Below, one piece after another: positions 1-50,253 of a stretch of 50,253 nt of DNA; within the stretch, counting starts at the first letter, position 1, and each line of letters starts with the position of its first letter. Location of the stretch: NCBI GenBank assembly GCA_902779315.1, contig CACZBC010000009.1, forward strand, positions 1-50,253, in the 5' to 3' direction. The notes beneath the pieces are model-generated. The model worked only from the letters and a program-made list of their open reading frames with translations, searched no databases and was not told where the DNA came from. Source of the stretch: an uncultured Bacteroidales bacterium. GTDB lineage: Bacteria; Bacteroidota; Bacteroidia; Bacteroidales; Bacteroidaceae. The translations under genes and the position numbers were made by a program.

Positions 1-243
1 AAACAGAAGACGCAAGAAGCTCAGATGCATTTTGCAAATCGGAAGATGAAGTGGTATATGGACTGTCAATCATTACGTTTAATCCAAGTCAACGAAGACC
101 GTGGAAAAAGAGGATGGCGTATTCTTTATCGAAATGATTTTGGCGAAGAAAATGGAACGCCAGTCCTGAAGAAGTCTATAAACATCATTTCATGGGGTGG
201 CTACATGATACGTAGGACTTCCATACAACTTGTAGAAAAATGA
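1..243 (+). CDS. C-terminal fragment of a hypothetical protein (cut by window edge)
   Basis: The frame is open from the first base, so the gene begins before the window; 80 residues remain. I do not recognise a named family. The visible tail matches the tail of the next gene: YMDCQSLRLIQ here against YFDLKTLRIIQ there, then GTPVLKKS against DTPVFKRK. The two are therefore likely tandem paralogues. The pattern (a strand naming a learned or stored value, then a charged strand after a 'TPV' turn) resembles the C-terminal beta-rich part of secreted Bacteroidetes proteins with carboxypeptidase-like regulatory domains, but that is only a resemblance. The stop lies 13 bp before the start of the paralogue, so the two are probably co-transcribed. 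Confidence 0.7.
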   Translation, partial: KQKTQEAQMHFANRKMKWYMDCQSLRLIQVNEDRGKRGWRILYRNDFGEENGTPVLKKSINIISWGGYMIRRTSIQLVEK

Positions 244-256
244 TTAGCCTTCCATT

Positions 257-1048
257 ATGAAACGTGTATTGCTTCTTCTCTGCTTCCTGCCTTGGCTGCT
301 TTCCGCTTCCAGCCAGGAACTTACCGATTCCGCATTTTGGGATGTGGAGATGGAGGACTCTATCAGCGCAATGGCAATTAAGCCCATTAAAGAGCCGAAG
401 GAGTTGCTGGATAGTATCATAGCGCAACTTATACGCGATTGGGATTTCCCTTTCCCGAAGCATCCCACATACCCAGTCGTATCAAGCTACTTCTTCCCTG
501 CGGAATCAGGTATTAAACTAAAAACAACAGGGAAACCAGAATATTTCCGTTTCGAAGGACCTGTCAAATTAACGCCTCAGGACTCTGCTGGAGTAATGTT
601 CTGCTTGGCTATATTTTCCACTTCTAGTCCCATACTTGATCACGTTAATTCTCGCTCCGTATCGGATAAAAAGACTAAAAAAGAGATTTTCCAGAAATTG
701 ATGAGTCTGTATGATGTGAAAGTATACAGCATTACTGATGAATCGGGCAGAGGCGTATATCGCGTTAATTATACTCCCAACAAGAAAATCACGGCAACCA
801 ACTGGGGGTATTATTTTTTAATGGTTACAGGTACGGCATATTTCGACCTTAAAACCCTACGGATAATACAGGCTAAAGGTGACATAAGTTATTGCGAATA
901 TTATCCTAAACTAGAGGTCACTCGAGGTGGTTCATATCAGATAGATTATGAGATGGAAGGAGATACGCCTGTCTTTAAGAGAAAATGGAGTGGTTCAAAA
1001 GAGGAAAAGCCATCTGGGGCAGGGGTGACTGTACAAAGAATTGAATAA
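257..1048 (+). CDS. secreted hypothetical protein, paralogue of the preceding gene
   Basis: A 263-residue protein with a clear signal peptide (Lys-Arg, then a Leu-rich core, ending near SASSQ at about residue 20), so it is exported to the periplasm or outer membrane. There are no transmembrane segments after the signal and no catalytic motif that I recognise. Residues 170-245 (VYRVNYTP, later GTAYFDLKTLRIIQ, then YQIDYEMEGDTPVFKRKW) resemble the repeated beta-strand pattern seen in the C-terminal part of several secreted Bacteroidetes proteins, and align with the truncated upstream gene. The gene starts 13 bp after the upstream stop without its own visible -7 element, suggesting a two-gene transcript. 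Function unknown. Confidence 0.75.
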   Translation: MKRVLLLLCFLPWLLSASSQELTDSAFWDVEMEDSISAMAIKPIKEPKELLDSIIAQLIRDWDFPFPKHPTYPVVSSYFFPAESGIKLKTTGKPEYFRFEGPVKLTPQDSAGVMFCLAIFSTSSPILDHVNSRSVSDKKTKKEIFQKLMSLYDVKVYSITDESGRGVYRVNYTPNKKITATNWGYYFLMVTGTAYFDLKTLRIIQAKGDISYCEYYPKLEVTRGGSYQIDYEMEGDTPVFKRKWSGSKEEKPSGAGVTVQRIE

Positions 1049-1067
1049 GATGAAACGCAATAATTCG

Positions 1068-1075
1068 TATATTTG
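1068..1075 (+). promoter_or_regulatory. -7 element (TATATTTG) of the BspA-like gene
   Basis: TATATTTG matches the Bacteroidetes -7 consensus TAnnTTTG and lies 27 bp before the ATG at 1103. A TTG codon that would lengthen the frame overlaps this element, which argues that translation begins at 1097 or 1103 instead. No TTG -33 element sits at the usual 19-21 bp spacing. Confidence 0.55.
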
Positions 1076-1102
1076 CAGCATAGAACCTTATATATAATGA
1101 TT

Positions 1103-1894
1103 ATGAAACATTTGTTACAATTCTTATGTACCCTGTTTTTTCTTCCCACTTTCAGCCAGAAAGTTGTGGAGGTTAATTTGAAAGCACCAGGAACTCTGCG
1201 ACAACATCTGACGGAACAAGCCCTCGATTCTTGCCAAAAACTCATCATACATGGGCACATCAATTCGGCAGACATCCGCACGATTCGAAGCATTGCGTAT
1301 TGCACAATGGATGACCATCCTAGGGGACAACTCCAAGTGCTCGACTTGAGAGATGCCAGAATAGACAAGGACAAAAGCCCATATCTGACAATTGATGTCG
1401 TAGAAGAGCGGGCAGACATGCACTTGACCACCATCGTTGGAAGTTCAAGAGCGTCAAGTTCAAGCCGGTATGCATTAGAATCAATGGCTGGAGAATACGA
1501 ATACCTTCAACCGGATTGGTACAGGAAAGATTACAAGTATGATTGGCTGAAAAGGAATCGCTGGATAAAGTTGACCCTGCTCCTCAACGAAAGCGATGCG
1601 ACCCCCGCATACTCTAACGTTCGTGTCTCATCGGCTATTTGGCTTGACACAAGTAATGAGAAGGAATGGGATCATTTCAAACAGACAATAGGCTATAAGC
1701 AGCCAGGCTATACCTTCACTGAGCAAGATGGCAAGCACTTGTTCAGCCTCTATACATTGAAGAACCATGTATCAGATGCCATGTTCTACCATTGCACCTC
1801 ACTTCGTACAGTTATGCTCCCCCAAAAAATAAAACTTGATACGACTGTAAAAGTCTGGAACAAGTATCCCCAAATAATTCAATATCAAAATTAA
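1103..1894 (+). CDS. short BspA-like leucine-rich-repeat secreted protein
   Basis: A 263-residue protein with a signal peptide (MKHLLQFLCTLFFLPTFSQ). After it comes the typical N-terminal cap of Prevotella/Bacteroides BspA-like LRR_5 proteins: a statement of a GTL..HL segment, LIIHGHINSADIRTIRS, then LQVLDLRDARI. Near the C-terminus one LRR_5 unit is visible (AMFYHCTSLRTVMLPQKI, about residues 229-246), after which the protein ends. Full-length family members carry many such units and often a C-terminal sorting domain, so this copy looks like a shortened or degenerate member that keeps the cap and about one repeat. The family is usually surface-associated and implicated in adhesion. I chose the ATG at 1103; the in-frame ATG at 1097 is equally possible. 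Confidence 0.7.
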   Translation: MKHLLQFLCTLFFLPTFSQKVVEVNLKAPGTLRQHLTEQALDSCQKLIIHGHINSADIRTIRSIAYCTMDDHPRGQLQVLDLRDARIDKDKSPYLTIDVVEERADMHLTTIVGSSRASSSSRYALESMAGEYEYLQPDWYRKDYKYDWLKRNRWIKLTLLLNESDATPAYSNVRVSSAIWLDTSNEKEWDHFKQTIGYKQPGYTFTEQDGKHLFSLYTLKNHVSDAMFYHCTSLRTVMLPQKIKLDTTVKVWNKYPQIIQYQN

Positions 1895-1981
1895 TCTACA
1901 ACAACTTAAGCCCTCTCAAGGCATCTACATCGAAAACGGACAAATAATCCTGATTAAGTGAAAAAGAACAGAATAATTCAC

Positions 1982-1989
1982 TATCTTTG
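1982..1989 (+). promoter_or_regulatory. -7 element (TATCTTTG) of the FISUMP lipoprotein gene
   Basis: TATCTTTG fits TAnnTTTG and lies 29 bp upstream of the ATG at 2019. The sequence about 20 bp further upstream has no TTG, so only the -7 half of the promoter is recognisable. Confidence 0.55.
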
Positions 1990-2018
1990 CAAACGGAAAA
2001 CAAATAAAACCAGAAATC

Positions 2019-3632
2019 ATGAAAAAGAAAAACTCAATTATAGCCCTATTGTTCCTGGTTTTTATTCAATCATGTAGCGTGTCGGAGCTGGATAACGTGC
2101 CTAAAGAGGATGAGCCAATTGTCGAAAAATACGAATGGGTTGACCTCGGCTTGCCCTCGGGCACGCTTTGGGCAACATGCAACATAGGAGCGGATAGTCC
2201 CGAAGAGTATGGCGATTACTTTGCCTGGGGCGAGACAGAGACTAAAGACATCTACAACTGGAGCACCTACAAGTACTGCAACGGCTCACAATATTCTTTG
2301 ACGAAATACAGTTTTATAAGTATATATAACACCAATAATGGCTACAACGAGTACACAGACACCTTGACCGCGCTTCAGCCGGAGGATGATGCCGCAACCG
2401 TACTTTGGGGCAATAAATGGCAGATGCCGAGTGAAGCTCAGATTCATGAGCTGTTCAATAGCGACTACACATCAACAGAATGGGTAACCGTGAATGGTGT
2501 TGACGGGAGGAAGATAACAAGCTGGAGCAATGGCAGAAGTATTTTCCTGCCTGCTACTGGCTATCGTGACAACGAGGTTTATAAAGTAGCAGGCAACCTC
2601 GGCCTCTATTGGTCGCGTACACTCAGTAAGTACGAATGCGTAAGTGCATACGTTCTAAGTTTTGACTCAAACGAATGCTATTTGAACCGTGTTGGCTTCC
2701 GCGACTCTGGCCGGTGCATCCGTCCTGTTCGAGTTCAGAAGACACCACCTACAAATCTTGTCACCGATATTGTCTTGAGCGAGACGTCTATCACTCTCCA
2801 ACTGGACGAGGTGAAGACCCTCACGGCCACAGTGTTTCCAGAGGATGCAAGCAACCCCGCCGTAACATGGAGGAGCAGCAAAACAAGCGTCGCAACCGTT
2901 GACCAAACAGGTAAGGTGACAGCTGTAGGTAAAGGCTTCTGCATCATCACATGCAAGGCAACAGACGGCAGCGATGTATGTGCCGAATGTCAAGTGACCA
3001 TCGAGCACGAATGGGTTGACCTCGGTCTGCCTTCGGGCACACTTTGGGCAACTTGCAACATAGGAGCGGATAGTCCCGAAGAGTATGGCGATTACTTAGC
3101 ATGGGGCGAGACAGAACCCAAGCGCTACAACTCATGGTGGTACTACAAGTGGATGAACGATGGACAAGAAACATGGACGCAGATTAATAAGTACACCACC
3201 GACGATGGTCAGACGGAAGGTTGCTGGTATGACGCCGAAGGCACGTTCATCGGTGATGGTCTCGCAGAACTGTTGCCGGAGGATGATGCTGCTATAACCA
3301 ATTGGGGCAAGGGCTGGCAGATGCCGAGCATCGACCAAATGAACGAACTAATAAACGACGACTATACAACTTCATCTTACACGACCCAGAACGATGTAAA
3401 AGGGTGTCTGATTACGAGTAACAGCAACGGCAATAGTATTTTCCTGCCTGCCGCTGGCGAATGCGGCTGGCAAGCAGATTATGCAGGCACCCTCGGCTGC
3501 TATTGGTCGCGCTCGCTCCACCCAGCTACCTCTCGTTGCGCATACACTTTGTATTTTTGGGGCAAGCCAAGGACAGACCGTTATTCCTCTCGCTTCTATG
3601 GACGACCCGTCCGTCCTGTGCGGAAGCAGTAA
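2019..3632 (+). CDS. surface lipoprotein: FISUMP domain, Big_2 Ig-like domain, second FISUMP domain
   Basis: A 537-residue protein with a lipoprotein signal (hydrophobic run ending IQSC, lipidated Cys19). Residues 38-240 and 330-536 are two copies of the FISUMP / Fibrobacter major paralogous domain (TIGR02145-like): each starts EWVDLGLPSGTLWATCN, has YGDY.AWGET, WGxxWQMPS, SIFLPA.G and YWSR blocks, and ends in a [GS]RxIRPV-like motif. Between them, at about residues 248-328, is a bacterial Ig-like group 2 domain (TLTATVFPEDA, VTWRSSKTSVATVD, GKVTAVGKG). The architecture indicates an exported, probably surface-exposed protein; FISUMP function is not established. The starts of the two FISUMP domains are nearly identical in DNA, suggesting recent duplication or gene conversion. 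Confidence 0.85.
   Translation: MKKKNSIIALLFLVFIQSCSVSELDNVPKEDEPIVEKYEWVDLGLPSGTLWATCNIGADSPEEYGDYFAWGETETKDIYNWSTYKYCNGSQYSLTKYSFISIYNTNNGYNEYTDTLTALQPEDDAATVLWGNKWQMPSEAQIHELFNSDYTSTEWVTVNGVDGRKITSWSNGRSIFLPATGYRDNEVYKVAGNLGLYWSRTLSKYECVSAYVLSFDSNECYLNRVGFRDSGRCIRPVRVQKTPPTNLVTDIVLSETSITLQLDEVKTLTATVFPEDASNPAVTWRSSKTSVATVDQTGKVTAVGKGFCIITCKATDGSDVCAECQVTIEHEWVDLGLPSGTLWATCNIGADSPEEYGDYLAWGETEPKRYNSWWYYKWMNDGQETWTQINKYTTDDGQTEGCWYDAEGTFIGDGLAELLPEDDAAITNWGKGWQMPSIDQMNELINDDYTTSSYTTQNDVKGCLITSNSNGNSIFLPAAGECGWQADYAGTLGCYWSRSLHPATSRCAYTLYFWGKPRTDRYSSRFYGRPVRPVRKQ
2131..2239 (+). repeat. direct repeat copy 1 inside the FISUMP gene
   Basis: This 109-bp stretch recurs at 3007-3115 with about seven differences by hand alignment, including a block of more than 40 identical bases around the codons for CNIGADSPEEYGDY. 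The offset, 876 bp, is a multiple of three, so both copies are read in the same frame. Confidence 0.9.
3007..3115 (+). repeat. direct repeat copy 2 inside the FISUMP gene
   Basis: Second copy of the 109-bp repeat, encoding the start of the second FISUMP domain. The rest of the two domains is much more diverged than this block, which points to local gene conversion or strong constraint on the segment. Confidence 0.9.
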
Positions 3633-3723
3633 AATCGCAATTAAATAAGAAACTTCTATAAACGAATAAAGGCGACAGGAAACTGCCGACTTTATTATGC
3701 AAGGCTGCGATTAAGCGAGCACC

Positions 3724-3888
3724 ATGAGAACTTGTTCTCTGATGGTCGAGTGTGAGCAGGCTCGACGAAGTCAACAAAAGCAACAAAAGCAACAAAAGCA
3801 ACAAGCCGTTTTAAGAGAGAGCAAAGCCAAACTCGTTTGGGCTATGCCGAACGGTAGGCTTGAAGACGAAGTCAACACGTCGTTTTGA
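3724..3888 (+). CDS. possible 54-residue Gln/Lys-repeat mini-protein
   Basis: An ATG-initiated frame of 54 codons in a 314-bp gap between convergent genes. It reads MRTCSLMVECEQARRS, then tandem QQK triplets, then a basic-acidic tail ending NTSF. There is no signal peptide, known domain or recognisable promoter. The codons overlap three short perfect hairpins (3726-3739, 3745-3766 and 3825-3843), so the DNA may instead be a structured RNA or small mobile repeat that happens to be open. I give it as a candidate only. Confidence 0.3.
   Translation: MRTCSLMVECEQARRSQQKQQKQQKQQAVLRESKAKLVWAMPNGRLEDEVNTSF
3772..3804 (+). repeat. 9-bp tandem repeat (caacaaaag)
   Basis: Three full copies of caacaaaag (3772, 3781, 3790) and a partial fourth. 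The period is a multiple of three and encodes QQK repeats in the mini-ORF. A 13-bp direct repeat, gacgaagtcaaca, occurs at 3764-3776 and 3865-3877 on either side. Confidence 0.85.
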
Positions 3889-3914
3889 CACACATTCTTT
3901 GCTCCATAACTTTG
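3885..3914 (+). promoter_or_regulatory. orphan consensus promoter facing into the 3' end of thrC
   Basis: TTG at 3885-3887 (inside TTTTGACA), 19 bp, then TAACTTTG at 3907-3914: a full match to the Bacteroidetes -33/-7 promoter. No sense gene lies downstream on this strand; transcription would run antisense into thrC, which ends at 3947. It could be the leftover promoter of a deleted gene or drive an antisense RNA. Confidence 0.5.
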
Positions 3915-3946
3915 TATTTCGCAACTTTCTTGCGCTCAGAACAGAC

Positions 3947-5248
3947 TTATCGGGAGCGGGAAAACAAAAAGCTTTTGAACTCCTGGAACTCTTTGGAAAG
4001 AGCGACTGATTGCTTTGTGCCCTGCATGAAGGCTTGCAAGCGTTCTGGTATCTCTATGGGTTCGCCGATGATGCCTTCGACGGTATCCTTGAACTTGGCC
4101 GGATGGGCCGTCTCGCAGAAGAAGCCGACCTCTCCCTTTTGCAGGTTCTCCTTCAAGGCACGATATCCACAAGCACCATGAGGATCAAGCAGATAGCCTG
4201 TTCGCGAATGGCAGTCCCTGATGGTTTCCGCTATCTGCTCGTTGCTGTAGGTCGCGCCACTGATGTCGGCTGAAATGGCTTCGTGACTTTTCCCATACAG
4301 GTCGTAGATGCGGGCAAAGTTGCTTGGGTCGCCCACATCCATCGCGTTTGCAATGGTCTGGATGGAGGGCCGGGCTGTGTAAACCCCTGTCTTCAGGTAT
4401 TCGTAGAAGACGCTGTTTGCGTTATTTGCTGCGATGAAGCGCTTGATGGGCAGTCCTGCTTTCTTTGCAAAGAGAGCCGCACAGATGTTGCCGAAGTTGC
4501 CGCTTGGAACACAGCAGACTACATTCTGGCTGAGCCCTTTCCTTTGCAACTGGGCCATTGCCTGGAAATAGTAGAACATCTGAGGCAGGAAACGGGCCAC
4601 ATTGATGCTGTTTGCCGAAGTCAACTGCATCTTCTCATTCAGCTCGGCATCCATGAAGGCATTCTTCACCAGTGCCTGACAATCGTCGAAAGTGCCGTCT
4701 ATCTCGAGTGCCGTGATGTTCTGGCCGAGTGTGGTGAACTGGCACTCCTGAATGGGGCTCACCTTGCCTTTGGGATAGAGCACGAACACACGGATGCCCT
4801 CTACGCCCAGAAAGCCGTTGGCAACGGCACTGCCCGTATCGCCAGACGTAGCGACCAGCACATTCACCTCTCCCCTTCCCTTCGTGAAATGGCGAAGCAG
4901 ACGGGCCATGAATCTCGCTCCGACGTCCTTGAAGGCCAGAGTGGGACCATGAAACAGTTCGAGCGACCAGATGTCGGGCTCCACTTCCACTATCGGACAA
5001 TCGAAGGAGAGTGTGTCTGCCACGATGCGCCTCAACTGTTCCTTCGGCACATCTTCTCCGAAGAAAGCCTCAGCCACCAACGAAGCGTTCCCGGCAAAAG
5101 AGCGTTCGCCCATTCCCTCGAAGAACTCGGCTGGCAACTGCGGAATCCGTTCCGGCATATAGAGCCCACGGTCCTCTGCAAGTCCCTTTGTCACAGCCTT
5201 TTGCAGGTCTGCCCTTGGAGCCTTTCCGTTCGTGCTATAGTACATCAT
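3947..5248 (-). CDS. thrC: threonine synthase
   Basis: Converts O-phosphohomoserine to threonine with PLP, the last step of threonine synthesis in the cytoplasm. The 433-residue length fits the family. It begins MMYYSTNG with the usual N-terminal YxSTxG element, and the PLP lysine is in GPTLAFKDVGARF (Lys107). SGDTGSAVANGFLG (phosphate loop) and SGNFGNICA follow. The start overlaps the thrB stop by four bases (ATGA), so the genes are translationally coupled. Either of the two successive ATG codons could be used. The 3' end faces an orphan promoter on the opposite strand. No homoserine dehydrogenase/aspartokinase gene is adjacent. Confidence 0.95.
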   Translation of the reverse strand: MMYYSTNGKAPRADLQKAVTKGLAEDRGLYMPERIPQLPAEFFEGMGERSFAGNASLVAEAFFGEDVPKEQLRRIVADTLSFDCPIVEVEPDIWSLELFHGPTLAFKDVGARFMARLLRHFTKGRGEVNVLVATSGDTGSAVANGFLGVEGIRVFVLYPKGKVSPIQECQFTTLGQNITALEIDGTFDDCQALVKNAFMDAELNEKMQLTSANSINVARFLPQMFYYFQAMAQLQRKGLSQNVVCCVPSGNFGNICAALFAKKAGLPIKRFIAANNANSVFYEYLKTGVYTARPSIQTIANAMDVGDPSNFARIYDLYGKSHEAISADISGATYSNEQIAETIRDCHSRTGYLLDPHGACGYRALKENLQKGEVGFFCETAHPAKFKDTVEGIIGEPIEIPERLQAFMQGTKQSVALSKEFQEFKSFLFSRSR

Positions 5249-6171
5249 TGAGCCAGCAGTTTTGCGCCCTTGTTCGTGACTTTCACCACATAGACATCAC
5301 ATTTCACGCCTCTCGAAGTGAAGTGCTCCTTCATGATTTCGCCAGCCTTGTGAGCGATTTCGCGCTTGTCGGAGAGCGAGAAGACGGAGGGACCGGAGCC
5401 GGAGATGTTCATCGCCATCGAGCCGGCAGCGAGAATCTTCTCCCTGAGCTCGTCGAACGAAGGGATGAACTGCTTGCGATAAGGCTCGGCCACAGAGTCC
5501 TTCATGGCCCGGCCCACAAGGCCGATATTGCCCGAATAGAGGCCGGCTATCAGTCCGCCGACATTTCCCCACTGACTGATGGCATCGTGCATCGGAACGG
5601 CTTTCGGCAGGATGCTTCGAGCCTCCTTCGTCGAGACCACAATCTCGGGGTGGACCACAGCGCAGTAGAAGTTGCCTGGGATGGGCAATTGGATGATGTC
5701 GAGGGGTTCGTAACCGCGAATCAGGATGATGCCTCCCATCAAGGCCGGAGCCGCATTGTCGGCATGATAGCCGCCGCTGGCCAGGTTCTCGCCTTCCATG
5801 GCACAGACGACCATCTCCTCGTCCGAGAGGGGACAGTCGAACAACTCGTTCATACCATAGGCGGCAGCGGCACTGGAAGCCGCGCTTGAACCGATACCAG
5901 AGCCCGGATAGATTTTCTGGCAAATCGTCACATCGATGTGTCCGCTCAGTCCGGTCATCTCGAAGAACTTGCGGATGACAGGTGTAATCACATTGTCCTC
6001 GATGTCTTCCGGCAACGGAACACTCGTCTTGTTGGTGATTGTTATACCCTCGCCTTCCGAAGCCGTCATTTCCAGGATGTCCCCGACCTCGTCCAGCGCA
6101 AGTCCCATAATATCAAAACCGCATCCCAAATTGGCGATAGATGCTGGTGCAAACACTCTAACCTTTTTCAT
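5245..6171 (-). CDS. thrB: homoserine kinase
   Basis: Phosphorylates homoserine with ATP, supplying the substrate of the coupled threonine synthase. This is a GHMP kinase of 308 residues from the ATG at 6171: substrate-binding N-terminus (VRVFAPASIANLGCGFD), ATP-binding glycine/serine loop PGSGIGSSAASSAAAAYG, and C-terminal motif NISGSGPSVFSL. A longer in-frame extension crosses the -7 element at 6203-6210, so the shorter start is preferred. The upstream 110 bp hold a 22-bp repeat array. The gene order thrB-thrC lacks thrA. Confidence 0.93.
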   Translation of the reverse strand: MKKVRVFAPASIANLGCGFDIMGLALDEVGDILEMTASEGEGITITNKTSVPLPEDIEDNVITPVIRKFFEMTGLSGHIDVTICQKIYPGSGIGSSAASSAAAAYGMNELFDCPLSDEEMVVCAMEGENLASGGYHADNAAPALMGGIILIRGYEPLDIIQLPIPGNFYCAVVHPEIVVSTKEARSILPKAVPMHDAISQWGNVGGLIAGLYSGNIGLVGRAMKDSVAEPYRKQFIPSFDELREKILAAGSMAMNISGSGPSVFSLSDKREIAHKAGEIMKEHFTSRGVKCDVYVVKVTNKGAKLLAQ

Positions 6172-6202
6172 AAAAAACAATCCTTTTTCCTTATTCAGGC
6201 TG

Positions 6203-6210
6203 CAAAGGTA
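6203..6210 (-). promoter_or_regulatory. -7 element (TACCTTTG) of thrBC
   Basis: On the minus strand the sequence reads TACCTTTG, 31 bp upstream of the thrB ATG. No TTG lies at the usual -33 spacing. Confidence 0.55.
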
Positions 6211-6283
6211 CGAATAATTCTTGGATTGAGGAAATATTCGGGCAAATAATAACGGTAATCGGCCCATAGTCATCCTGCAAACG

Positions 6284-6359
6284 TATAGTGCTTAAATCGC
6301 AAACATATAGTGCGACGTTTGCGATTTACTAGTGCGAAGTTTGGCCTTTTAGTGAGAGC
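6284..6359. repeat. 22-bp array A (4 units)
   Basis: Cores TATAGTGCTT (6284), TATAGTGCGA (6306) and ACTAGTGCGA (6328) are spaced exactly 22 bp apart; a fourth degenerate core (TTTAGTGAGA) lies at 6348, 20 bp on. Spacers are AAATCGCAAACA, CGTTTGCGATTT and a degenerate third; they switch orientation around the middle TATAGTG core. The array lies between the stop of the A1S_2505-like gene and the thrB promoter. Confidence 0.85.
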
Positions 6360-6371
6360 GAAGAACAAACT

Positions 6372-6755
6372 TTACCATCCTTCTGGCAGGACGATATTCT
6401 CTATGTTGTGCGCTTTTTCGAACAATGGAGCCATTTCGGCATCCGTAAAGCCTGCTATGCCGCAACCGATTCGAGTGACAAGGAAAGTCAGTTCCGGATG
6501 GTCCTTAGCGAACTGGATGAACTCGTTCACATAGGGGCGAACAGTCTCCACACCACCTTGCATTGTGGGGATTCCATAGCTTTGGCCCTGCAAGCCGACA
6601 CCTTGTCCCCAGATGGCCCCAAAGTTGTTGTAAGCAATACGTGCTGCCCCTCCAGCATGCATACCTTGTAAATTGCTGCCAAACACGAAAATCTCGCCTG
6701 GCTGAAGTTCCGTAATGAACTCCGGTGTTGTACGTTTCTGTGACATGTTTTCCAT
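6372..6755 (-). CDS. A1S_2505-like small protein (macro-like nucleotide-binding candidate)
   Basis: A 127-residue cytoplasmic protein with EIFVFGSNLQGMHAGGAA, GAIWGQGVGLQGQSYGIPT, and FLVTRIGCGIAGF. This pattern fits the widespread 'A1S_2505 family phage non-structural protein' group, whose glycine-rich loops recall macro/ADP-ribose-binding folds; the biochemical role is unknown to me. The start is set to the ATG at 6755 because the -7 element at 6778-6785 lies inside the longer frame; MSQKR nine bases later is also possible. It is divergent from the DUF1080 gene. The family occurs in phages and in chromosomes, so a phage origin need not be recent here. Confidence 0.65.
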   Translation of the reverse strand: MENMSQKRTTPEFITELQPGEIFVFGSNLQGMHAGGAARIAYNNFGAIWGQGVGLQGQSYGIPTMQGGVETVRPYVNEFIQFAKDHPELTFLVTRIGCGIAGFTDAEMAPLFEKAHNIENIVLPEGW

Positions 6756-6777
6756 GTTTAAACTGTTTGTCGCACTA

Positions 6778-6785
6778 CAAAGATA
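6778..6785 (-). promoter_or_regulatory. -7 element (TATCTTTG) of the A1S_2505-like gene
   Basis: Minus-strand TATCTTTG lies 22 bp upstream of the ATG at 6755. It sits back to back with the plus-strand element at 6828-6835. Confidence 0.5.
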
Positions 6786-6827
6786 CAACTTTTTCTTTTT
6801 TCTCTTCTCTCTTTTCATTTTTTTGTG

Positions 6828-6835
6828 TATATTTG
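6828..6835 (+). promoter_or_regulatory. -7 element (TATATTTG) of the DUF1080 gene
   Basis: TATATTTG lies 29 bp before the ATG at 6865, in the divergent region shared with the leftward A1S_2505-like gene. The upstream sequence is a pyrimidine-rich run without a clear TTG. Confidence 0.55.
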
Positions 6836-6864
6836 CAATTGAAATCTATTAATTTCTAACGACT

Positions 6865-7638
6865 ATGAAGAAACTATTCACATTGGCACTATTCACGATT
6901 GCCACTTGCCCAGCTTGCCTGGCACAAACGACTAAAGAGTATCCGAAACCCGAACCTATGAGACCAGGAATGTCGGAGTACTGGACTCCTCAGCCAAAGG
7001 TGGTGGAGCCTGGCGACATTAAGCTGGCTACCGCTCCCAGCGACGCCATTGTGCTCTTCGACGGAAAAGACCTCTCTGCTTGGATGAACCCTAACGGCTC
7101 GGCTGCGGAATGGACCGTCAAGAACGGCGTAATGACCGTCGACAAGTCGAAGGGCGACATCGTGACCCGTCAGAAGTTCGGCAGCTTCCAACTGCATCTG
7201 GAATGGTGTGTGCCAAAAGGCATCACGGGAGAGAGTCAGGCACGAGGCAACAGCGGCGTCTTCCTGCAGGACATGTATGAAGTGCAGATTCTGGACTGCT
7301 TCGGCAACGAGACTTACGTGAACGGTATGACGGGAAGCATCTACAAGCAGACGCCTCCTCTGGTCAATGTGATGAGGAAACCAGGCGAATGGAACGTGTA
7401 CGACATCATCTACACAGCCCCAGTCTTCAAGGAAGACGGCACTTACCTCTACAAACCATTCGTGACGGTCATCCAGAACGGTGTTGTGCTGCAGAATCAC
7501 ACAGAAATACAAGGTACGACAGAATATATAGGATTCCCACGCACAGTGAAGCACGGCGAAGGTCCGATACGACTGCAATCGCATGGCGACCCCAGTCAGC
7601 CCATCAGCTTCCGCAACATCTGGATTCGTCCTCTGTAA
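6865..7638 (+). CDS. secreted DUF1080 protein (3-keto-disaccharide hydrolase family)
   Basis: A 257-residue exported protein with a signal peptide (MKKLFTLALFTIATCPACLAQ). The body is a single DUF1080 (concanavalin-like beta-sandwich) domain: VLFDGKDLSAWM, EWTVKNGVMTV, LHLEWCVP, GNSGVFLQDMYEVQILD, a GSIYKQTPP block and GPIRLQSHG near the end. Members of this family hydrolyse 3-keto-glycosides produced by Gfo/Idh/MocA oxidoreductases in gut Bacteroidetes. The next gene, 26 bp downstream, is such an oxidoreductase, so the two likely act together in the periplasm on oxidised sugars. The exact substrate cannot be told from the sequence. Confidence 0.85.
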   Translation: MKKLFTLALFTIATCPACLAQTTKEYPKPEPMRPGMSEYWTPQPKVVEPGDIKLATAPSDAIVLFDGKDLSAWMNPNGSAAEWTVKNGVMTVDKSKGDIVTRQKFGSFQLHLEWCVPKGITGESQARGNSGVFLQDMYEVQILDCFGNETYVNGMTGSIYKQTPPLVNVMRKPGEWNVYDIIYTAPVFKEDGTYLYKPFVTVIQNGVVLQNHTEIQGTTEYIGFPRTVKHGEGPIRLQSHGDPSQPISFRNIWIRPL

Positions 7639-7664
7639 GAGAAAAGAAGTCAAAACCATAAACC

Positions 7665-8969
7665 ATGAAAAATATGACGACGAGAAGAAACTTTCTGCGC
7701 CAGTCGGCCTCTGCTTTGGCTGCCGGCATGCTGATGCCTCACGTTCTTTACGCAGGAGCACCCAAGAAACAGACTGCTGCAAGTGACCGTCTGAATGTCG
7801 CTCTGGTCGGTTGCCGCTCTATGGGTTGGCACGACCTCTCTGACATTATGAGATATCCTGGCACCAGTTGTGTCGCTCTCTGCGACATAGACAGCCGCAT
7901 CCTGAGCAATCGGGCTGCCGAAGCGGAAAAGAACTGGGGGAAACGGCCAGCACTCTATGGGGACTATCGAAGGGTGCTGGAGCGTGATGACGTGGACATC
8001 ATCGTCGTTGGCACACCAGACCATTGGCATTGCAAGATAACGACCGACGCTTGCTCGGCAGGCAAGGATGTGTATGTGGAAAAACCTCTGGCCAACAGTA
8101 TTGCCGAATGTGACGCTATGGTGGCTGCAGCTCAACGCTATGGTCGTGTCGTTCAGGTGGGACAGCAGCAACGGAGTGCAGAACTTTGGCACAGCATGAA
8201 GCAGTACATCGACAGTGGTGAGCTGGGACATATCGGTCGTGTCAACGTCTGGGCAAACTTCTCGTATGCCGCTCTGCTGAACCCGGCCAAGGATGGTCCT
8301 GTTCCTGAAGGTGTTGACTTCGACATGTGGCTCGGCCCTGCTCCCAAACGCACTTTCAACGCATCGCGCTTTCATGGTTCATGGCGCATGTTCTGGGATT
8401 ATGGCGGAGGCTTGCTTACAGATTGGGGCGTGCATCTGCTCGATATGGCTTTGTGGGGAATGAACGTCAAGGGAATGCCTCAACTCGTCATTGCGGCAGG
8501 CGGAAATCATGCCTATCCCAATAACTTTTCCGAGACATTCGACACGCTGAGTGTTACCTATCAGTTCCCCGATTACCTCATCCAATGGTCTAACGTGGCC
8601 ATAGAATCGGGACCTTACGGACGCAACTATGGGCTTGAGTTCAAGGGCACTAACGGAACCCTCGTCGCCAATCGCGAGAGTTGGGAAGTGATTCCTCAAG
8701 GCGACAAACTGGAGGCAAAACTGGTGAAGCCGTCGAACAACGACCATCTGGATCATACGAAAAACTTCCTGGACTGTGTGAAGCAGCGCGATATGCAGAC
8801 CGCCTGCCCCATCACGAACGGCAGTTTCTGCGCGAAATACGCTCACATCGGCAACATTGCAGCACGAACTCACCAAGCTTTGACCTACGACGATTCGAAG
8901 CACACTTTCCACAATCGCGAGGCAGACCGCTTCATTACTCCCGATTACCGCAAACCTTGGAAACTCTGA
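7665..8969 (+). CDS. TAT-exported Gfo/Idh/MocA family oxidoreductase
   Basis: A 434-residue protein with a twin-arginine signal (TRRNFLRQSASALAAG). After it come an NAD(P)-binding Rossmann fold (LNVALVGCRSMG), the family motif VEKPLANSIAECDAM with catalytic-region Lys, VGQQQRS, and the C-terminal substrate domain ending TPDYRKPWKL. TAT export implies folding with bound cofactor before transport. With the preceding DUF1080 protein it probably forms an oxidise-then-cleave pair for glycosides. An in-frame start at MTTRRNF (7674) is also possible. A second, distantly related TAT oxidoreductase lies at 32683-34059. Confidence 0.88.
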   Translation: MKNMTTRRNFLRQSASALAAGMLMPHVLYAGAPKKQTAASDRLNVALVGCRSMGWHDLSDIMRYPGTSCVALCDIDSRILSNRAAEAEKNWGKRPALYGDYRRVLERDDVDIIVVGTPDHWHCKITTDACSAGKDVYVEKPLANSIAECDAMVAAAQRYGRVVQVGQQQRSAELWHSMKQYIDSGELGHIGRVNVWANFSYAALLNPAKDGPVPEGVDFDMWLGPAPKRTFNASRFHGSWRMFWDYGGGLLTDWGVHLLDMALWGMNVKGMPQLVIAAGGNHAYPNNFSETFDTLSVTYQFPDYLIQWSNVAIESGPYGRNYGLEFKGTNGTLVANRESWEVIPQGDKLEAKLVKPSNNDHLDHTKNFLDCVKQRDMQTACPITNGSFCAKYAHIGNIAARTHQALTYDDSKHTFHNREADRFITPDYRKPWKL

Positions 8970-8995
8970 AGTTTTCTAGCTGAAACTGGACAAAC

Positions 8996-10468
8996 CTACT
9001 TTCGGTCTTTCCAGTAGCCAGGCATGAAGAGGAAGAGAACGGTGAATATCTCCAGACGTCCGATGAGCATATAAGCGCTCATGAGCCATTTTCCTGAAGC
9101 AGGAACATTGGCGAAGGTGTTGGCTGGACCTGTAGCACCCGTAGCTGGACCTACGTTGCTCAGCATACTGATACTGCTGCCCAAGGCCGTATCGACATCT
9201 GCTCCAAGCAGGGAGTAGCAAGTCATTGCGATAACCACCAACAGGAAGTAGATGAAGACAAAGACCAAAGCCTGTCGCACTTTATGGTCAGGCACGATTT
9301 GCTTGTTGACACGAACGCCCAGGACGGCTCTGGGATGCAGCATCTGGATGAGTTCATTAAAGGCACTCTTGGCACAGATTATTATTCTGATGACCTTGAT
9401 GCCACCAGCCGTACTGCCAGCACAAGAACCTATTGCCATGATGACGACTGTCGGCATCCAGAACGAAGCTCCCCACGCCACATAATCGAACTTCTGAGCC
9501 GAGAAACCGGTACTGGTCGCAACACTGCTCACATGGAACAGGGCTGAGCGGAAACTTTCTTCGAAACCCTTCGGCAACAACTCGTCGGCACTCTCTGGAA
9601 CAGGAGCAAAGTAGAAGAGCAGAATGAATATGACGACTGCAACACCTATATAAGAAAGGAATACGCGAACCTCTTCGTTCTGGAAGAGCACACGGCTGCG
9701 ACGAATGCTCATGTAGTAGTAGAGCGAGAAATTGATGCTGCTGACCACCATGAATATGCTTGCCACATATTCTATATAGCCGCTATGGAAATAGGCAATA
9801 CTCTCGGAGTGCGTACTGAAGCCGCCAGTCGCTATCGTGGTAAACGCGTGACAAACAGCATCATAGAGATTCATCGGTCCGAGCCAATAGAGAAAGGCGC
9901 AAGAGCTGGTCAGCACAAGATAAATCAGGAGCACTCGTCTGGCCGTCGCACCTATTTTAGGACGCAACTTGTCGAGTCCCAAACCTGTCACCTCGGCCGA
10001 ATAGATGTTGCTGTTCTTCATCTCGTAGACGGGGATGAGGGCAAACGAGAAGACGACGATGCCAAGACCTCCTATCCATTGTGTAAGGGCGCGCCAGAAG
10101 AGCAGACCTTTCGGCAAGGGGTCTATCTCGTTGATACAAGTGGCTCCAGTCGTAGTGAAACCGCTCATCGTCTCGAAGAATGCGCTTGCCAAATCCATGT
10201 CTGTCAGATAAAGGAAGGGCACCATTCCGACTATGGAGAAGATAATCCAGGAGAGAGATACAACGAGGAAATTGTCGGCTCGACGCATCCTTCTGTGCTC
10301 TTCTCTGCGACTCAGGAAGATACAGAAAGAGCCTGCAGCTATCGCACCTAATGCTGTAAGCAGGAAGCAGAGCCAGTCGCTTTCATCATTGATGAGGGCG
10401 ACCAGCATGGAGAGCAACAGGAAGAAGCCCTCCATGACGACGAGGATTCCGAGGATTCCTTTTTTCAT
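8996..10468 (-). CDS. trkH: TrkH-type potassium uptake channel subunit
   Basis: A 490-residue inner-membrane protein with about ten hydrophobic segments and the repeated pore-loop pattern of Trk/Ktr/HKT transporters (MSGFTTTGATCI, TIATGGFSTHS, ATSTGFSA, SNVGPATGA). It would carry K+ inward. Its usual nucleotide-binding partner TrkA is not in the window, so that gene must lie elsewhere or another RCK protein must serve. The ATG directly follows the nadB stop codon with no gap, so nadB and trkH are one transcript. The convergent neighbour ends 26 bp from its stop. Confidence 0.9.
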   Translation of the reverse strand: MKKGILGILVVMEGFFLLLSMLVALINDESDWLCFLLTALGAIAAGSFCIFLSRREEHRRMRRADNFLVVSLSWIIFSIVGMVPFLYLTDMDLASAFFETMSGFTTTGATCINEIDPLPKGLLFWRALTQWIGGLGIVVFSFALIPVYEMKNSNIYSAEVTGLGLDKLRPKIGATARRVLLIYLVLTSSCAFLYWLGPMNLYDAVCHAFTTIATGGFSTHSESIAYFHSGYIEYVASIFMVVSSINFSLYYYMSIRRSRVLFQNEEVRVFLSYIGVAVVIFILLFYFAPVPESADELLPKGFEESFRSALFHVSSVATSTGFSAQKFDYVAWGASFWMPTVVIMAIGSCAGSTAGGIKVIRIIICAKSAFNELIQMLHPRAVLGVRVNKQIVPDHKVRQALVFVFIYFLLVVIAMTCYSLLGADVDTALGSSISMLSNVGPATGATGPANTFANVPASGKWLMSAYMLIGRLEIFTVLFLFMPGYWKDRK

Positions 10469-12058
10469 TTATTTCTTGTCGAGTGCGTGCTTCGCGTAGT
10501 CGATTGTGTAGTGCAAGCCGCGACTCTCTTTGCGTTCGAGTGCTTGGCGGGTTATGAGATAGCCCACATTTATCATATTGCGCAACTCACAGATGTCTTT
10601 TGTGGGCTTGACGCGTTTGAAGAGGTGTTCCGTCTCTTCGTAAAGGAGATCGAGACGCTCCCATGCCCGATGAAGACGAAGGTCGCTTCGAACAATTCCG
10701 ACATAGGTGCTCATGATCTGATTCACTTCCTTGACGTCCTGAGCGATGAGGACTTTCTCCTCGTTCGTCATGGTGCCTTCGTCGTTCCATTCAGGCACTT
10801 TTTCGTTGTAGTCGTACTGATCGATGACCTCCAACGAGTGCTTGGCTGCGGCATCGGCATAGACGACGGCTTCGATGAGCGAGTTGCTGGCCAGACGATT
10901 GCCGCCATGAAGACCAGTGCAAGAGCATTCGCCCACAGCATAGAGGCGTTTGATGCTGCTTTGTCCGTCGAGGTCGACCTTGATGCCGCCGCACATATAA
11001 TGGGCGCTGGGAGCGACTGGGATGTACTGTTTCGTGATGTCTATGCCGATGCTCAAGCATTTGGCGTAGATGTTGGGGAAGTGGTGTTTGGTCTCCTCCG
11101 GGTCTTTGTGGGTGACATCGAGGCAGACGTGGTCCAATCCGTGAATCTTCATCTCACGGTCAATGGCGCGAGCCACGATGTCGCGAGGTGCCAGAGAGAG
11201 TCGTTCGTCATATTTCTGCATGAATTCTTCCCCGTTAGGAAGACGAAGAATGCCGCCATAACCTCTCATCGCCTCTGTGATGAGGTAGGCCGGATGCGTT
11301 TCCTGAGGGTTATAGAGGACTGTCGGATGGAACTGCACAAACTCCATATCCTTCACTTTTCCCTTGGCACGATAGACCATAGCTATGCCGTCGCCAGTCG
11401 CGATATTAGGGTTGGAGGTGGTGGCGTAAATGGCTCCAGTTCCTCCCGTCGCCATAAGTGTGACCTTGCTCAGGTAGGTATCCACCTTGCCTGTATCGGG
11501 GTTGAGGACGTAAGCACCATAACATTCGATGTCTGGAGTACGGCGAGTGACGCGGATTCCCAAGTGATGCTGAGTGATGATCTCGACTGCAAAGTGGTTC
11601 TCCAGCACTTCGATGTTGGGATTCTGACGAACGGCAGCCATCAGTCCGCGCTGAATCTCAGCTCCAGTATCGTCGGCATGATGCAGGATTCGGAACTCTG
11701 AATGGCCTCCTTCACGATGGAGGTCAAACTCGCCATCCTCCTTCTTGTCGAAGTTGACGCCCCACTTCACAAGGTCTCTGATGCCTTGAGGCGCATTACG
11801 GACCACTTGTTCCACAGCAGCAGGGTCGCTTATGTAATCGCCTGCAATCATGGTGTCCTCGATGTGCTTCTCGAAGTTGTCGACCAAGAGGTTCGTCACA
11901 GAAGCGATTCCGCCCTGTGCCTTTGCCGTATTCGCTTCTTCGAGGGTTGTCTTGCAGATGAGCGTCACCTTGCCCTTGCCTGCGTTCGCCACCTTCAGCG
12001 CATAGCTCATTCCGGCTACGCCGCTGCCTATAATCAGGAATTCACTCTTCTTTATCAT
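10469..12058 (-). CDS. nadB: L-aspartate oxidase
   Basis: FAD enzyme oxidising L-aspartate to iminoaspartate, the first step of de novo NAD synthesis; quinolinate synthase (nadA, 25732-26712) uses the product. The 529-residue protein begins with a dinucleotide-binding fold (FLIIGSGVAGMSYALKVA), followed by the flavoprotein signature TAKAQGGIAS, the catalytic-domain block HREGGHSEFRILH, and YAVGECSCTGLHGGNRLASNSL. The start at 12058 is chosen because the frame upstream crosses the -7 element at 12095-12102. It is co-transcribed with trkH. Confidence 0.93.
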   Translation of the reverse strand: MIKKSEFLIIGSGVAGMSYALKVANAGKGKVTLICKTTLEEANTAKAQGGIASVTNLLVDNFEKHIEDTMIAGDYISDPAAVEQVVRNAPQGIRDLVKWGVNFDKKEDGEFDLHREGGHSEFRILHHADDTGAEIQRGLMAAVRQNPNIEVLENHFAVEIITQHHLGIRVTRRTPDIECYGAYVLNPDTGKVDTYLSKVTLMATGGTGAIYATTSNPNIATGDGIAMVYRAKGKVKDMEFVQFHPTVLYNPQETHPAYLITEAMRGYGGILRLPNGEEFMQKYDERLSLAPRDIVARAIDREMKIHGLDHVCLDVTHKDPEETKHHFPNIYAKCLSIGIDITKQYIPVAPSAHYMCGGIKVDLDGQSSIKRLYAVGECSCTGLHGGNRLASNSLIEAVVYADAAAKHSLEVIDQYDYNEKVPEWNDEGTMTNEEKVLIAQDVKEVNQIMSTYVGIVRSDLRLHRAWERLDLLYEETEHLFKRVKPTKDICELRNMINVGYLITRQALERKESRGLHYTIDYAKHALDKK

Positions 12059-12094
12059 GACTTTTTTCTGCCTTAAATGACACTTTTTCCGCTG

Positions 12095-12124
12095 CAAATT
12101 TACGAATTACGCAGCGAACCACAA
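12095..12124 (-). promoter_or_regulatory. promoter of nadB-trkH (TTG-N19-TAAATTTG)
   Basis: Minus-strand TAAATTTG (12102-12095) with a TTG at 12124-12122, 19 bp upstream, matches the Bacteroidetes promoter consensus. It lies 36 bp before the nadB ATG. Confidence 0.65.
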
Positions 12125-12174
12125 AAGAAAAATCAGTTTTTCTTTTCTTATGTGGGCAGCTATGTCGAAAAACG

Positions 12175-12338
12175 ACTAAGGCGACGATTGCAATTTACTA
12201 GTGTGACGATTGCGTTTTACTAGTGTGACGATTGCAATTTACTAGTGTGAAGTTTGCAATTTACTAGTGTGACGTTTGCGTTTTACTAGTGTGACGTTTG
12301 CAATCATAACACTATACGATTGCTGACGACTAATGCCA
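12175..12338. repeat. 22-bp array B (8 units)
   Basis: Cores start at 12175, 12197, 12219, 12241, 12263, 12285, 12307 and 12329, exactly 22 bp apart. Five consecutive units carry ACTAGTGTGA; the 12307 unit is TAACACTATA, the opposite orientation, and both ends are degenerate. Spacers are CGATTGCAATTT, CGATTGCGTTTT, AGTTTGCAATTT and CGTTTGCGTTTT. The array fills much of the divergent gap between nadB and metH. It is not CRISPR: spacers are all variants of one sequence. Confidence 0.95.
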
Positions 12339-12368
12339 TCTTTTCGAACGTAACTGGGAGCATTCCAT

Positions 12369-12403
12369 CATTTTTCATTTTTCATTTTTCATTTTTCATT
12401 TTT
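12369..12403 (+). repeat. 7-bp tandem repeat (CATTTTT x5) upstream of metH
   Basis: Five perfect CATTTTT units (12369, 12376, 12383, 12390, 12397) end 7 bp before the metH -7 element, where a -33 element would normally be. The tract is a slippage-prone spacer and could set promoter strength through copy number. Confidence 0.9.
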
Positions 12404-12409
12404 TTGTCG

Positions 12410-12417
12410 TACCTTTG
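12410..12417 (+). promoter_or_regulatory. -7 element (TACCTTTG) of metH-metF
   Basis: TACCTTTG ends only 9 bp before the metH ATG at 12427. Transcription would start at or within a few bases of the ATG, so the mRNA may be leaderless or nearly so. No cobalamin or SAM riboswitch is seen upstream. Confidence 0.6.
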
Positions 12418-12426
12418 CACACGAAA

Positions 12427-15400
12427 ATGGAGCAGACATTTAAGGAAATAAGAGACCAACTGGCCCGGAGAATCCTCATTCTCGACGGCGCGATGGGAAC
12501 CAGGATACAGGCTTTCGGACTTTCTGCCGAGAGTTTCCATCGTGGAAAGTTCGCGTCTTGGCCAGTCTCTTTGGCAGGCAACAATGACGTCCTATGCCTG
12601 ACCGAACCCGAAGTCATAAAGCAGATTCATCGCCTATACATCGAGGCCGGAGCCGACATCATTGCCACAAACACCTTCTCCTCCAACCGAATCAGCCAAC
12701 AGGAATACGCTTGTGCTGAGGTTGCAAAAGATATGGCTCGCGAAGGTGCAAGCCTGGCCCGACAAGTTGCCGACGCTTCAGAACGCAAGATTTGGGTGGC
12801 AGGTTCGATGGGTCCCACTTCAAAATCCCTGACCCTCGCTTCCGATATGAGCAAGCCGGCACATCGACTCGTTTCTTTCGATGAAATGGCCGATTCTTAT
12901 CGCGAGCAAGCGGAAGCGCTCCTCGAAGGCGGTGCCGATTTCCTACTTTTGGAAACTTGCTACGATGCCCTCAACACGAAAGCCGCTCTCGCAGCCATAA
13001 ATGACATAAATGCCCGGTTTCATCGGGAAATTCCGGTCATGGTGTCTGTCACTATAAACGACCGAAGTGGCCGAACTCTGACGGGACAAACGCTTTGGGC
13101 ATTCTATACGAGCGTCAGCCACTATCCCTATCTGCTCAGTTTCGGCCTGAACTGTTCCTTCGGCGTCACAGATTTGCGACCCTTCATGGAACAACTTTCC
13201 GCCAACGTTCCCCTGCCTATTTCCATCTATCCGAATGCCGGATTGCCCAACCAAATGGGTGAATATGAGGAACTTCCCGACTTTACTGCCTCGCATCTGC
13301 GTAAAATGGCAGAAGCCGGACTCATCAATATTGCAGGAGGTTGCTGCGGAACAGACGAGCATCACATCAAGGCGATTGCAGAAGCACTTCGCGACATCAG
13401 CCCTCGAAGCATTCCAAATGCCGACCAGAAGCTGCGTGTATCAGGTCTCGAACCACTCCTCATCGACCGCGAAACGCAGAACTTCACAAATGTTGGAGAA
13501 CGTACAAATGTGGCCGGATCAAGGCGTTTTGCCCGTCTCATCGCAGAAAAACAATACGACGAAGCACTTTCCGTAGCTCGAGGCCAGATTGAAGGCGGGG
13601 CAACAATCATCGATATAAATATGGATGATGCGATGCTCGACAGCCAACAGGAAATGCAGACTTTCTGCCGATACATCAGCGGAGAACCTGCTGTGGGTAA
13701 AGCCGTTCTGATGATCGACAGTAGTGATTGGCAAACGGTTCTGGCCGGATTGAAGAACGCACAAGGCAAGTGCATCGTCAACTCCATTAGTCTCAAGGCC
13801 GGAGAGCAGGATTTCCTCAGTAAAGCCCTTGAACTGAGGCGCTTAGGTGCCGCTGTTGTCGTGATGGCTTTCGACGAAGAGGGACAAGCCACGACCTTCG
13901 AACGCAAGATTTCTATCGCTCGTCGTGCCTACAACCTGCTGACTTCCATTGGTTTCCCACCACAAGATATCATCTTCGACGTCAATATCCTTTCCGTTGG
14001 AACAGGCATCAAAGAACATCAGGCTTATGCCGTCGATTTCATCCGAGCCGTTGAATGGATCAAACAAAACTTGCCCTACTCGAAGACGAGTGGCGGTGTG
14101 AGCAACCTCTCCTTCGCTTTTCGCGGTAATAATAAGGTAAGGGAGGCGATGCATTCGGTTTTCCTCTATCATGCCATTCGCGCTGGTCTCGATATGGCAA
14201 TCGTCAATCCGTCGATGCTTCAAATATACGATGAAATCGACCAAAACCTGCGTCAAGCCGTCGAAGACGTCATCCTGAACACCGACGACGAAGCAACCGA
14301 AAGACTACTAAAGCTGGCCCCTCTCTTACTCCCTCAAGAGGGAGAGGCTCGCTTGAATACTCCCACTTTGGCGGGAGACAGAGGGGTGCTGCCCATTGAG
14401 GACCGTCTTCAACTCGCTTTGACAAAGGGCGACAGCACTCATCTCGCAGAAGATATGCCCGAAGCGCTTGCCAAGTTCGGTCAGCCAATCAATATCATCG
14501 AAGGTCCTCTCATGCAAGCGATGGAGCACATCGGCGTCTTGTTTGGCGAGGGAAAGATGTTCCTGCCACAAGTTGTCCGTTCAGCTCAAGTCATGAAGGA
14601 CGCCGTAGCTCTGCTTCAGCCCTACATCGATGCATCGGACGAAAGCAAAGAAGGGAAGGCAAAACCTTGCGTAGTGCTTGCTACGGCAAATGGAGACGTA
14701 CATGATATCGGCAAGAACATTGTCGGCATCGTGCTTGCGTGCAATGGTTTCGAAGTGGTCGATCTCGGAGTTATGGTGCCTTGCGAGACAATTCTCGAAG
14801 CTACCATGAAGCACAACCCAGTCCTTGTCGGCATTAGCGGCTTGATTACACCTTCGTTGAAGGAAATGGAAAAACTCTGCCAGACTTTCCAGAAAGAGCA
14901 TCTTAACACGCCAATCCTGGTTGGGGGAGCAACGACCTCTGCCACCCACACAGCCGTAAAACTTGCTCCTCTCTACGATGGTCTGGTCATTTATGGTGGC
15001 GATGCCTCGCAAACATCTGTGTTGGCGAAGCGATTAACCACAAAAAAGGCCGATTTCATCGAGCAAATCAAAGACGAACAACAACAGATTCGTGATGCTT
15101 GGAGCGAGCATCATGCACCCCTCACACCTTATGAGGAAGCCAACAAGCGAAGCCCCCTCCTTGCTCCCCCTTTGGGAGAGTGTCCCAATGCCTCAGCCTC
15201 TACCACCATTATAGCACTCCCCCAAAGGGGGAGCGGGGAGGGGGCTCTCCTTTCCCTCATCGATTGGCGGATGTTCCTGCTGTTCTGGGGGTTCAAAGGC
15301 GAAACGCTGCCTCAGCTCTTGGTCAATCCTGAAGCGGAAAAGACATTAAAGAAAGGCAAGCAAATCCTCGAGTCGCTCCTACAAAAAGGACTGCTGAAAG

Positions 15401-15984
15401 TGGAGACTTTATATAAGGAAGAGCCAGCAAAGAGGCAGGGAAACGACATCGTGCTCACAGACGACGGACAAACTTTACCGATGCTTCGCAGCCAATCTGC
15501 CACGCATCATTACCGTTGCCTCGCAGACTTCTTCGACGAGCAGCAACCCTCCCCTATCGGACTTTTCTTGGTAACGGCAAGGCCTTTGCAGGAGCCGAGT
15601 TCCGAAGAGGAACGCCTGATGACGCATGCACTTTGTGCTCGTTTGGCAGAAGCTGGTGCCGAATGGCTTCAAAGGCAACACTTTACAGGTGAAAAACTGA
15701 TGCGAGTCGCTTTCGGATATGCGACTTGTCCCGACCATTCACTCAAGCGAATCGTCTTCGACAGGCTGGAAGCAGAACAAAAACTCGATGTCACACTGAC
15801 CGACCACTACAGCATTCAGCCCTCCACTTCCGTTTGTGGTCTCTTCATCAGACACCCTGAAGCCCAATACTTCCCTGTAGGTCGCATCGATCGAGACCAA
15901 CTTGCCGACTATTGCCAACGTCGAAAAATCAGTATCGAGGAAGGCGAAAACCTCTTATCCAAGTTCATAACACAATCATCATAA
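12427..15984 (+). CDS. metH: cobalamin-dependent methionine synthase with two repeat-derived insertions
   Basis: Transfers the methyl group of methyltetrahydrofolate to homocysteine through B12. The 1185 residues hold, in order: homocysteine domain (zinc ligands Cys243 in GLNCSF and Cys306/Cys307 in GGCCGT); pterin-binding domain at about 340-600 ([16 protein letters not shown]); cap and B12-binding domain (DVHDIGKN, axial ligand His759; [13 protein letters not shown]); and AdoMet-binding reactivation domain at about 940-1180 ([29 protein letters not shown]). GC-rich palindromic elements are inserted in frame at residues 631-654 and 909-940, both at expected domain linkers. The TTG 12 bp upstream overlaps the -7 element, so the ATG at 12427 is taken. 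metF follows after one base. Confidence 0.95.
14318..14386. repeat. GC-rich palindromic element inside metH (linker 1)
   Basis: Outer arms CCCCTCT (14318-14324) and AGAGGGG (14380-14386) enclose two inner hairpins, CTCCCTC-AA-GAGGGAG and CTCCC...GGGAG. Read as protein it gives a Pro/Leu/Gly-rich insert at about residues 631-654, between the pterin and B12-binding domains. It has the same organisation as the elements at 15151-15246 and the frdA 3' end. Confidence 0.8.
15151..15246. repeat. GC-rich palindromic element inside metH (linker 2)
   Basis: Terminal inverted repeats of 26 bp (15151-15176 and 15221-15246) match at 24 of 26 positions; total length 96 bp, exactly 32 codons, so the frame is kept. 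The element encodes a Pro/Ser/Gly-rich stretch at about residues 909-940, just before the AdoMet-binding domain. Its structure is that of a small non-coding hairpin element (REP/MITE-like) captured as a protein linker. Confidence 0.9.
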
Positions 15985-15985
15985 C

Positions 15986-16942
15986 ATGAAAGTCATCGAC
16001 ATTTTGAATGGCAAACGGCGTCCTTTCGCCAGTTTCGAACTTGTTCCACCTTTGAAAGGCAGTGATGCGAGCCGTCTCTACCAGAGCCTCGACCCCTTGA
16101 TGGAGTTCCAACCTCCCTTCATCAATATCACTTGCCATCGTGATGAAATAGAGTTCGTTCCAAAAGGTGACGGAACTTTCACTAGGATGACTTTGGCAAA
16201 ACGACCTGGCACAGTTGCTATCGTGGCTGCTATTATGCGTCGTTATCCCAAGTTGGAGATTGTGCCACACGTCATTTGTGGAGGCTCTTCATGCAGTAGA
16301 GTTGAGAGCGAACTGCTTGATCTCCACTTCCTTGGCATCAACAACATTATGGCTTTGCGAGGTGACGCTTTGCCTGGACAAAAACATTTTTTGCCAGAAC
16401 CAGACGGTTTCTCGCACAGTTCGGAATTGGTTGGGATGATTAGTGACCTGAATCGTGGCCAATATCTCGACCCTACAGTAAAGCAAGGGCTTGCAACCGA
16501 CTTCTGCATCGGTGTTGCAGGCTATCCAGAGAAGCACTTCGAGGCAGCCAATTTGGAGAGCGACATCCAGAATCTTCGGGGGAAAGTGGAGGCTGGAGCG
16601 GACTATATCGTCACTCAAATGTTCTTCGACAACGAGAAGTTTTTCACGTTTGTCGAGCTTTGCAGAAAGGCTGGCATCAACGTTCCCATTATTCCTGGCC
16701 TCAAACCCATCTCGTCGAAAAAGCAGATTGACATGCTTCCGCGAGCCTTCCACATTGACATTCCGCAGGAACTCGTCAGCCTGATGAACAAGACTAAGAC
16801 TGCCGAAGACGCCTACCAGCTTGGCATCGAATGGGCTATTAAGCAGAGTCGAGAACTCTTGGAACACGGTTTCCCTGCCATACATTATTATACTATGGCC
16901 AAGCCTGACAATGTCTGCGAAATCGTTCGGGCTGTCTTCTGA
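15986..16942 (+). CDS. metF: 5,10-methylenetetrahydrofolate reductase
   Basis: FAD enzyme making the methyltetrahydrofolate that MetH consumes. 318 residues forming one TIM-barrel: the N-terminal FASFELVPP with the conserved Glu, ITCHRDE, VPHVICGG, IMALRGD (folate/FAD region), GVAGYPEKH, QMFFDNEKFF and PIIPGLKPI are all typical of the family. The ATG lies one base after the metH stop, so the two enzymes of the methyl branch are made from one mRNA. The C-terminus, IHYYTMAKPD, matches the family end, so the gene is complete. Confidence 0.95.
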   Translation: MKVIDILNGKRRPFASFELVPPLKGSDASRLYQSLDPLMEFQPPFINITCHRDEIEFVPKGDGTFTRMTLAKRPGTVAIVAAIMRRYPKLEIVPHVICGGSSCSRVESELLDLHFLGINNIMALRGDALPGQKHFLPEPDGFSHSSELVGMISDLNRGQYLDPTVKQGLATDFCIGVAGYPEKHFEAANLESDIQNLRGKVEAGADYIVTQMFFDNEKFFTFVELCRKAGINVPIIPGLKPISSKKQIDMLPRAFHIDIPQELVSLMNKTKTAEDAYQLGIEWAIKQSRELLEHGFPAIHYYTMAKPDNVCEIVRAVF

Positions 16943-16965
16943 GGAAAGACGGCTCGCCGTTTTCC
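16943..16965 (+). terminator. hairpin after metF
   Basis: GGAAAgACGGC - TC - GCCGTTTTCC forms a stem with one bulge directly after the stop codon. It is followed by A residues, not a T-run, so it may be a mRNA 3' stabiliser or a weak terminator. Confidence 0.4.
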
Positions 16966-17079
16966 TAAAAAACCTTAATCTCTGATTATAACTGAACGTT
17001 TTCCGTTTTCAGGTGTTTGCAATAATGAGAGCGCCTCAGAAATAGGAAATATAATAATGTATAGTCACAGATTAAGAAT

Positions 17080-18297
17080 ATGAAAAGGACAATCTTTCTT
17101 TTTTTAACGCTTGTATGCGGAACTTTAGCCTTTTCGCAGAAGGCAGAAACCATAGAATCCATCGTCTCCAAGAGTCATGAAGCGGATTGGTATGCTGCCC
17201 AAATGGAGGCTTGGCAAAAGGTAATTGACGAGAATCCACAAGACAACGAATGGGCTTGGAGGAACTTGTTCAGAGCCTCATATTACCATGATTCCTTTAC
17301 AAATGGATGGAAGAGTTGGGAAGAGCAAGACCAATCGAAGACGGCAAAAGTGGTTCGCGAGATAGAAACCCGTTTTCCTGACAGTTATTTATCAAACCTG
17401 TGCAAGAGCCGTTTTGCTTTAAGTGCTGACTCCATTGCTTCCAGGAGAGGAGATTTCGTTCGCCGAGCTATAGAACTTATGCCGGAAAATGCGTGTGCTG
17501 AGGACATCAACTACTTGGCTTGCCGCATGTGGATTGCCGATCCTGAAAGCCCTCTCGTGAATGAACTGTTCACCAAGTCGTACAGGAACAAGTATTATCC
17601 TGCCCGTATCATGCAGTTCAACAGGAACATGCTGCTCTGTATGGAGCCAAACGCGATATACTTCCCAAACGGAGACCTCGATTCTGCTCCGATGAAGATA
17701 CTGCAGGAAGCACTTGAAGAACGCAAGGATGTGACCATCATCAACGTGTCGTTCCTGCATGCAGACAGTTTTATGGAGGCCCTCTACAAGAAGCTTGGCA
17801 TCAAGCCTCTCACCATTAATCTGCAAGATTACAGTAAGTACGGCGAGGACTGGGCCAGGCATTATGAGGCCGACATCATTATGTATCTGATAAAGGAAAG
17901 TGGCAGGCCTGCCTACTTCTCACCCACAAACCCCAAAACAACCATTCTCGACAGGGACAGCATCTACAACGAGGGACTTGTCCTGAAGTACAGCCCCAAG
18001 CCTTACGACAATTTTTCCGTTGCCATGCATAATGTGAAAGAGGTCTACAACCTTGAGTATCTGGCAGAGCCCGACCTTGTGTATGACGATTGGGAAACAA
18101 GCGGAATGACTGACATGAACCATGTTACGCTCCTTTCCAACCTGATTTCGAAGTTCAAGAAAAAGGGCGAAATCGCTCAAGCGGAACATCTGCACAACAT
18201 CCTCAACAAGTGCCTTTACAGATGTGGAAAGCAGTTCCCTGCCAAAGCACAAGAGTATTTCGACAATCTGCTAAAGGAACAAATCGAAGAGAAGTGA
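17080..18297 (+). CDS. secreted protein of unknown function upstream of an ECF sigma gene
   Basis: A 405-residue protein with a signal peptide (MKRTIFLFLTLVCGTLAFSQ). The mature part is rich in Trp/Asn/Glu helices (AWRNLFRASYYHDSF; KSRFALSADSIASR) of the helical-repeat type. Residues about 245-310 contain an alpha/beta-looking segment (MYLIKESGRPAYFSPTN). I recognise no family or catalytic site. The TGA overlaps the sigma-factor ATG by one base, so translation is coupled. Position in front of sigma and anti-sigma genes suggests a role in sensing or in the response controlled by that sigma factor; this is inferred from context only. Confidence 0.75.
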   Translation: MKRTIFLFLTLVCGTLAFSQKAETIESIVSKSHEADWYAAQMEAWQKVIDENPQDNEWAWRNLFRASYYHDSFTNGWKSWEEQDQSKTAKVVREIETRFPDSYLSNLCKSRFALSADSIASRRGDFVRRAIELMPENACAEDINYLACRMWIADPESPLVNELFTKSYRNKYYPARIMQFNRNMLLCMEPNAIYFPNGDLDSAPMKILQEALEERKDVTIINVSFLHADSFMEALYKKLGIKPLTINLQDYSKYGEDWARHYEADIIMYLIKESGRPAYFSPTNPKTTILDRDSIYNEGLVLKYSPKPYDNFSVAMHNVKEVYNLEYLAEPDLVYDDWETSGMTDMNHVTLLSNLISKFKKKGEIAQAEHLHNILNKCLYRCGKQFPAKAQEYFDNLLKEQIEEK

Positions 18298-18872
18298 TGA
18301 CTATTTCCCATTTGTTCAAGCCTCTCAGCTCGTTCACGGATGATGAACTGATGCAAAAGGTAAGCGAGAAGGACGATGATAGGGCTTTTGGCGAGCTCTA
18401 CCATCGTCATGCTCGAAGGCTTATGGGCTTCTTCTTCAGGCAGTTAGAAAGGGATGAAGCTTTGGCTTCCGACTTTACGCAAGACGCCTTCATGCGTGTC
18501 TGGACTGCTCGCGACAAGTTTGCTGGAGCTAGTTTCCGTACTTGGCTCTTCACCATCGCCTTTAATCTGCTCAAGAATCACTACCGTCATGCAGAACATC
18601 AGAAGCAGTTCGAGCAGTTCGTCAGCCTACATCAACCGACAACAGAGGACAGCAAAATCATCGAACAACTGGATGACGAGGCCTTCAACAAGGCTTTGAG
18701 ACAGGAATTGGAGCACTTGTCGTCTGATGCCAGACTGCTCTTTTCCCTCCGATTCGAAGAGGAACTCTCCGTTCCGCAAATAGCCGAAGTGATGGCGATT
18801 CCTGAAGGAACCGTCAAATCACGACTTTATACATTAACCCAATCACTCAAGAAAAAACTTTGCTCAGCATGA
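18297..18872 (+). CDS. ECF-type RNA polymerase sigma factor
   Basis: A 191-residue sigma-70 family protein with only regions 2 and 4. Region 2 (about 25-90): FGELYHRHARRLMGFF, then ASDFTQDAFMRVWTARDKF and FRTWLFTIAFNLLKNHYR. Region 4 (about 140-188): LLFSLRFEEELSVPQIAEVMAIPEGTVKSRL, a helix-turn-helix for the -35-like element. It directs RNA polymerase to an alternative promoter set. The start at 18297 (TGATG overlap with the upstream stop) is preferred to a longer frame that runs inside the upstream gene. The stop overlaps the next start by ATGA. It lacks the long Sus-type FecI neighbourhood (no FecR or TonB receptor follows). Confidence 0.92.
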   Translation: MTISHLFKPLSSFTDDELMQKVSEKDDDRAFGELYHRHARRLMGFFFRQLERDEALASDFTQDAFMRVWTARDKFAGASFRTWLFTIAFNLLKNHYRHAEHQKQFEQFVSLHQPTTEDSKIIEQLDDEAFNKALRQELEHLSSDARLLFSLRFEEELSVPQIAEVMAIPEGTVKSRLYTLTQSLKKKLCSA

Positions 18873-19318
18873 AAAACTTTGAAGATAGACTCACCAAATC
18901 GGCACAAAACCTTGCTTTCGAGGACAACAGGAGAATGCATGTCCCATCAAATCCACTCGGCAAAAAGGCTTCTTACTGGAGTTGGGTGGCCACACCAGCA
19001 GCAGCTGTCGTGGGTATAGTCCTTGGTATGTCCCTGAATTCGATTGTGAACGAGGACTCATCCGTCCAGTTTGTTCAAACGACAGACACAGTCGAAGTGG
19101 TTCGACCAGTTCACGACACTCTGTTTCTCACCCAAGTTGTGGAGAAGGAAAGGATTGTCGAACGACCCGTTTACATTCAGAAAAATGCCGATTCCATCGA
19201 GAATTCGTTAGCTTCGGAACAAAGCGAAAAGCCTTCTTTAACTGAAGATGAGGACACTCCTCCCTGCACATCCATCCAATGTGACGGCATCAACTATGCC
19301 CTCCTGACTTTGAGGTGA
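18869..19318 (+). CDS. single-pass membrane protein, likely anti-sigma factor
   Basis: 149 residues: about 35 polar cytoplasmic residues (KNFEDRLTKSAQNLAFED), one transmembrane helix (WVATPAAAVVGIVLGMSL, about 38-57), and an acidic periplasmic tail with coiled-coil propensity (VEKERIVERPVYIQ) and a Cys pair (PPCTSIQC). Start at 18869 overlaps the sigma stop by four bases. The topology and place directly behind an ECF sigma gene are those of anti-sigma factors. I see no zinc-binding HxxxCxxC motif, so it is not a ZAS-type. It could alternatively be just a membrane partner of the sigma factor. Confidence 0.65.
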   Translation: MKNFEDRLTKSAQNLAFEDNRRMHVPSNPLGKKASYWSWVATPAAAVVGIVLGMSLNSIVNEDSSVQFVQTTDTVEVVRPVHDTLFLTQVVEKERIVERPVYIQKNADSIENSLASEQSEKPSLTEDEDTPPCTSIQCDGINYALLTLR

Positions 19319-19370
19319 AAACAGAAGAACACTTCGTCTTGGAAAACATAGCGTAGTTAAAATGCAAACG

Positions 19371-19446
19371 TATAGTGTGACGATTGCATTTTACTAGTGT
19401 GAAGTTGGCATTTAACTAGTGTGAAGTTGGCCGACATCACACTATA
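19371..19446. repeat. 22-bp array C (4 units)
   Basis: Cores TATAGTGTGA (19371), ACTAGTGTGA (19393, 19415) and TCACACTATA (19437) are exactly 22 bp apart. The first and last cores are reverse complements of each other, so the array has inverted ends. It fills the gap between two convergent genes and ends 9 bp before the stop codon of the leftward DUF4353 gene. Confidence 0.95.
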
Positions 19447-19454
19447 CGTTTTCT

Positions 19455-22301
19455 CTATTGGGCTGTGAAGCTTGTCGTTTGGGTTGAACCTGATGCTGAA
19501 CTACCCAAGTAAACTCCGTGCCATTCGCTTGTTGCGTCAGTTGGTTTGGTAGTGCTATACTTGACATTATAGCTGCTGCCCCTCGTCATTCCCTTAGCTG
19601 TGAAGAGAGAAAGAGTGCTGCTGAAGCTGGCTTCAACCGAGTAGGTAACGAGGTTGTTGCCGCTCGCATCGGCCAAAGTATAGTAGCGATTTGGTGCATA
19701 ACTGATGCTGGAAGTGCTGAGATAATATCCCTGAACTGCGCTTCCGATACTGCTCGAGGAGCCGCCTCCTCCCCAGCCTCCGCCGCCACCACCTTGCGAA
19801 CCGCCTCCGCTGATAGCGATTCCGTTACCAGTTATCTGGATGTAGGAGTTGTTGTCGCAGTCGAAACCTTCTTCAGGACCACCTTTCGAGGAATAAGCCA
19901 ACACGGTTCCATCTCCGATTTGGATGGCCCCGCTTTGTCCGTAATTACTGTCAACTGCGTCATTTCCAAAGCCATAGCAGACGACTATGCCGCCTTCGAA
20001 GCGAATCGCTCCTGGCGAATTGATGCAGTCATCATAGCACTTGAAGTAGTGTTTGCCTCCGTTGAAGACAATCGAAGCATTCGACTTCAGCTTGCTCTCC
20101 AAGCCTTCTGCTCCAGTCTGACTGGTCGTAACAACCGTTTCGCCACCATTTATCGTGATGGCACCTGTTGCTTTGATGGCTTTGGCCGAAGATGTGCTGA
20201 GATATTTGGCACCAGTCGTGCTGACAGTTAGCGTGGGTCCTTCCTCATCATTCTTGCCGATAACGAGCGTTCCATCACTCTTGATGCCCTTACCACCTTG
20301 CCCAGACATACTGATGGAAATGGTTCCTCCCTGCAAGTTGATGCTTCCGTCCGAGGTGAGACCTTTTGCTGTCGAGTAGTTGCTGGTCGTGCCTGTGCCT
20401 GTTCCACTATTGGTAATCGTGATGGAGCCGCCAGTCGTGGTGAGTACCTTATCACATGAAATGCCCTTCGCTGCAGCTCCGGTATTGTTGATGATAATGG
20501 TTCCTCCGGCAATTGTGATGTTTCCATCGCCCTTGATACCAGCTGCAGTAGCGAACTTGTTGCCTGAAGGAGTGACTGAGCCGCTATCTGTGATTGTGCC
20601 GTTCTCGTAGCGAGAAGTGTAGTCGGAAACTGTGAAAGTATAGACTGTGCCGCTTCTCTGCGGGTTGGAAGTATTGATAAAGTAATAGACAGAAGGTGTC
20701 GTTTCGGTCGGACCGCTTACTGTCGAGGTGCGAATCGTATAGGTTTGTCCGCCTCCACCACCGCCAGGACCGCCTCCGCCAGTACGGGTATAGTTGTCGC
20801 TTGCAAAGTAGAACTGACCGTCAGGAACTTCGTCGAAGTCGTAGTAATAGAATGTACGCGTAGTCTGACCAGTTGCAGAAACTGTGATGGTGTGAGTCAG
20901 TTGATCTATCTTGGTACCGTCCGAACTGTAGAGATACACGACATTCTTCCAATATTGGCTGGTTGTGGAATTGAGCGCAACACAGATGCGATAGACAGTT
21001 TCCTCGTCGCCATCATCACCACCATCGCCTCCGTCGCCTCCTGCATCATCCTCTTCTACGTTTCTCGAAAGGTCGAGAGCGGCTCCAGAGCCATTTGCCT
21101 TGATATTGATGGTGGGTGAAGCCGCGTCTTCACTAATGTTAAGATTGCCGTCAGCACTGATGCCTTTGCCTGCTTCGGCAGTATTGTTGATGGTGATTGA
21201 ACCGCCACAAATGTCGAGGTCACCACTTGCTTTGATGCCCACAACATAGCCCGGGTCGTTGTTCACCACTATGTATTTGCCGGTTTGGGTAATGTCGAGC
21301 TCTCCCCCATTTATGAAGATGTCGTCTTTACTCTTGAAGCCTTTGTTTCCGTCGCCAGTCGTTGTGATGGTGATATTACCCCCATCGATAGTCATCAGGC
21401 TGTCGCTCTTGACGGCAGCCACATCTCTTTCTGTAACTGAGACATTGAGAGTGCCGCCTCGAAGCACGAGTTGTCCGTCGAAATCATCTCCTTCCTGAGT
21501 TGCCTCAGCCTGTATTCCGTCGCCTTTCACGCCGTTGATGGTAACAGAACTGCCGTTCATCTTGAAGTACTGGCCTGCATGAATGCCGTCACCTTTCGCT
21601 CCGATAATGTTGATGCCACCAGTTGTGGCCTTCACCAACATGTATTCTTTCGTCTTGATTGCGTGGGTGTAATTACCTTTCACAGTAAGCGTTCCGCCTT
21701 TGCTGACCTCGAGATGGCCTTTGCAATAAAGGGCTGCTTTCTGTCCGAGACTGTCTGCGCAGTCCTCCAGATAGTTTTCCGTCCCTTCAAAGAGTTCGAG
21801 AGCGATTCGCTTGCCGCACTTTATGTCGAGAGCCGCTCCAGTCGTACTTTTCAGACTCACGCCAGCAAGTCGGATGCAGGCCTTGTATTCGCCGTTGTAG
21901 GTGAAACTTCCCTCCTCGCTTTCTCCGCTGAGAATGAAGCACATCTCCCTGTCCGTATTTGTGTTCGTCAGGTTGACTGCGGCTCCAACTATCTCAGTTG
22001 AAATGCCTTTCACGCTTTCCGGACTGACCTTCGCAACCTGTCCCTCATATAAAATATATAAGGTATCAGTCACAATTTCGCCCGTTTCATCGGGTTTTCT
22101 GAAAGTGATGCTATCCACTTCATTCACGTCGAAAACGGTTTCACCAATCGTTATTTTCTCGTCTGCGAAGAGCATTTCCGCCACATCCAATCTGGCGAAA
22201 GAGCCGTCTTTCCACACGTAAATACCGTCTATATCAGCAGCATAGAGAGCTAGCAGACAGATAGCAAAGCAGAAAGAGAGTATGTATTTTACGGATTTCA
22301 T
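19455..22301 (-). CDS. large secreted carbohydrate-binding DUF4353-type protein
   Basis: 948 residues from the ATG at 22301 (signal peptide MKSVKYILSFCFAICLLALYA); the longer frame would include the -7 element at 22336-22343. Most of the protein is a right-handed beta-solenoid pattern: short repeats of the type GDGIHAGQYFKMNGSSVTI, KSDSLMTIDGGNITITTTG, and AKGISCDKVLTTTGGSITI. This fits carbohydrate-binding DUF4353 proteins of Bacteroidetes. Two glycine runs (GGGGPGGGGGG and GGGWGGGG) act as flexible linkers, and a Thr/Ser-rich C-terminus follows. Likely surface-exposed or secreted; ligand unknown. It is transcribed toward array C, divergently from the PBP4 gene. Confidence 0.82.
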   Translation of the reverse strand: MKSVKYILSFCFAICLLALYAADIDGIYVWKDGSFARLDVAEMLFADEKITIGETVFDVNEVDSITFRKPDETGEIVTDTLYILYEGQVAKVSPESVKGISTEIVGAAVNLTNTNTDREMCFILSGESEEGSFTYNGEYKACIRLAGVSLKSTTGAALDIKCGKRIALELFEGTENYLEDCADSLGQKAALYCKGHLEVSKGGTLTVKGNYTHAIKTKEYMLVKATTGGINIIGAKGDGIHAGQYFKMNGSSVTINGVKGDGIQAEATQEGDDFDGQLVLRGGTLNVSVTERDVAAVKSDSLMTIDGGNITITTTGDGNKGFKSKDDIFINGGELDITQTGKYIVVNNDPGYVVGIKASGDLDICGGSITINNTAEAGKGISADGNLNISEDAASPTINIKANGSGAALDLSRNVEEDDAGGDGGDGGDDGDEETVYRICVALNSTTSQYWKNVVYLYSSDGTKIDQLTHTITVSATGQTTRTFYYYDFDEVPDGQFYFASDNYTRTGGGGPGGGGGGQTYTIRTSTVSGPTETTPSVYYFINTSNPQRSGTVYTFTVSDYTSRYENGTITDSGSVTPSGNKFATAAGIKGDGNITIAGGTIIINNTGAAAKGISCDKVLTTTGGSITITNSGTGTGTTSNYSTAKGLTSDGSINLQGGTISISMSGQGGKGIKSDGTLVIGKNDEEGPTLTVSTTGAKYLSTSSAKAIKATGAITINGGETVVTTSQTGAEGLESKLKSNASIVFNGGKHYFKCYDDCINSPGAIRFEGGIVVCYGFGNDAVDSNYGQSGAIQIGDGTVLAYSSKGGPEEGFDCDNNSYIQITGNGIAISGGGSQGGGGGGWGGGGSSSSIGSAVQGYYLSTSSISYAPNRYYTLADASGNNLVTYSVEASFSSTLSLFTAKGMTRGSSYNVKYSTTKPTDATSEWHGVYLGSSASGSTQTTSFTAQ

Positions 22302-22335
22302 ACTTTTATAATAATGTATAGGTGTTTTACGAGGG

Positions 22336-22343
22336 CAAAAATA
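22336..22343 (-). promoter_or_regulatory. -7 element (TATTTTTG) of the DUF4353 gene
   Basis: Minus-strand TATTTTTG lies 34 bp upstream of the ATG at 22301. There is no TTG at the expected -33 distance. Confidence 0.45.
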
Positions 22344-22451
22344 GGAAGTTATGTTCATTAAAAAAACTTTTTTATGAAAAATTCTTATAAAGTTCCGACC
22401 TTTTGCATATAATGAGGCATATACAGAGCAAGCAAAAGCCGTTTTGGAACC

Positions 22452-22605
22452 ACCTTAGTGACGTTTGCAATCATCACGTTTGACGTTCGCAAACTTCACA
22501 CTAGTAAATCGCAAACTTCACACTAGTAAATCGCAATCGTAACACTAGTAAATCGCAATCGTAACACTATACGTTTGCAATCGTAACACTATACGTTTTG
22601 AAACC
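22452..22605. repeat. 22-bp array D (7 units)
   Basis: Core starts at 22452, 22474, 22496, 22518, 22540, 22562 and 22584, each 22 bp apart: ACCTTAGTGA, TCACGTTTGA, TCACACTAGT twice, TAACACTAGT, TAACACTATA twice. Spacers after TAGT cores read AAATCGCAAACT/AATCG; after TATA cores they read CGTTTGCAATCG. It occupies the divergent region between the DUF4353 and PBP4 genes, about 50 bp upstream of the PBP4 -33 element. Confidence 0.95.
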
Positions 22606-22652
22606 ATAAGCGGTATGTTATTTTCCTTAGCAAGATAAATATGAAATTTATG

Positions 22653-22684
22653 TTGCAAATGTTGATTTTTTTTTCGTACCTTTG
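22653..22684 (+). promoter_or_regulatory. promoter of the PBP4-type gene (TTG-N21-TACCTTTG)
   Basis: TTG at 22653-22655 and TACCTTTG at 22677-22684 are separated by 21 bp, within the Bacteroidetes range; the ATG follows 21 bp later. Confidence 0.6.
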
Positions 22685-22705
22685 CACTTGAAATAAAACA
22701 AGCGA

Positions 22706-24037
22706 ATGAAATACACAAAGTATCTGCTTTTGCTTCTACTTGCGGCATCTTGTGCTTCGCAGCGTAGTGTTCGCCATCACAGCTATCAGGCTGACAGACA
22801 GCCTGTTCAGCCAGCAGTGGTGCAGCAACCTGTCGCAGTTCAGGAAGAGGAAGCGGTTCTGGAGCCTGAAGTCGTGGCAAGTGCCCGTCCTTTGGTTTCC
22901 CAGGTGTATCCCTTCCCTGAAGGAACTTGGCAATACTACAAGCAAAGAGCCCTCGATTCGCTCTGTCAATCGCCCATCTTCGAGACCACCCAGTTGGGAC
23001 TCTACGTATATGATCTGACGGATGGACTGCCTCTCTATGCCATCAACGCAGCCCACAGAATGCGTCCAGCCTCGTGCCAGAAGGTGGTTACGGCAGTTAC
23101 GGCCCTCAACTGTCTGAAGAAAGATTTCCAACTTCGGACAGAGTTCCGTATCTCTGGAAAGGTGACGGGTGGCGTTCTGCAAGGCAATCTCATCGTTGTT
23201 GGCGGAATGGATCCTCTCGTCATCTATGATGAATTGCTCGAAGCGGCCTTGACTATCAAGCAGAAACAAGGCATAGACCGAATAGCAGGCAACCTCGTCT
23301 TCGACCTTTCCATGCGCGAAGACAAGGAACTGGGCTGGGGTTGGTGCTGGGACGACGACTACGGCCCACTCTCCGCCCTGCTTGTAAACGGGAAAGACGG
23401 CTTCGAGGAAAAGTGGATTCAAGCACTCACCCAGGCTGGCATCAGCTTGAGCACGAGCACTCAAAGCCTGAAAGGTCAGGCCGACAGACAGTCGAAAACA
23501 GTCTATTCGATTCGCCACGACCTCGATGAACTGCTGGAACCGATGATGAAGAACAGCGACAACATCTATGCAGAATGCCTGTTCTATCAGATCGCAGCCA
23601 CAACTGGGAAGAAGTTTGCAGGCAGGAAAGAAGCCGCTCAAAGAACGGAAGAACTGCTCAGCAAAATAGGTCTGGATGCCAACCAATACAGGGTTGCAGA
23701 CGGAAGCGGCCTTTCGCTCTACAACTATGCCTCAGCCGAAATGCTTGTCGCTCTGCTTGGCTATGCCTGGAGAACAGAGTCCATCAAGGAACATCTGCTG
23801 CCTTCGCTGCCCGTTTCAGGCTTCGACGGAACCCTGAAGAACCGTATGGTAGGCACAGAAGCAGACGGAAACGTAAGGGCCAAGACTGGTACCGTCAACG
23901 GCATCTCCTCGCTGGCAGGATACATTACAACTGCGAACGGACACACCCTCGCCTTTGCCATCATCAATCAGGGCGTCGGTTCATCGGCGATGGGACGCAC
24001 TTTCCAGGACAAAGTATGCATAGAACTATGCAGATAA
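22706..24037 (+). CDS. PBP4-type D-alanyl-D-alanine carboxypeptidase/endopeptidase lipoprotein
   Basis: Peptidase family S13 enzyme acting on peptidoglycan in the periplasm. The 443-residue protein has a lipoprotein signal (LLLLLLAASC, Cys16) followed by a low-complexity Gln/Val/Glu linker to about residue 65. Active-site motifs are in place: SCQK (SxxK, near 117), SDN in MKNSDNIYAECL (SxN) and AKTGTVNG (KTG). The internal S13 domain is present but short. E. coli PBP4 is soluble, so the lipid anchor and linker are the notable features. It is followed 51 bp downstream by the coiled-coil protein and may share its transcript. Confidence 0.88.
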   Translation: MKYTKYLLLLLLAASCASQRSVRHHSYQADRQPVQPAVVQQPVAVQEEEAVLEPEVVASARPLVSQVYPFPEGTWQYYKQRALDSLCQSPIFETTQLGLYVYDLTDGLPLYAINAAHRMRPASCQKVVTAVTALNCLKKDFQLRTEFRISGKVTGGVLQGNLIVVGGMDPLVIYDELLEAALTIKQKQGIDRIAGNLVFDLSMREDKELGWGWCWDDDYGPLSALLVNGKDGFEEKWIQALTQAGISLSTSTQSLKGQADRQSKTVYSIRHDLDELLEPMMKNSDNIYAECLFYQIAATTGKKFAGRKEAAQRTEELLSKIGLDANQYRVADGSGLSLYNYASAEMLVALLGYAWRTESIKEHLLPSLPVSGFDGTLKNRMVGTEADGNVRAKTGTVNGISSLAGYITTANGHTLAFAIINQGVGSSAMGRTFQDKVCIELCR

Positions 24038-24088
24038 ACCATAATACAAATCAACTTAAAAACTCATAAACTAAAAAACTTAAACATT

Positions 24089-24667
24089 ATGAAAAAGATT
24101 TTAGCAATGGTGGCTATCGCCATCTCAATGCCCGTAATGGCACAGACAATGTACGACGGCAAGACTTGCGAACAGTGGAAGAACGAATTCGAGGTAGAGG
24201 TTGCTACTCTTAAAGGCGAACTCAACACCTTGAAGCAAAAGGCAAAGCTGGATGCAAGCACAGTAACAAAGTCCGAAATCAGCAAAAAAAGTGAACAACT
24301 GAAAAAGGCACAGGCAAACCTCAAGGTAGCCAAGAAAGCCGCCTCAATGGAGAAGAAGGGCGAATCTTCCTTGGAAAAAGCTCAGAACAAGACCGTTAAA
24401 CTGCAGGACAAACACGCAAAAGCTGGTGATAAACTCTCGAAGCTTCAGTCGAAAGCTACTAAAGCAGAGGCAAATGTGGCTAAGGCAGAACAGAACCTTC
24501 AAAAGGCTCAGCAGAAGCTTGAGAACATTCGCTCTGAAATAGAAAGCACCCAAACCAACATGGAAAACCTAAAGGGTGAACACGAACAGGCTAAGGGCGA
24601 CATCGACAAAGCTAAGGATGCAAGAGAACAAGCCAAGAAGTTCCTCCTCAACGGAATCAGGAAATAA
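24089..24667 (+). CDS. secreted coiled-coil protein
   Basis: A 192-residue protein with a signal peptide (MKKILAMVAIAISMPVMAQ). Nearly all of the mature chain is Lys/Glu/Ala/Gln-rich helix with heptad character (VEVATLKGELNTLKQKAKL; ANVAKAEQNLQKAQQKLEN), so it should form an elongated coiled coil in the periplasm. No enzymatic domain is visible. Position after a lipid-anchored peptidoglycan hydrolase raises the possibility of an envelope-spacing or hydrolase-partner role, but only by context. It ends 9 bp before array E. Confidence 0.75.
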   Translation: MKKILAMVAIAISMPVMAQTMYDGKTCEQWKNEFEVEVATLKGELNTLKQKAKLDASTVTKSEISKKSEQLKKAQANLKVAKKAASMEKKGESSLEKAQNKTVKLQDKHAKAGDKLSKLQSKATKAEANVAKAEQNLQKAQQKLENIRSEIESTQTNMENLKGEHEQAKGDIDKAKDAREQAKKFLLNGIRK

Positions 24668-24675
24668 GAAAACGA

Positions 24676-24751
24676 AGCGTGCCTAAATGGCAAACTTGGC
24701 ACGTGTAATTGCTCAACTAAGCATGCCTAATCCACAAACTAGGCGTGCTTA
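24676..24751. repeat. 22-bp array E (4 units, diverged core)
   Basis: Cores AGCGTGCCTA (24676), GGCACGTGTA (24698), AGCATGCCTA (24720) and GGCGTGCTTA (24742) keep the exact 22-bp period; the 12-bp spacers (AATGGCAAACTT, ATTGCTCAACTA, ATCCACAAACTA) resemble the AAATCGCAAACT spacers of other arrays. The cores differ strongly from the usual ACTAGTGTGA. It lies between two convergent genes. Confidence 0.75.
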
Positions 24752-24757
24752 GTTTTT
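24715..24757 (+). terminator. intrinsic terminator formed by array E
   Basis: Arms 24715-24729 and 24740-24754 form a 15-bp stem with one G-T wobble, a 10-base loop and a T-run at the right end (24753-24757). It serves the rightward coiled-coil gene and, since the left arm begins with AA, possibly also the convergent methyltransferase gene. Confidence 0.75.
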
Positions 24758-24775
24758 CTATCAGGTTGGGGAAAA

Positions 24776-25297
24776 TTATTTCTTCGACAAGTGCCAAAGA
24801 ATGATGCCTGCAGCAACACTTACATTCAGGCTGTGTTTCGTGCCATATTGAGGTATCTCTAGACATCCGTCACACAAGTCCACAACCTGTTGCTGAACAC
24901 CCTTCACCTCGTTTCCCAGCACTACGGCATACTTCTTTCCAGGCTCTCTCTGAAAGTCCTGAAGCATAGTGCTTCCCTCACATTGCTCAATTGCAAGAAC
25001 CGTGTAGCCCTGCTGCTTCAACCAAGTCAAAGCATCTTCTGTCTGCTCGAAATACTTCCACTCCACACTTTCCTCAGCCCCAAGAGCCGTCTTATGAATT
25101 TCAGGATGAGGAGGTCTGGCAGTTATGCCACACAACACAACACCCTCTATGCAGAAAGCATCACTACTGCGAAACACACTTCCAACATTGTAGAGACTTC
25201 GAACATGATCCAACACAACCACAATAGGCTGCTTTTCCGATGCCTTGTATTCAGCCAAACTCAGTCGGCCCATTTCCGTCACTTTCAGCTTTCTCAT
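24776..25297 (-). CDS. SpoU/TrmH-family RNA 2'-O-methyltransferase
   Basis: A 173-residue SPOUT-fold methyltransferase that would methylate a ribose of tRNA or rRNA using AdoMet. The three family motifs are seen: LYNVGSVFRSSDAF (motif 1), VLGNEVKGV (motif 2), and TKHSLNVSVAAGI (motif 3, knot). It lacks the N-terminal substrate-binding domain found in longer TrmH/RlmB members. A -7 element lies 25 bp before the ATG. The RNA target cannot be told. Confidence 0.88.
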   Translation of the reverse strand: MRKLKVTEMGRLSLAEYKASEKQPIVVVLDHVRSLYNVGSVFRSSDAFCIEGVVLCGITARPPHPEIHKTALGAEESVEWKYFEQTEDALTWLKQQGYTVLAIEQCEGSTMLQDFQREPGKKYAVVLGNEVKGVQQQVVDLCDGCLEIPQYGTKHSLNVSVAAGIILWHLSKK

Positions 25298-25322
25298 ACT
25301 TCGATGACCTTTTTTCTGTTGA

Positions 25323-25330
25323 CAAAGTTA
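25323..25330 (-). promoter_or_regulatory. -7 element (TAACTTTG) of the SpoU methyltransferase gene
   Basis: Minus-strand TAACTTTG lies 25 bp upstream of the ATG at 25297 and overlaps the first DnaA-box-like site. Confidence 0.5.
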
Positions 25331-25491
25331 ACAATTTATGTTGATAAGTTGGTTGATAAGTTCGTACTTATTCACACAAAAAGCAGGAAAAAGATGTCAC
25401 TCTACCCGTTATTCACTTTCCAAAAAAGTTATAAAACCCCTTTCAACGCAAAAAAAAGGAGTTATCAAGACAGCATATAAAGGAAAATTAT

Positions 25492-25499
25492 TAACTTTG
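25492..25499 (+). promoter_or_regulatory. -7-like element upstream of nadA
   Basis: TAACTTTG fits TAnnTTTG but lies 232 bp before the nadA ATG; if used it would give a long AT-rich leader. A nearer promoter is not recognisable in the A+T tract. Confidence 0.35.
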
Positions 25500-25731
25500 C
25501 ATATTATTAACAGATGTTGATAACCCAATACCACAAAATAAGGTAATCGCATAGTACTCAGCATATAAAAGGCAAAACACACAGGTTAATAAACGATGAT
25601 GAAATGTTGAAGAACGGTTCATAACATTTTTAGCGATGAAATGGGCCAAAAGTTATAAACATATCAACCCTATATCATCATCATAGATATATTTAATTTT
25701 AAAATATAATACATTTATAATAATATAAAAG

Positions 25732-26712
25732 ATGGTTGACAACAAATGGAAGGCTGCCGGATTTGTGACGGAACCTGTACCTAAAGGTACAGATATGAAG
25801 GCTGAGATTCGAAGGATGTGCAAGGAAAAGAATGCAGTCATCATGGCGCATTATTACACTCAAGGTGAGATACAGGACATTGCAGACTTCGTTGGCGACA
25901 GTCTTGCCCTTGCCCAGCAGGCTGCAAAGACTGATGCAGACATTATTGTGATGTGTGGCGTCCACTTTATGGGTGAGACAAACAAGATACTTTGCCCAGA
26001 CAAAAAGGTCCTTGTTCCTGATCTGAATGCAACTTGTAGCCTTGCAGAAAGCTGTCCTCCAAAAGAGTTTGGCGAGTTCGTGAAAGCTCATCCTGGCCAT
26101 ACTGTCATCAGTTATGTGAACACGACTGCAGCCATAAAGGCTCTGACAGATGTAGTTGTGACGAGTGGAAACGCCCTGAAAATAGTGAATTCCCTGCCTA
26201 AAGAAGAAAAGATAATATTTGGTCCTGACCGTAACTTAGGCAATTACATCAATTCCATTACAGGCAGAGAGATGCTCTTATGGAATGGCGCTTGTCATGT
26301 TCACGAGAAATTCAGCCTGGAACGAATCCTCGAACTGAAGGCCGAACATCCTGATGCCAAGATACTTGTCCATCCAGAATGTAAGGGACCTATCGTTAAG
26401 GTAGCTGATAAGGTTGGCAGTACTGCCGCTCTTCTCAAGTTCAGTCAGGAAGATGAAGCAAAGGAATTTATTGTTGCAACAGAGAGTGGAATCCTCCACA
26501 AAATGCAGCAAGCTTGTCCTGAAAAGACCTTCCTTCCTGCTCCACCTGATGACAGCACTTGTGCTTGCAATGAATGCAACTACATGAAACTCATCACGAT
26601 GGAGAAGCTCTACAACTGTCTGAAGTATGAATGGCCTGAAATAAAGGTCAACAAAAGTGTAGCAGAGAAAGCTGTGAAGTCGATAAACAGAATGCTCGAA
26701 ATGAGTAAATAG
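25732..26712 (+). CDS. nadA: quinolinate synthase
   Basis: Condenses iminoaspartate with dihydroxyacetone phosphate to quinolinate, using an oxygen-sensitive [4Fe-4S] cluster. The 326 residues hold the three-fold repeated domain with conserved Cys in MCGVHFMGETNKIL, WNGACHVHEKF, and SMxx-like C-terminal CACNECNYMKL, plus the substrate-binding blocks MAHYYTQGEIQDIADFVGDSLALAQQA and VHPECKGPI. Its partner NadB is made 14 kb away. The stop is 6 bp before the antiporter ATG, so both are probably co-transcribed, a linkage without an evident pathway reason. Confidence 0.95.
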   Translation: MVDNKWKAAGFVTEPVPKGTDMKAEIRRMCKEKNAVIMAHYYTQGEIQDIADFVGDSLALAQQAAKTDADIIVMCGVHFMGETNKILCPDKKVLVPDLNATCSLAESCPPKEFGEFVKAHPGHTVISYVNTTAAIKALTDVVVTSGNALKIVNSLPKEEKIIFGPDRNLGNYINSITGREMLLWNGACHVHEKFSLERILELKAEHPDAKILVHPECKGPIVKVADKVGSTAALLKFSQEDEAKEFIVATESGILHKMQQACPEKTFLPAPPDDSTCACNECNYMKLITMEKLYNCLKYEWPEIKVNKSVAEKAVKSINRMLEMSK

Positions 26713-26718
26713 GCATTT

Positions 26719-28965
26719 ATGTCGTCCTTAATAACCGATCTGGCGTATATTCTTGTTGTTGCTAGCGTGGTGACTATCATCTTCAAACGCTTGCGACAAC
26801 CGCTTGTGCTTGGTTATATTGTGGCAGGTTTCCTTGCTGGTCCTCATATGCCCTATACTCCTTCGGTCAGCAGTATGGATGGTATTGACGAATGGAGCGA
26901 GATGGGAGTCATCTTCCTGATGTTCACGCTTGGCCTTGAGTTCTCGTTCAAGAAGATTATGAAGATGGGTATGCAACCCATCTTGACTGCCATCATGATA
27001 ATGTGTTGCATGATAGGTGTGGGCGGAATGATTGCCTCGTTGTTCGGATGGAGCAATATGGACAGGCTTTTTCTTGGAGGAATGCTGAGCATGAGCTCAA
27101 CCACAATCATTTACAAAGCATTCGATGATATGGGACTTCGCACTAAACGTTTTGCTTCAGGGGTCATTTCAGTACTTATCATCGAAGACATTCTCGGCAT
27201 TTTACTAATGGTAATGCTGAGTGCTTTGGCTGTGAGCAGAACCTTCCAGGGACTGCAACTTATACAGAGTCTCATGCAGTTGGCGTTCTTCTTACTGCTT
27301 TGGTTTTTGGTTGGCATCTACCTTTTGCCGCTTATTTTGCGTAAAGCTAAGAACTACATCAATAGTGAAACCTTGCTTGTTGTCTCTGTTGGATTGTGTT
27401 TTCTGTTGGCTGTGATAGCTTCGAAGGTGGGTTACAGTCCTGCTTTTGGCGCTTTCATGATGGGCAGTATATTTGCCGAAACGCTTGAGGCAGAGAACAT
27501 TGAAAAGAGTGTAGGCTCGCTTCGAGACCTCTTTGGAGCAGTCTTCTTTGTGTCTGTCGGCATGATGGTCGAGCCTTCTGTACTGAGTGAATACTGGTTT
27601 CCGATACTTGTCCTGACCTTTGGAGTAGTGCTTGGTCAGATGTTTTTCGGTAGTTTGAGTTATTTTGCAACTACTGGAAATGTTCAGACTGCAGTTCGAA
27701 GTGGCTTCTCGATGGTGCAGATAGGTGAGTTCGCCTTCATCATAGCGGCTTTGGGACAAGAGTTGGGAGTGACGAGCAAGTTCCTTTATCCTGTAGTTGT
27801 GGCTGTGAGTATCATTACAACTTTCCTTACACCTTATATAATTAAACTCTCTCCAAAAGCCGCAAATCGCATAGAGAAGTCGATGAGCAGCGAGTTGCAA
27901 TTGCTTTTCAAACGCGGCAAAAACTTTTCCATTAACAAGAGAATCGAACGGCTCAGGCTTTCAAAAGCCATAGCTTGGAAGCGTTTCTTCAGCGCCATCT
28001 TCTTTCAAACGGCAGCTTATGTAACGATTTCCATTGCTTTTGCTATGTTCAGTTTTGCCACAATATTGCCTCTTTGCAAACACATCATTGGTGAAAAGTA
28101 TGGCACCATTGTTGGCTTGATTATCACACTCCTTTTTCTCTCGCCTTGCATCAGACCTATCGTTGTACGGAAAAATCGCAGTAAGGAGGTAAAATACCTG
28201 ATTTCATCGGGAAAAATGACTGCTTTCCTTGTGCGACTCACCTTGTTTGCGAAGGTGCTTTTGGGTTTCGTTATAATCTATTATGTTGTGTCTTCTGTCT
28301 TTCCATACTGGTGGGTTTGGGAAACGCTCATCAGTCTTGCAGCACTCATATTCATGGTTCTGAGCCGATTAGTCAAGTATACGAGCATCAAAATGGAGCG
28401 AACATTCAAGCAGAACCTTCGTCTCAGAGAACAACAGTCTGCTTTGAGTTATGGCAGAAAACTGCGGGGAAGAGACCTCCAGATAGCTCGAGTGAAGGTT
28501 CCTGCCCATTCGAAATGGGGAGGAAAATCGCTTGCCCAGCTTCACTTCGGCAAGACTGACCGCATTCATATTGCTGCAATCCTGAGAGCAGGACACAGAA
28601 TAAACATTCCTGGAGGCGGCAATCGCATCTATCCAGGTGATATTCTGGAGGTAGTGGCAGGTAGTGAAGCCATAGAAAACCTGCGTCAAAGGAGTGAACA
28701 GGAAGTTTTGCCTATGCAGGAGAGAGACAAGGAATCGCACAACTTGACTGTCATTTCCATCAAACTTGGCGAGAGCAGTCCCCTGATAGGACACACCCTT
28801 CAGGACATAGATTTCCGTGTTCGCTACCATTGTATGGTGGTTGGAGTGGAGAGTGAGGAAGGTCATCTTGGCACCATTCAGGCAAAGCGGGAATTCGCTC
28901 AAGGCGACATCGTTTGGGTTGTGGGCGAGGAAGCGGACCTCAGCATGCTTTCGATGGTGATATAA
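26719..28965 (+). CDS. CPA2-family cation:proton antiporter with two RCK_C domains
   Basis: A 748-residue inner-membrane protein. Residues 1-385 form the Na+/H+ exchanger domain with about twelve helices (FLAGPHMPYTP, MLSMSSTTIIYKAFDDMG, SVGMMVEPSV, MVQIGEFAFIIA). After it come about four further hydrophobic segments (430-545). The C-terminus carries two TrkA_C (RCK_C) regulatory domains, at about 585-660 (RVKVPAHSKWGGKSLAQL, NRIYPGDILEVVAG) and 675-748 (VISIKLGESSPLIGHTL). I see no TrkA_N NAD-binding domain, so regulation would be by another ligand. Related to KefB and to K+/H+ antiporters. Array F begins 23 bp after the stop. Confidence 0.87.
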   Translation: MSSLITDLAYILVVASVVTIIFKRLRQPLVLGYIVAGFLAGPHMPYTPSVSSMDGIDEWSEMGVIFLMFTLGLEFSFKKIMKMGMQPILTAIMIMCCMIGVGGMIASLFGWSNMDRLFLGGMLSMSSTTIIYKAFDDMGLRTKRFASGVISVLIIEDILGILLMVMLSALAVSRTFQGLQLIQSLMQLAFFLLLWFLVGIYLLPLILRKAKNYINSETLLVVSVGLCFLLAVIASKVGYSPAFGAFMMGSIFAETLEAENIEKSVGSLRDLFGAVFFVSVGMMVEPSVLSEYWFPILVLTFGVVLGQMFFGSLSYFATTGNVQTAVRSGFSMVQIGEFAFIIAALGQELGVTSKFLYPVVVAVSIITTFLTPYIIKLSPKAANRIEKSMSSELQLLFKRGKNFSINKRIERLRLSKAIAWKRFFSAIFFQTAAYVTISIAFAMFSFATILPLCKHIIGEKYGTIVGLIITLLFLSPCIRPIVVRKNRSKEVKYLISSGKMTAFLVRLTLFAKVLLGFVIIYYVVSSVFPYWWVWETLISLAALIFMVLSRLVKYTSIKMERTFKQNLRLREQQSALSYGRKLRGRDLQIARVKVPAHSKWGGKSLAQLHFGKTDRIHIAAILRAGHRINIPGGGNRIYPGDILEVVAGSEAIENLRQRSEQEVLPMQERDKESHNLTVISIKLGESSPLIGHTLQDIDFRVRYHCMVVGVESEEGHLGTIQAKREFAQGDIVWVVGEEADLSMLSMVI

Positions 28966-28987
28966 GTCCCAGTTACGATTAAAAACT

Positions 28988-29107
28988 TCACACTAGTAAA
29001 TTGCAAACTTCGCACTAGTAAATTGCAAACGTCACACTAGTAAATCGCAATCGTCACACTAGTTAAACGCAAACGTCACACTAGATGTTTGTAAACGACT
29101 AGTGTGC
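28988..29107. repeat. 22-bp array F (6 units), overlapping the polA stop codon
   Basis: Cores at 28988, 29010, 29032, 29054, 29076 and 29098, all 22 bp apart: TCACACTAGT, TCGCACTAGT, TCACACTAGT twice, TCACACTAGA, and ACTAGTGTGC in the opposite orientation. Spacers are AAATTGCAAACT, AAATTGCAAACG, AAATCGCAATCG, TAAACGCAAACG and TGTTTGTAAACG. The last core contains the polA stop codon and preceding His codon. Confidence 0.95.
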
Positions 29108-31603
29108 CTCGAGCCAATTCGAGCCCCAACCACAGTCGGCAATGAGTGGAACACTCAGATTTGCAGCACCTTGCATCTCCTCGATAACCAGTTTCTGAAG
29201 CCTCTCTTTCTCTTCTGGAAGGACTGAGAAGTTGAGTTCATCGTGGACTTGCAAAATCATCTTCGACTTCAGACCCTCTTCCTTCATTCGTTTGTGAACG
29301 CGAATCATCGCTATCTTTATGATGTCTGCAGCACTACCTTGAATGGGTGCGTTGATGGCGTTCCTTTCCGCATATCCGCGAACCACAGAGTTGTTCGAGT
29401 TGATGTCGGGAAGCGAGCAGCGACGCTTGAAGATGGTCTCAGTATAGCCTTTCTCGCGAGCCATCTGAATGCTCTTCTCCATATAGGCTTTCACGCCTGG
29501 ATAGGTCGCAAAGTATTCATCTATCAGCTGTTTGGCTTCGCTCCTCGAAACCCCCATCCTTTCAGCCAAACCAAAAGCGCTTATGCCGTAAATGATGCCG
29601 AAATTGGCTGTTTTGGCCTTTCTTCTCTCGTCCGATGTGACCTCTTCAAGCGCTTTCTTGAAGATTTTGGCGGCAGTTGCGGCATGAATGTCATTACCTT
29701 GCAGGAAGGCCTCTATCAGGTTCTTGTCCTGACTGAGATGAGCCATGATTCGCAACTCGATTTGACTGTAGTCGGCACTGAAAAAGAGTTGTCCTGGATA
29801 GGGAATGAAGGCTTTCCTCACTTCCTTGCCTTGAGCGTCTCGAACTGGAATGTTTTGCAGGTTCGGATTCGACGAAGAGAGTCGACCTGTAGCCGTAACT
29901 GTCTGGTTGAACGAAGTGTGAATGTGCCCAGTCTCCTTGTTGATGAGTTGTGGAAGAGCATCGATATAGGTGCTCAACAACTTCTTCAATCCTCTGTATT
30001 CCAATATCTTGCCGACAATGGGATGCTTTCGTCTAAGGGCTTCCAGCACTTCTTCGTTGGTCACATATTGACCTGTTTTGGTCTTCTTCGCCTTCGAGTC
30101 GAGCTTGAGTGTCTCGAAAAGGACTTCGCCAACCTGTTTTGGGCTGGATATGTTGAAGTTCATGCCAGCCAAAGCATGTATTTCCTGTTCGAGGCTTTGG
30201 AGTTGTTGGGTGAAGAGTTTGCTTGTCTCTTTCAGCCCTTCAGTATCGATAAGTACGCCAGCTTCCTCCATTTCGGCAAGGACAGGCATTAGCGGCATTT
30301 CTATCTCTACAAAGAGGTCCCAAAGCCCTTCTTGCTTGAGTTCTTGCTCGAGGGATTGCTTGAGTGCGCAAACATCTTTGCAGTTGTAGACGGAAAGCAA
30401 GTAGTCGAGGTAGTGACGCATCTCTGGATGAAGCAGATAATGGGCAATCTCAGTATCGAACATCGCGTTTTCCGTCAGTTTCTGAGCCTTCAGTTCCTTC
30501 CAATTTGCCTTCAGGTTGTGGCCGATAACGACATTTTCAACTACCACAAAAGGCTCTGTCTGTTCCTCTTTCTGAACAGGAGCGGCAGGAACAGAACTGA
30601 ACAGGTCGAGCTGAACAGGCCCTTTATCTTCCTCCTTCTTCTGAGGTGCTGGAGCCGCATTGAAAAGGTCGAGCTGAAGGGAACCATCGTTGTTCTTGGC
30701 AGGTTCAGGTTTTTCTTCAGGTTTTTCCTCTACCCTACTCTGAGTCTTATTTATCAATTGGCGGAACTCAAGGCGTTTGAAGAGTTCCTGAAGCTTGTTT
30801 GTGTCAGGTTCTCGAAGCTGCAGAAGGTCCATATCGAGGCTGATGGGAACCTCTTGGTTGATAGTAGCCAACCACTTGCTTTGCTTGATTTGTTCGACAT
30901 TGTTCTCAACCTTTTCCTTCAACGCACCTTTCAGTTTGTCCGTCGAAGCCAGCAGATTTTCGATGCTTCCAAACTCTTCGATGAGCTTCTGAGCAGTCTT
31001 CTCTCCCACTCCAGGACAGCCAGGAATGTTATCGACTGCATCTCCCATCAGTCCCAACATATCGATGACTTGCAAGGGCGACTGCAGTCCCCACTTCTTC
31101 TTCACTTCCTCGATGCCCAGAATCTCTGCCTCACTGTTCTTCCCAACTGGGGGACGATACATCTTCACCCTCTCTGTAACAAGCTGTCCGAAGTCCTTAT
31201 CTGGCGTCATCATAAAGGTTTCAATGCCCTTCATATCAGCCTGATGAGCAAGAGTTCCAATGACGTCATCTGCCTCATAACCAGGCACTTCAAGCACAGG
31301 AATGTGGTAAGCCGCCAGAATCTCCTTGATGATGGGAACGGCAAAGCGTATCGCTTCTGGCGTCTCCTCTCTTTGTGCCTTGTATTCAGGGAAAGCTTCG
31401 TGCCTGAAAGTGCCGCCATGAGGGTCGAAGGCAACACCCAAATGTGTTGGAGCTCCCTTGCTAATCACCTCTTCCAGCGTATTAACAAAACCGAGAATGG
31501 CAGACGTGTTTTCGCCCTTCGAATTGATTCGAGGATTCTTTATGAAGGCGTAATAAGCACGATAAATCAGTGCATAAGCATCAAGTAAATAGAGTTTCTG
31601 CAT
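29099..31603 (-). CDS. polA: DNA polymerase I, proofreading domain apparently degenerate
   Basis: 834 residues. The 5' nuclease domain (1-290) keeps its metal ligands (GYEADDVIGTL; GDAVDNIPGCPGVGEKTA). The polymerase domain keeps motif A (DYSQIELRIMAHLS), motif B (RRKAKTANFGIIYG) and motif C (QVHDELNF). In between, the 3'-5' exonuclease domain is short: no Exo I (DTET-like) motif is seen, and the Exo II region reads GHNLKANWKEL where the family usually has an Asp. Proofreading is therefore probably lost. The linker carries two QLDLF motifs (residues 310-314 and 331-335), a match to the beta-clamp-binding consensus. The stop codon is supplied by repeat array F. Confidence 0.93.
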   Translation of the reverse strand: MQKLYLLDAYALIYRAYYAFIKNPRINSKGENTSAILGFVNTLEEVISKGAPTHLGVAFDPHGGTFRHEAFPEYKAQREETPEAIRFAVPIIKEILAAYHIPVLEVPGYEADDVIGTLAHQADMKGIETFMMTPDKDFGQLVTERVKMYRPPVGKNSEAEILGIEEVKKKWGLQSPLQVIDMLGLMGDAVDNIPGCPGVGEKTAQKLIEEFGSIENLLASTDKLKGALKEKVENNVEQIKQSKWLATINQEVPISLDMDLLQLREPDTNKLQELFKRLEFRQLINKTQSRVEEKPEEKPEPAKNNDGSLQLDLFNAAPAPQKKEEDKGPVQLDLFSSVPAAPVQKEEQTEPFVVVENVVIGHNLKANWKELKAQKLTENAMFDTEIAHYLLHPEMRHYLDYLLSVYNCKDVCALKQSLEQELKQEGLWDLFVEIEMPLMPVLAEMEEAGVLIDTEGLKETSKLFTQQLQSLEQEIHALAGMNFNISSPKQVGEVLFETLKLDSKAKKTKTGQYVTNEEVLEALRRKHPIVGKILEYRGLKKLLSTYIDALPQLINKETGHIHTSFNQTVTATGRLSSSNPNLQNIPVRDAQGKEVRKAFIPYPGQLFFSADYSQIELRIMAHLSQDKNLIEAFLQGNDIHAATAAKIFKKALEEVTSDERRKAKTANFGIIYGISAFGLAERMGVSRSEAKQLIDEYFATYPGVKAYMEKSIQMAREKGYTETIFKRRCSLPDINSNNSVVRGYAERNAINAPIQGSAADIIKIAMIRVHKRMKEEGLKSKMILQVHDELNFSVLPEEKERLQKLVIEEMQGAANLSVPLIADCGWGSNWLEAH

Positions 31604-31665
31604 CGTTTCTGTCCTTTTATGATGTAAAATTACTGAAAAAATATGAAAGGTAGCACTTTTTTATG

Positions 31666-31673
31666 TAATTTTG
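31666..31673 (+). promoter_or_regulatory. -7 element (TAATTTTG) of the polyprenyl synthase gene
   Basis: TAATTTTG fits TAnnTTTG and ends 19 bp before the ATG at 31693, in the 89-bp divergent gap with polA. Confidence 0.5.
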
Positions 31674-31692
31674 CACTCTAAAGATGAGATAA

Positions 31693-32664
31693 ATGGACGT
31701 ACTAGATAAGATAAAGGCCCCAGTTGCGATTGAATTGGAACAATTCAACGAAGCTTTCCGCCAAACACTTTATGCCGACAATCCTCTGCTTGAAAAAGCC
31801 GTCGAACACTTGCTGAAGGCTCCAGGAAAACAGCTTCGTCCCTTGCTTGTCCTGCTTTCAGCGAAAATGGTGGGCAAGGTAAGCGACAAAGTCATCAATG
31901 TGGCTTTGGCTCTGGAAATGCTTCATACGGCTTCTCTCGTACATGATGATGTGGTGGACGAAAGCAATCGTCGTCGCGGATTGCCTTCCCTGAACGCCTT
32001 TCTCAGCAATCAAGCCGCCGTTCTTGCCGGCGATTTCATCCTCAGCAAAGCGCTCGAATGTGCTGCCCAAACAGAAGATGTCAGGGTGGTCCGCTATATT
32101 GCCCAGCTGGGACAATCGCTTGCCGATGGCGAACTCCTGCAGCTTGATAACAAGGATTCTGACGCCTTTTCGGAAGCCGCTTACTTCGACATCATCTCTC
32201 GCAAAACGGCAAGTTTGTTCTCAGTCTGTGCTCGTCTGGGTGCTTTGGCAGCAAATGGTGCTGAAGCAGATGCCGAGCGTTTGGCACAGTTCGGCAAGCT
32301 CATCGGCATTTGTTTCCAGCTTCGCGACGATGTCTTCGATTATGGAACGGCAGAAGTGGGAAAGCCTGTCGGCAATGATATGAAGGAAGGCAAACTCACG
32401 CTCCCAGCCATCTATGCCGTCAAGCACAGCGAAGATGAGTCGATGCGCGAGTTGGCTTTGAAAGTTCGACGTCGTGAAGCAACTCAAAGAGAGATTCAAA
32501 AGCTCATCAAGTTCTCGATAAGTGAAGGCGGTTTGGACTATGCAGCATGGCACATGAAGGACATGCAAGGTATGGCTGACGGCCTTATCGACGACACTCG
32601 AGACGCCTCTGTCACAGAAGCACTACATCTCCTCGCCTCCTTTGTTGCGGAGCGAGTTTTCTGA
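31693..32664 (+). CDS. all-trans polyprenyl diphosphate synthase
   Basis: Chain-elongating trans-prenyltransferase of 323 residues, supplying the side chain of menaquinone (or another polyprenyl). Both aspartate-rich Mg2+-diphosphate sites are present: HDDVVDESNRRRG (first DDxxD, about 79-83) and QLRDDVFDY (second, about 214-218); GKQLRPLLVLLSAK (substrate region) precedes them. Chain length depends on the residues just before the first motif (LEMLHTASLV), which favour a medium-chain product such as an octaprenyl type, but that is an estimate. It is convergent with the oxidoreductase gene, 18 bp apart. Confidence 0.88.
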   Translation: MDVLDKIKAPVAIELEQFNEAFRQTLYADNPLLEKAVEHLLKAPGKQLRPLLVLLSAKMVGKVSDKVINVALALEMLHTASLVHDDVVDESNRRRGLPSLNAFLSNQAAVLAGDFILSKALECAAQTEDVRVVRYIAQLGQSLADGELLQLDNKDSDAFSEAAYFDIISRKTASLFSVCARLGALAANGAEADAERLAQFGKLIGICFQLRDDVFDYGTAEVGKPVGNDMKEGKLTLPAIYAVKHSEDESMRELALKVRRREATQREIQKLIKFSISEGGLDYAAWHMKDMQGMADGLIDDTRDASVTEALHLLASFVAERVF

Positions 32665-32682
32665 CTTCAAGTCGCTTAATCC

Positions 32683-34059
32683 TTATCCGCGTCTTTCCAG
32701 ATACGGTAAGGTGTATGGACGACGGTAATCGTAGTAGTAAAGACGGTGAGCAAAGGCTTCCTTGTCGTTTCCGAATGTCAGGGTTGCGGGGTTCCAACGA
32801 ACAGGACGGTTCAGCTCGCGGGCAATGTTGAACAGGCAGCAAAGCGTGTTTGTGCTGCAACCATACTCGACTGGAGCAATCGGATCTTTGTGTTCGCGAA
32901 TGGCATCGATGAAGTTTTGCATGTGTGGTGAGCTTACTTCATATTGCCCGGCAGCAATTTCCTCTTGTTGTTTCTTCAGTTTCGTACTGTCGGAACACTC
33001 GATATATCCTCTCGTAACCTTAAGCCAGCCTTTGTCGCCGATGAACTTGATGCCTTTCGCTTCCTTGTCGTCTGTGAAAGGACGCTCTTGCATGATGATT
33101 CCGTTGGCGTATTTCATCGTGGCATATTCCGCACCATTGTAGCCTTTAGGAATGAATTCGACAGGTCCAAGCCCGTCCATACCGATGGCTGCTTGCGCTA
33201 TGTCATACATGTGAGCGCCCCAGTCGGCAGGATATCCGTTACCCGTCTCTTCGTACCATCGCCAAGCTCCCCAAAGCGTTTCGTTCTTTTCTGGATCGAG
33301 CGTAACGACTGGGCAGATGTCTGGATGGTAATGTATCTTCGGATTGTTAAGCGGTCCGAGCCAAAGGTTGAAGTTAAGATTTTCCGGAACAGGCATTTCA
33401 GGAAGGTCGAAAGGCTTTGGTGGCTCGCCTACTCGAACATAGATTTCCTTGATGTCTCCAAGTGCTCCGCTTTGTACAAGAGCTATTGCCGTTTGGAATT
33501 CCGAGCTGCTACGTTGCTGGCTTCCCATTTGCAGGATGCGATTGTTGGCTCGTACTGCACGTTGAACAGCCAGTCCTTCTGTTATGGTATAGGACAGCGG
33601 TTTTTGTACGTAAACGTCCTTTCCGGCCTGCAGAGAATGTATGGCAACGAGCGCGTGCCAATGATCGGGGGTTGCTATGGCTATGGCATCGATGTCCTTT
33701 CGCTTGAGAAGCTTTTCGTAGCGCTCATATGTGTCGCACCGTTCGGCCATTCCCTTTTCCTTCTGCCACTTGGTAACATAGCGGCGGAAGCGTTCTCTCT
33801 TGATACTGTCCACATCGCAGCAGGCAGCTACCTGAACGCCTGGACAAGCTGCAAAGCTGCGGAAATCGCTGCATCCTTGCTGGCCAAGTCCTACGAATCC
33901 AAGCACGATTCTGTCGCTTGGAGCTACCCTCACGCCATCTATTGTGAAGCTTGGCAAGATCATAAAACCTGCCAAACCTGTTCCTGCAGCAGCAAGGAAC
34001 TGGCGACGAGACATGGATTTGCTTTCTTTCTGACTGATTTGGGGCACTTTCTTTTTCAT
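32683..34059 (-). CDS. TAT-exported Gfo/Idh/MocA family oxidoreductase, second copy
   Basis: 458 residues from the ATG at 34059; the longer frame would run across the -7 element. The twin-arginine signal is SRRQFLAAAGTGLAGF, about 20 residues in from the start. The Rossmann fold shows IVLGFVGLGQQG, followed by IATPDHWHALVAIHSLQAG, VQKPLSYTITEG and MGSQQRSS. The C-terminal domain includes GAWRWYEETGNGYPADWGAHMYD. It resembles the gene at 7665 in architecture but differs in sequence. Probably a periplasmic NAD(P)-dependent oxidoreductase for a sugar or inositol derivative; here no DUF1080 partner is adjacent. Confidence 0.87.
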   Translation of the reverse strand: MKKKVPQISQKESKSMSRRQFLAAAGTGLAGFMILPSFTIDGVRVAPSDRIVLGFVGLGQQGCSDFRSFAACPGVQVAACCDVDSIKRERFRRYVTKWQKEKGMAERCDTYERYEKLLKRKDIDAIAIATPDHWHALVAIHSLQAGKDVYVQKPLSYTITEGLAVQRAVRANNRILQMGSQQRSSSEFQTAIALVQSGALGDIKEIYVRVGEPPKPFDLPEMPVPENLNFNLWLGPLNNPKIHYHPDICPVVTLDPEKNETLWGAWRWYEETGNGYPADWGAHMYDIAQAAIGMDGLGPVEFIPKGYNGAEYATMKYANGIIMQERPFTDDKEAKGIKFIGDKGWLKVTRGYIECSDSTKLKKQQEEIAAGQYEVSSPHMQNFIDAIREHKDPIAPVEYGCSTNTLCCLFNIARELNRPVRWNPATLTFGNDKEAFAHRLYYYDYRRPYTLPYLERRG

Positions 34060-34094
34060 GGTGGTAATGGTTTGTTTGTTGTACTTTGTTGATG

Positions 34095-34125
34095 CAAAAC
34101 TAATAAAAAAAGCGTTATCTTCCAA
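34095..34125 (-). promoter_or_regulatory. promoter of the second TAT oxidoreductase gene (TTG-N20-TAGTTTTG)
   Basis: Minus-strand TAGTTTTG (34102-34095) with a TTG at 34125-34123, 20 bp upstream; the ATG is 35 bp downstream. Confidence 0.6.
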
Positions 34126-34188
34126 AAAAATTCCCAGAAAACATACTTGTTGTGTGCCAACATTGAACGTTCTTTCGGCAAATATGCT

Positions 34189-34196
34189 TATCTTTG
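34189..34196 (+). promoter_or_regulatory. -7 element (TATCTTTG) of gluQ
   Basis: TATCTTTG lies 49 bp before the ATG at 34246; a TTG at 34163-34165 is 23 bp upstream, slightly longer than usual. Confidence 0.5.
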
Positions 34197-34245
34197 TGGC
34201 TGAAAAGTGCTGCCAGGCAGAGCTTTAAGGCAAAAAGAGAACAAG

Positions 34246-35148
34246 ATGATTACGACAGGTCGTTTCGCACCTTCTCCAACAGGAAGAATGCATTTGGGCA
34301 ACGTGTTTTGCGCCCTTCTTTCGTGGCTTTCCGCGAAGAGCAAGGGTGGAGAGTGGCGTTTGCGCATAGAAGACCTCGATCCAGACCGTTCTCGGCGCGA
34401 TTTTGCCCTGCAGTTGATGGACGATTTGATGTGGCTGGGCCTTCCTTGGGATGGGGAAATTGTGTGGCAAAGCCAGCGTTCGGACCTTTATGAGCACTAC
34501 CTCAAGCAGTTACAGGAAACAGGTCTCACCTACCCTTGCTTCTGTTCGAGAGCCGACATTATGGCCACTCAAGCCCCTCACGAAACAGATGGAAGAGTGG
34601 TTTATGCAGGCACTTGCAGAGGAAAAAAACTCGATGAAATGGCGCAAAACAAGCCTTTTGCCACACGATTTATGGTTCCGAACGAGGACATAACATTCCA
34701 AGACGGTCATTATGGCTTGCAGCAAGTCAACCTGGCAAAGCATTGTGGCGATTATGTTCTCAGGAGAAAAGATGGGGCTTGGGCTTATCAGTTGGCAGTC
34801 GTGATAGATGACGCATTGATGGGCATCACGGAGGTTGTGCGAGGACGAGACCTCTTGTTGAGCACCCCACAACAGTTACATCTCTATCAAACCTTGGGTT
34901 TCCACGAGCCTACCTACTTCCATCATCCGCTTTTGGTGAATGAAAACGGGCAACGACTCTGCAAGCGAGACAAATCCCTCGACCTTTCCTATCTTAGAGA
35001 AAAACATAAAAAACCCGATGAAATCGTTGGTTTTCTCGCTTTTCTGGCAGGAATCTTGCCTGAATCGACACCTTCCAAACCCCAAGAACTCCTGCCCCTA
35101 TTCGACTGGCAAAAGGTGCCAAAAGAAGACATCACAGCCTGCATCTGA
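34246..35148 (+). CDS. gluQ: glutamyl-Q tRNA(Asp) synthetase
   Basis: A 300-residue paralogue of the catalytic half of GluRS that attaches glutamate to queuosine in tRNA(Asp). The class I signature is in FAPSPTGRMHLGNVF, and the KMSKS-like loop is CKRDKSLDLSYL. The zinc site of this subgroup is present (CFCSRADI, then YAGTCRG: CxC, Tyr and Cys). It lacks the anticodon-binding domain, which separates it from true GluRS. The start at 34246 (ITTGRFAPSP) is preferred over a GTG 39 bp earlier, which would add a non-family extension. Array G follows after 5 bp. Confidence 0.88.
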   Translation: MITTGRFAPSPTGRMHLGNVFCALLSWLSAKSKGGEWRLRIEDLDPDRSRRDFALQLMDDLMWLGLPWDGEIVWQSQRSDLYEHYLKQLQETGLTYPCFCSRADIMATQAPHETDGRVVYAGTCRGKKLDEMAQNKPFATRFMVPNEDITFQDGHYGLQQVNLAKHCGDYVLRRKDGAWAYQLAVVIDDALMGITEVVRGRDLLLSTPQQLHLYQTLGFHEPTYFHHPLLVNENGQRLCKRDKSLDLSYLREKHKKPDEIVGFLAFLAGILPESTPSKPQELLPLFDWQKVPKEDITACI

Positions 35149-35153
35149 AAACG

Positions 35154-35229
35154 TGGCACGTTACGATTGCAATCATAACACTATACAATTGCAATCGTAA
35201 CACTATACGTTTGCGTTTTAACAACGTTA
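35154..35229. repeat. 22-bp array G (4 units)
   Basis: Cores TGGCACGTTA (35154), TAACACTATA (35176, 35198) and AACAACGTTA (35220) are exactly 22 bp apart. The spacers read CGATTGCAATCA, CAATTGCAATCG and CGTTTGCGTTTT. It fills the gap between gluQ and spmAB stop codons, ending 4 bp before the latter. Confidence 0.9.
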
Positions 35230-35233
35230 CGTT

Positions 35234-36463
35234 TTATCCGAAGAAAATTGCCGCAACTGCAATTGCAGCGATAACACCGCAGATGTCGGTCAGAAGGCCT
35301 GCCATGACGGCGTGTCTTGTCTTGCGGATTCCTACGCTGCCGAAGTAAACGGCCAGTATGTAGAAGGTCGTATCGGTTGCCCCTTGGAAGATGCACGACA
35401 GGCGGGCAATGAAGGAATCAGGGCCGTATTGAGTCATTGCATCGACCATCATTCCGCGTGCTCCGCTGCCAGAAAGAGGCTTCATGATAGCTGTGGGAAG
35501 GGCCGCAACATAGTCCGCATTTCCTCCAAGCATTTCAACAAACTTTCCTAAGCCGCCCACGATGAAGTCCATTGCTCCCGAAGCACGGAAAACACCTATG
35601 GAAACAAGGATTGCGACCAAGTAGGGGATGATGCGGACAGCTGTTTCAAAGCCTCCTTTTGCCCCTTCAACAAAGGCCTCGTAAACGTTTATCTTCTTCC
35701 TTACACCTGCCCCAATAAAGGCCATTATAATGCTGAAAAGCAAGACGTTAGCAACCACAGTACTCCACTTATTCATAGTTTCTTGGTCGACTTGCGTGCC
35801 GAGCCAAATTACTCCACTCACCACAACGCAAATGCCAAGCACGAAAGCCATAATGGCTCTATTGAAGAGATTGATGCGTTGGTACAGGCTTGTGATAATC
35901 ATGCCTGCAAGCGTGGCAATGGCTGTCGCGATAAGAATAGGACAGAAAACGTCCGTGGGTTGGGCCGCACCTGCAACTGCGCGGTAGGTCATCACGCCAA
36001 CGGGGATGATTGTCAAGCCGCTGGTGTTCAGCACGAGGAACATAATCATCGCGTTCGTTGCGGTGTCCTTCTGTTTGTTCAGTTCCTGCATGCCTTCCAT
36101 CGCCTTGAGTCCGAGTGGAGTTGCCGCGTTGTCAAGTCCAAGCATGTTGGCACTGAAGTTCATGAAGATGTGTCCGAAGACAGGATGACCTGCAGGAATT
36201 TCAGGGAAGAGGCGTACCATGAGGGGCGACAACCAACGCGCCAGAACGTTCACCAGCCCGCCTTTTTCGCCTATTTTCATAATGCCCATCCACAGCGAAA
36301 GCACGCCTGTCAGGCCGAGAGATATCTCGAAAGCAGTCTTCGCATTGTCGAACGTGCTGTTCATTATAGCGGGAAATACGTCGGTATTGCCCATGAAAAG
36401 CTGCACCAAGGCAATGAGAAACGCGATGAGGAAAAACCCTATCCAGATGTAATTCAGTACCAT
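35234..36463 (-). CDS. SpmA-SpmB fusion, nucleoside-recognition (Gate) domain membrane protein
   Basis: A 409-residue membrane protein with two Gate domains in one chain: residues 1-200 SpmA-like (FMNFSANMLGLDNAATPLGLKAM), residues 230-409 SpmB-like (AVRIIPYLVAILVSIGVFRASGAM and LPTAIMKPLSGSGARGMM). In sporulating bacteria these are two 'spore maturation' proteins; in non-sporulating Bacteroidetes the fusion is common and its substrate is unknown. It sits at the end of a ctp-ybeY-ruvB transcript, 19 bp after ruvB. Confidence 0.85.
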   Translation of the reverse strand: MVLNYIWIGFFLIAFLIALVQLFMGNTDVFPAIMNSTFDNAKTAFEISLGLTGVLSLWMGIMKIGEKGGLVNVLARWLSPLMVRLFPEIPAGHPVFGHIFMNFSANMLGLDNAATPLGLKAMEGMQELNKQKDTATNAMIMFLVLNTSGLTIIPVGVMTYRAVAGAAQPTDVFCPILIATAIATLAGMIITSLYQRINLFNRAIMAFVLGICVVVSGVIWLGTQVDQETMNKWSTVVANVLLFSIIMAFIGAGVRKKINVYEAFVEGAKGGFETAVRIIPYLVAILVSIGVFRASGAMDFIVGGLGKFVEMLGGNADYVAALPTAIMKPLSGSGARGMMVDAMTQYGPDSFIARLSCIFQGATDTTFYILAVYFGSVGIRKTRHAVMAGLLTDICGVIAAIAVAAIFFG

Positions 36464-36482
36464 AAAGTCTTTTTTTTAGTGT

Positions 36483-37511
36483 TTATGAGAAGAGGTCGCC
36501 TTGAATGTAACCGTCTTTCGTTGGGGAAATCTTTAGATGTCTGTAGGCAAGTTCAGTCACTTCGCGGCCTCTAGGCGTTCGTTTGATGAAACCTTCCTTG
36601 ATGAGGAACGGCTCGTAGACCTCTTCGACTGTGCCTGCATCTTCTCCGACGGCAGTAGCTATCGTGTTGATTCCCACGGGTCCTCCCTGGAATTTGTTGA
36701 TGATGGTGGTCAGGATCTTGTTGTCTATCTCGTCGAGACCATAGCGATCTATGTTGAGAGCCTCAAGCGCGATACGAGCTATATCGAGGTCAATCCGACC
36801 GTTTCCCTTGACTTGTGCGAAGTCACGAACGCGTCTGAGCAGAGCGTTGGCTATTCGAGGTGTTCCACGACTGCGGCTTGCAATCTCGCCGGCTGCTTCG
36901 AAATCGATGGGCACACCAAGGATCTTGCTCGAGCGCATCACAATCTTCTGCAAAGTGTCGGCATCGTAGTATTCGAGATGCATGTTGATGCCGAAACGAG
37001 CTCGCAAGGGTGCCGTGAGCAAGCCGCTCCTCGTGGTTGCTCCCACCAAAGTGAATGGCGCCAGATCTATCTGTATGCTTCGTGCAGAAGGGCCTTTGTC
37101 GATCATGATGTCAATGCGGTAATCCTCCATCGCACTATAGAGATATTCCTCTACGATGGGCGAGAGACGATGTATTTCGTCGATGAAAAGGACATCGTTC
37201 GGCTCGAGAGATGTGAGGATGCCTGCAAGGTCACCGGGTTTGTCGAGCACAGGTCCGCTCGTCAGCTTGAAGCCGACTCCCAGCTCGTTGGCAATGATGT
37301 TGGACAACGTGGTCTTACCAAGTCCTGGAGGGCCATGCAGAAGTGTGTGGTCGAGGGGTTCTCCGCGATACTTCGCAGCCTCGACAAAGATGCGCAGGTT
37401 CTCGACAACTTTCTGTTGTCCGCTAAAGTCTTCGAAGCACAAAGGTCGGAGTGCGTTCTCGAAGTCCTTTTCTTTCTGGCGTCCTTCTTGTCTTATGTCG
37501 AAATCTTCCAT
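36483..37511 (-). CDS. ruvB: Holliday junction branch migration ATPase RuvB
   Basis: The hexameric DNA motor of the RuvAB complex, 342 residues. Walker A is [13 protein letters not shown], Walker [12 protein letters not shown], sensor 1 [10 protein letters not shown], arginine-finger and sensor 2 regions [13 protein letters not shown] and [14 protein letters not shown]; the C-terminal winged helix holds [17 protein letters not shown]. The length is standard. ruvA and ruvC are not in the window. The gene starts 5 bp after ybeY. Confidence 0.96.
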
Positions 37512-37516
37512 ATTGA

Positions 37517-37927
37517 TTATAGTGCGTTAAGGGCTTTGTCTTCAGCATTTTGCATCTGTTGTCTTTCCTCGTCCGTCTTGTCGCGAAGGCCGCAGAGATG
37601 CAGGAGTCCGTGAATGATGACACGTCGAAGTTCCTCATCGAATGTGGCTCCAAACTTCTCGGCATTCGTCTTGACGGTATCGAGGCTGATGTATATGTCG
37701 CCGCTCAGAGCGTCGTCTTCGCTATAGTCAAAGCCGATGTGGTCGGTATAGTAGTCGTGTCCGATGAACCGACGGTTGATGTCGAGCATAGTTTCGTCGT
37801 CCACGAAGATGTAGTTGATGTCGCCCACTACCTTATTATATGTGGCAGCTGTGCTTTTCACCCAAGCCGAGACCTCTGTCTCGACGATGTTCGGCATCTC
37901 TACGTTTATGGTGTTGTAGGTAATCAT
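37517..37927 (-). CDS. ybeY: rRNA maturation endoribonuclease YbeY
   Basis: A 136-residue zinc-dependent protein for 16S rRNA 3' maturation and ribosome quality control. The metal-binding motif reads [11 protein letters not shown]: the first two His are in place while the third ligand position carries Asp, as I recall for other Bacteroidetes members. Its ATG overlaps the ctp stop by four bases (ATGA). Confidence 0.9.
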
Positions 37928-39528
37928 TCAGTCTGAAGGAGTTCGACAGCCTTTCTGACGACTTCATCGTCGGCATAGATGATGGCAAAGTACTCGCTCA
38001 TGTCCCACAAATCCCGTGCCACAAGTCCTTTCACGATGCGTCGTATGTTGTCTGTCGTCTTCTGTCGTTCCTCGTCATCTTGCGGCTTGATGTTCTGCTT
38101 TTCGCCTTCTGCAAAGATGTCGTCGACGATTTCCTGAGGCAGTTCGAACTCTTTTTTGAACTGTTCGAAGCTCGGATAAGCCTTCTTCAGCTTCTTCCGA
38201 TTCTTGTCCATATATTTGAGGTTCGCATTGATGATGACGCTTTTGGCGGACAATTCGCGATAGCATCTTGCATACTTTGTAGTGTCGAGAGGAACGAAAT
38301 AGTCAGGCATGATTCCGCCTCCGCCATAAACTGTGCGGCCTTTCCGAAGGGTTTGATAGCGCAGAGAATCGGGGAAGTGGATGCTGTCCTCGTTCGTCAG
38401 TTCGCCTTTATTATAGCGATTGATGACGTCTCGGGCATAGTCGAGGCTCTTTCCTTTCTCGTAGGGTTTCTGAATGCTACGGCCAGAAGGGGTGTAGTAG
38501 CGGGCTGTGGTGAGTCGGATCATACTGCCGTCTGGCATATCGAACGGGCGTTGGACGAGGCCTTTGCCAAAGGAACGGCGTCCCACAACGATGCCTCTGT
38601 CCTGATCTTGGATGGCTCCGGAAAGGATTTCGGCTGCCGAAGCGCTGTATTCATCAATCAAGACGGCCACTTTTCCCTCTTGGAAGCAGCCCCCACCCGA
38701 GCTTCGGAACTCCTGGTTGGGCACGCTTCTGCCCTTCGTATAGACGATCATGTCGCCTTTCGGCAGGAATTCGCTTGCAATTTCGGCAGCTGCGTTGAGG
38801 AAGCCTCCTGAGTTCTGCTGAAGGTCTATGATGAGGTCTTGCATGCCTTCGCCTTTTAACTTCTTGATGGCTTCAACCACTTCATTATGAGTTGCTTGCC
38901 CGAAGTTGTTGAAACGAATCAGTCCGATGGTGGGCGTCACCATATAAGCGGCATCGACCGAGTTGACAGGAATGCGGTCTCGCTTGACATTGAAGCGAAG
39001 TGTGTCCTGAATGCCTCGACGGACAACCCCTAGACGGGCGATTGTCCCTTTAGGTCCGCGAAGCCGATGCATGATTTCCTCGCGGCTCATCTTCACGCCA
39101 GCAATGGCCGTATCGGCAACACTGACGATACGGTCTCCAGCCAAGATGCCCACTTTTTCGCTGGGACCTTTTGGGACAGGCTGTATGACGAGAAGCGTAT
39201 CCTCCAGTATGTTGAACTGCACTCCGATGCCTTCGAAGGAGCCTTCCAAGGGCTCTGTAAACTTCTTGGTGTCCGATGCGTTCGTATAGGCCGAGTGAGG
39301 GTCGAGTTTGGAGAGTATTCCGTTGATGGCGTCTTCTGTAAGTTTCTTGGAATCAACGCTGTCGACGTAGAAGTTGTTTATCATGAAACTTGCCATCACC
39401 AGCTTTTGCATGTTCTTTTCCAGGTCGCTCATCTGGTTGTTGTTCGAGGGCGAATTGCCGAAGCGAATTTGTGCCGAAAGGCTCATTCCCACGAGGAAAG
39501 CGATGGCGGCTAATGTTGTTCTCTTCAT
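37924..39528 (-). CDS. carboxy-terminal processing peptidase (S41 family)
   Basis: A periplasmic tail-specific protease of 534 residues with a signal peptide (MKRTTLAAIAFLVGMSLSAQ). Then an N-terminal helical region, a PDZ domain (FEGIGVQFNI to VVRRG, about 95-180), and the S41 catalytic core with Ser in LIDEYSASAAEIL and Lys in GRRSFGKGLVQ. The start at 39528 is chosen since a 51-codon longer frame would run through the promoter. The C-terminal helical extension (from about 400) is typical of Bacteroidetes members. First gene of the ctp-ybeY-ruvB-spmAB run. Confidence 0.9.
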   Translation of the reverse strand: MKRTTLAAIAFLVGMSLSAQIRFGNSPSNNNQMSDLEKNMQKLVMASFMINNFYVDSVDSKKLTEDAINGILSKLDPHSAYTNASDTKKFTEPLEGSFEGIGVQFNILEDTLLVIQPVPKGPSEKVGILAGDRIVSVADTAIAGVKMSREEIMHRLRGPKGTIARLGVVRRGIQDTLRFNVKRDRIPVNSVDAAYMVTPTIGLIRFNNFGQATHNEVVEAIKKLKGEGMQDLIIDLQQNSGGFLNAAAEIASEFLPKGDMIVYTKGRSVPNQEFRSSGGGCFQEGKVAVLIDEYSASAAEILSGAIQDQDRGIVVGRRSFGKGLVQRPFDMPDGSMIRLTTARYYTPSGRSIQKPYEKGKSLDYARDVINRYNKGELTNEDSIHFPDSLRYQTLRKGRTVYGGGGIMPDYFVPLDTTKYARCYRELSAKSVIINANLKYMDKNRKKLKKAYPSFEQFKKEFELPQEIVDDIFAEGEKQNIKPQDDEERQKTTDNIRRIVKGLVARDLWDMSEYFAIIYADDEVVRKAVELLQTE

Positions 39529-39572
39529 TTTCGTGTGTGATATAAAGCGGTATGTTTTTGCGTTAGCGACGA

Positions 39573-39602
39573 CAAAGTTACAAATAAGCGAGCAAAGAGC
39601 AA
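39573..39602 (-). promoter_or_regulatory. promoter of ctp-ybeY-ruvB-spmAB (TTG-N19-TAACTTTG)
   Basis: Minus-strand TAACTTTG (39580-39573) with a TTG at 39602-39600, 19 bp apart; the ATG lies 44 bp downstream. Confidence 0.65.
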
Positions 39603-39662
39603 AGCGAAAAGACTTTTTTTTGCAGAAAAACCTTTCCCCCACCCTAACCTGGTTTGTAAACA

Positions 39663-39782
39663 ACACACTAGTAAATCGCAAACGTCACACTAGTTAATCG
39701 CCAACGTCACACTAGTAAATCGCAATCGTCACACTAGTAAATCGCAAACGTCACACTAGTAAATCGCAAACGTCAAACGTTA
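39663..39782. repeat. 22-bp array H (6 units)
   Basis: Cores at 39663, 39685, 39707, 39729, 39751 and 39773, exactly 22 bp apart: five are [AT]CACACTAGT and the last is TCAAACGTTA. Spacers: AAATCGCAAACG three times, TAATCGCCAACG, AAATCGCAATCG. It lies between the ompA stop side and the ctp promoter, about 60 bp upstream of that promoter. Confidence 0.95.
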
Positions 39783-39839
39783 TGATTTGAATTGTCCCAC
39801 ATCAGGTTTTCCCTCGCACTTAGTCGACTTCAAAGGAAA

Positions 39840-39869
39840 GGCACGCCCCCTTTTCCTGAAGAGCGTGCC
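39840..39869 (-). terminator. hairpin after the OmpA lipoprotein gene
   Basis: Arms GGCACGC (39840-39846) and GCGTGCC (39863-39869) are perfect and enclose a 16-base loop; on the minus strand TTTCC follows. It lies 32 bp after the OmpA gene stop. Confidence 0.5.
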
Positions 39870-39901
39870 CTTGATTTCCGTATTGGCAGGAAAGTAGTTT
39901 C

Positions 39902-40732
39902 CTATTGGCCGCTTTCTTCGAGCATCTTGAAGAGTTTGTCGAGCTGCGGAGCCATAATGATTTCCGTTCGACGGTTGCGAGCCTTGCCTTCAGTCGTAGT
40001 GTTGACATCGACAGGCTTGAACTCTCCCCTACCACAAGGCAGGATCTGCAAAGGATTCACGCCATAGGTCTCAGTCAAGATGCGAACCACACTTGTTGCT
40101 CGAATCACGCTGAGGTCCCAATTGTCCTGAAAGACAGGCGTTTTGATGGGCACATTATCCGTGTGGCCTTCAATGTAAACATCTATGTCAGTCTGTCGGT
40201 TGAGCACGCCTGCAAGCTTGCCCAGAGCCTCCCTACCCTGCTCATTCACAATGGCTTTGCCCGATTCGAATAGCAACTTGTCGCTCATCGCTACATAGAC
40301 TTTGCCACCTTCTTCGCGAACGGTCAACTCGTCGCTGCTGAAACCAAGCAAGGCATCTTTCACGCTCTTCAGCAGATCCTTCACCTTTTGGTTTTGCTGG
40401 GCGATCATTTTCTGCAGTTCCGCGATAGTCTTTTCACGGTCCTTCAGGTTCGCACTCAGTTTCTGATTCTCATTCTGACCAGTTGCAACCAGTTGTTGAT
40501 AGTTGCGAATACTGTTCTTGAGCAGAGTCGTGTCGTTCAACAGATTGTTTCGAAGTTCGTCGAGGATCGCATAATCGGTTCTGGTCATCCCAAGCAATTC
40601 GGCCAGGCTGTCACGACTGTAAAGAGCAGCCAACCTTCCTGCTTCGGCAATCTCGAACTTCTTTTTGCTAACCACGCAAGATGAGAGCAGCAAACAAGCC
40701 ACTCCAAGCATCAAAATACTCCTTTTCTTCAT
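39902..40732 (-). CDS. OmpA-family lipoprotein with coiled-coil stalk
   Basis: 276 residues: lipoprotein signal (LLLSSC, Cys19), a coiled coil at about 30-125 (LKDREKTIAELQKMIAQQNQK), and an OmpA/MotB peptidoglycan-binding domain at about 145-265 (VYIEGHTDNVPI, LSVIRATSVVRIL, GRGEFKPV, ARNRRTEIIM). It would tether the outer membrane to peptidoglycan. The start is set at MKKRSIL; the longer frame lacks a signal peptide at its front. A hairpin follows the stop. Confidence 0.9.
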   Translation of the reverse strand: MKKRSILMLGVACLLLSSCVVSKKKFEIAEAGRLAALYSRDSLAELLGMTRTDYAILDELRNNLLNDTTLLKNSIRNYQQLVATGQNENQKLSANLKDREKTIAELQKMIAQQNQKVKDLLKSVKDALLGFSSDELTVREEGGKVYVAMSDKLLFESGKAIVNEQGREALGKLAGVLNRQTDIDVYIEGHTDNVPIKTPVFQDNWDLSVIRATSVVRILTETYGVNPLQILPCGRGEFKPVDVNTTTEGKARNRRTEIIMAPQLDKLFKMLEESGQ

Positions 40733-40926
40733 CTTTTTTTCTATTTTGAAAAATTTCCTATTCGCTATTTTATGGTTTAAATCTCTCTGTTCCAAGAGTT
40801 TATCCTCGAAATTGGCTTCTGAGAATCGTTTCTTTTCGTTCGCCCTACCCTAAGGCTTCAAATAATCGATTCTCAAGCGGTCAAAATGTTCCAAACTCTC
40901 GCACCTTCTCCTGCTTTGGTGTTTCG

Positions 40927-41823
40927 TCAGAAGAACTTCACCTCTTCGCCAACCACTTCGCTCAACAACAAGTTTGCCAATCTGCTTGTCCCAAGTCGAA
41001 GCCATTGGTTGGTAAGCCACTTCTCACCAAGCACCTCTTTCACTATTGTATAATAGACGATAGCATCATGAACTGTGTTAAGACCTCCGGCAGGCTTGAA
41101 GCCGATTTGTATTCCAGTCTTGTCGTAGTACTCTTTTATCGCTTGGCACATCACATAGGCGGCTTCTGGAGTGGCTGCAGGCTTCTCCTTTCCTGTGCTC
41201 GTCTTAATGTAATCTGCCCCAGCATACATCGCCAAAAGACTCGCTTTCTTGATGTCTGAAGCGCTTGGAAGCAAGCCGGTTTCGAGGATGACCTTCATCT
41301 TCCTGTCTCCGCAAATTGCCTTCAATTCGCTGATTTCATCGCAAAGAGTCTCATAGTCGCCACTCAAGTACTTGCCCACACTCATCACTATGTCAATCTC
41401 TGTAGCGCCATCTTTCAGGGCGAGGGCAGTCTCGACGGTCTTTATCTCTATCAAGGCTTGCGAAGATGGGAAGCTTCCACTCACGCAGGCTACTTCAACA
41501 CCCTCAACCTCAAGACTTTGGCTCACGATTTTAGCAAAGCAGGGATAGACGCAAATGGTTGCGACATGAGGTAGTTCAGGGTAAGCATCTTCGAACTGAT
41601 TCACTTTTTCTGTGAACGCCAACACACTCTCTTCGCTATCAGTTGTCTTGAGTGTTGTGAGCTCTACGCTGCCCATCAGGAACTTCTTTACTGCCAAAGT
41701 GTCGTTTTCTGGCACTTTCTTCTCGATGATTTCAGCAACCTTGGCTGCTATCTCGCTGTCTTTCAGGTCAGTATTATACTGCGAAAGCATCTGGTCGTAT
41801 TTGCTTTTTTCGATTGTTTCCAT
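40927..41823 (-). CDS. deoC: deoxyribose-phosphate aldolase
   Basis: Splits 2-deoxyribose-5-phosphate into acetaldehyde and glyceraldehyde-3-phosphate. 298 residues; the Schiff-base Lys is in ADYIKTSTGK and the second catalytic Lys in GFKPAGGL. Asp in TEIDIVMSVG completes the active site. It has a longer N-terminal helical region than the E. coli enzyme (259 residues). It follows mazG at 89 bp. Confidence 0.93.
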   Translation of the reverse strand: METIEKSKYDQMLSQYNTDLKDSEIAAKVAEIIEKKVPENDTLAVKKFLMGSVELTTLKTTDSEESVLAFTEKVNQFEDAYPELPHVATICVYPCFAKIVSQSLEVEGVEVACVSGSFPSSQALIEIKTVETALALKDGATEIDIVMSVGKYLSGDYETLCDEISELKAICGDRKMKVILETGLLPSASDIKKASLLAMYAGADYIKTSTGKEKPAATPEAAYVMCQAIKEYYDKTGIQIGFKPAGGLNTVHDAIVYYTIVKEVLGEKWLTNQWLRLGTSRLANLLLSEVVGEEVKFF

Positions 41824-41912
41824 GTTATTTTTGTTAGATGTTGTTCTTTTGTTTTGACGGTTTTATCGTTGTTTGAGTTTAATTTTGTTCTGTTTTCTTA
41901 ACAGTTTTAATG

Positions 41913-42236
41913 TTATTTTAGCTTTGAGTTGGCCTTGTGTCTGTCCTTGTCTCGAGCGGTCTTCTTCTCAATGCTGGCTTCCAAAGCAGCTGTCAAATCG
42001 ACTCCCGTCTGGTTTGCCAGGCAGATAAGCACCCAAAGCACATCAGCCATCTCTTCGCTAACGTCTTGACTTTCACCCTCTTTGAACGACTGTTCGCCAT
42101 ACTTTCGGGCAATCACGCGAGCCAACTCCCCTACCTCTTCAGTCAGACAAGCCATGTTTGTCAGCTCGTTGAAATAGCGTACACCATATGTCTTAATCCA
42201 TTGATCTACACGATTTTGCGCTTCTCGTATCGTCAT
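41913..42236 (-). CDS. MazG-like nucleotide pyrophosphohydrolase
   Basis: A 107-residue single-domain all-alpha NTP-PPase with the metal-binding pairs TEEVGELAR and SEEMADVLWVL. It would hydrolyse a non-canonical or excess nucleoside triphosphate. It is placed 6 bp after dtd in an operon of repair and nucleotide genes. Confidence 0.87.
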   Translation of the reverse strand: MTIREAQNRVDQWIKTYGVRYFNELTNMACLTEEVGELARVIARKYGEQSFKEGESQDVSEEMADVLWVLICLANQTGVDLTAALEASIEKKTARDKDRHKANSKLK

Positions 42237-42242
42237 ATCTCC

Positions 42243-42695
42243 TTATTTCTTATTCTTTGTATCCATGCAAATCGTTACAGGTCCGTCGTTGATGAGTTCA
42301 ACTTGCATTTCTGCTCCAAAGATTCCTTTACCCACTTGTTTGCCAAGACCTTCGCTAAGAACTTCCAGGAAGCGCTCGTACATGGGTACTGCATGCTCGT
42401 GTCCTGCAGCTCTTATCCAGCTAGGACGATTCCCTTTCTTGTAGCTTGCCATCAACGTGAACTGGCTCACCACAATTATCTCCCCGTCTATATCCATAAT
42501 GCTGCGATTCATGACGCCTTCTTCATCATCGAAGATCCTCAGTCCCAGCACTTTATGGCATAACCATTGGATGTCTTCTTCTGCATCTGTCGCCTCTATT
42601 CCCAGCAATAGCAGCAGCCCTTGCCCTATCGTTGAAACAGCTTTTCCATCAACGCTGACACTAGCTTTTCTTACTCTTTGGATGACTGTTCTCAT
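42243..42695 (-). CDS. dtd: D-aminoacyl-tRNA deacylase
   Basis: Removes D-amino acids from mischarged tRNA. 150 residues from the ATG at 42695 (MRTVIQRVRKASVSVDG), the family start; an extension lies inside uvrC. Catalytic-site motifs SQFTL and NDGPVT are present (GP at the second motif, as in the family). It has its own promoter inside the uvrC 3' end. Confidence 0.94.
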   Translation of the reverse strand: MRTVIQRVRKASVSVDGKAVSTIGQGLLLLLGIEATDAEEDIQWLCHKVLGLRIFDDEEGVMNRSIMDIDGEIIVVSQFTLMASYKKGNRPSWIRAAGHEHAVPMYERFLEVLSEGLGKQVGKGIFGAEMQVELINDGPVTICMDTKNKK

Positions 42696-42743
42696 CTTTC
42701 TTCTGGTTGTGTACTCCCCTACTCTATTCCTTATTATATAGTG

Positions 42744-42774
42744 CAAAGCTACGACTTTTCGTTCGCTTCTGCAA
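42744..42774 (-). promoter_or_regulatory. internal promoter of dtd-mazG (TTG-N20-TAGCTTTG)
   Basis: Minus-strand TAGCTTTG (42751-42744) with TTG at 42774-42772, 20 bp upstream. The -7 element begins at the uvrC stop codon, so dtd can be transcribed independently of uvrC. Confidence 0.6.
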
Positions 42775-44587
42775 GCGAATCCTTCAAAATCTTTGCTTTC
42801 GAGGCTCCAATCACAGCTGCAAGTTCGCTCTCGTCTGCCTCCTTGATGCGTTTTACGCTGTGCCATTTGCGAAGGAGCAACTCCTTTGTCTTTGGTCCGA
42901 TGCCAGGAACGTCATCCAAAATGCTTGCAACTTGATGCTTGCTGCGTTTGTCACGATGGAATGTGATAGCGAATCTGTGCACTTCATCCTGTATTTGCGT
43001 GAGCAAACGGAACAGCGAAGAATCTGTTTTCATCGCTATAACTTGTGCAGGAAAGCCGTAAAGAAGTTCGTTAGTCCTGTGTTTGTCGTCCTTTGCAAGA
43101 CCTGCAATTGGTATAGACAACTGCAGTTCATCTTCTACAACCTTGCGCACAACTTCCATCTGACCTCGTCCTCCATCCGTTATTATCAAGTCGGGTAGGG
43201 GCTTTTCCTCTTCCATCATACGGCTGTAACGACGCCTAACGACCTCTTGCATACTGGAATAATCGTCTGGTCCAACAACCGTTTTTATATTGTATTTGCG
43301 GTAATCTTGCTTGCTTGGCTTGCATTTCTTGAAAACGACACAGCCTGCAACTGCATCCGTACCACTTATATTTGAGTTGTCAAAGCATTCGATTTGCATT
43401 GGTAGGGTAGGGAGCTTAAGTGCTTCCTGCAGTTCCTTCATCAAACGTACCTGCTTTTGCTCAGGATTTAGCTTGTCGCTTTGGCTGATCCTATCCTTTT
43501 TATATTGCAGGACATTCAGTTTTGAAAGCTCCAGAAGCTTCTTCTTGTCGCCTTTCTGAGGTACTGTAATTGTAACATCTGACCCTAAGTGTTCCACGAG
43601 GAACGGTACGATAACTTCCTTACTTTCACTATTATAACGTTGTCGCATCTCAACAATTCCTGCAGCCAGAAGTTCCTCGTCGCTCTCGTCCAAACGCTTA
43701 GCATACTCGAACGTAAAGGCTTGGGTGATGCACCCATTAGTTACATGAAGGTAGTTGATGTAGGCAACCTTTTCACTATTCTCTATGTTGAAGACATCTA
43801 TGTTGTGTAGAGTGTTGCTTACGACCTCGCTTTTACTGCGATAATTTTCGAGTAGAAGGTATTTACGCTTTATCGTTTCAGCCTCTTCGAACTCCAGTTT
43901 TGCTGCATGTTCCTGCATTCGTTGGAGCATTTGACGTTCCAGCTGAGCTGTGTTTCCTTTGAGTATCTCCTTTGCTTCGGCAATGTATTCCATGTATTCA
44001 TCATGGCTCTGTCGCAATGTACATGGGGCTTTGCAGTTCTTTATGTGGTATTCGAGACACTCTTTATGTTTGTGCTTTTCAATGGATTCCTTTGTAATGT
44101 TATCTCTGCAACGCCTTAAAGGATAGAGTTTTCCGATGAGTTCAAGCAGCAGATACATGGTAGGAACGTGGCTGTAAGGTCCGAAGTAAGTGCCTAAACG
44201 CTTGTTTATTTTCCGAGTTTGGAAGATTCGAGGCAAATATTCATTCGTTACAACGATGCTTGGATACGTTTTGCCGTCCTTCAGAAGGATGTTGTAACGG
44301 GGCGACCATTGCTTGATGAGGTTGTTTTCAAGCAGTAGTGCATCCTCTTCTGTCTTAACTACTATGTACTTGATATCGTGTATCTTAGATACGAGAATAG
44401 CAGTCTTTCGGTTGTCATGTTCTTTCGAGAAATAGGAGTAGACGCGTCGTTTCAGGTTTTTTGCCTTGCCAACGTAGATGATTGTGCCAGTTTCATCGAG
44501 ATACTGGTAACATCCTGGGCATTCTGGCAAATTGCTTACAATGCCCATCAAATAGGCTCTGCGCTTGTCTTTTTCTTCCTTTCCCAT
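42749..44587 (-). CDS. uvrC: excinuclease ABC subunit C
   Basis: The dual-incision nuclease of nucleotide excision repair, 612 residues. N-terminal GIY-YIG domain (PGCYQYLDETGTIIYVGKAK, RRVYSYF), UVR UvrB-binding motif (KLEFEEAETIKRKY, about 210-230), the RNase H-like 5' nuclease domain (IECFDNSNISGTDAVAG, IITDGGRGQME), and C-terminal helix-hairpin-helix (DDVPGIGPKTKELLLRKW). Complete by length. Array I and apt lie upstream. Confidence 0.95.
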   Translation of the reverse strand: MGKEEKDKRRAYLMGIVSNLPECPGCYQYLDETGTIIYVGKAKNLKRRVYSYFSKEHDNRKTAILVSKIHDIKYIVVKTEEDALLLENNLIKQWSPRYNILLKDGKTYPSIVVTNEYLPRIFQTRKINKRLGTYFGPYSHVPTMYLLLELIGKLYPLRRCRDNITKESIEKHKHKECLEYHIKNCKAPCTLRQSHDEYMEYIAEAKEILKGNTAQLERQMLQRMQEHAAKLEFEEAETIKRKYLLLENYRSKSEVVSNTLHNIDVFNIENSEKVAYINYLHVTNGCITQAFTFEYAKRLDESDEELLAAGIVEMRQRYNSESKEVIVPFLVEHLGSDVTITVPQKGDKKKLLELSKLNVLQYKKDRISQSDKLNPEQKQVRLMKELQEALKLPTLPMQIECFDNSNISGTDAVAGCVVFKKCKPSKQDYRKYNIKTVVGPDDYSSMQEVVRRRYSRMMEEEKPLPDLIITDGGRGQMEVVRKVVEDELQLSIPIAGLAKDDKHRTNELLYGFPAQVIAMKTDSSLFRLLTQIQDEVHRFAITFHRDKRSKHQVASILDDVPGIGPKTKELLLRKWHSVKRIKEADESELAAVIGASKAKILKDSLAEANEKS

Positions 44588-44615
44588 CCGTTGTCTGCAG
44601 TTACAATGTCAAACG

Positions 44616-44691
44616 TATAGTGTTACGTTAGCAATCATAACGTGTTACGATGGCCAACATATAGTGTTATGATAGCAATCGTAACGTTGTA
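44616..44691. repeat. 22-bp array I (4 units)
   Basis: Cores TATAGTGTTA (44616), TAACGTGTTA (44638), TATAGTGTTA (44660) and TAACGTTGTA (44682), exactly 22 bp apart. The 44638 core is close to a perfect palindrome. It separates uvrC from apt and ends 11 bp before the apt stop codon. Confidence 0.9.
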
Positions 44692-44702
44692 TGTTTTTCA
44701 TC

Positions 44703-45233
44703 TCATATCTTTAAGAGTGTCGTCATCTCCACATCCTTGTCGAAAACAGCCCTTCCATTCAGACCTTCGATGGTCAGTTCGATGATAAAGTTGATGTATA
44801 TCTTCTTGGGATTGAACTGCTTAACAAGATTGTAGGCTGCTTTCATGCTACCCCCTGTAGCGAGGAGATCATCATGCAGGAGCACAACATCTTTTTCCTC
44901 AATTGCATCTGTGTGAATCTCGATGGTGTCCTTGCCGTACTCCTTCATGTAGCTTTCCTGACGTGTTTCTGCAGGCAGTTTGCCAGGCTTGCGACACATC
45001 ACGAACCCTGCTCCCAGTTTGACGGCCAAAGCGGCACCAACCACGAAGCCTCGGCTCTCGATGCCCACCACCTTTGTTATGCCTTTGTCTTTGTAGAGGT
45101 CGTACAGTTCGTTGACCATTATCTTCAGACATTTTGCATTCTTATATAGTGTGCTTACGTCCTTGAACTGTATTCCTGGAACAGGAAAATCAGGCACATT
45201 TCGCAGGTTTTTCAGTAGTATTTCGTTGTTCAT
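44703..45233 (-). CDS. apt: adenine phosphoribosyltransferase
   Basis: Salvages adenine to AMP with PRPP. 176 residues from MNNEILLKNLRN; the PRPP loop is VVLLHDDLLATGGSMKA, and the N-terminal DFPVPGIQFKDVS and IESRGFVVGAALA are typical of the family. A longer in-frame start 39 bp earlier would overlap the near-parS site region and is not needed. It lies between mnmG and uvrC in a leftward run. Confidence 0.94.
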   Translation of the reverse strand: MNNEILLKNLRNVPDFPVPGIQFKDVSTLYKNAKCLKIMVNELYDLYKDKGITKVVGIESRGFVVGAALAVKLGAGFVMCRKPGKLPAETRQESYMKEYGKDTIEIHTDAIEEKDVVLLHDDLLATGGSMKAAYNLVKQFNPKKIYINFIIELTIEGLNGRAVFDKDVEMTTLLKI

Positions 45234-45264
45234 ATTCAATATGTTATGTGTTGTTTTGTGCAAT

Positions 45265-45280
45265 TGTTTCACGTGAAACT
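45265..45280. other. near-consensus parS (ParB-binding) site
   Basis: TGTTTCACGTGAAACT matches the Spo0J/ParB site TGTTNCACGTGAAACA at 15 of 16 positions, including the full palindromic core GTTTCACGTGAAAC. It lies in the 46-bp gap between apt and mnmG, touching the mnmG stop codon. Chance occurrence of the 14-bp palindrome in 50 kb is unlikely. Confidence 0.75.
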
Positions 45281-47202
45281 TATCTGTTCATCATTACAAG
45301 CAAGACGTTGATGTCGCTGGGGCTCACTCCAGGGATTCGGCTGGCTTGTGCCATCGTTTCCGGATCTATTTTCGTGAGTTTCTGACGGGCTTCCGTGCTG
45401 AGTGATTTGATGTCCTCGTAATTGAATCGACCCTTGATGCGAATGTTTTCTAGGCGTTGTATCTTTTCAGCGATTTCCTTTTCTCTGCGAATGTATCCGC
45501 TGTACTTCATGCGAACTTCGGCAGCCTCGATGATTTCCTCGCGTCTATTTTCTATTTTGTTCAACTTGTCGGATAGGGTAGGGATGAGGGTTGCGAGGTT
45601 CGACAGATTGAGTTGTGGACGCATCACAAGGTCGATGAGTTTGCAACCTCGCTGCAGTTCTTCGCTTCCCAAAGCCTTCAGTCCTGGATTGATAAGTGCG
45701 GCTTTCACGCTAAAGGTATTGCAGAACTCTTCTATCTCGTTGATTGTCTGCTTCTTGCGTAACCAGTGATTATAGCGTTCTCGAGTGGCCAAGCCCATTT
45801 CGTAGCTGCGTTCCGTCAGTCTTGCATCCGCATCATCTTGGCGAAGAAGGATGCGGTATTCGGCTCTCGAAGTGAACATTCTGTAGGGTTCATCCACGCC
45901 TTTCGTGACGAGATCATCAATCAAGACGCCTATGTAGGACTCATCCCTTCGCATCACAAACGGCTCTTGTCCTGCAATCTTGCGTGCTGCGTTTATTCCT
46001 GCAACGAGTCCTTGTCCTGCAGCTTCCTCGTAACCAGTCGTGCCATTCACTTGTCCGGCCATGAAGAGACCGTCCACAATCTTCGATTCCAGCGAGTGTC
46101 GAAGCTGGGTAGGGTCGAAGTAATCGTATTCGATGGCATAGCCTGGACGATAGATTTGCAGGTTGCGGAAAGCCGGAATCAGTTTGAGGGCTTCAATCTG
46201 GGCATCGATGGGGAGCGAACTCGAGAAGCCGTTCAGGTAGAGTTCCCTTGTTGAGGCACCTTCTGGCTCCAGAAACAATTGGTGTTCAGTACGTTCCGAG
46301 AAAGTGACGAGCTTTGTCTCGATGCTTGGACAATAGCGCGGACCTATGCTCTGAATCTGCCCATTATAGAGCGGAGAATCGGGTAGGGCAGCCCGCAAAC
46401 GCTCGTGCACAGCCTCGTTTGTGTAGGTAATCCAGCAAGGCAACTGTGGCAACTGTCGCGGCTCGCCCATATACGAGAACTTGTGGAAGTCGTTCTCTCC
46501 GTCCTGACGTTGTAGGAGGGAGAAATCGACAGAACGTCCATCGATTCGAACAGGCGTGCCAGTCTTCATTCTGCCGACCGTAATTCCTTGAGCTGCAATG
46601 CTTTCCGAGAGGTGCAGACTTGGTAATTCAGCACAACGACCACCTGGGATTTTAGTCCGTCCGATGTGCATCAATCCGTTGAGGAAAGTGCCTGCTGTGA
46701 TGATGACGCAAGGCGCCTTGAAAATCACGCCCTGTAATGTTCGCAAACCACTAACGTGACGTTTGCCATCATCACGTTTGACGTTTGCCATCGTCACGTT
46801 TGACGTTTGAGTTTTATCTGTTAGTAGTTCTACGACTTGGTCTTGCCAGATGGAAAGGTTGGGTGTGTTCTCGAGAATCTCACGCCAAGTCCAGATGAAT
46901 TTTGCCCTGTCACATTGTGCTCTGGGGCTCCACATAGCCGGTCCTTTCGAACGGTTCAGCATTCGGAACTGTATGGCTGTCGCGTCTGTTACCTCGCCTG
47001 TATGACCTCCCAATGCATCTATCTCCCTGACAATCTGGCCTTTAGCAATGCCTCCGATGGCTGGATTGCACGACATTTGCGCAATCTTGTTCATGTCCAT
47101 CGTGATGAGACAAGTCTTCGCTCCGAGTTTTGCGGCGGCACTTGCGGCTTCGCATCCAGCGTGTCCTGCACCGACTACTACGACATCATATTTGAACTCC
47201 AT
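45280..47202 (-). CDS. mnmG: tRNA uridine-5-carboxymethylaminomethyl modification enzyme MnmG, with repeat-derived insert
   Basis: FAD protein that with MnmE makes the cmnm5U34 wobble modification of tRNA. 640 residues from the ATG at 47202; a TTG directly before it is ignored. N-terminal FAD fold (VVVVGAGHAGCEAASAAA), CNPAIGGIAKGQIVREIDALGG, GTFLNGLMHIGR, GRMKTGTPVRIDG, YFDPTQLRHSLESK, and MFTSRAEYRILLRQDDAD are present. The C-terminus ends GVSPSDINVLLV, as in the family. Residues about 130-151 are encoded by three 22-bp repeat units (66 bp) that the family lacks, in the FAD-domain loop after WQDQVVELL. Confidence 0.95.
   Translation of the reverse strand: MEFKYDVVVVGAGHAGCEAASAAAKLGAKTCLITMDMNKIAQMSCNPAIGGIAKGQIVREIDALGGHTGEVTDATAIQFRMLNRSKGPAMWSPRAQCDRAKFIWTWREILENTPNLSIWQDQVVELLTDKTQTSNVTMANVKRDDGKRHVSGLRTLQGVIFKAPCVIITAGTFLNGLMHIGRTKIPGGRCAELPSLHLSESIAAQGITVGRMKTGTPVRIDGRSVDFSLLQRQDGENDFHKFSYMGEPRQLPQLPCWITYTNEAVHERLRAALPDSPLYNGQIQSIGPRYCPSIETKLVTFSERTEHQLFLEPEGASTRELYLNGFSSSLPIDAQIEALKLIPAFRNLQIYRPGYAIEYDYFDPTQLRHSLESKIVDGLFMAGQVNGTTGYEEAAGQGLVAGINAARKIAGQEPFVMRRDESYIGVLIDDLVTKGVDEPYRMFTSRAEYRILLRQDDADARLTERSYEMGLATRERYNHWLRKKQTINEIEEFCNTFSVKAALINPGLKALGSEELQRGCKLIDLVMRPQLNLSNLATLIPTLSDKLNKIENRREEIIEAAEVRMKYSGYIRREKEIAEKIQRLENIRIKGRFNYEDIKSLSTEARQKLTKIDPETMAQASRIPGVSPSDINVLLVMMNR
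46750..46815. repeat. 22-bp array J (3 units) inside the mnmG coding sequence
   Basis: Cores ACTAACGTGA (46750) and TCACGTTTGA (46772, 46794), 22 bp apart, with spacers CGTTTGCCATCA, CGTTTGCCATCG and CGTTTGAGTTTT. Three units give 66 bp, the smallest copy number that keeps the reading frame. It translates to a Thr/Asn/Lys-rich segment in MnmG. Confidence 0.92.
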
Positions 47203-47230
47203 CAACTCTTTCTTACATCTAATTTAGGTA

Positions 47231-47238
47231 CAAAAGTA
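47231..47238 (-). promoter_or_regulatory. -7 element (TACTTTTG) of mnmG
   Basis: Minus-strand TACTTTTG lies 28 bp before the mnmG ATG at 47202, in the 173-bp divergent region shared with the frd operon. Confidence 0.5.
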
Positions 47239-47268
47239 GGCATTTCTTGCAACATTTCCACGAAAAAG

Positions 47269-47299
47269 TTGCACATTTAACCTTTTTTGTGTACTTTTG
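47269..47299 (+). promoter_or_regulatory. promoter of the frd operon (TTG-N20-TACTTTTG)
   Basis: TTG at 47269-47271 and TACTTTTG at 47292-47299 are 20 bp apart. The start codon at 47376 implies a leader of about 70 nt, AT-rich, in which no riboswitch is recognisable. Confidence 0.65.
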
Positions 47300-47375
47300 T
47301 CTCCGTATTATACTTAAATTAAGGTACACGCGCACGAATAATACAACACTAAATACATAACTAAATTAAATTTCT

Positions 47376-48068
47376 ATGTGGTTAATTAATTCATCTATCG
47401 GCAGGAAAGTAGTGATGTCTGTGACTGGCGTTGCACTTGTCCTGTTCCTGACGTTCCATGCTTGCATGAACGTCGTAGCTCTCATCAGCGAGAAAGGCTA
47501 CAACTGGATTTGCGAGATGCTGGGAGCCAACTGGTATGCCGTAGCGGCGACAGTCGGTCTGGCAGGCCTTGTGGCTATTCACTTCATCTATGCTTTCTGG
47601 CTGACTTTCCAGAACTGGAAGGCTCGCGGCAACAACAAGTATGCCGTGACAGACAAGCCCGAAAAGGTAGAGTGGGCCAGCCAGAACATGCTTGCTCTGG
47701 GCATCATCGTTTGCTTGGGCCTGTGCCTGCACCTCTACAACTTCTGGTGGCATATGATGGCTGCCGAGTTGATTGATGGCGAAGCTGCTGAGAATGCTGC
47801 AAATGGTGTGTTCTGGATCAAGAAGACCTTCTCTTGTCCTGTTTATGCAGGCTTGTATCTCGTATGGCTCGCAGCATTGTGGTTCCACCTGACACACGGC
47901 ATCTGGAGCGCTATGCAGACACTTGGCTGGAGTGGCAAGATTTGGTTCAATCGTTGGCGCTGCATCGGCAACATCTATGCAACTATCGTTGTGCTGATGT
48001 TCGCAGCCGTTGTTATTGTGTTTGCCATACAGGGCTGCGGTTCTTGCGGCAGTAGCTGTGGCATCTGA
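47376..48068 (+). CDS. frdC: succinate dehydrogenase/fumarate reductase cytochrome b subunit
   Basis: The di-haem membrane anchor (Sdh/Frd type B) of the complex, 230 residues with five hydrophobic helices: about 11-33, 52-76, 100-120, 150-175 and 198-222. Likely haem-ligand His residues are in TFHACMN, AIHFIYAF, LHLYNFWWH, and FHLTHGI. It takes electrons from menaquinol and passes them to the FrdB clusters at the inner membrane. The ending GCGSCGSSCGI is Cys-rich and unusual. frdA follows after 40 bp of repeated ATGAATTA-like sequence. Confidence 0.9.
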   Translation: MWLINSSIGRKVVMSVTGVALVLFLTFHACMNVVALISEKGYNWICEMLGANWYAVAATVGLAGLVAIHFIYAFWLTFQNWKARGNNKYAVTDKPEKVEWASQNMLALGIIVCLGLCLHLYNFWWHMMAAELIDGEAAENAANGVFWIKKTFSCPVYAGLYLVWLAALWFHLTHGIWSAMQTLGWSGKIWFNRWRCIGNIYATIVVLMFAAVVIVFAIQGCGSCGSSCGI

Positions 48069-48108
48069 TTATGAATTATGAATTAAGAATTAATAATTGA
48101 CATAAGTT

Positions 48109-50028
48109 ATGGCAAAAGTATTAGATTCTAAGATTCCCGCAGGTCCAGTGCCTGAAAAGTGGAAAGAATATAAAGCTCACCAACGTCTGGTGAACCCGAA
48201 GAACAAGCTGAAACTCGACGTCATCGTAGTCGGCACAGGTCTTGCCGGAGCAAGTGCAGCCGCTTCTCTCGCAGAGATGGGCTTCAATGTGTATAACTTC
48301 TGCATTCAGGACTCACCCCGTCGCGCTCACTCTATCGCAGCTCAGGGTGGTATCAATGCAGCCAAGAACTATCAGAACGACGGCGACTCTGTTTATCGTC
48401 TCTTTTATGATACAGTGAAAGGCGGTGACTATCGTGCTCGCGAAGCCAATGTATATCGTCTGGCAGAAGTGTCAAACAACATCATCGACCAGTGTGTGGC
48501 TCAAGGTGTTCCCTTCGCTCGTGAGTATGGCGGCATGCTGGCAAACCGTTCATTCGGTGGTGCTCAGGTGAGCCGTACTTTCTATGCAAAAGGTCAGACA
48601 GGTCAGCAGTTGCTTCTTGGCGCTTATTCTTCTTTGAGTAAGGAAGTTCAAAGAGGCAAGGTGAAGCTGTTCACCCGTTATGAGATGGAGGATGTAGTGA
48701 TTGTTGACGGTCGTGCTCGCGGCATCATCGCCAAGAACCTCGTCACCGGCAAGCTGGAACGCTTCTCTGCAAATGCAGTTGTTATCGCTACTGGCGGCTA
48801 TGGCAACACCTACTTCCTCTCGACAAACGCTATGGGCTGTAACTGCACAGCAGCTGTTCAGTGCTTCCGCAAGGGCGCAATGATGGCTAATCCTTCTTAC
48901 GTTCAGATTCACCCCACTTGTATTCCTGTTCATGGTGACAAGCAGTCGAAGCTCACCTTGATGTCCGAGTCTCTGCGTAACGATGGCCGTATCTGGGTTC
49001 CAAAGAAGTTGGAGGACGCAAAGGCACTTCAGGCAGGAACGAAGCAGGGTTATGAGATTCCTGAAGAGGATCGCGACTACTATCTGGAGCGCCGTTATCC
49101 TGCATTTGGTAACCTCGTTCCTCGTGATGTTGCCAGCCGTGCAGCTAAGGAGCGTTGCGACAAGGGCTTTGGCGTGAACAACACTGGTTTGGCTGTGTTC
49201 CTCGACTTCTCTGAGAGTATCCAGCGCCTCGGCATCGACGAGATTCGCCAGCGTTATGGCAACCTCTTCGACATGTACGAGGAGATTACAGACGTCAATC
49301 CAGGCGAGAAGGCTTGCACAAAGGACGGCGTCGATTACTACTATCCCATGATGATCTTCCCCGCCATCCACTATACGATGGGCGGTGTTTGGGTTGACTA
49401 CGAGTTGCAGACCACCATCCCTGGCCTCTTCGCTATCGGCGAGTGCAACTTCTCAGATCATGGTGCAAACCGACTTGGCGCTTCTGCCCTCATGCAGGGA
49501 CTTGCTGACGGTTATTTCGTGCTGCCTTACACCATCCAGAACTACCTTGCAGACCAGGCTATCTGGCCGCGTCTCTCCACCGATCTGCCTGAATTCGCTG
49601 AAACGGAGAAGGCTGTCGAGAAGGAGATTGACCGTCTGATGAACATCAAGGGCAAGCGTTCTGTCGATTCCATCCACAAGGAGCTTGGCCACATCATGTG
49701 GGAGCACGTTGGCATGGGGCGCACGAAGGAAGGCCTCGAAGAAGGCTTGAAGCTGCTCAAGGAGCTTCGTAAGGAGTTTGACACCAACCTCTTCATTCCT
49801 GGAAGCAAGGAAGGTCTGAATGTCGAGCTCGACAAGGCTATCCATCTGCGCGACTTCATCTTGATGGGCGAGCTCGTGGCTTACGATGCCTTGCATCGTG
49901 AAGAGAGCTGTGGCGGACACTTCCGCGAAGAGCATCAGACCGAGGAAGGCGAGGCAAAGCGCGACGACGAGAACTTCTTCTACGTAGGCTGCTGGGACTA
50001 CCAAGGCAGCCCTCACCCTCCCTTGTAG
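48109..50028 (+). CDS. frdA: fumarate reductase/succinate dehydrogenase flavoprotein, C-terminus replaced by repeat element
   Basis: Catalytic FAD subunit, 639 residues. FAD fold [19 protein letters not shown] (about 42-60), covalent-FAD His in [11 protein letters not shown] (His74), ISCELLA-like [11 protein letters not shown], substrate loop SYVQIHPTC, catalytic Arg region [24 protein letters not shown] and [18 protein letters not shown]. After the expected [10 protein letters not shown] the chain ends in six residues, GSPHPPL, coded by a GC-rich palindromic element whose loop holds the stop codon. Bacteroidetes homologues I recall continue for about 25 further residues ending in a basic tail. 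The truncation is inferred; the enzyme probably still works because that tail is outside the active site. Confidence 0.93.
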
Positions 50029-50128
50029 GGAGGGGGAATGGTCGCCTTAAAGTATTATTAACGATAGTAGAATATCACCCCTAAAAACATTCTACTCCCC
50101 TCCATACAGGGAGGGGCTGGGGGTGGGT
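50010..50128. repeat. GC-rich palindromic element at the frdA-frdB junction
   Basis: Left hairpin CCCTCCCT-TGT-AGGGAGGG (50016-50034) with the frdA stop codon (50026-50028) in its loop; central inverted pair AGTAGAAT (50066-50073) and ATTCTACT (50089-50096); right hairpin CCCCTCC...GGAGGGG (50097-50116) followed by CTGGGGGTGGG. The design and sequence match the two elements in metH. It fills the 105-bp intergenic gap and could act as a partial terminator or mRNA-processing site that sets the frdA:frdB ratio. Confidence 0.85.
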
Positions 50129-50133
50129 CCGAT

Positions 50134-50253
50134 ATGGCAAAGAATATATCAGTCACAATTAAGTTCTGGAAGCAGAACGGTCCTAAGGACAAGGGTCACT
50201 TCGACACGCATGAGTTGAAGAACATTCCCGACGACACCTCTTTCCTCGAGGCG
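50134..50253 (+). CDS. frdB: fumarate reductase iron-sulfur subunit (5' part)
   Basis: Forty codons before the window ends. MAKNISVTIKFWKQNG, then FDTHELKNIPDDTSFLEA, match the N-terminal ferredoxin-like domain of Bacteroidetes FrdB/SdhB. The Cys ligands lie beyond the window. The region directly upstream is the palindromic element, which places a G-rich run close to the ATG. Confidence 0.85.
   Translation, partial: MAKNISVTIKFWKQNGPKDKGHFDTHELKNIPDDTSFLEA

What the first reader, a model, noticed from the sequence alone, without database searches (positions are those of the whole stretch)
6284..46815. A family of arrays with an exact 22-bp period, found ten times in 41 kb
Arrays A-J (starting near 6.3, 12.2, 19.4, 22.5, 24.7, 29.0, 35.2, 39.7, 44.6 and 46.8 kb) share one design: a 10-bp core (ACTAGTGTGA, TATAGTGTGA, TCACGTTTGA or their reverse complements) plus a 12-bp spacer (CGTTTGCGATTT type). 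Core starts are exactly 22 bp apart in every array (one exception, the last unit of A), with 3-8 units. The period is near two helical turns, so repeated sites would face one side of the DNA. Nine lie between genes. Spacers are variants of one sequence, so this is not CRISPR. I know of no description. Possible roles: binding sites for an array-specific protein, a chromosome-organising mark, or a self-spreading repeat.
Basis: partly seen in the sequence, partly recalled or inferred. Interest (0 to 1): 0.88.

Follow-up and report, generated by a model that had tools for sequence, protein, structure and literature searches.

The report
Species-specific 22-bp arrays at conserved sites
An uncultured rumen bacterium carries short 22-letter DNA arrays between many of its genes, and its relatives keep arrays at many of the same places with the same 22-letter spacing but rewritten letters, even inside one housekeeping gene, which hints at an unrecognised, fast-changing marking system on the chromosome.

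Summary
The own genome has 758 near-matches of the 14-mer against 15 for the reversed control. Period 22 stands alone: 53 segments in 450 kb, against 0, 5 and 1 at lags 20, 21, 23. Sampled genus relatives keep the period with other sequences. At orthologous intergenic regions where the window has an array, 20 of 26 comparisons find one in the relative; where it has none, 0 of 20 do. Site J lies in a loop of mnmG/gidA; 18 of 47 loops read carry 22-bp arrays in several word families, in frame. Units are two inverted 11-bp half-sites; there is no G-U bias and no sense-side T-run excess, so the symmetry looks DNA-level. Spacing is more even than chance, less firmly under strict nulls. Best reading: sites for an unidentified dimeric DNA-binding protein, rewritten in concert. 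Main rival: a selfish, untagged REP/MITE-like repeat. Against the first: loop words are often minor words of their genome. No binding protein or enzyme was found. Closest known kinds: REP palindromes, BrickBuilt.

The parts
6277..6343 (+). array A, 3 units (TATAGTGCG / ACTAGTGCG words)
   Evidence: 22-bp steps read directly
12175..12320 (+). array B, 5-6 units, last unit inverted; between divergent genes
19373..19443 (+). array C, 3 units plus one inverted; convergent genes
22455..22598 (-). array D, about 6 units, orientation flip near the left end; divergent genes
   Evidence: relatives at the same site
24684..24751 (.). array E, 3 units of a different word family (GGCACG / GCATGCC)
   Evidence: similar words at the same site in RUG11599
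28978..29097 (-). array F, 5 units, between Na/H exchanger and DNA polymerase I genes (convergent); sister species has 44 bp less
35146..35234 (-). array G, 2-3 units, convergent genes; nearly identical in sister species
39656..39779 (-). array H, 5-6 units; same length but several words swapped in sister species
44600..44693 (+). array I, 4 units, upstream of a uvrC-like gene
46753..46810 (+). array J, about 3 units, inside mnmG/gidA, in frame
45280..47205 (-). mnmG/gidA gene carrying array J in a loop
   Evidence: Pfam GIDA E 1.2e-156; protein alignment

Best explanation
Each array is a row of 11-bp half-sites in alternating orientation, so that a dyad falls on every helical turn and the unit repeats every two turns (22 bp). 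Shown: the period, the alternating symmetry (78 of 135 arrays), the conserved positions, the species-specific sequences and their turnover, also inside mnmG. Inferred: a dimeric, sequence-specific DNA-binding protein (not identified) lies along the array on one face of the double helix and marks the chromosome between transcription units about every 4.5-6.5 kb, for example as a nucleoid or topological boundary. The protein's preferred word changes between species, and the arrays are rewritten by copying between arrays plus selection; the fixed 22-bp pitch is what the bound protein needs. The mnmG array is such a site, acquired once in a clade and carried along because the loop tolerates it.
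For: Period 22 stands alone: 53/57/34 lag-22 segments in own, six syntenic relatives and ten genus samples, against 0/0/0 at lag 20, 5/5/8 at lag 21 and 1/0/1 at lag 23. Different words per genome: CGCCCTATAGGGGA 197 in G005, 43 in G035, 0-2 in 20 others; ACGCCGCACGCGGCGATTG 612, 513, 276, 41 and 12 in five genomes, 0-3 in 17. Orthologous sites: 20 of 26 against 0 of 20. 11-bp dyad symmetry beyond column-permuted controls in 78 of 135 arrays and 15 of 31 in named loci. Non-Watson-Crick pairs on the sense strand: 416 A-C against 365 G-T in 67 codirectional arrays. Even spacing: gap CV 0.67 against 0.93 expected and 0.51 against 0.77; gaps under 2 kb 2% against 18% and 5% against 22%. The mnmG loop keeps frame while its words change; between sister species both repeats carry the same changes.
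Against: No binding protein, footprint or expression data. The dominant own-genome word is only weakly symmetric (20 of 55 arrays significant). The mnmG-loop word is often not the genome's main word: G174's has 6 matches, 3 of them in mnmG; G052's loop has GGCGTGCC words while CGCCGCACGCGG has 513 sites; the own loop and G024's use minor words. Against 9-mer pools, the loop's own genome was best in 4 of 10, tied in 1, beaten in 5. Outward-facing end words in G008 suit a mobile element. Even spacing weakens under stricter nulls (CV p 0.007-0.056), and operon length was not controlled.
Confidence: 0.4

Rival explanations
1. A selfish interspersed repeat: untagged REP-like or MITE-like elements with inverted ends and an internal 22-bp minisatellite, spread by an unknown transposase or by copying, with no host function. 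Species differ because new variants overwrite old ones at the same permissive places.
For: Mainly intergenic (46 of 55 and 44 of 56 arrays by simple ORF calls), close to stop codons (median 22-25 bp) and away from starts (97-120 bp); whole-unit gains and losses (44 bp at sites D and F); outward-facing end words in G008 (AACRACYNNAGT: left end of 5, right end of 7, both of 3, of 15 arrays; 0.06 expected); in-frame insertion in a gene, as known for Rickettsia palindromic elements (recalled; related passages in PMC3733652); BrickBuilt precedent (PMC4596501).
Against: Positions are conserved across species while sequences are replaced, not expected of random insertions; even spacing, unless there is target immunity; no Y1/RAYT transposase in 15 of 22 genomes including the own one (own genome 84% complete); end words absent in five other relatives and on both ends of 0 of 63 own arrays; no clear target duplication by eye at five filled/empty comparisons.
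Confidence: 0.34
2. RNA-level elements: bidirectional terminators or 3'-UTR hairpins.
For: Arrays sit just downstream of stop codons and are densest per kb in convergent regions; they fold better than shuffles on both strands (mean z about -2 to -7); T-rich ends are commonest in convergent regions (51% of 70 ends, against 24% background).
Against: 17 arrays lie between divergent genes (7 of 35 and 10 of 27 such regions), with T-rich ends too (45% of 42 ends); no G-T excess on the sense strand (365 against 416 A-C); T-rich ends are rarer on the sense 3' side (29%) than on the antisense side (44%) in 73 codirectional arrays.
Confidence: 0.09
3. DNA-uptake-type sequences kept in concert by biased transformation, with species dialects.
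For: Genome-wide species-specific words, also inside a gene; works like the uptake-sequence dialects of Neisseriaceae (recalled, not tested).
Against: Tandem 22-bp arrays are not the form of known uptake sequences (recalled); competence was not examined here.
Confidence: 0.08
4. A mutational by-product: slippage or fold-back synthesis with a mechanical preference for 22-bp tandem duplications.
For: The same period occurs with unrelated sequences, even side by side (L033:13351-13579).
Against: Does not explain one word shared by hundreds of sites, conserved positions or even spacing.
Confidence: 0.09

Closest known systems
REP elements / BIMEs (repetitive extragenic palindromes; GTAG and CGTC superfamilies, PMC3733652, abstract and passages)
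   Same: Short palindromic, high-copy, often species-specific, mostly downstream of genes, with some copies inside genes.
   Different: No GTAG/CGTC in the dominant units of G005, G024 or G027; strict 22-bp tandem arrays instead of singlets and dimers; no RAYT gene in 15 of 22 genomes; relatives keep positions while sequences are replaced.
BrickBuilt minisatellite-MITE of Porphyromonas gingivalis (PMC4596501)
   Same: Bacteroidales; imperfect 23-nt tandem repeats of variable number in intergenic regions, with flanking ends. The paper also notes that 22-nt tandem direct repeats were described earlier in strain W83, without locations.
   Different: 22 bp, not 23; about one array per 7-8 kb in the stretches read instead of 19 copies in ATCC 33277; no excess of GAGACCTTTGCA-type ends in the window (9 matches with up to 2 mismatches against 6.2 expected); word turnover across species; also inside a gene.
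Rickettsia palindromic elements (RPE) in coding genes (recalled; passages in PMC3733652)
   Same: Palindromic repeat inserted in frame into housekeeping genes.
   Different: RPEs are longer single elements (recalled); here a 22-bp tandem array whose words differ between species.
TAACTGA heptamer arrays (Beggiatoaceae, Cyanobacteria, five Bacteroidetes; PMC4679880, abstract)
   Same: Many intergenic direct-repeat sets in one genome, proposed binding sites.
   Different: 7-bp unit, one fixed sequence, mostly just upstream of start codons in the main genome studied.

Membership tests
CRISPR array | Unrelated spacers between identical repeats | tested here: not met
   All parts of the unit recur across arrays
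REP (GTAG/CGTC superfamilies) | Unpaired GTAG or CGTC tag at one end of the palindrome | tested here: not met
   Dominant units of G005, G024, G027 contain neither on either strand; minor G005 words and the own-genome word contain CGTC, in the latter inside the half-site
REP (GTAG/CGTC superfamilies) | RAYT/Y1 transposase in the genome (GTAG type) | tested here: not met
   PF01797 absent in 15 of 22 genomes, including the own genome (84% complete), G005, G008, G024, G036, G052; present in 7
REP (GTAG/CGTC superfamilies) | High-copy short palindromes, mostly 3' of genes, some inside genes | tested here: met
   symmetry weak in the own genome (20 of 55)
BrickBuilt MITE | 23-nt tandem unit | tested here: not met
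   Unit 22; lag 23 gives 1, 0 and 1 segments in the own and genus samples
BrickBuilt MITE | Leader and tail with IS5-type inverted ends (GAGACCTTTGCA) | tested here: not met
   No excess of that end in the window: 9 matches against 6.2 expected; only the window was searched
MITE in general | Terminal inverted repeats and target-site duplication | tested here: inconclusive
   Outward end words on both ends of 3 of 15 G008 arrays, 0 of 63 own arrays; no clear duplication by eye at five filled/empty comparisons
Array of sites for a dimeric DNA-binding protein | Dyad-symmetric sites in helical phase | tested here: met
   78 of 135 arrays symmetric at 11-bp-spaced centres beyond column-permuted control
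Array of sites for a dimeric DNA-binding protein | A protein that binds it | not testable with these tools
   Needs pull-down or ChIP
Intrinsic terminator | RNA hairpin followed by a T-run on the sense strand | tested here: not met
   Codirectional arrays: sense T-runs 29% against 44% antisense, background 24%; no G-T bias

The most novel reading that the evidence does not exclude
A bacterial chromosome-marking system with an evolving code: a fixed 22-bp (two-turn) pitch and conserved, evenly spaced positions, in which an unknown dimeric protein reads 11-bp half-words, and in which the genome-wide set of arrays, even inside mnmG, is rewritten when the protein's word changes, much as satellite DNA and its binding proteins co-evolve in eukaryotes.
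Probability: 0.27. Interest if true: 0.93.

Novelty: new variant of a known kind. Interest (0 to 1): 0.77.

Why it matters
Bacterial interspersed repeats are usually read as mobile or RNA elements. Here the pitch and the positions are kept while the letters change across a genus, even at the cost of protein sequence in a conserved tRNA-modification gene. That makes concerted evolution in bacteria testable with ready natural experiments (18 genomes with about seven word families in one mnmG loop), and it offers a way to look for an unknown DNA-binding protein by co-variation.

Tried and rejected
REP/RAYT: rejected as membership. Terminators: not supported. BrickBuilt-type ends: no excess in the window. 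Rfam: no match in the window at gathering scores. tRNA: none. One fixed 14-mer as a marker of the family across relatives: misleading, because relatives use other words (against 31). Comparing mnmG loops with array 9-mer pools: the own-genome pool is far larger than the rest and biases the result; of the 10 loops whose genome had a pool, the own pool was best in 4, tied in 1 and beaten in 5. I went on with whole-genome pattern counts. The upstream mnmG flank control was an empty slice, again, and is not used; the downstream control is (109 of 960 differences against 13 of 78 in the loop array). The alignment at site D maps the right flank through an extra gene in the sister species; only its left part is used. 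Site C had no ortholog in the sister contigs fetched.

On re-checking I lowered the best explanation from 0.42 to 0.40 (rival 0.33 to 0.34, terminators 0.08 to 0.09, novel case 0.28 to 0.27, interest 0.78 to 0.77), because mnmG-loop words turned out to be minor words of their genome more often than I had first written.

Literature searched: (8 searches). By their titles and abstract openings, none of the papers listed deals with 22-bp arrays of this kind. PMC4596501: abstract, section 5, part 1 of section 7, section 8; it mentions 22-nt tandem repeats in P. gingivalis W83 from an earlier report that I did not see. PMC5771137: passages only. PMC4679880: abstract and outline. PMC3733652: abstract and passages. 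PMC6006769: passages. RPE length and in-frame insertion, Neisserial uptake dialects and the parS consensus are recalled.
Full report
Where it is. The window is contig 9 of a 2.83-Mb, 107-contig genome, 84% complete. Named relatives of its Na/H-exchanger protein are mostly uncultured Prevotellaceae/Bacteroidaceae/Bacteroidales MAGs, several of them from the rumen; the nearest listed are RUG11599 (86% over 599 residues) and SRR10912534_bin.99 (78%). It is probably an uncultured rumen member of that group (inference).

Check of the observation. Lag-22 self-matching finds exactly the ten places, and 14-mer matches far exceed shuffles (38 against 4.9). In the whole genome the 14-mer occurs 758 times with up to 2 mismatches, against 15 for the reversed control. 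None of 60 other genomes of the genus comes near: next are G008 with 85 (control 24) and G036 with 55 (control 29). Of 60 genomes drawn from the phylum the highest count is 40, equal to its control.

The period is general, the sequence is not. I scanned for self-matching at lags 9-47. In 450 kb of the own genome (window plus 400 kb), lag 22 gave 53 segments and lags 20, 21 and 23 gave 0, 5 and 1. Six syntenic relatives (271 kb): 57 against 0, 5, 0. Stretches of ten genus genomes (349 kb; five of them also among the six): 34 against 0, 8, 1. Eighty named loci (998 kb): 30 against 0, 8, 7. The signal is clade-limited: 17 other genomes of the class or order (339 kb) gave 2 at lag 22, and 5 same-order stretches (81 kb) gave 0 at lag 22 and 3 at lag 23. 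The relatives have their own dominant units. Whole-genome counts over 22 genomes confirm this: CGCCCTATAGGGGA 197 in G005 and 43 in G035, 0-2 in the other 20; ACGCCGCACGCGGCGATTG 612, 513, 276, 41 and 12 in G027, G052, G154, G156 and G036, 0-3 in the other 17.

Positions are conserved. I matched neighbouring gene pairs between the window and ten relatives. For intergenic regions of 60 bp or more in the window, the relative had an array in 20 of 26 comparisons where the window has one, and in 0 of 20 where it has none (Fisher p 5e-8; comparisons share sites and ancestry, so the p-value is nominal). Of 31 comparisons at narrower gaps, 4 showed an array in the relative only. At site F, for example, the own genome has ACTAGTGTGA words, G036 CACGTG words, G024 GGTTAACC words and G035 GACGCGTC words.

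The array inside mnmG. Site J lies in the mnmG/gidA reading frame, in the loop after WQDQVVELL. A search of 101 genus genomes found mnmG in 91; I read 50 of these loci and could parse 47 loops. Eighteen have a lag-22 array, 2 of these also score at lag 21, none at 23; the first 35 were also scanned at lags 15-20 and 24-30, with none. The loop words differ: CACGTG, CCCTATAGGG, CTGCAG, CGCCGCRYGCGG, GGCGTGCC, TTCCCAC..GGGAA, TACCTCACGAGGTA (grouped by eye). In a tree of flanking mnmG DNA (23 of the 47 loci), the 18 periodic loops and one shortened loop form one side of a branch with 100/100 support against 4 without. Only CTGCAG is a clade; well-supported branches force at least 2 changes for three word families, while a single origin is not ruled out for two others. 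So the array was probably acquired once and rewritten several times, in frame (inference). Eight of 12 further loops carry long inserts without 22-bp period, so the loop tolerates inserts in general.

Loop word and genome word. In G005, G035, G027, G156 and G154 the loop word is also frequent genome-wide. It is not in G174 (6 matches, 3 in mnmG) or G052 (GGCGTGCC loop, CGCCGCACGCGG genome), and the own loop and the G024 loop use minor words of their genomes. The 9-mer comparison gave the own pool as best in 4 of 10 loops, tied in 1, beaten in 5, with pools of very unequal size. So the loop follows the vocabulary of arrays, not simply the commonest word.

Sister species. In its long matches G172 is 82-88% identical to window DNA, and it shares the ACTAGTGTGA family. 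Site G is nearly identical. At D and F the sister array is 44 bp shorter, exactly two units, and words are swapped as blocks; site H keeps its array length with several words swapped (site F 133 against 89 bp). In mnmG both repeats carry the same block changes; the loop array differs at 13 of 78 positions, downstream mnmG at 109 of 960. Site I shows scattered changes, 9 in 100. So arrays change by point mutation, by whole units and by block word replacement; the last suggests copying between arrays (inference).

Anatomy. Cut at the TTG|CAA linker, 235 own-genome units fall into words made of two half-words around a central dinucleotide, mostly AC or GT (read by eye). The unit is thus two 11-bp half-sites in opposite orientation. 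In G024 some units are near-perfect 22-bp palindromes. Symmetry at centres 11 bp apart exceeds a column-permuted control (40 permutations, p up to 0.05) in 78 of 135 arrays of eight genomes: own 20 of 55, G008 13 of 14, G027 10 of 14, G024 13 of 17, G036 4 of 11, G005 4 of 8, G035 7 of 8, G172 7 of 8. In the named loci it is 15 of 31 arrays, found in 22 of 80 loci.

DNA or RNA? In 67 codirectional arrays the imperfect pairs on the sense strand are 365 G-T and 416 A-C, so wobble pairs are not favoured; folding z-scores are alike on both strands. T-rich ends: 29% on the sense 3' side and 44% on the antisense side of 73 codirectional arrays, 51% of 70 ends in convergent and 45% of 42 in divergent regions, background 24%. 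Arrays lie between divergent genes too (7 of 35 and 10 of 27 regions), though they are densest in convergent ones. On balance this argues against terminators.

Spacing. By simple ORF calls, 46 of 55 own arrays and 44 of 56 in six relatives are intergenic, closer to stop codons (median 22-25 bp) than to starts (97-120 bp). Their spacing is more even than permuted labels among intergenic regions of the same contig and orientation class: CV 0.67 against 0.93 (p 0.004) in the own genome, 0.51 against 0.77 (p under 0.001) in six relatives; gaps under 2 kb 2% against 18% and 5% against 22%. With regions of at least 120 or 160 bp only, p is 0.007-0.056 for the CV and 0.004-0.065 for short gaps. Operon structure was not controlled, and the six relatives share sites.

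Mobile-element signs. In G008 an outward-facing end word (AACRACYNNAGT) marks the left end of 5, the right end of 7 and both ends of 3 of 15 arrays (0.06 expected); in the own genome 4 left, 3 right and 0 both of 63 (0.15 expected); in G172 2 left of 9; in G027, G024, G036, G005 and G035 none. Filled/empty comparisons show whole arrays present or absent (for example G035 against G008 after the homologue of the 15986-16942 gene), without clear target duplication by eye. No Y1 transposase in 15 of 22 genomes.

Judgement. 'Fixed pitch, conserved places, changing words, DNA-level dyads, even spacing' fits protein-binding arrays under concerted evolution best (0.40). A selfish untagged REP/MITE-like repeat comes close (0.34). 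As a kind it lies nearest to REP palindromes and BrickBuilt but fails tag, transposase, unit-length and end-sequence tests, so I call it a new variant of a known kind.

Noticed in passing
45266-45279: GTTTCACGTGAAAC, matching the centre of the recalled parS consensus, just after the mnmG/gidA stop codon (0.01 expected); the same palindrome stands there in G024 and, with one change, in G027. Suggests the window lies near the replication origin.
   Followed up: partly
12368-12403: Perfect 7-bp tandem repeat (TCATTTT, 5.1 copies) just upstream of a TACCTTTGCA promoter-like motif before the metH-like gene; period 7 is the second commonest tandem period in the genome sample.
   Followed up: no
L033:13351-13579: Two unrelated 22-bp families side by side: ACTAGTGTGA-type words, then TGATTTTCGCACAGAAAAAAGT words.
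   Followed up: no
L260-L265, L267, L274: In other lineages of the genus the same mnmG loop carries long inserts without 22-bp period, such as an Ala/Pro/Ser-rich repeat in G158.
   Followed up: no
L191:2-116 and 4243-4333: G036 arrays share a leader with a CCCCCTTTAGGGGG-like hairpin (44-bp rows), a possible element end.
   Followed up: no
L196-L200: Five same-order stretches outside the genus show lag 23 (3 segments in 81 kb) and not 22, like the 23-nt BrickBuilt repeat.
   Followed up: no
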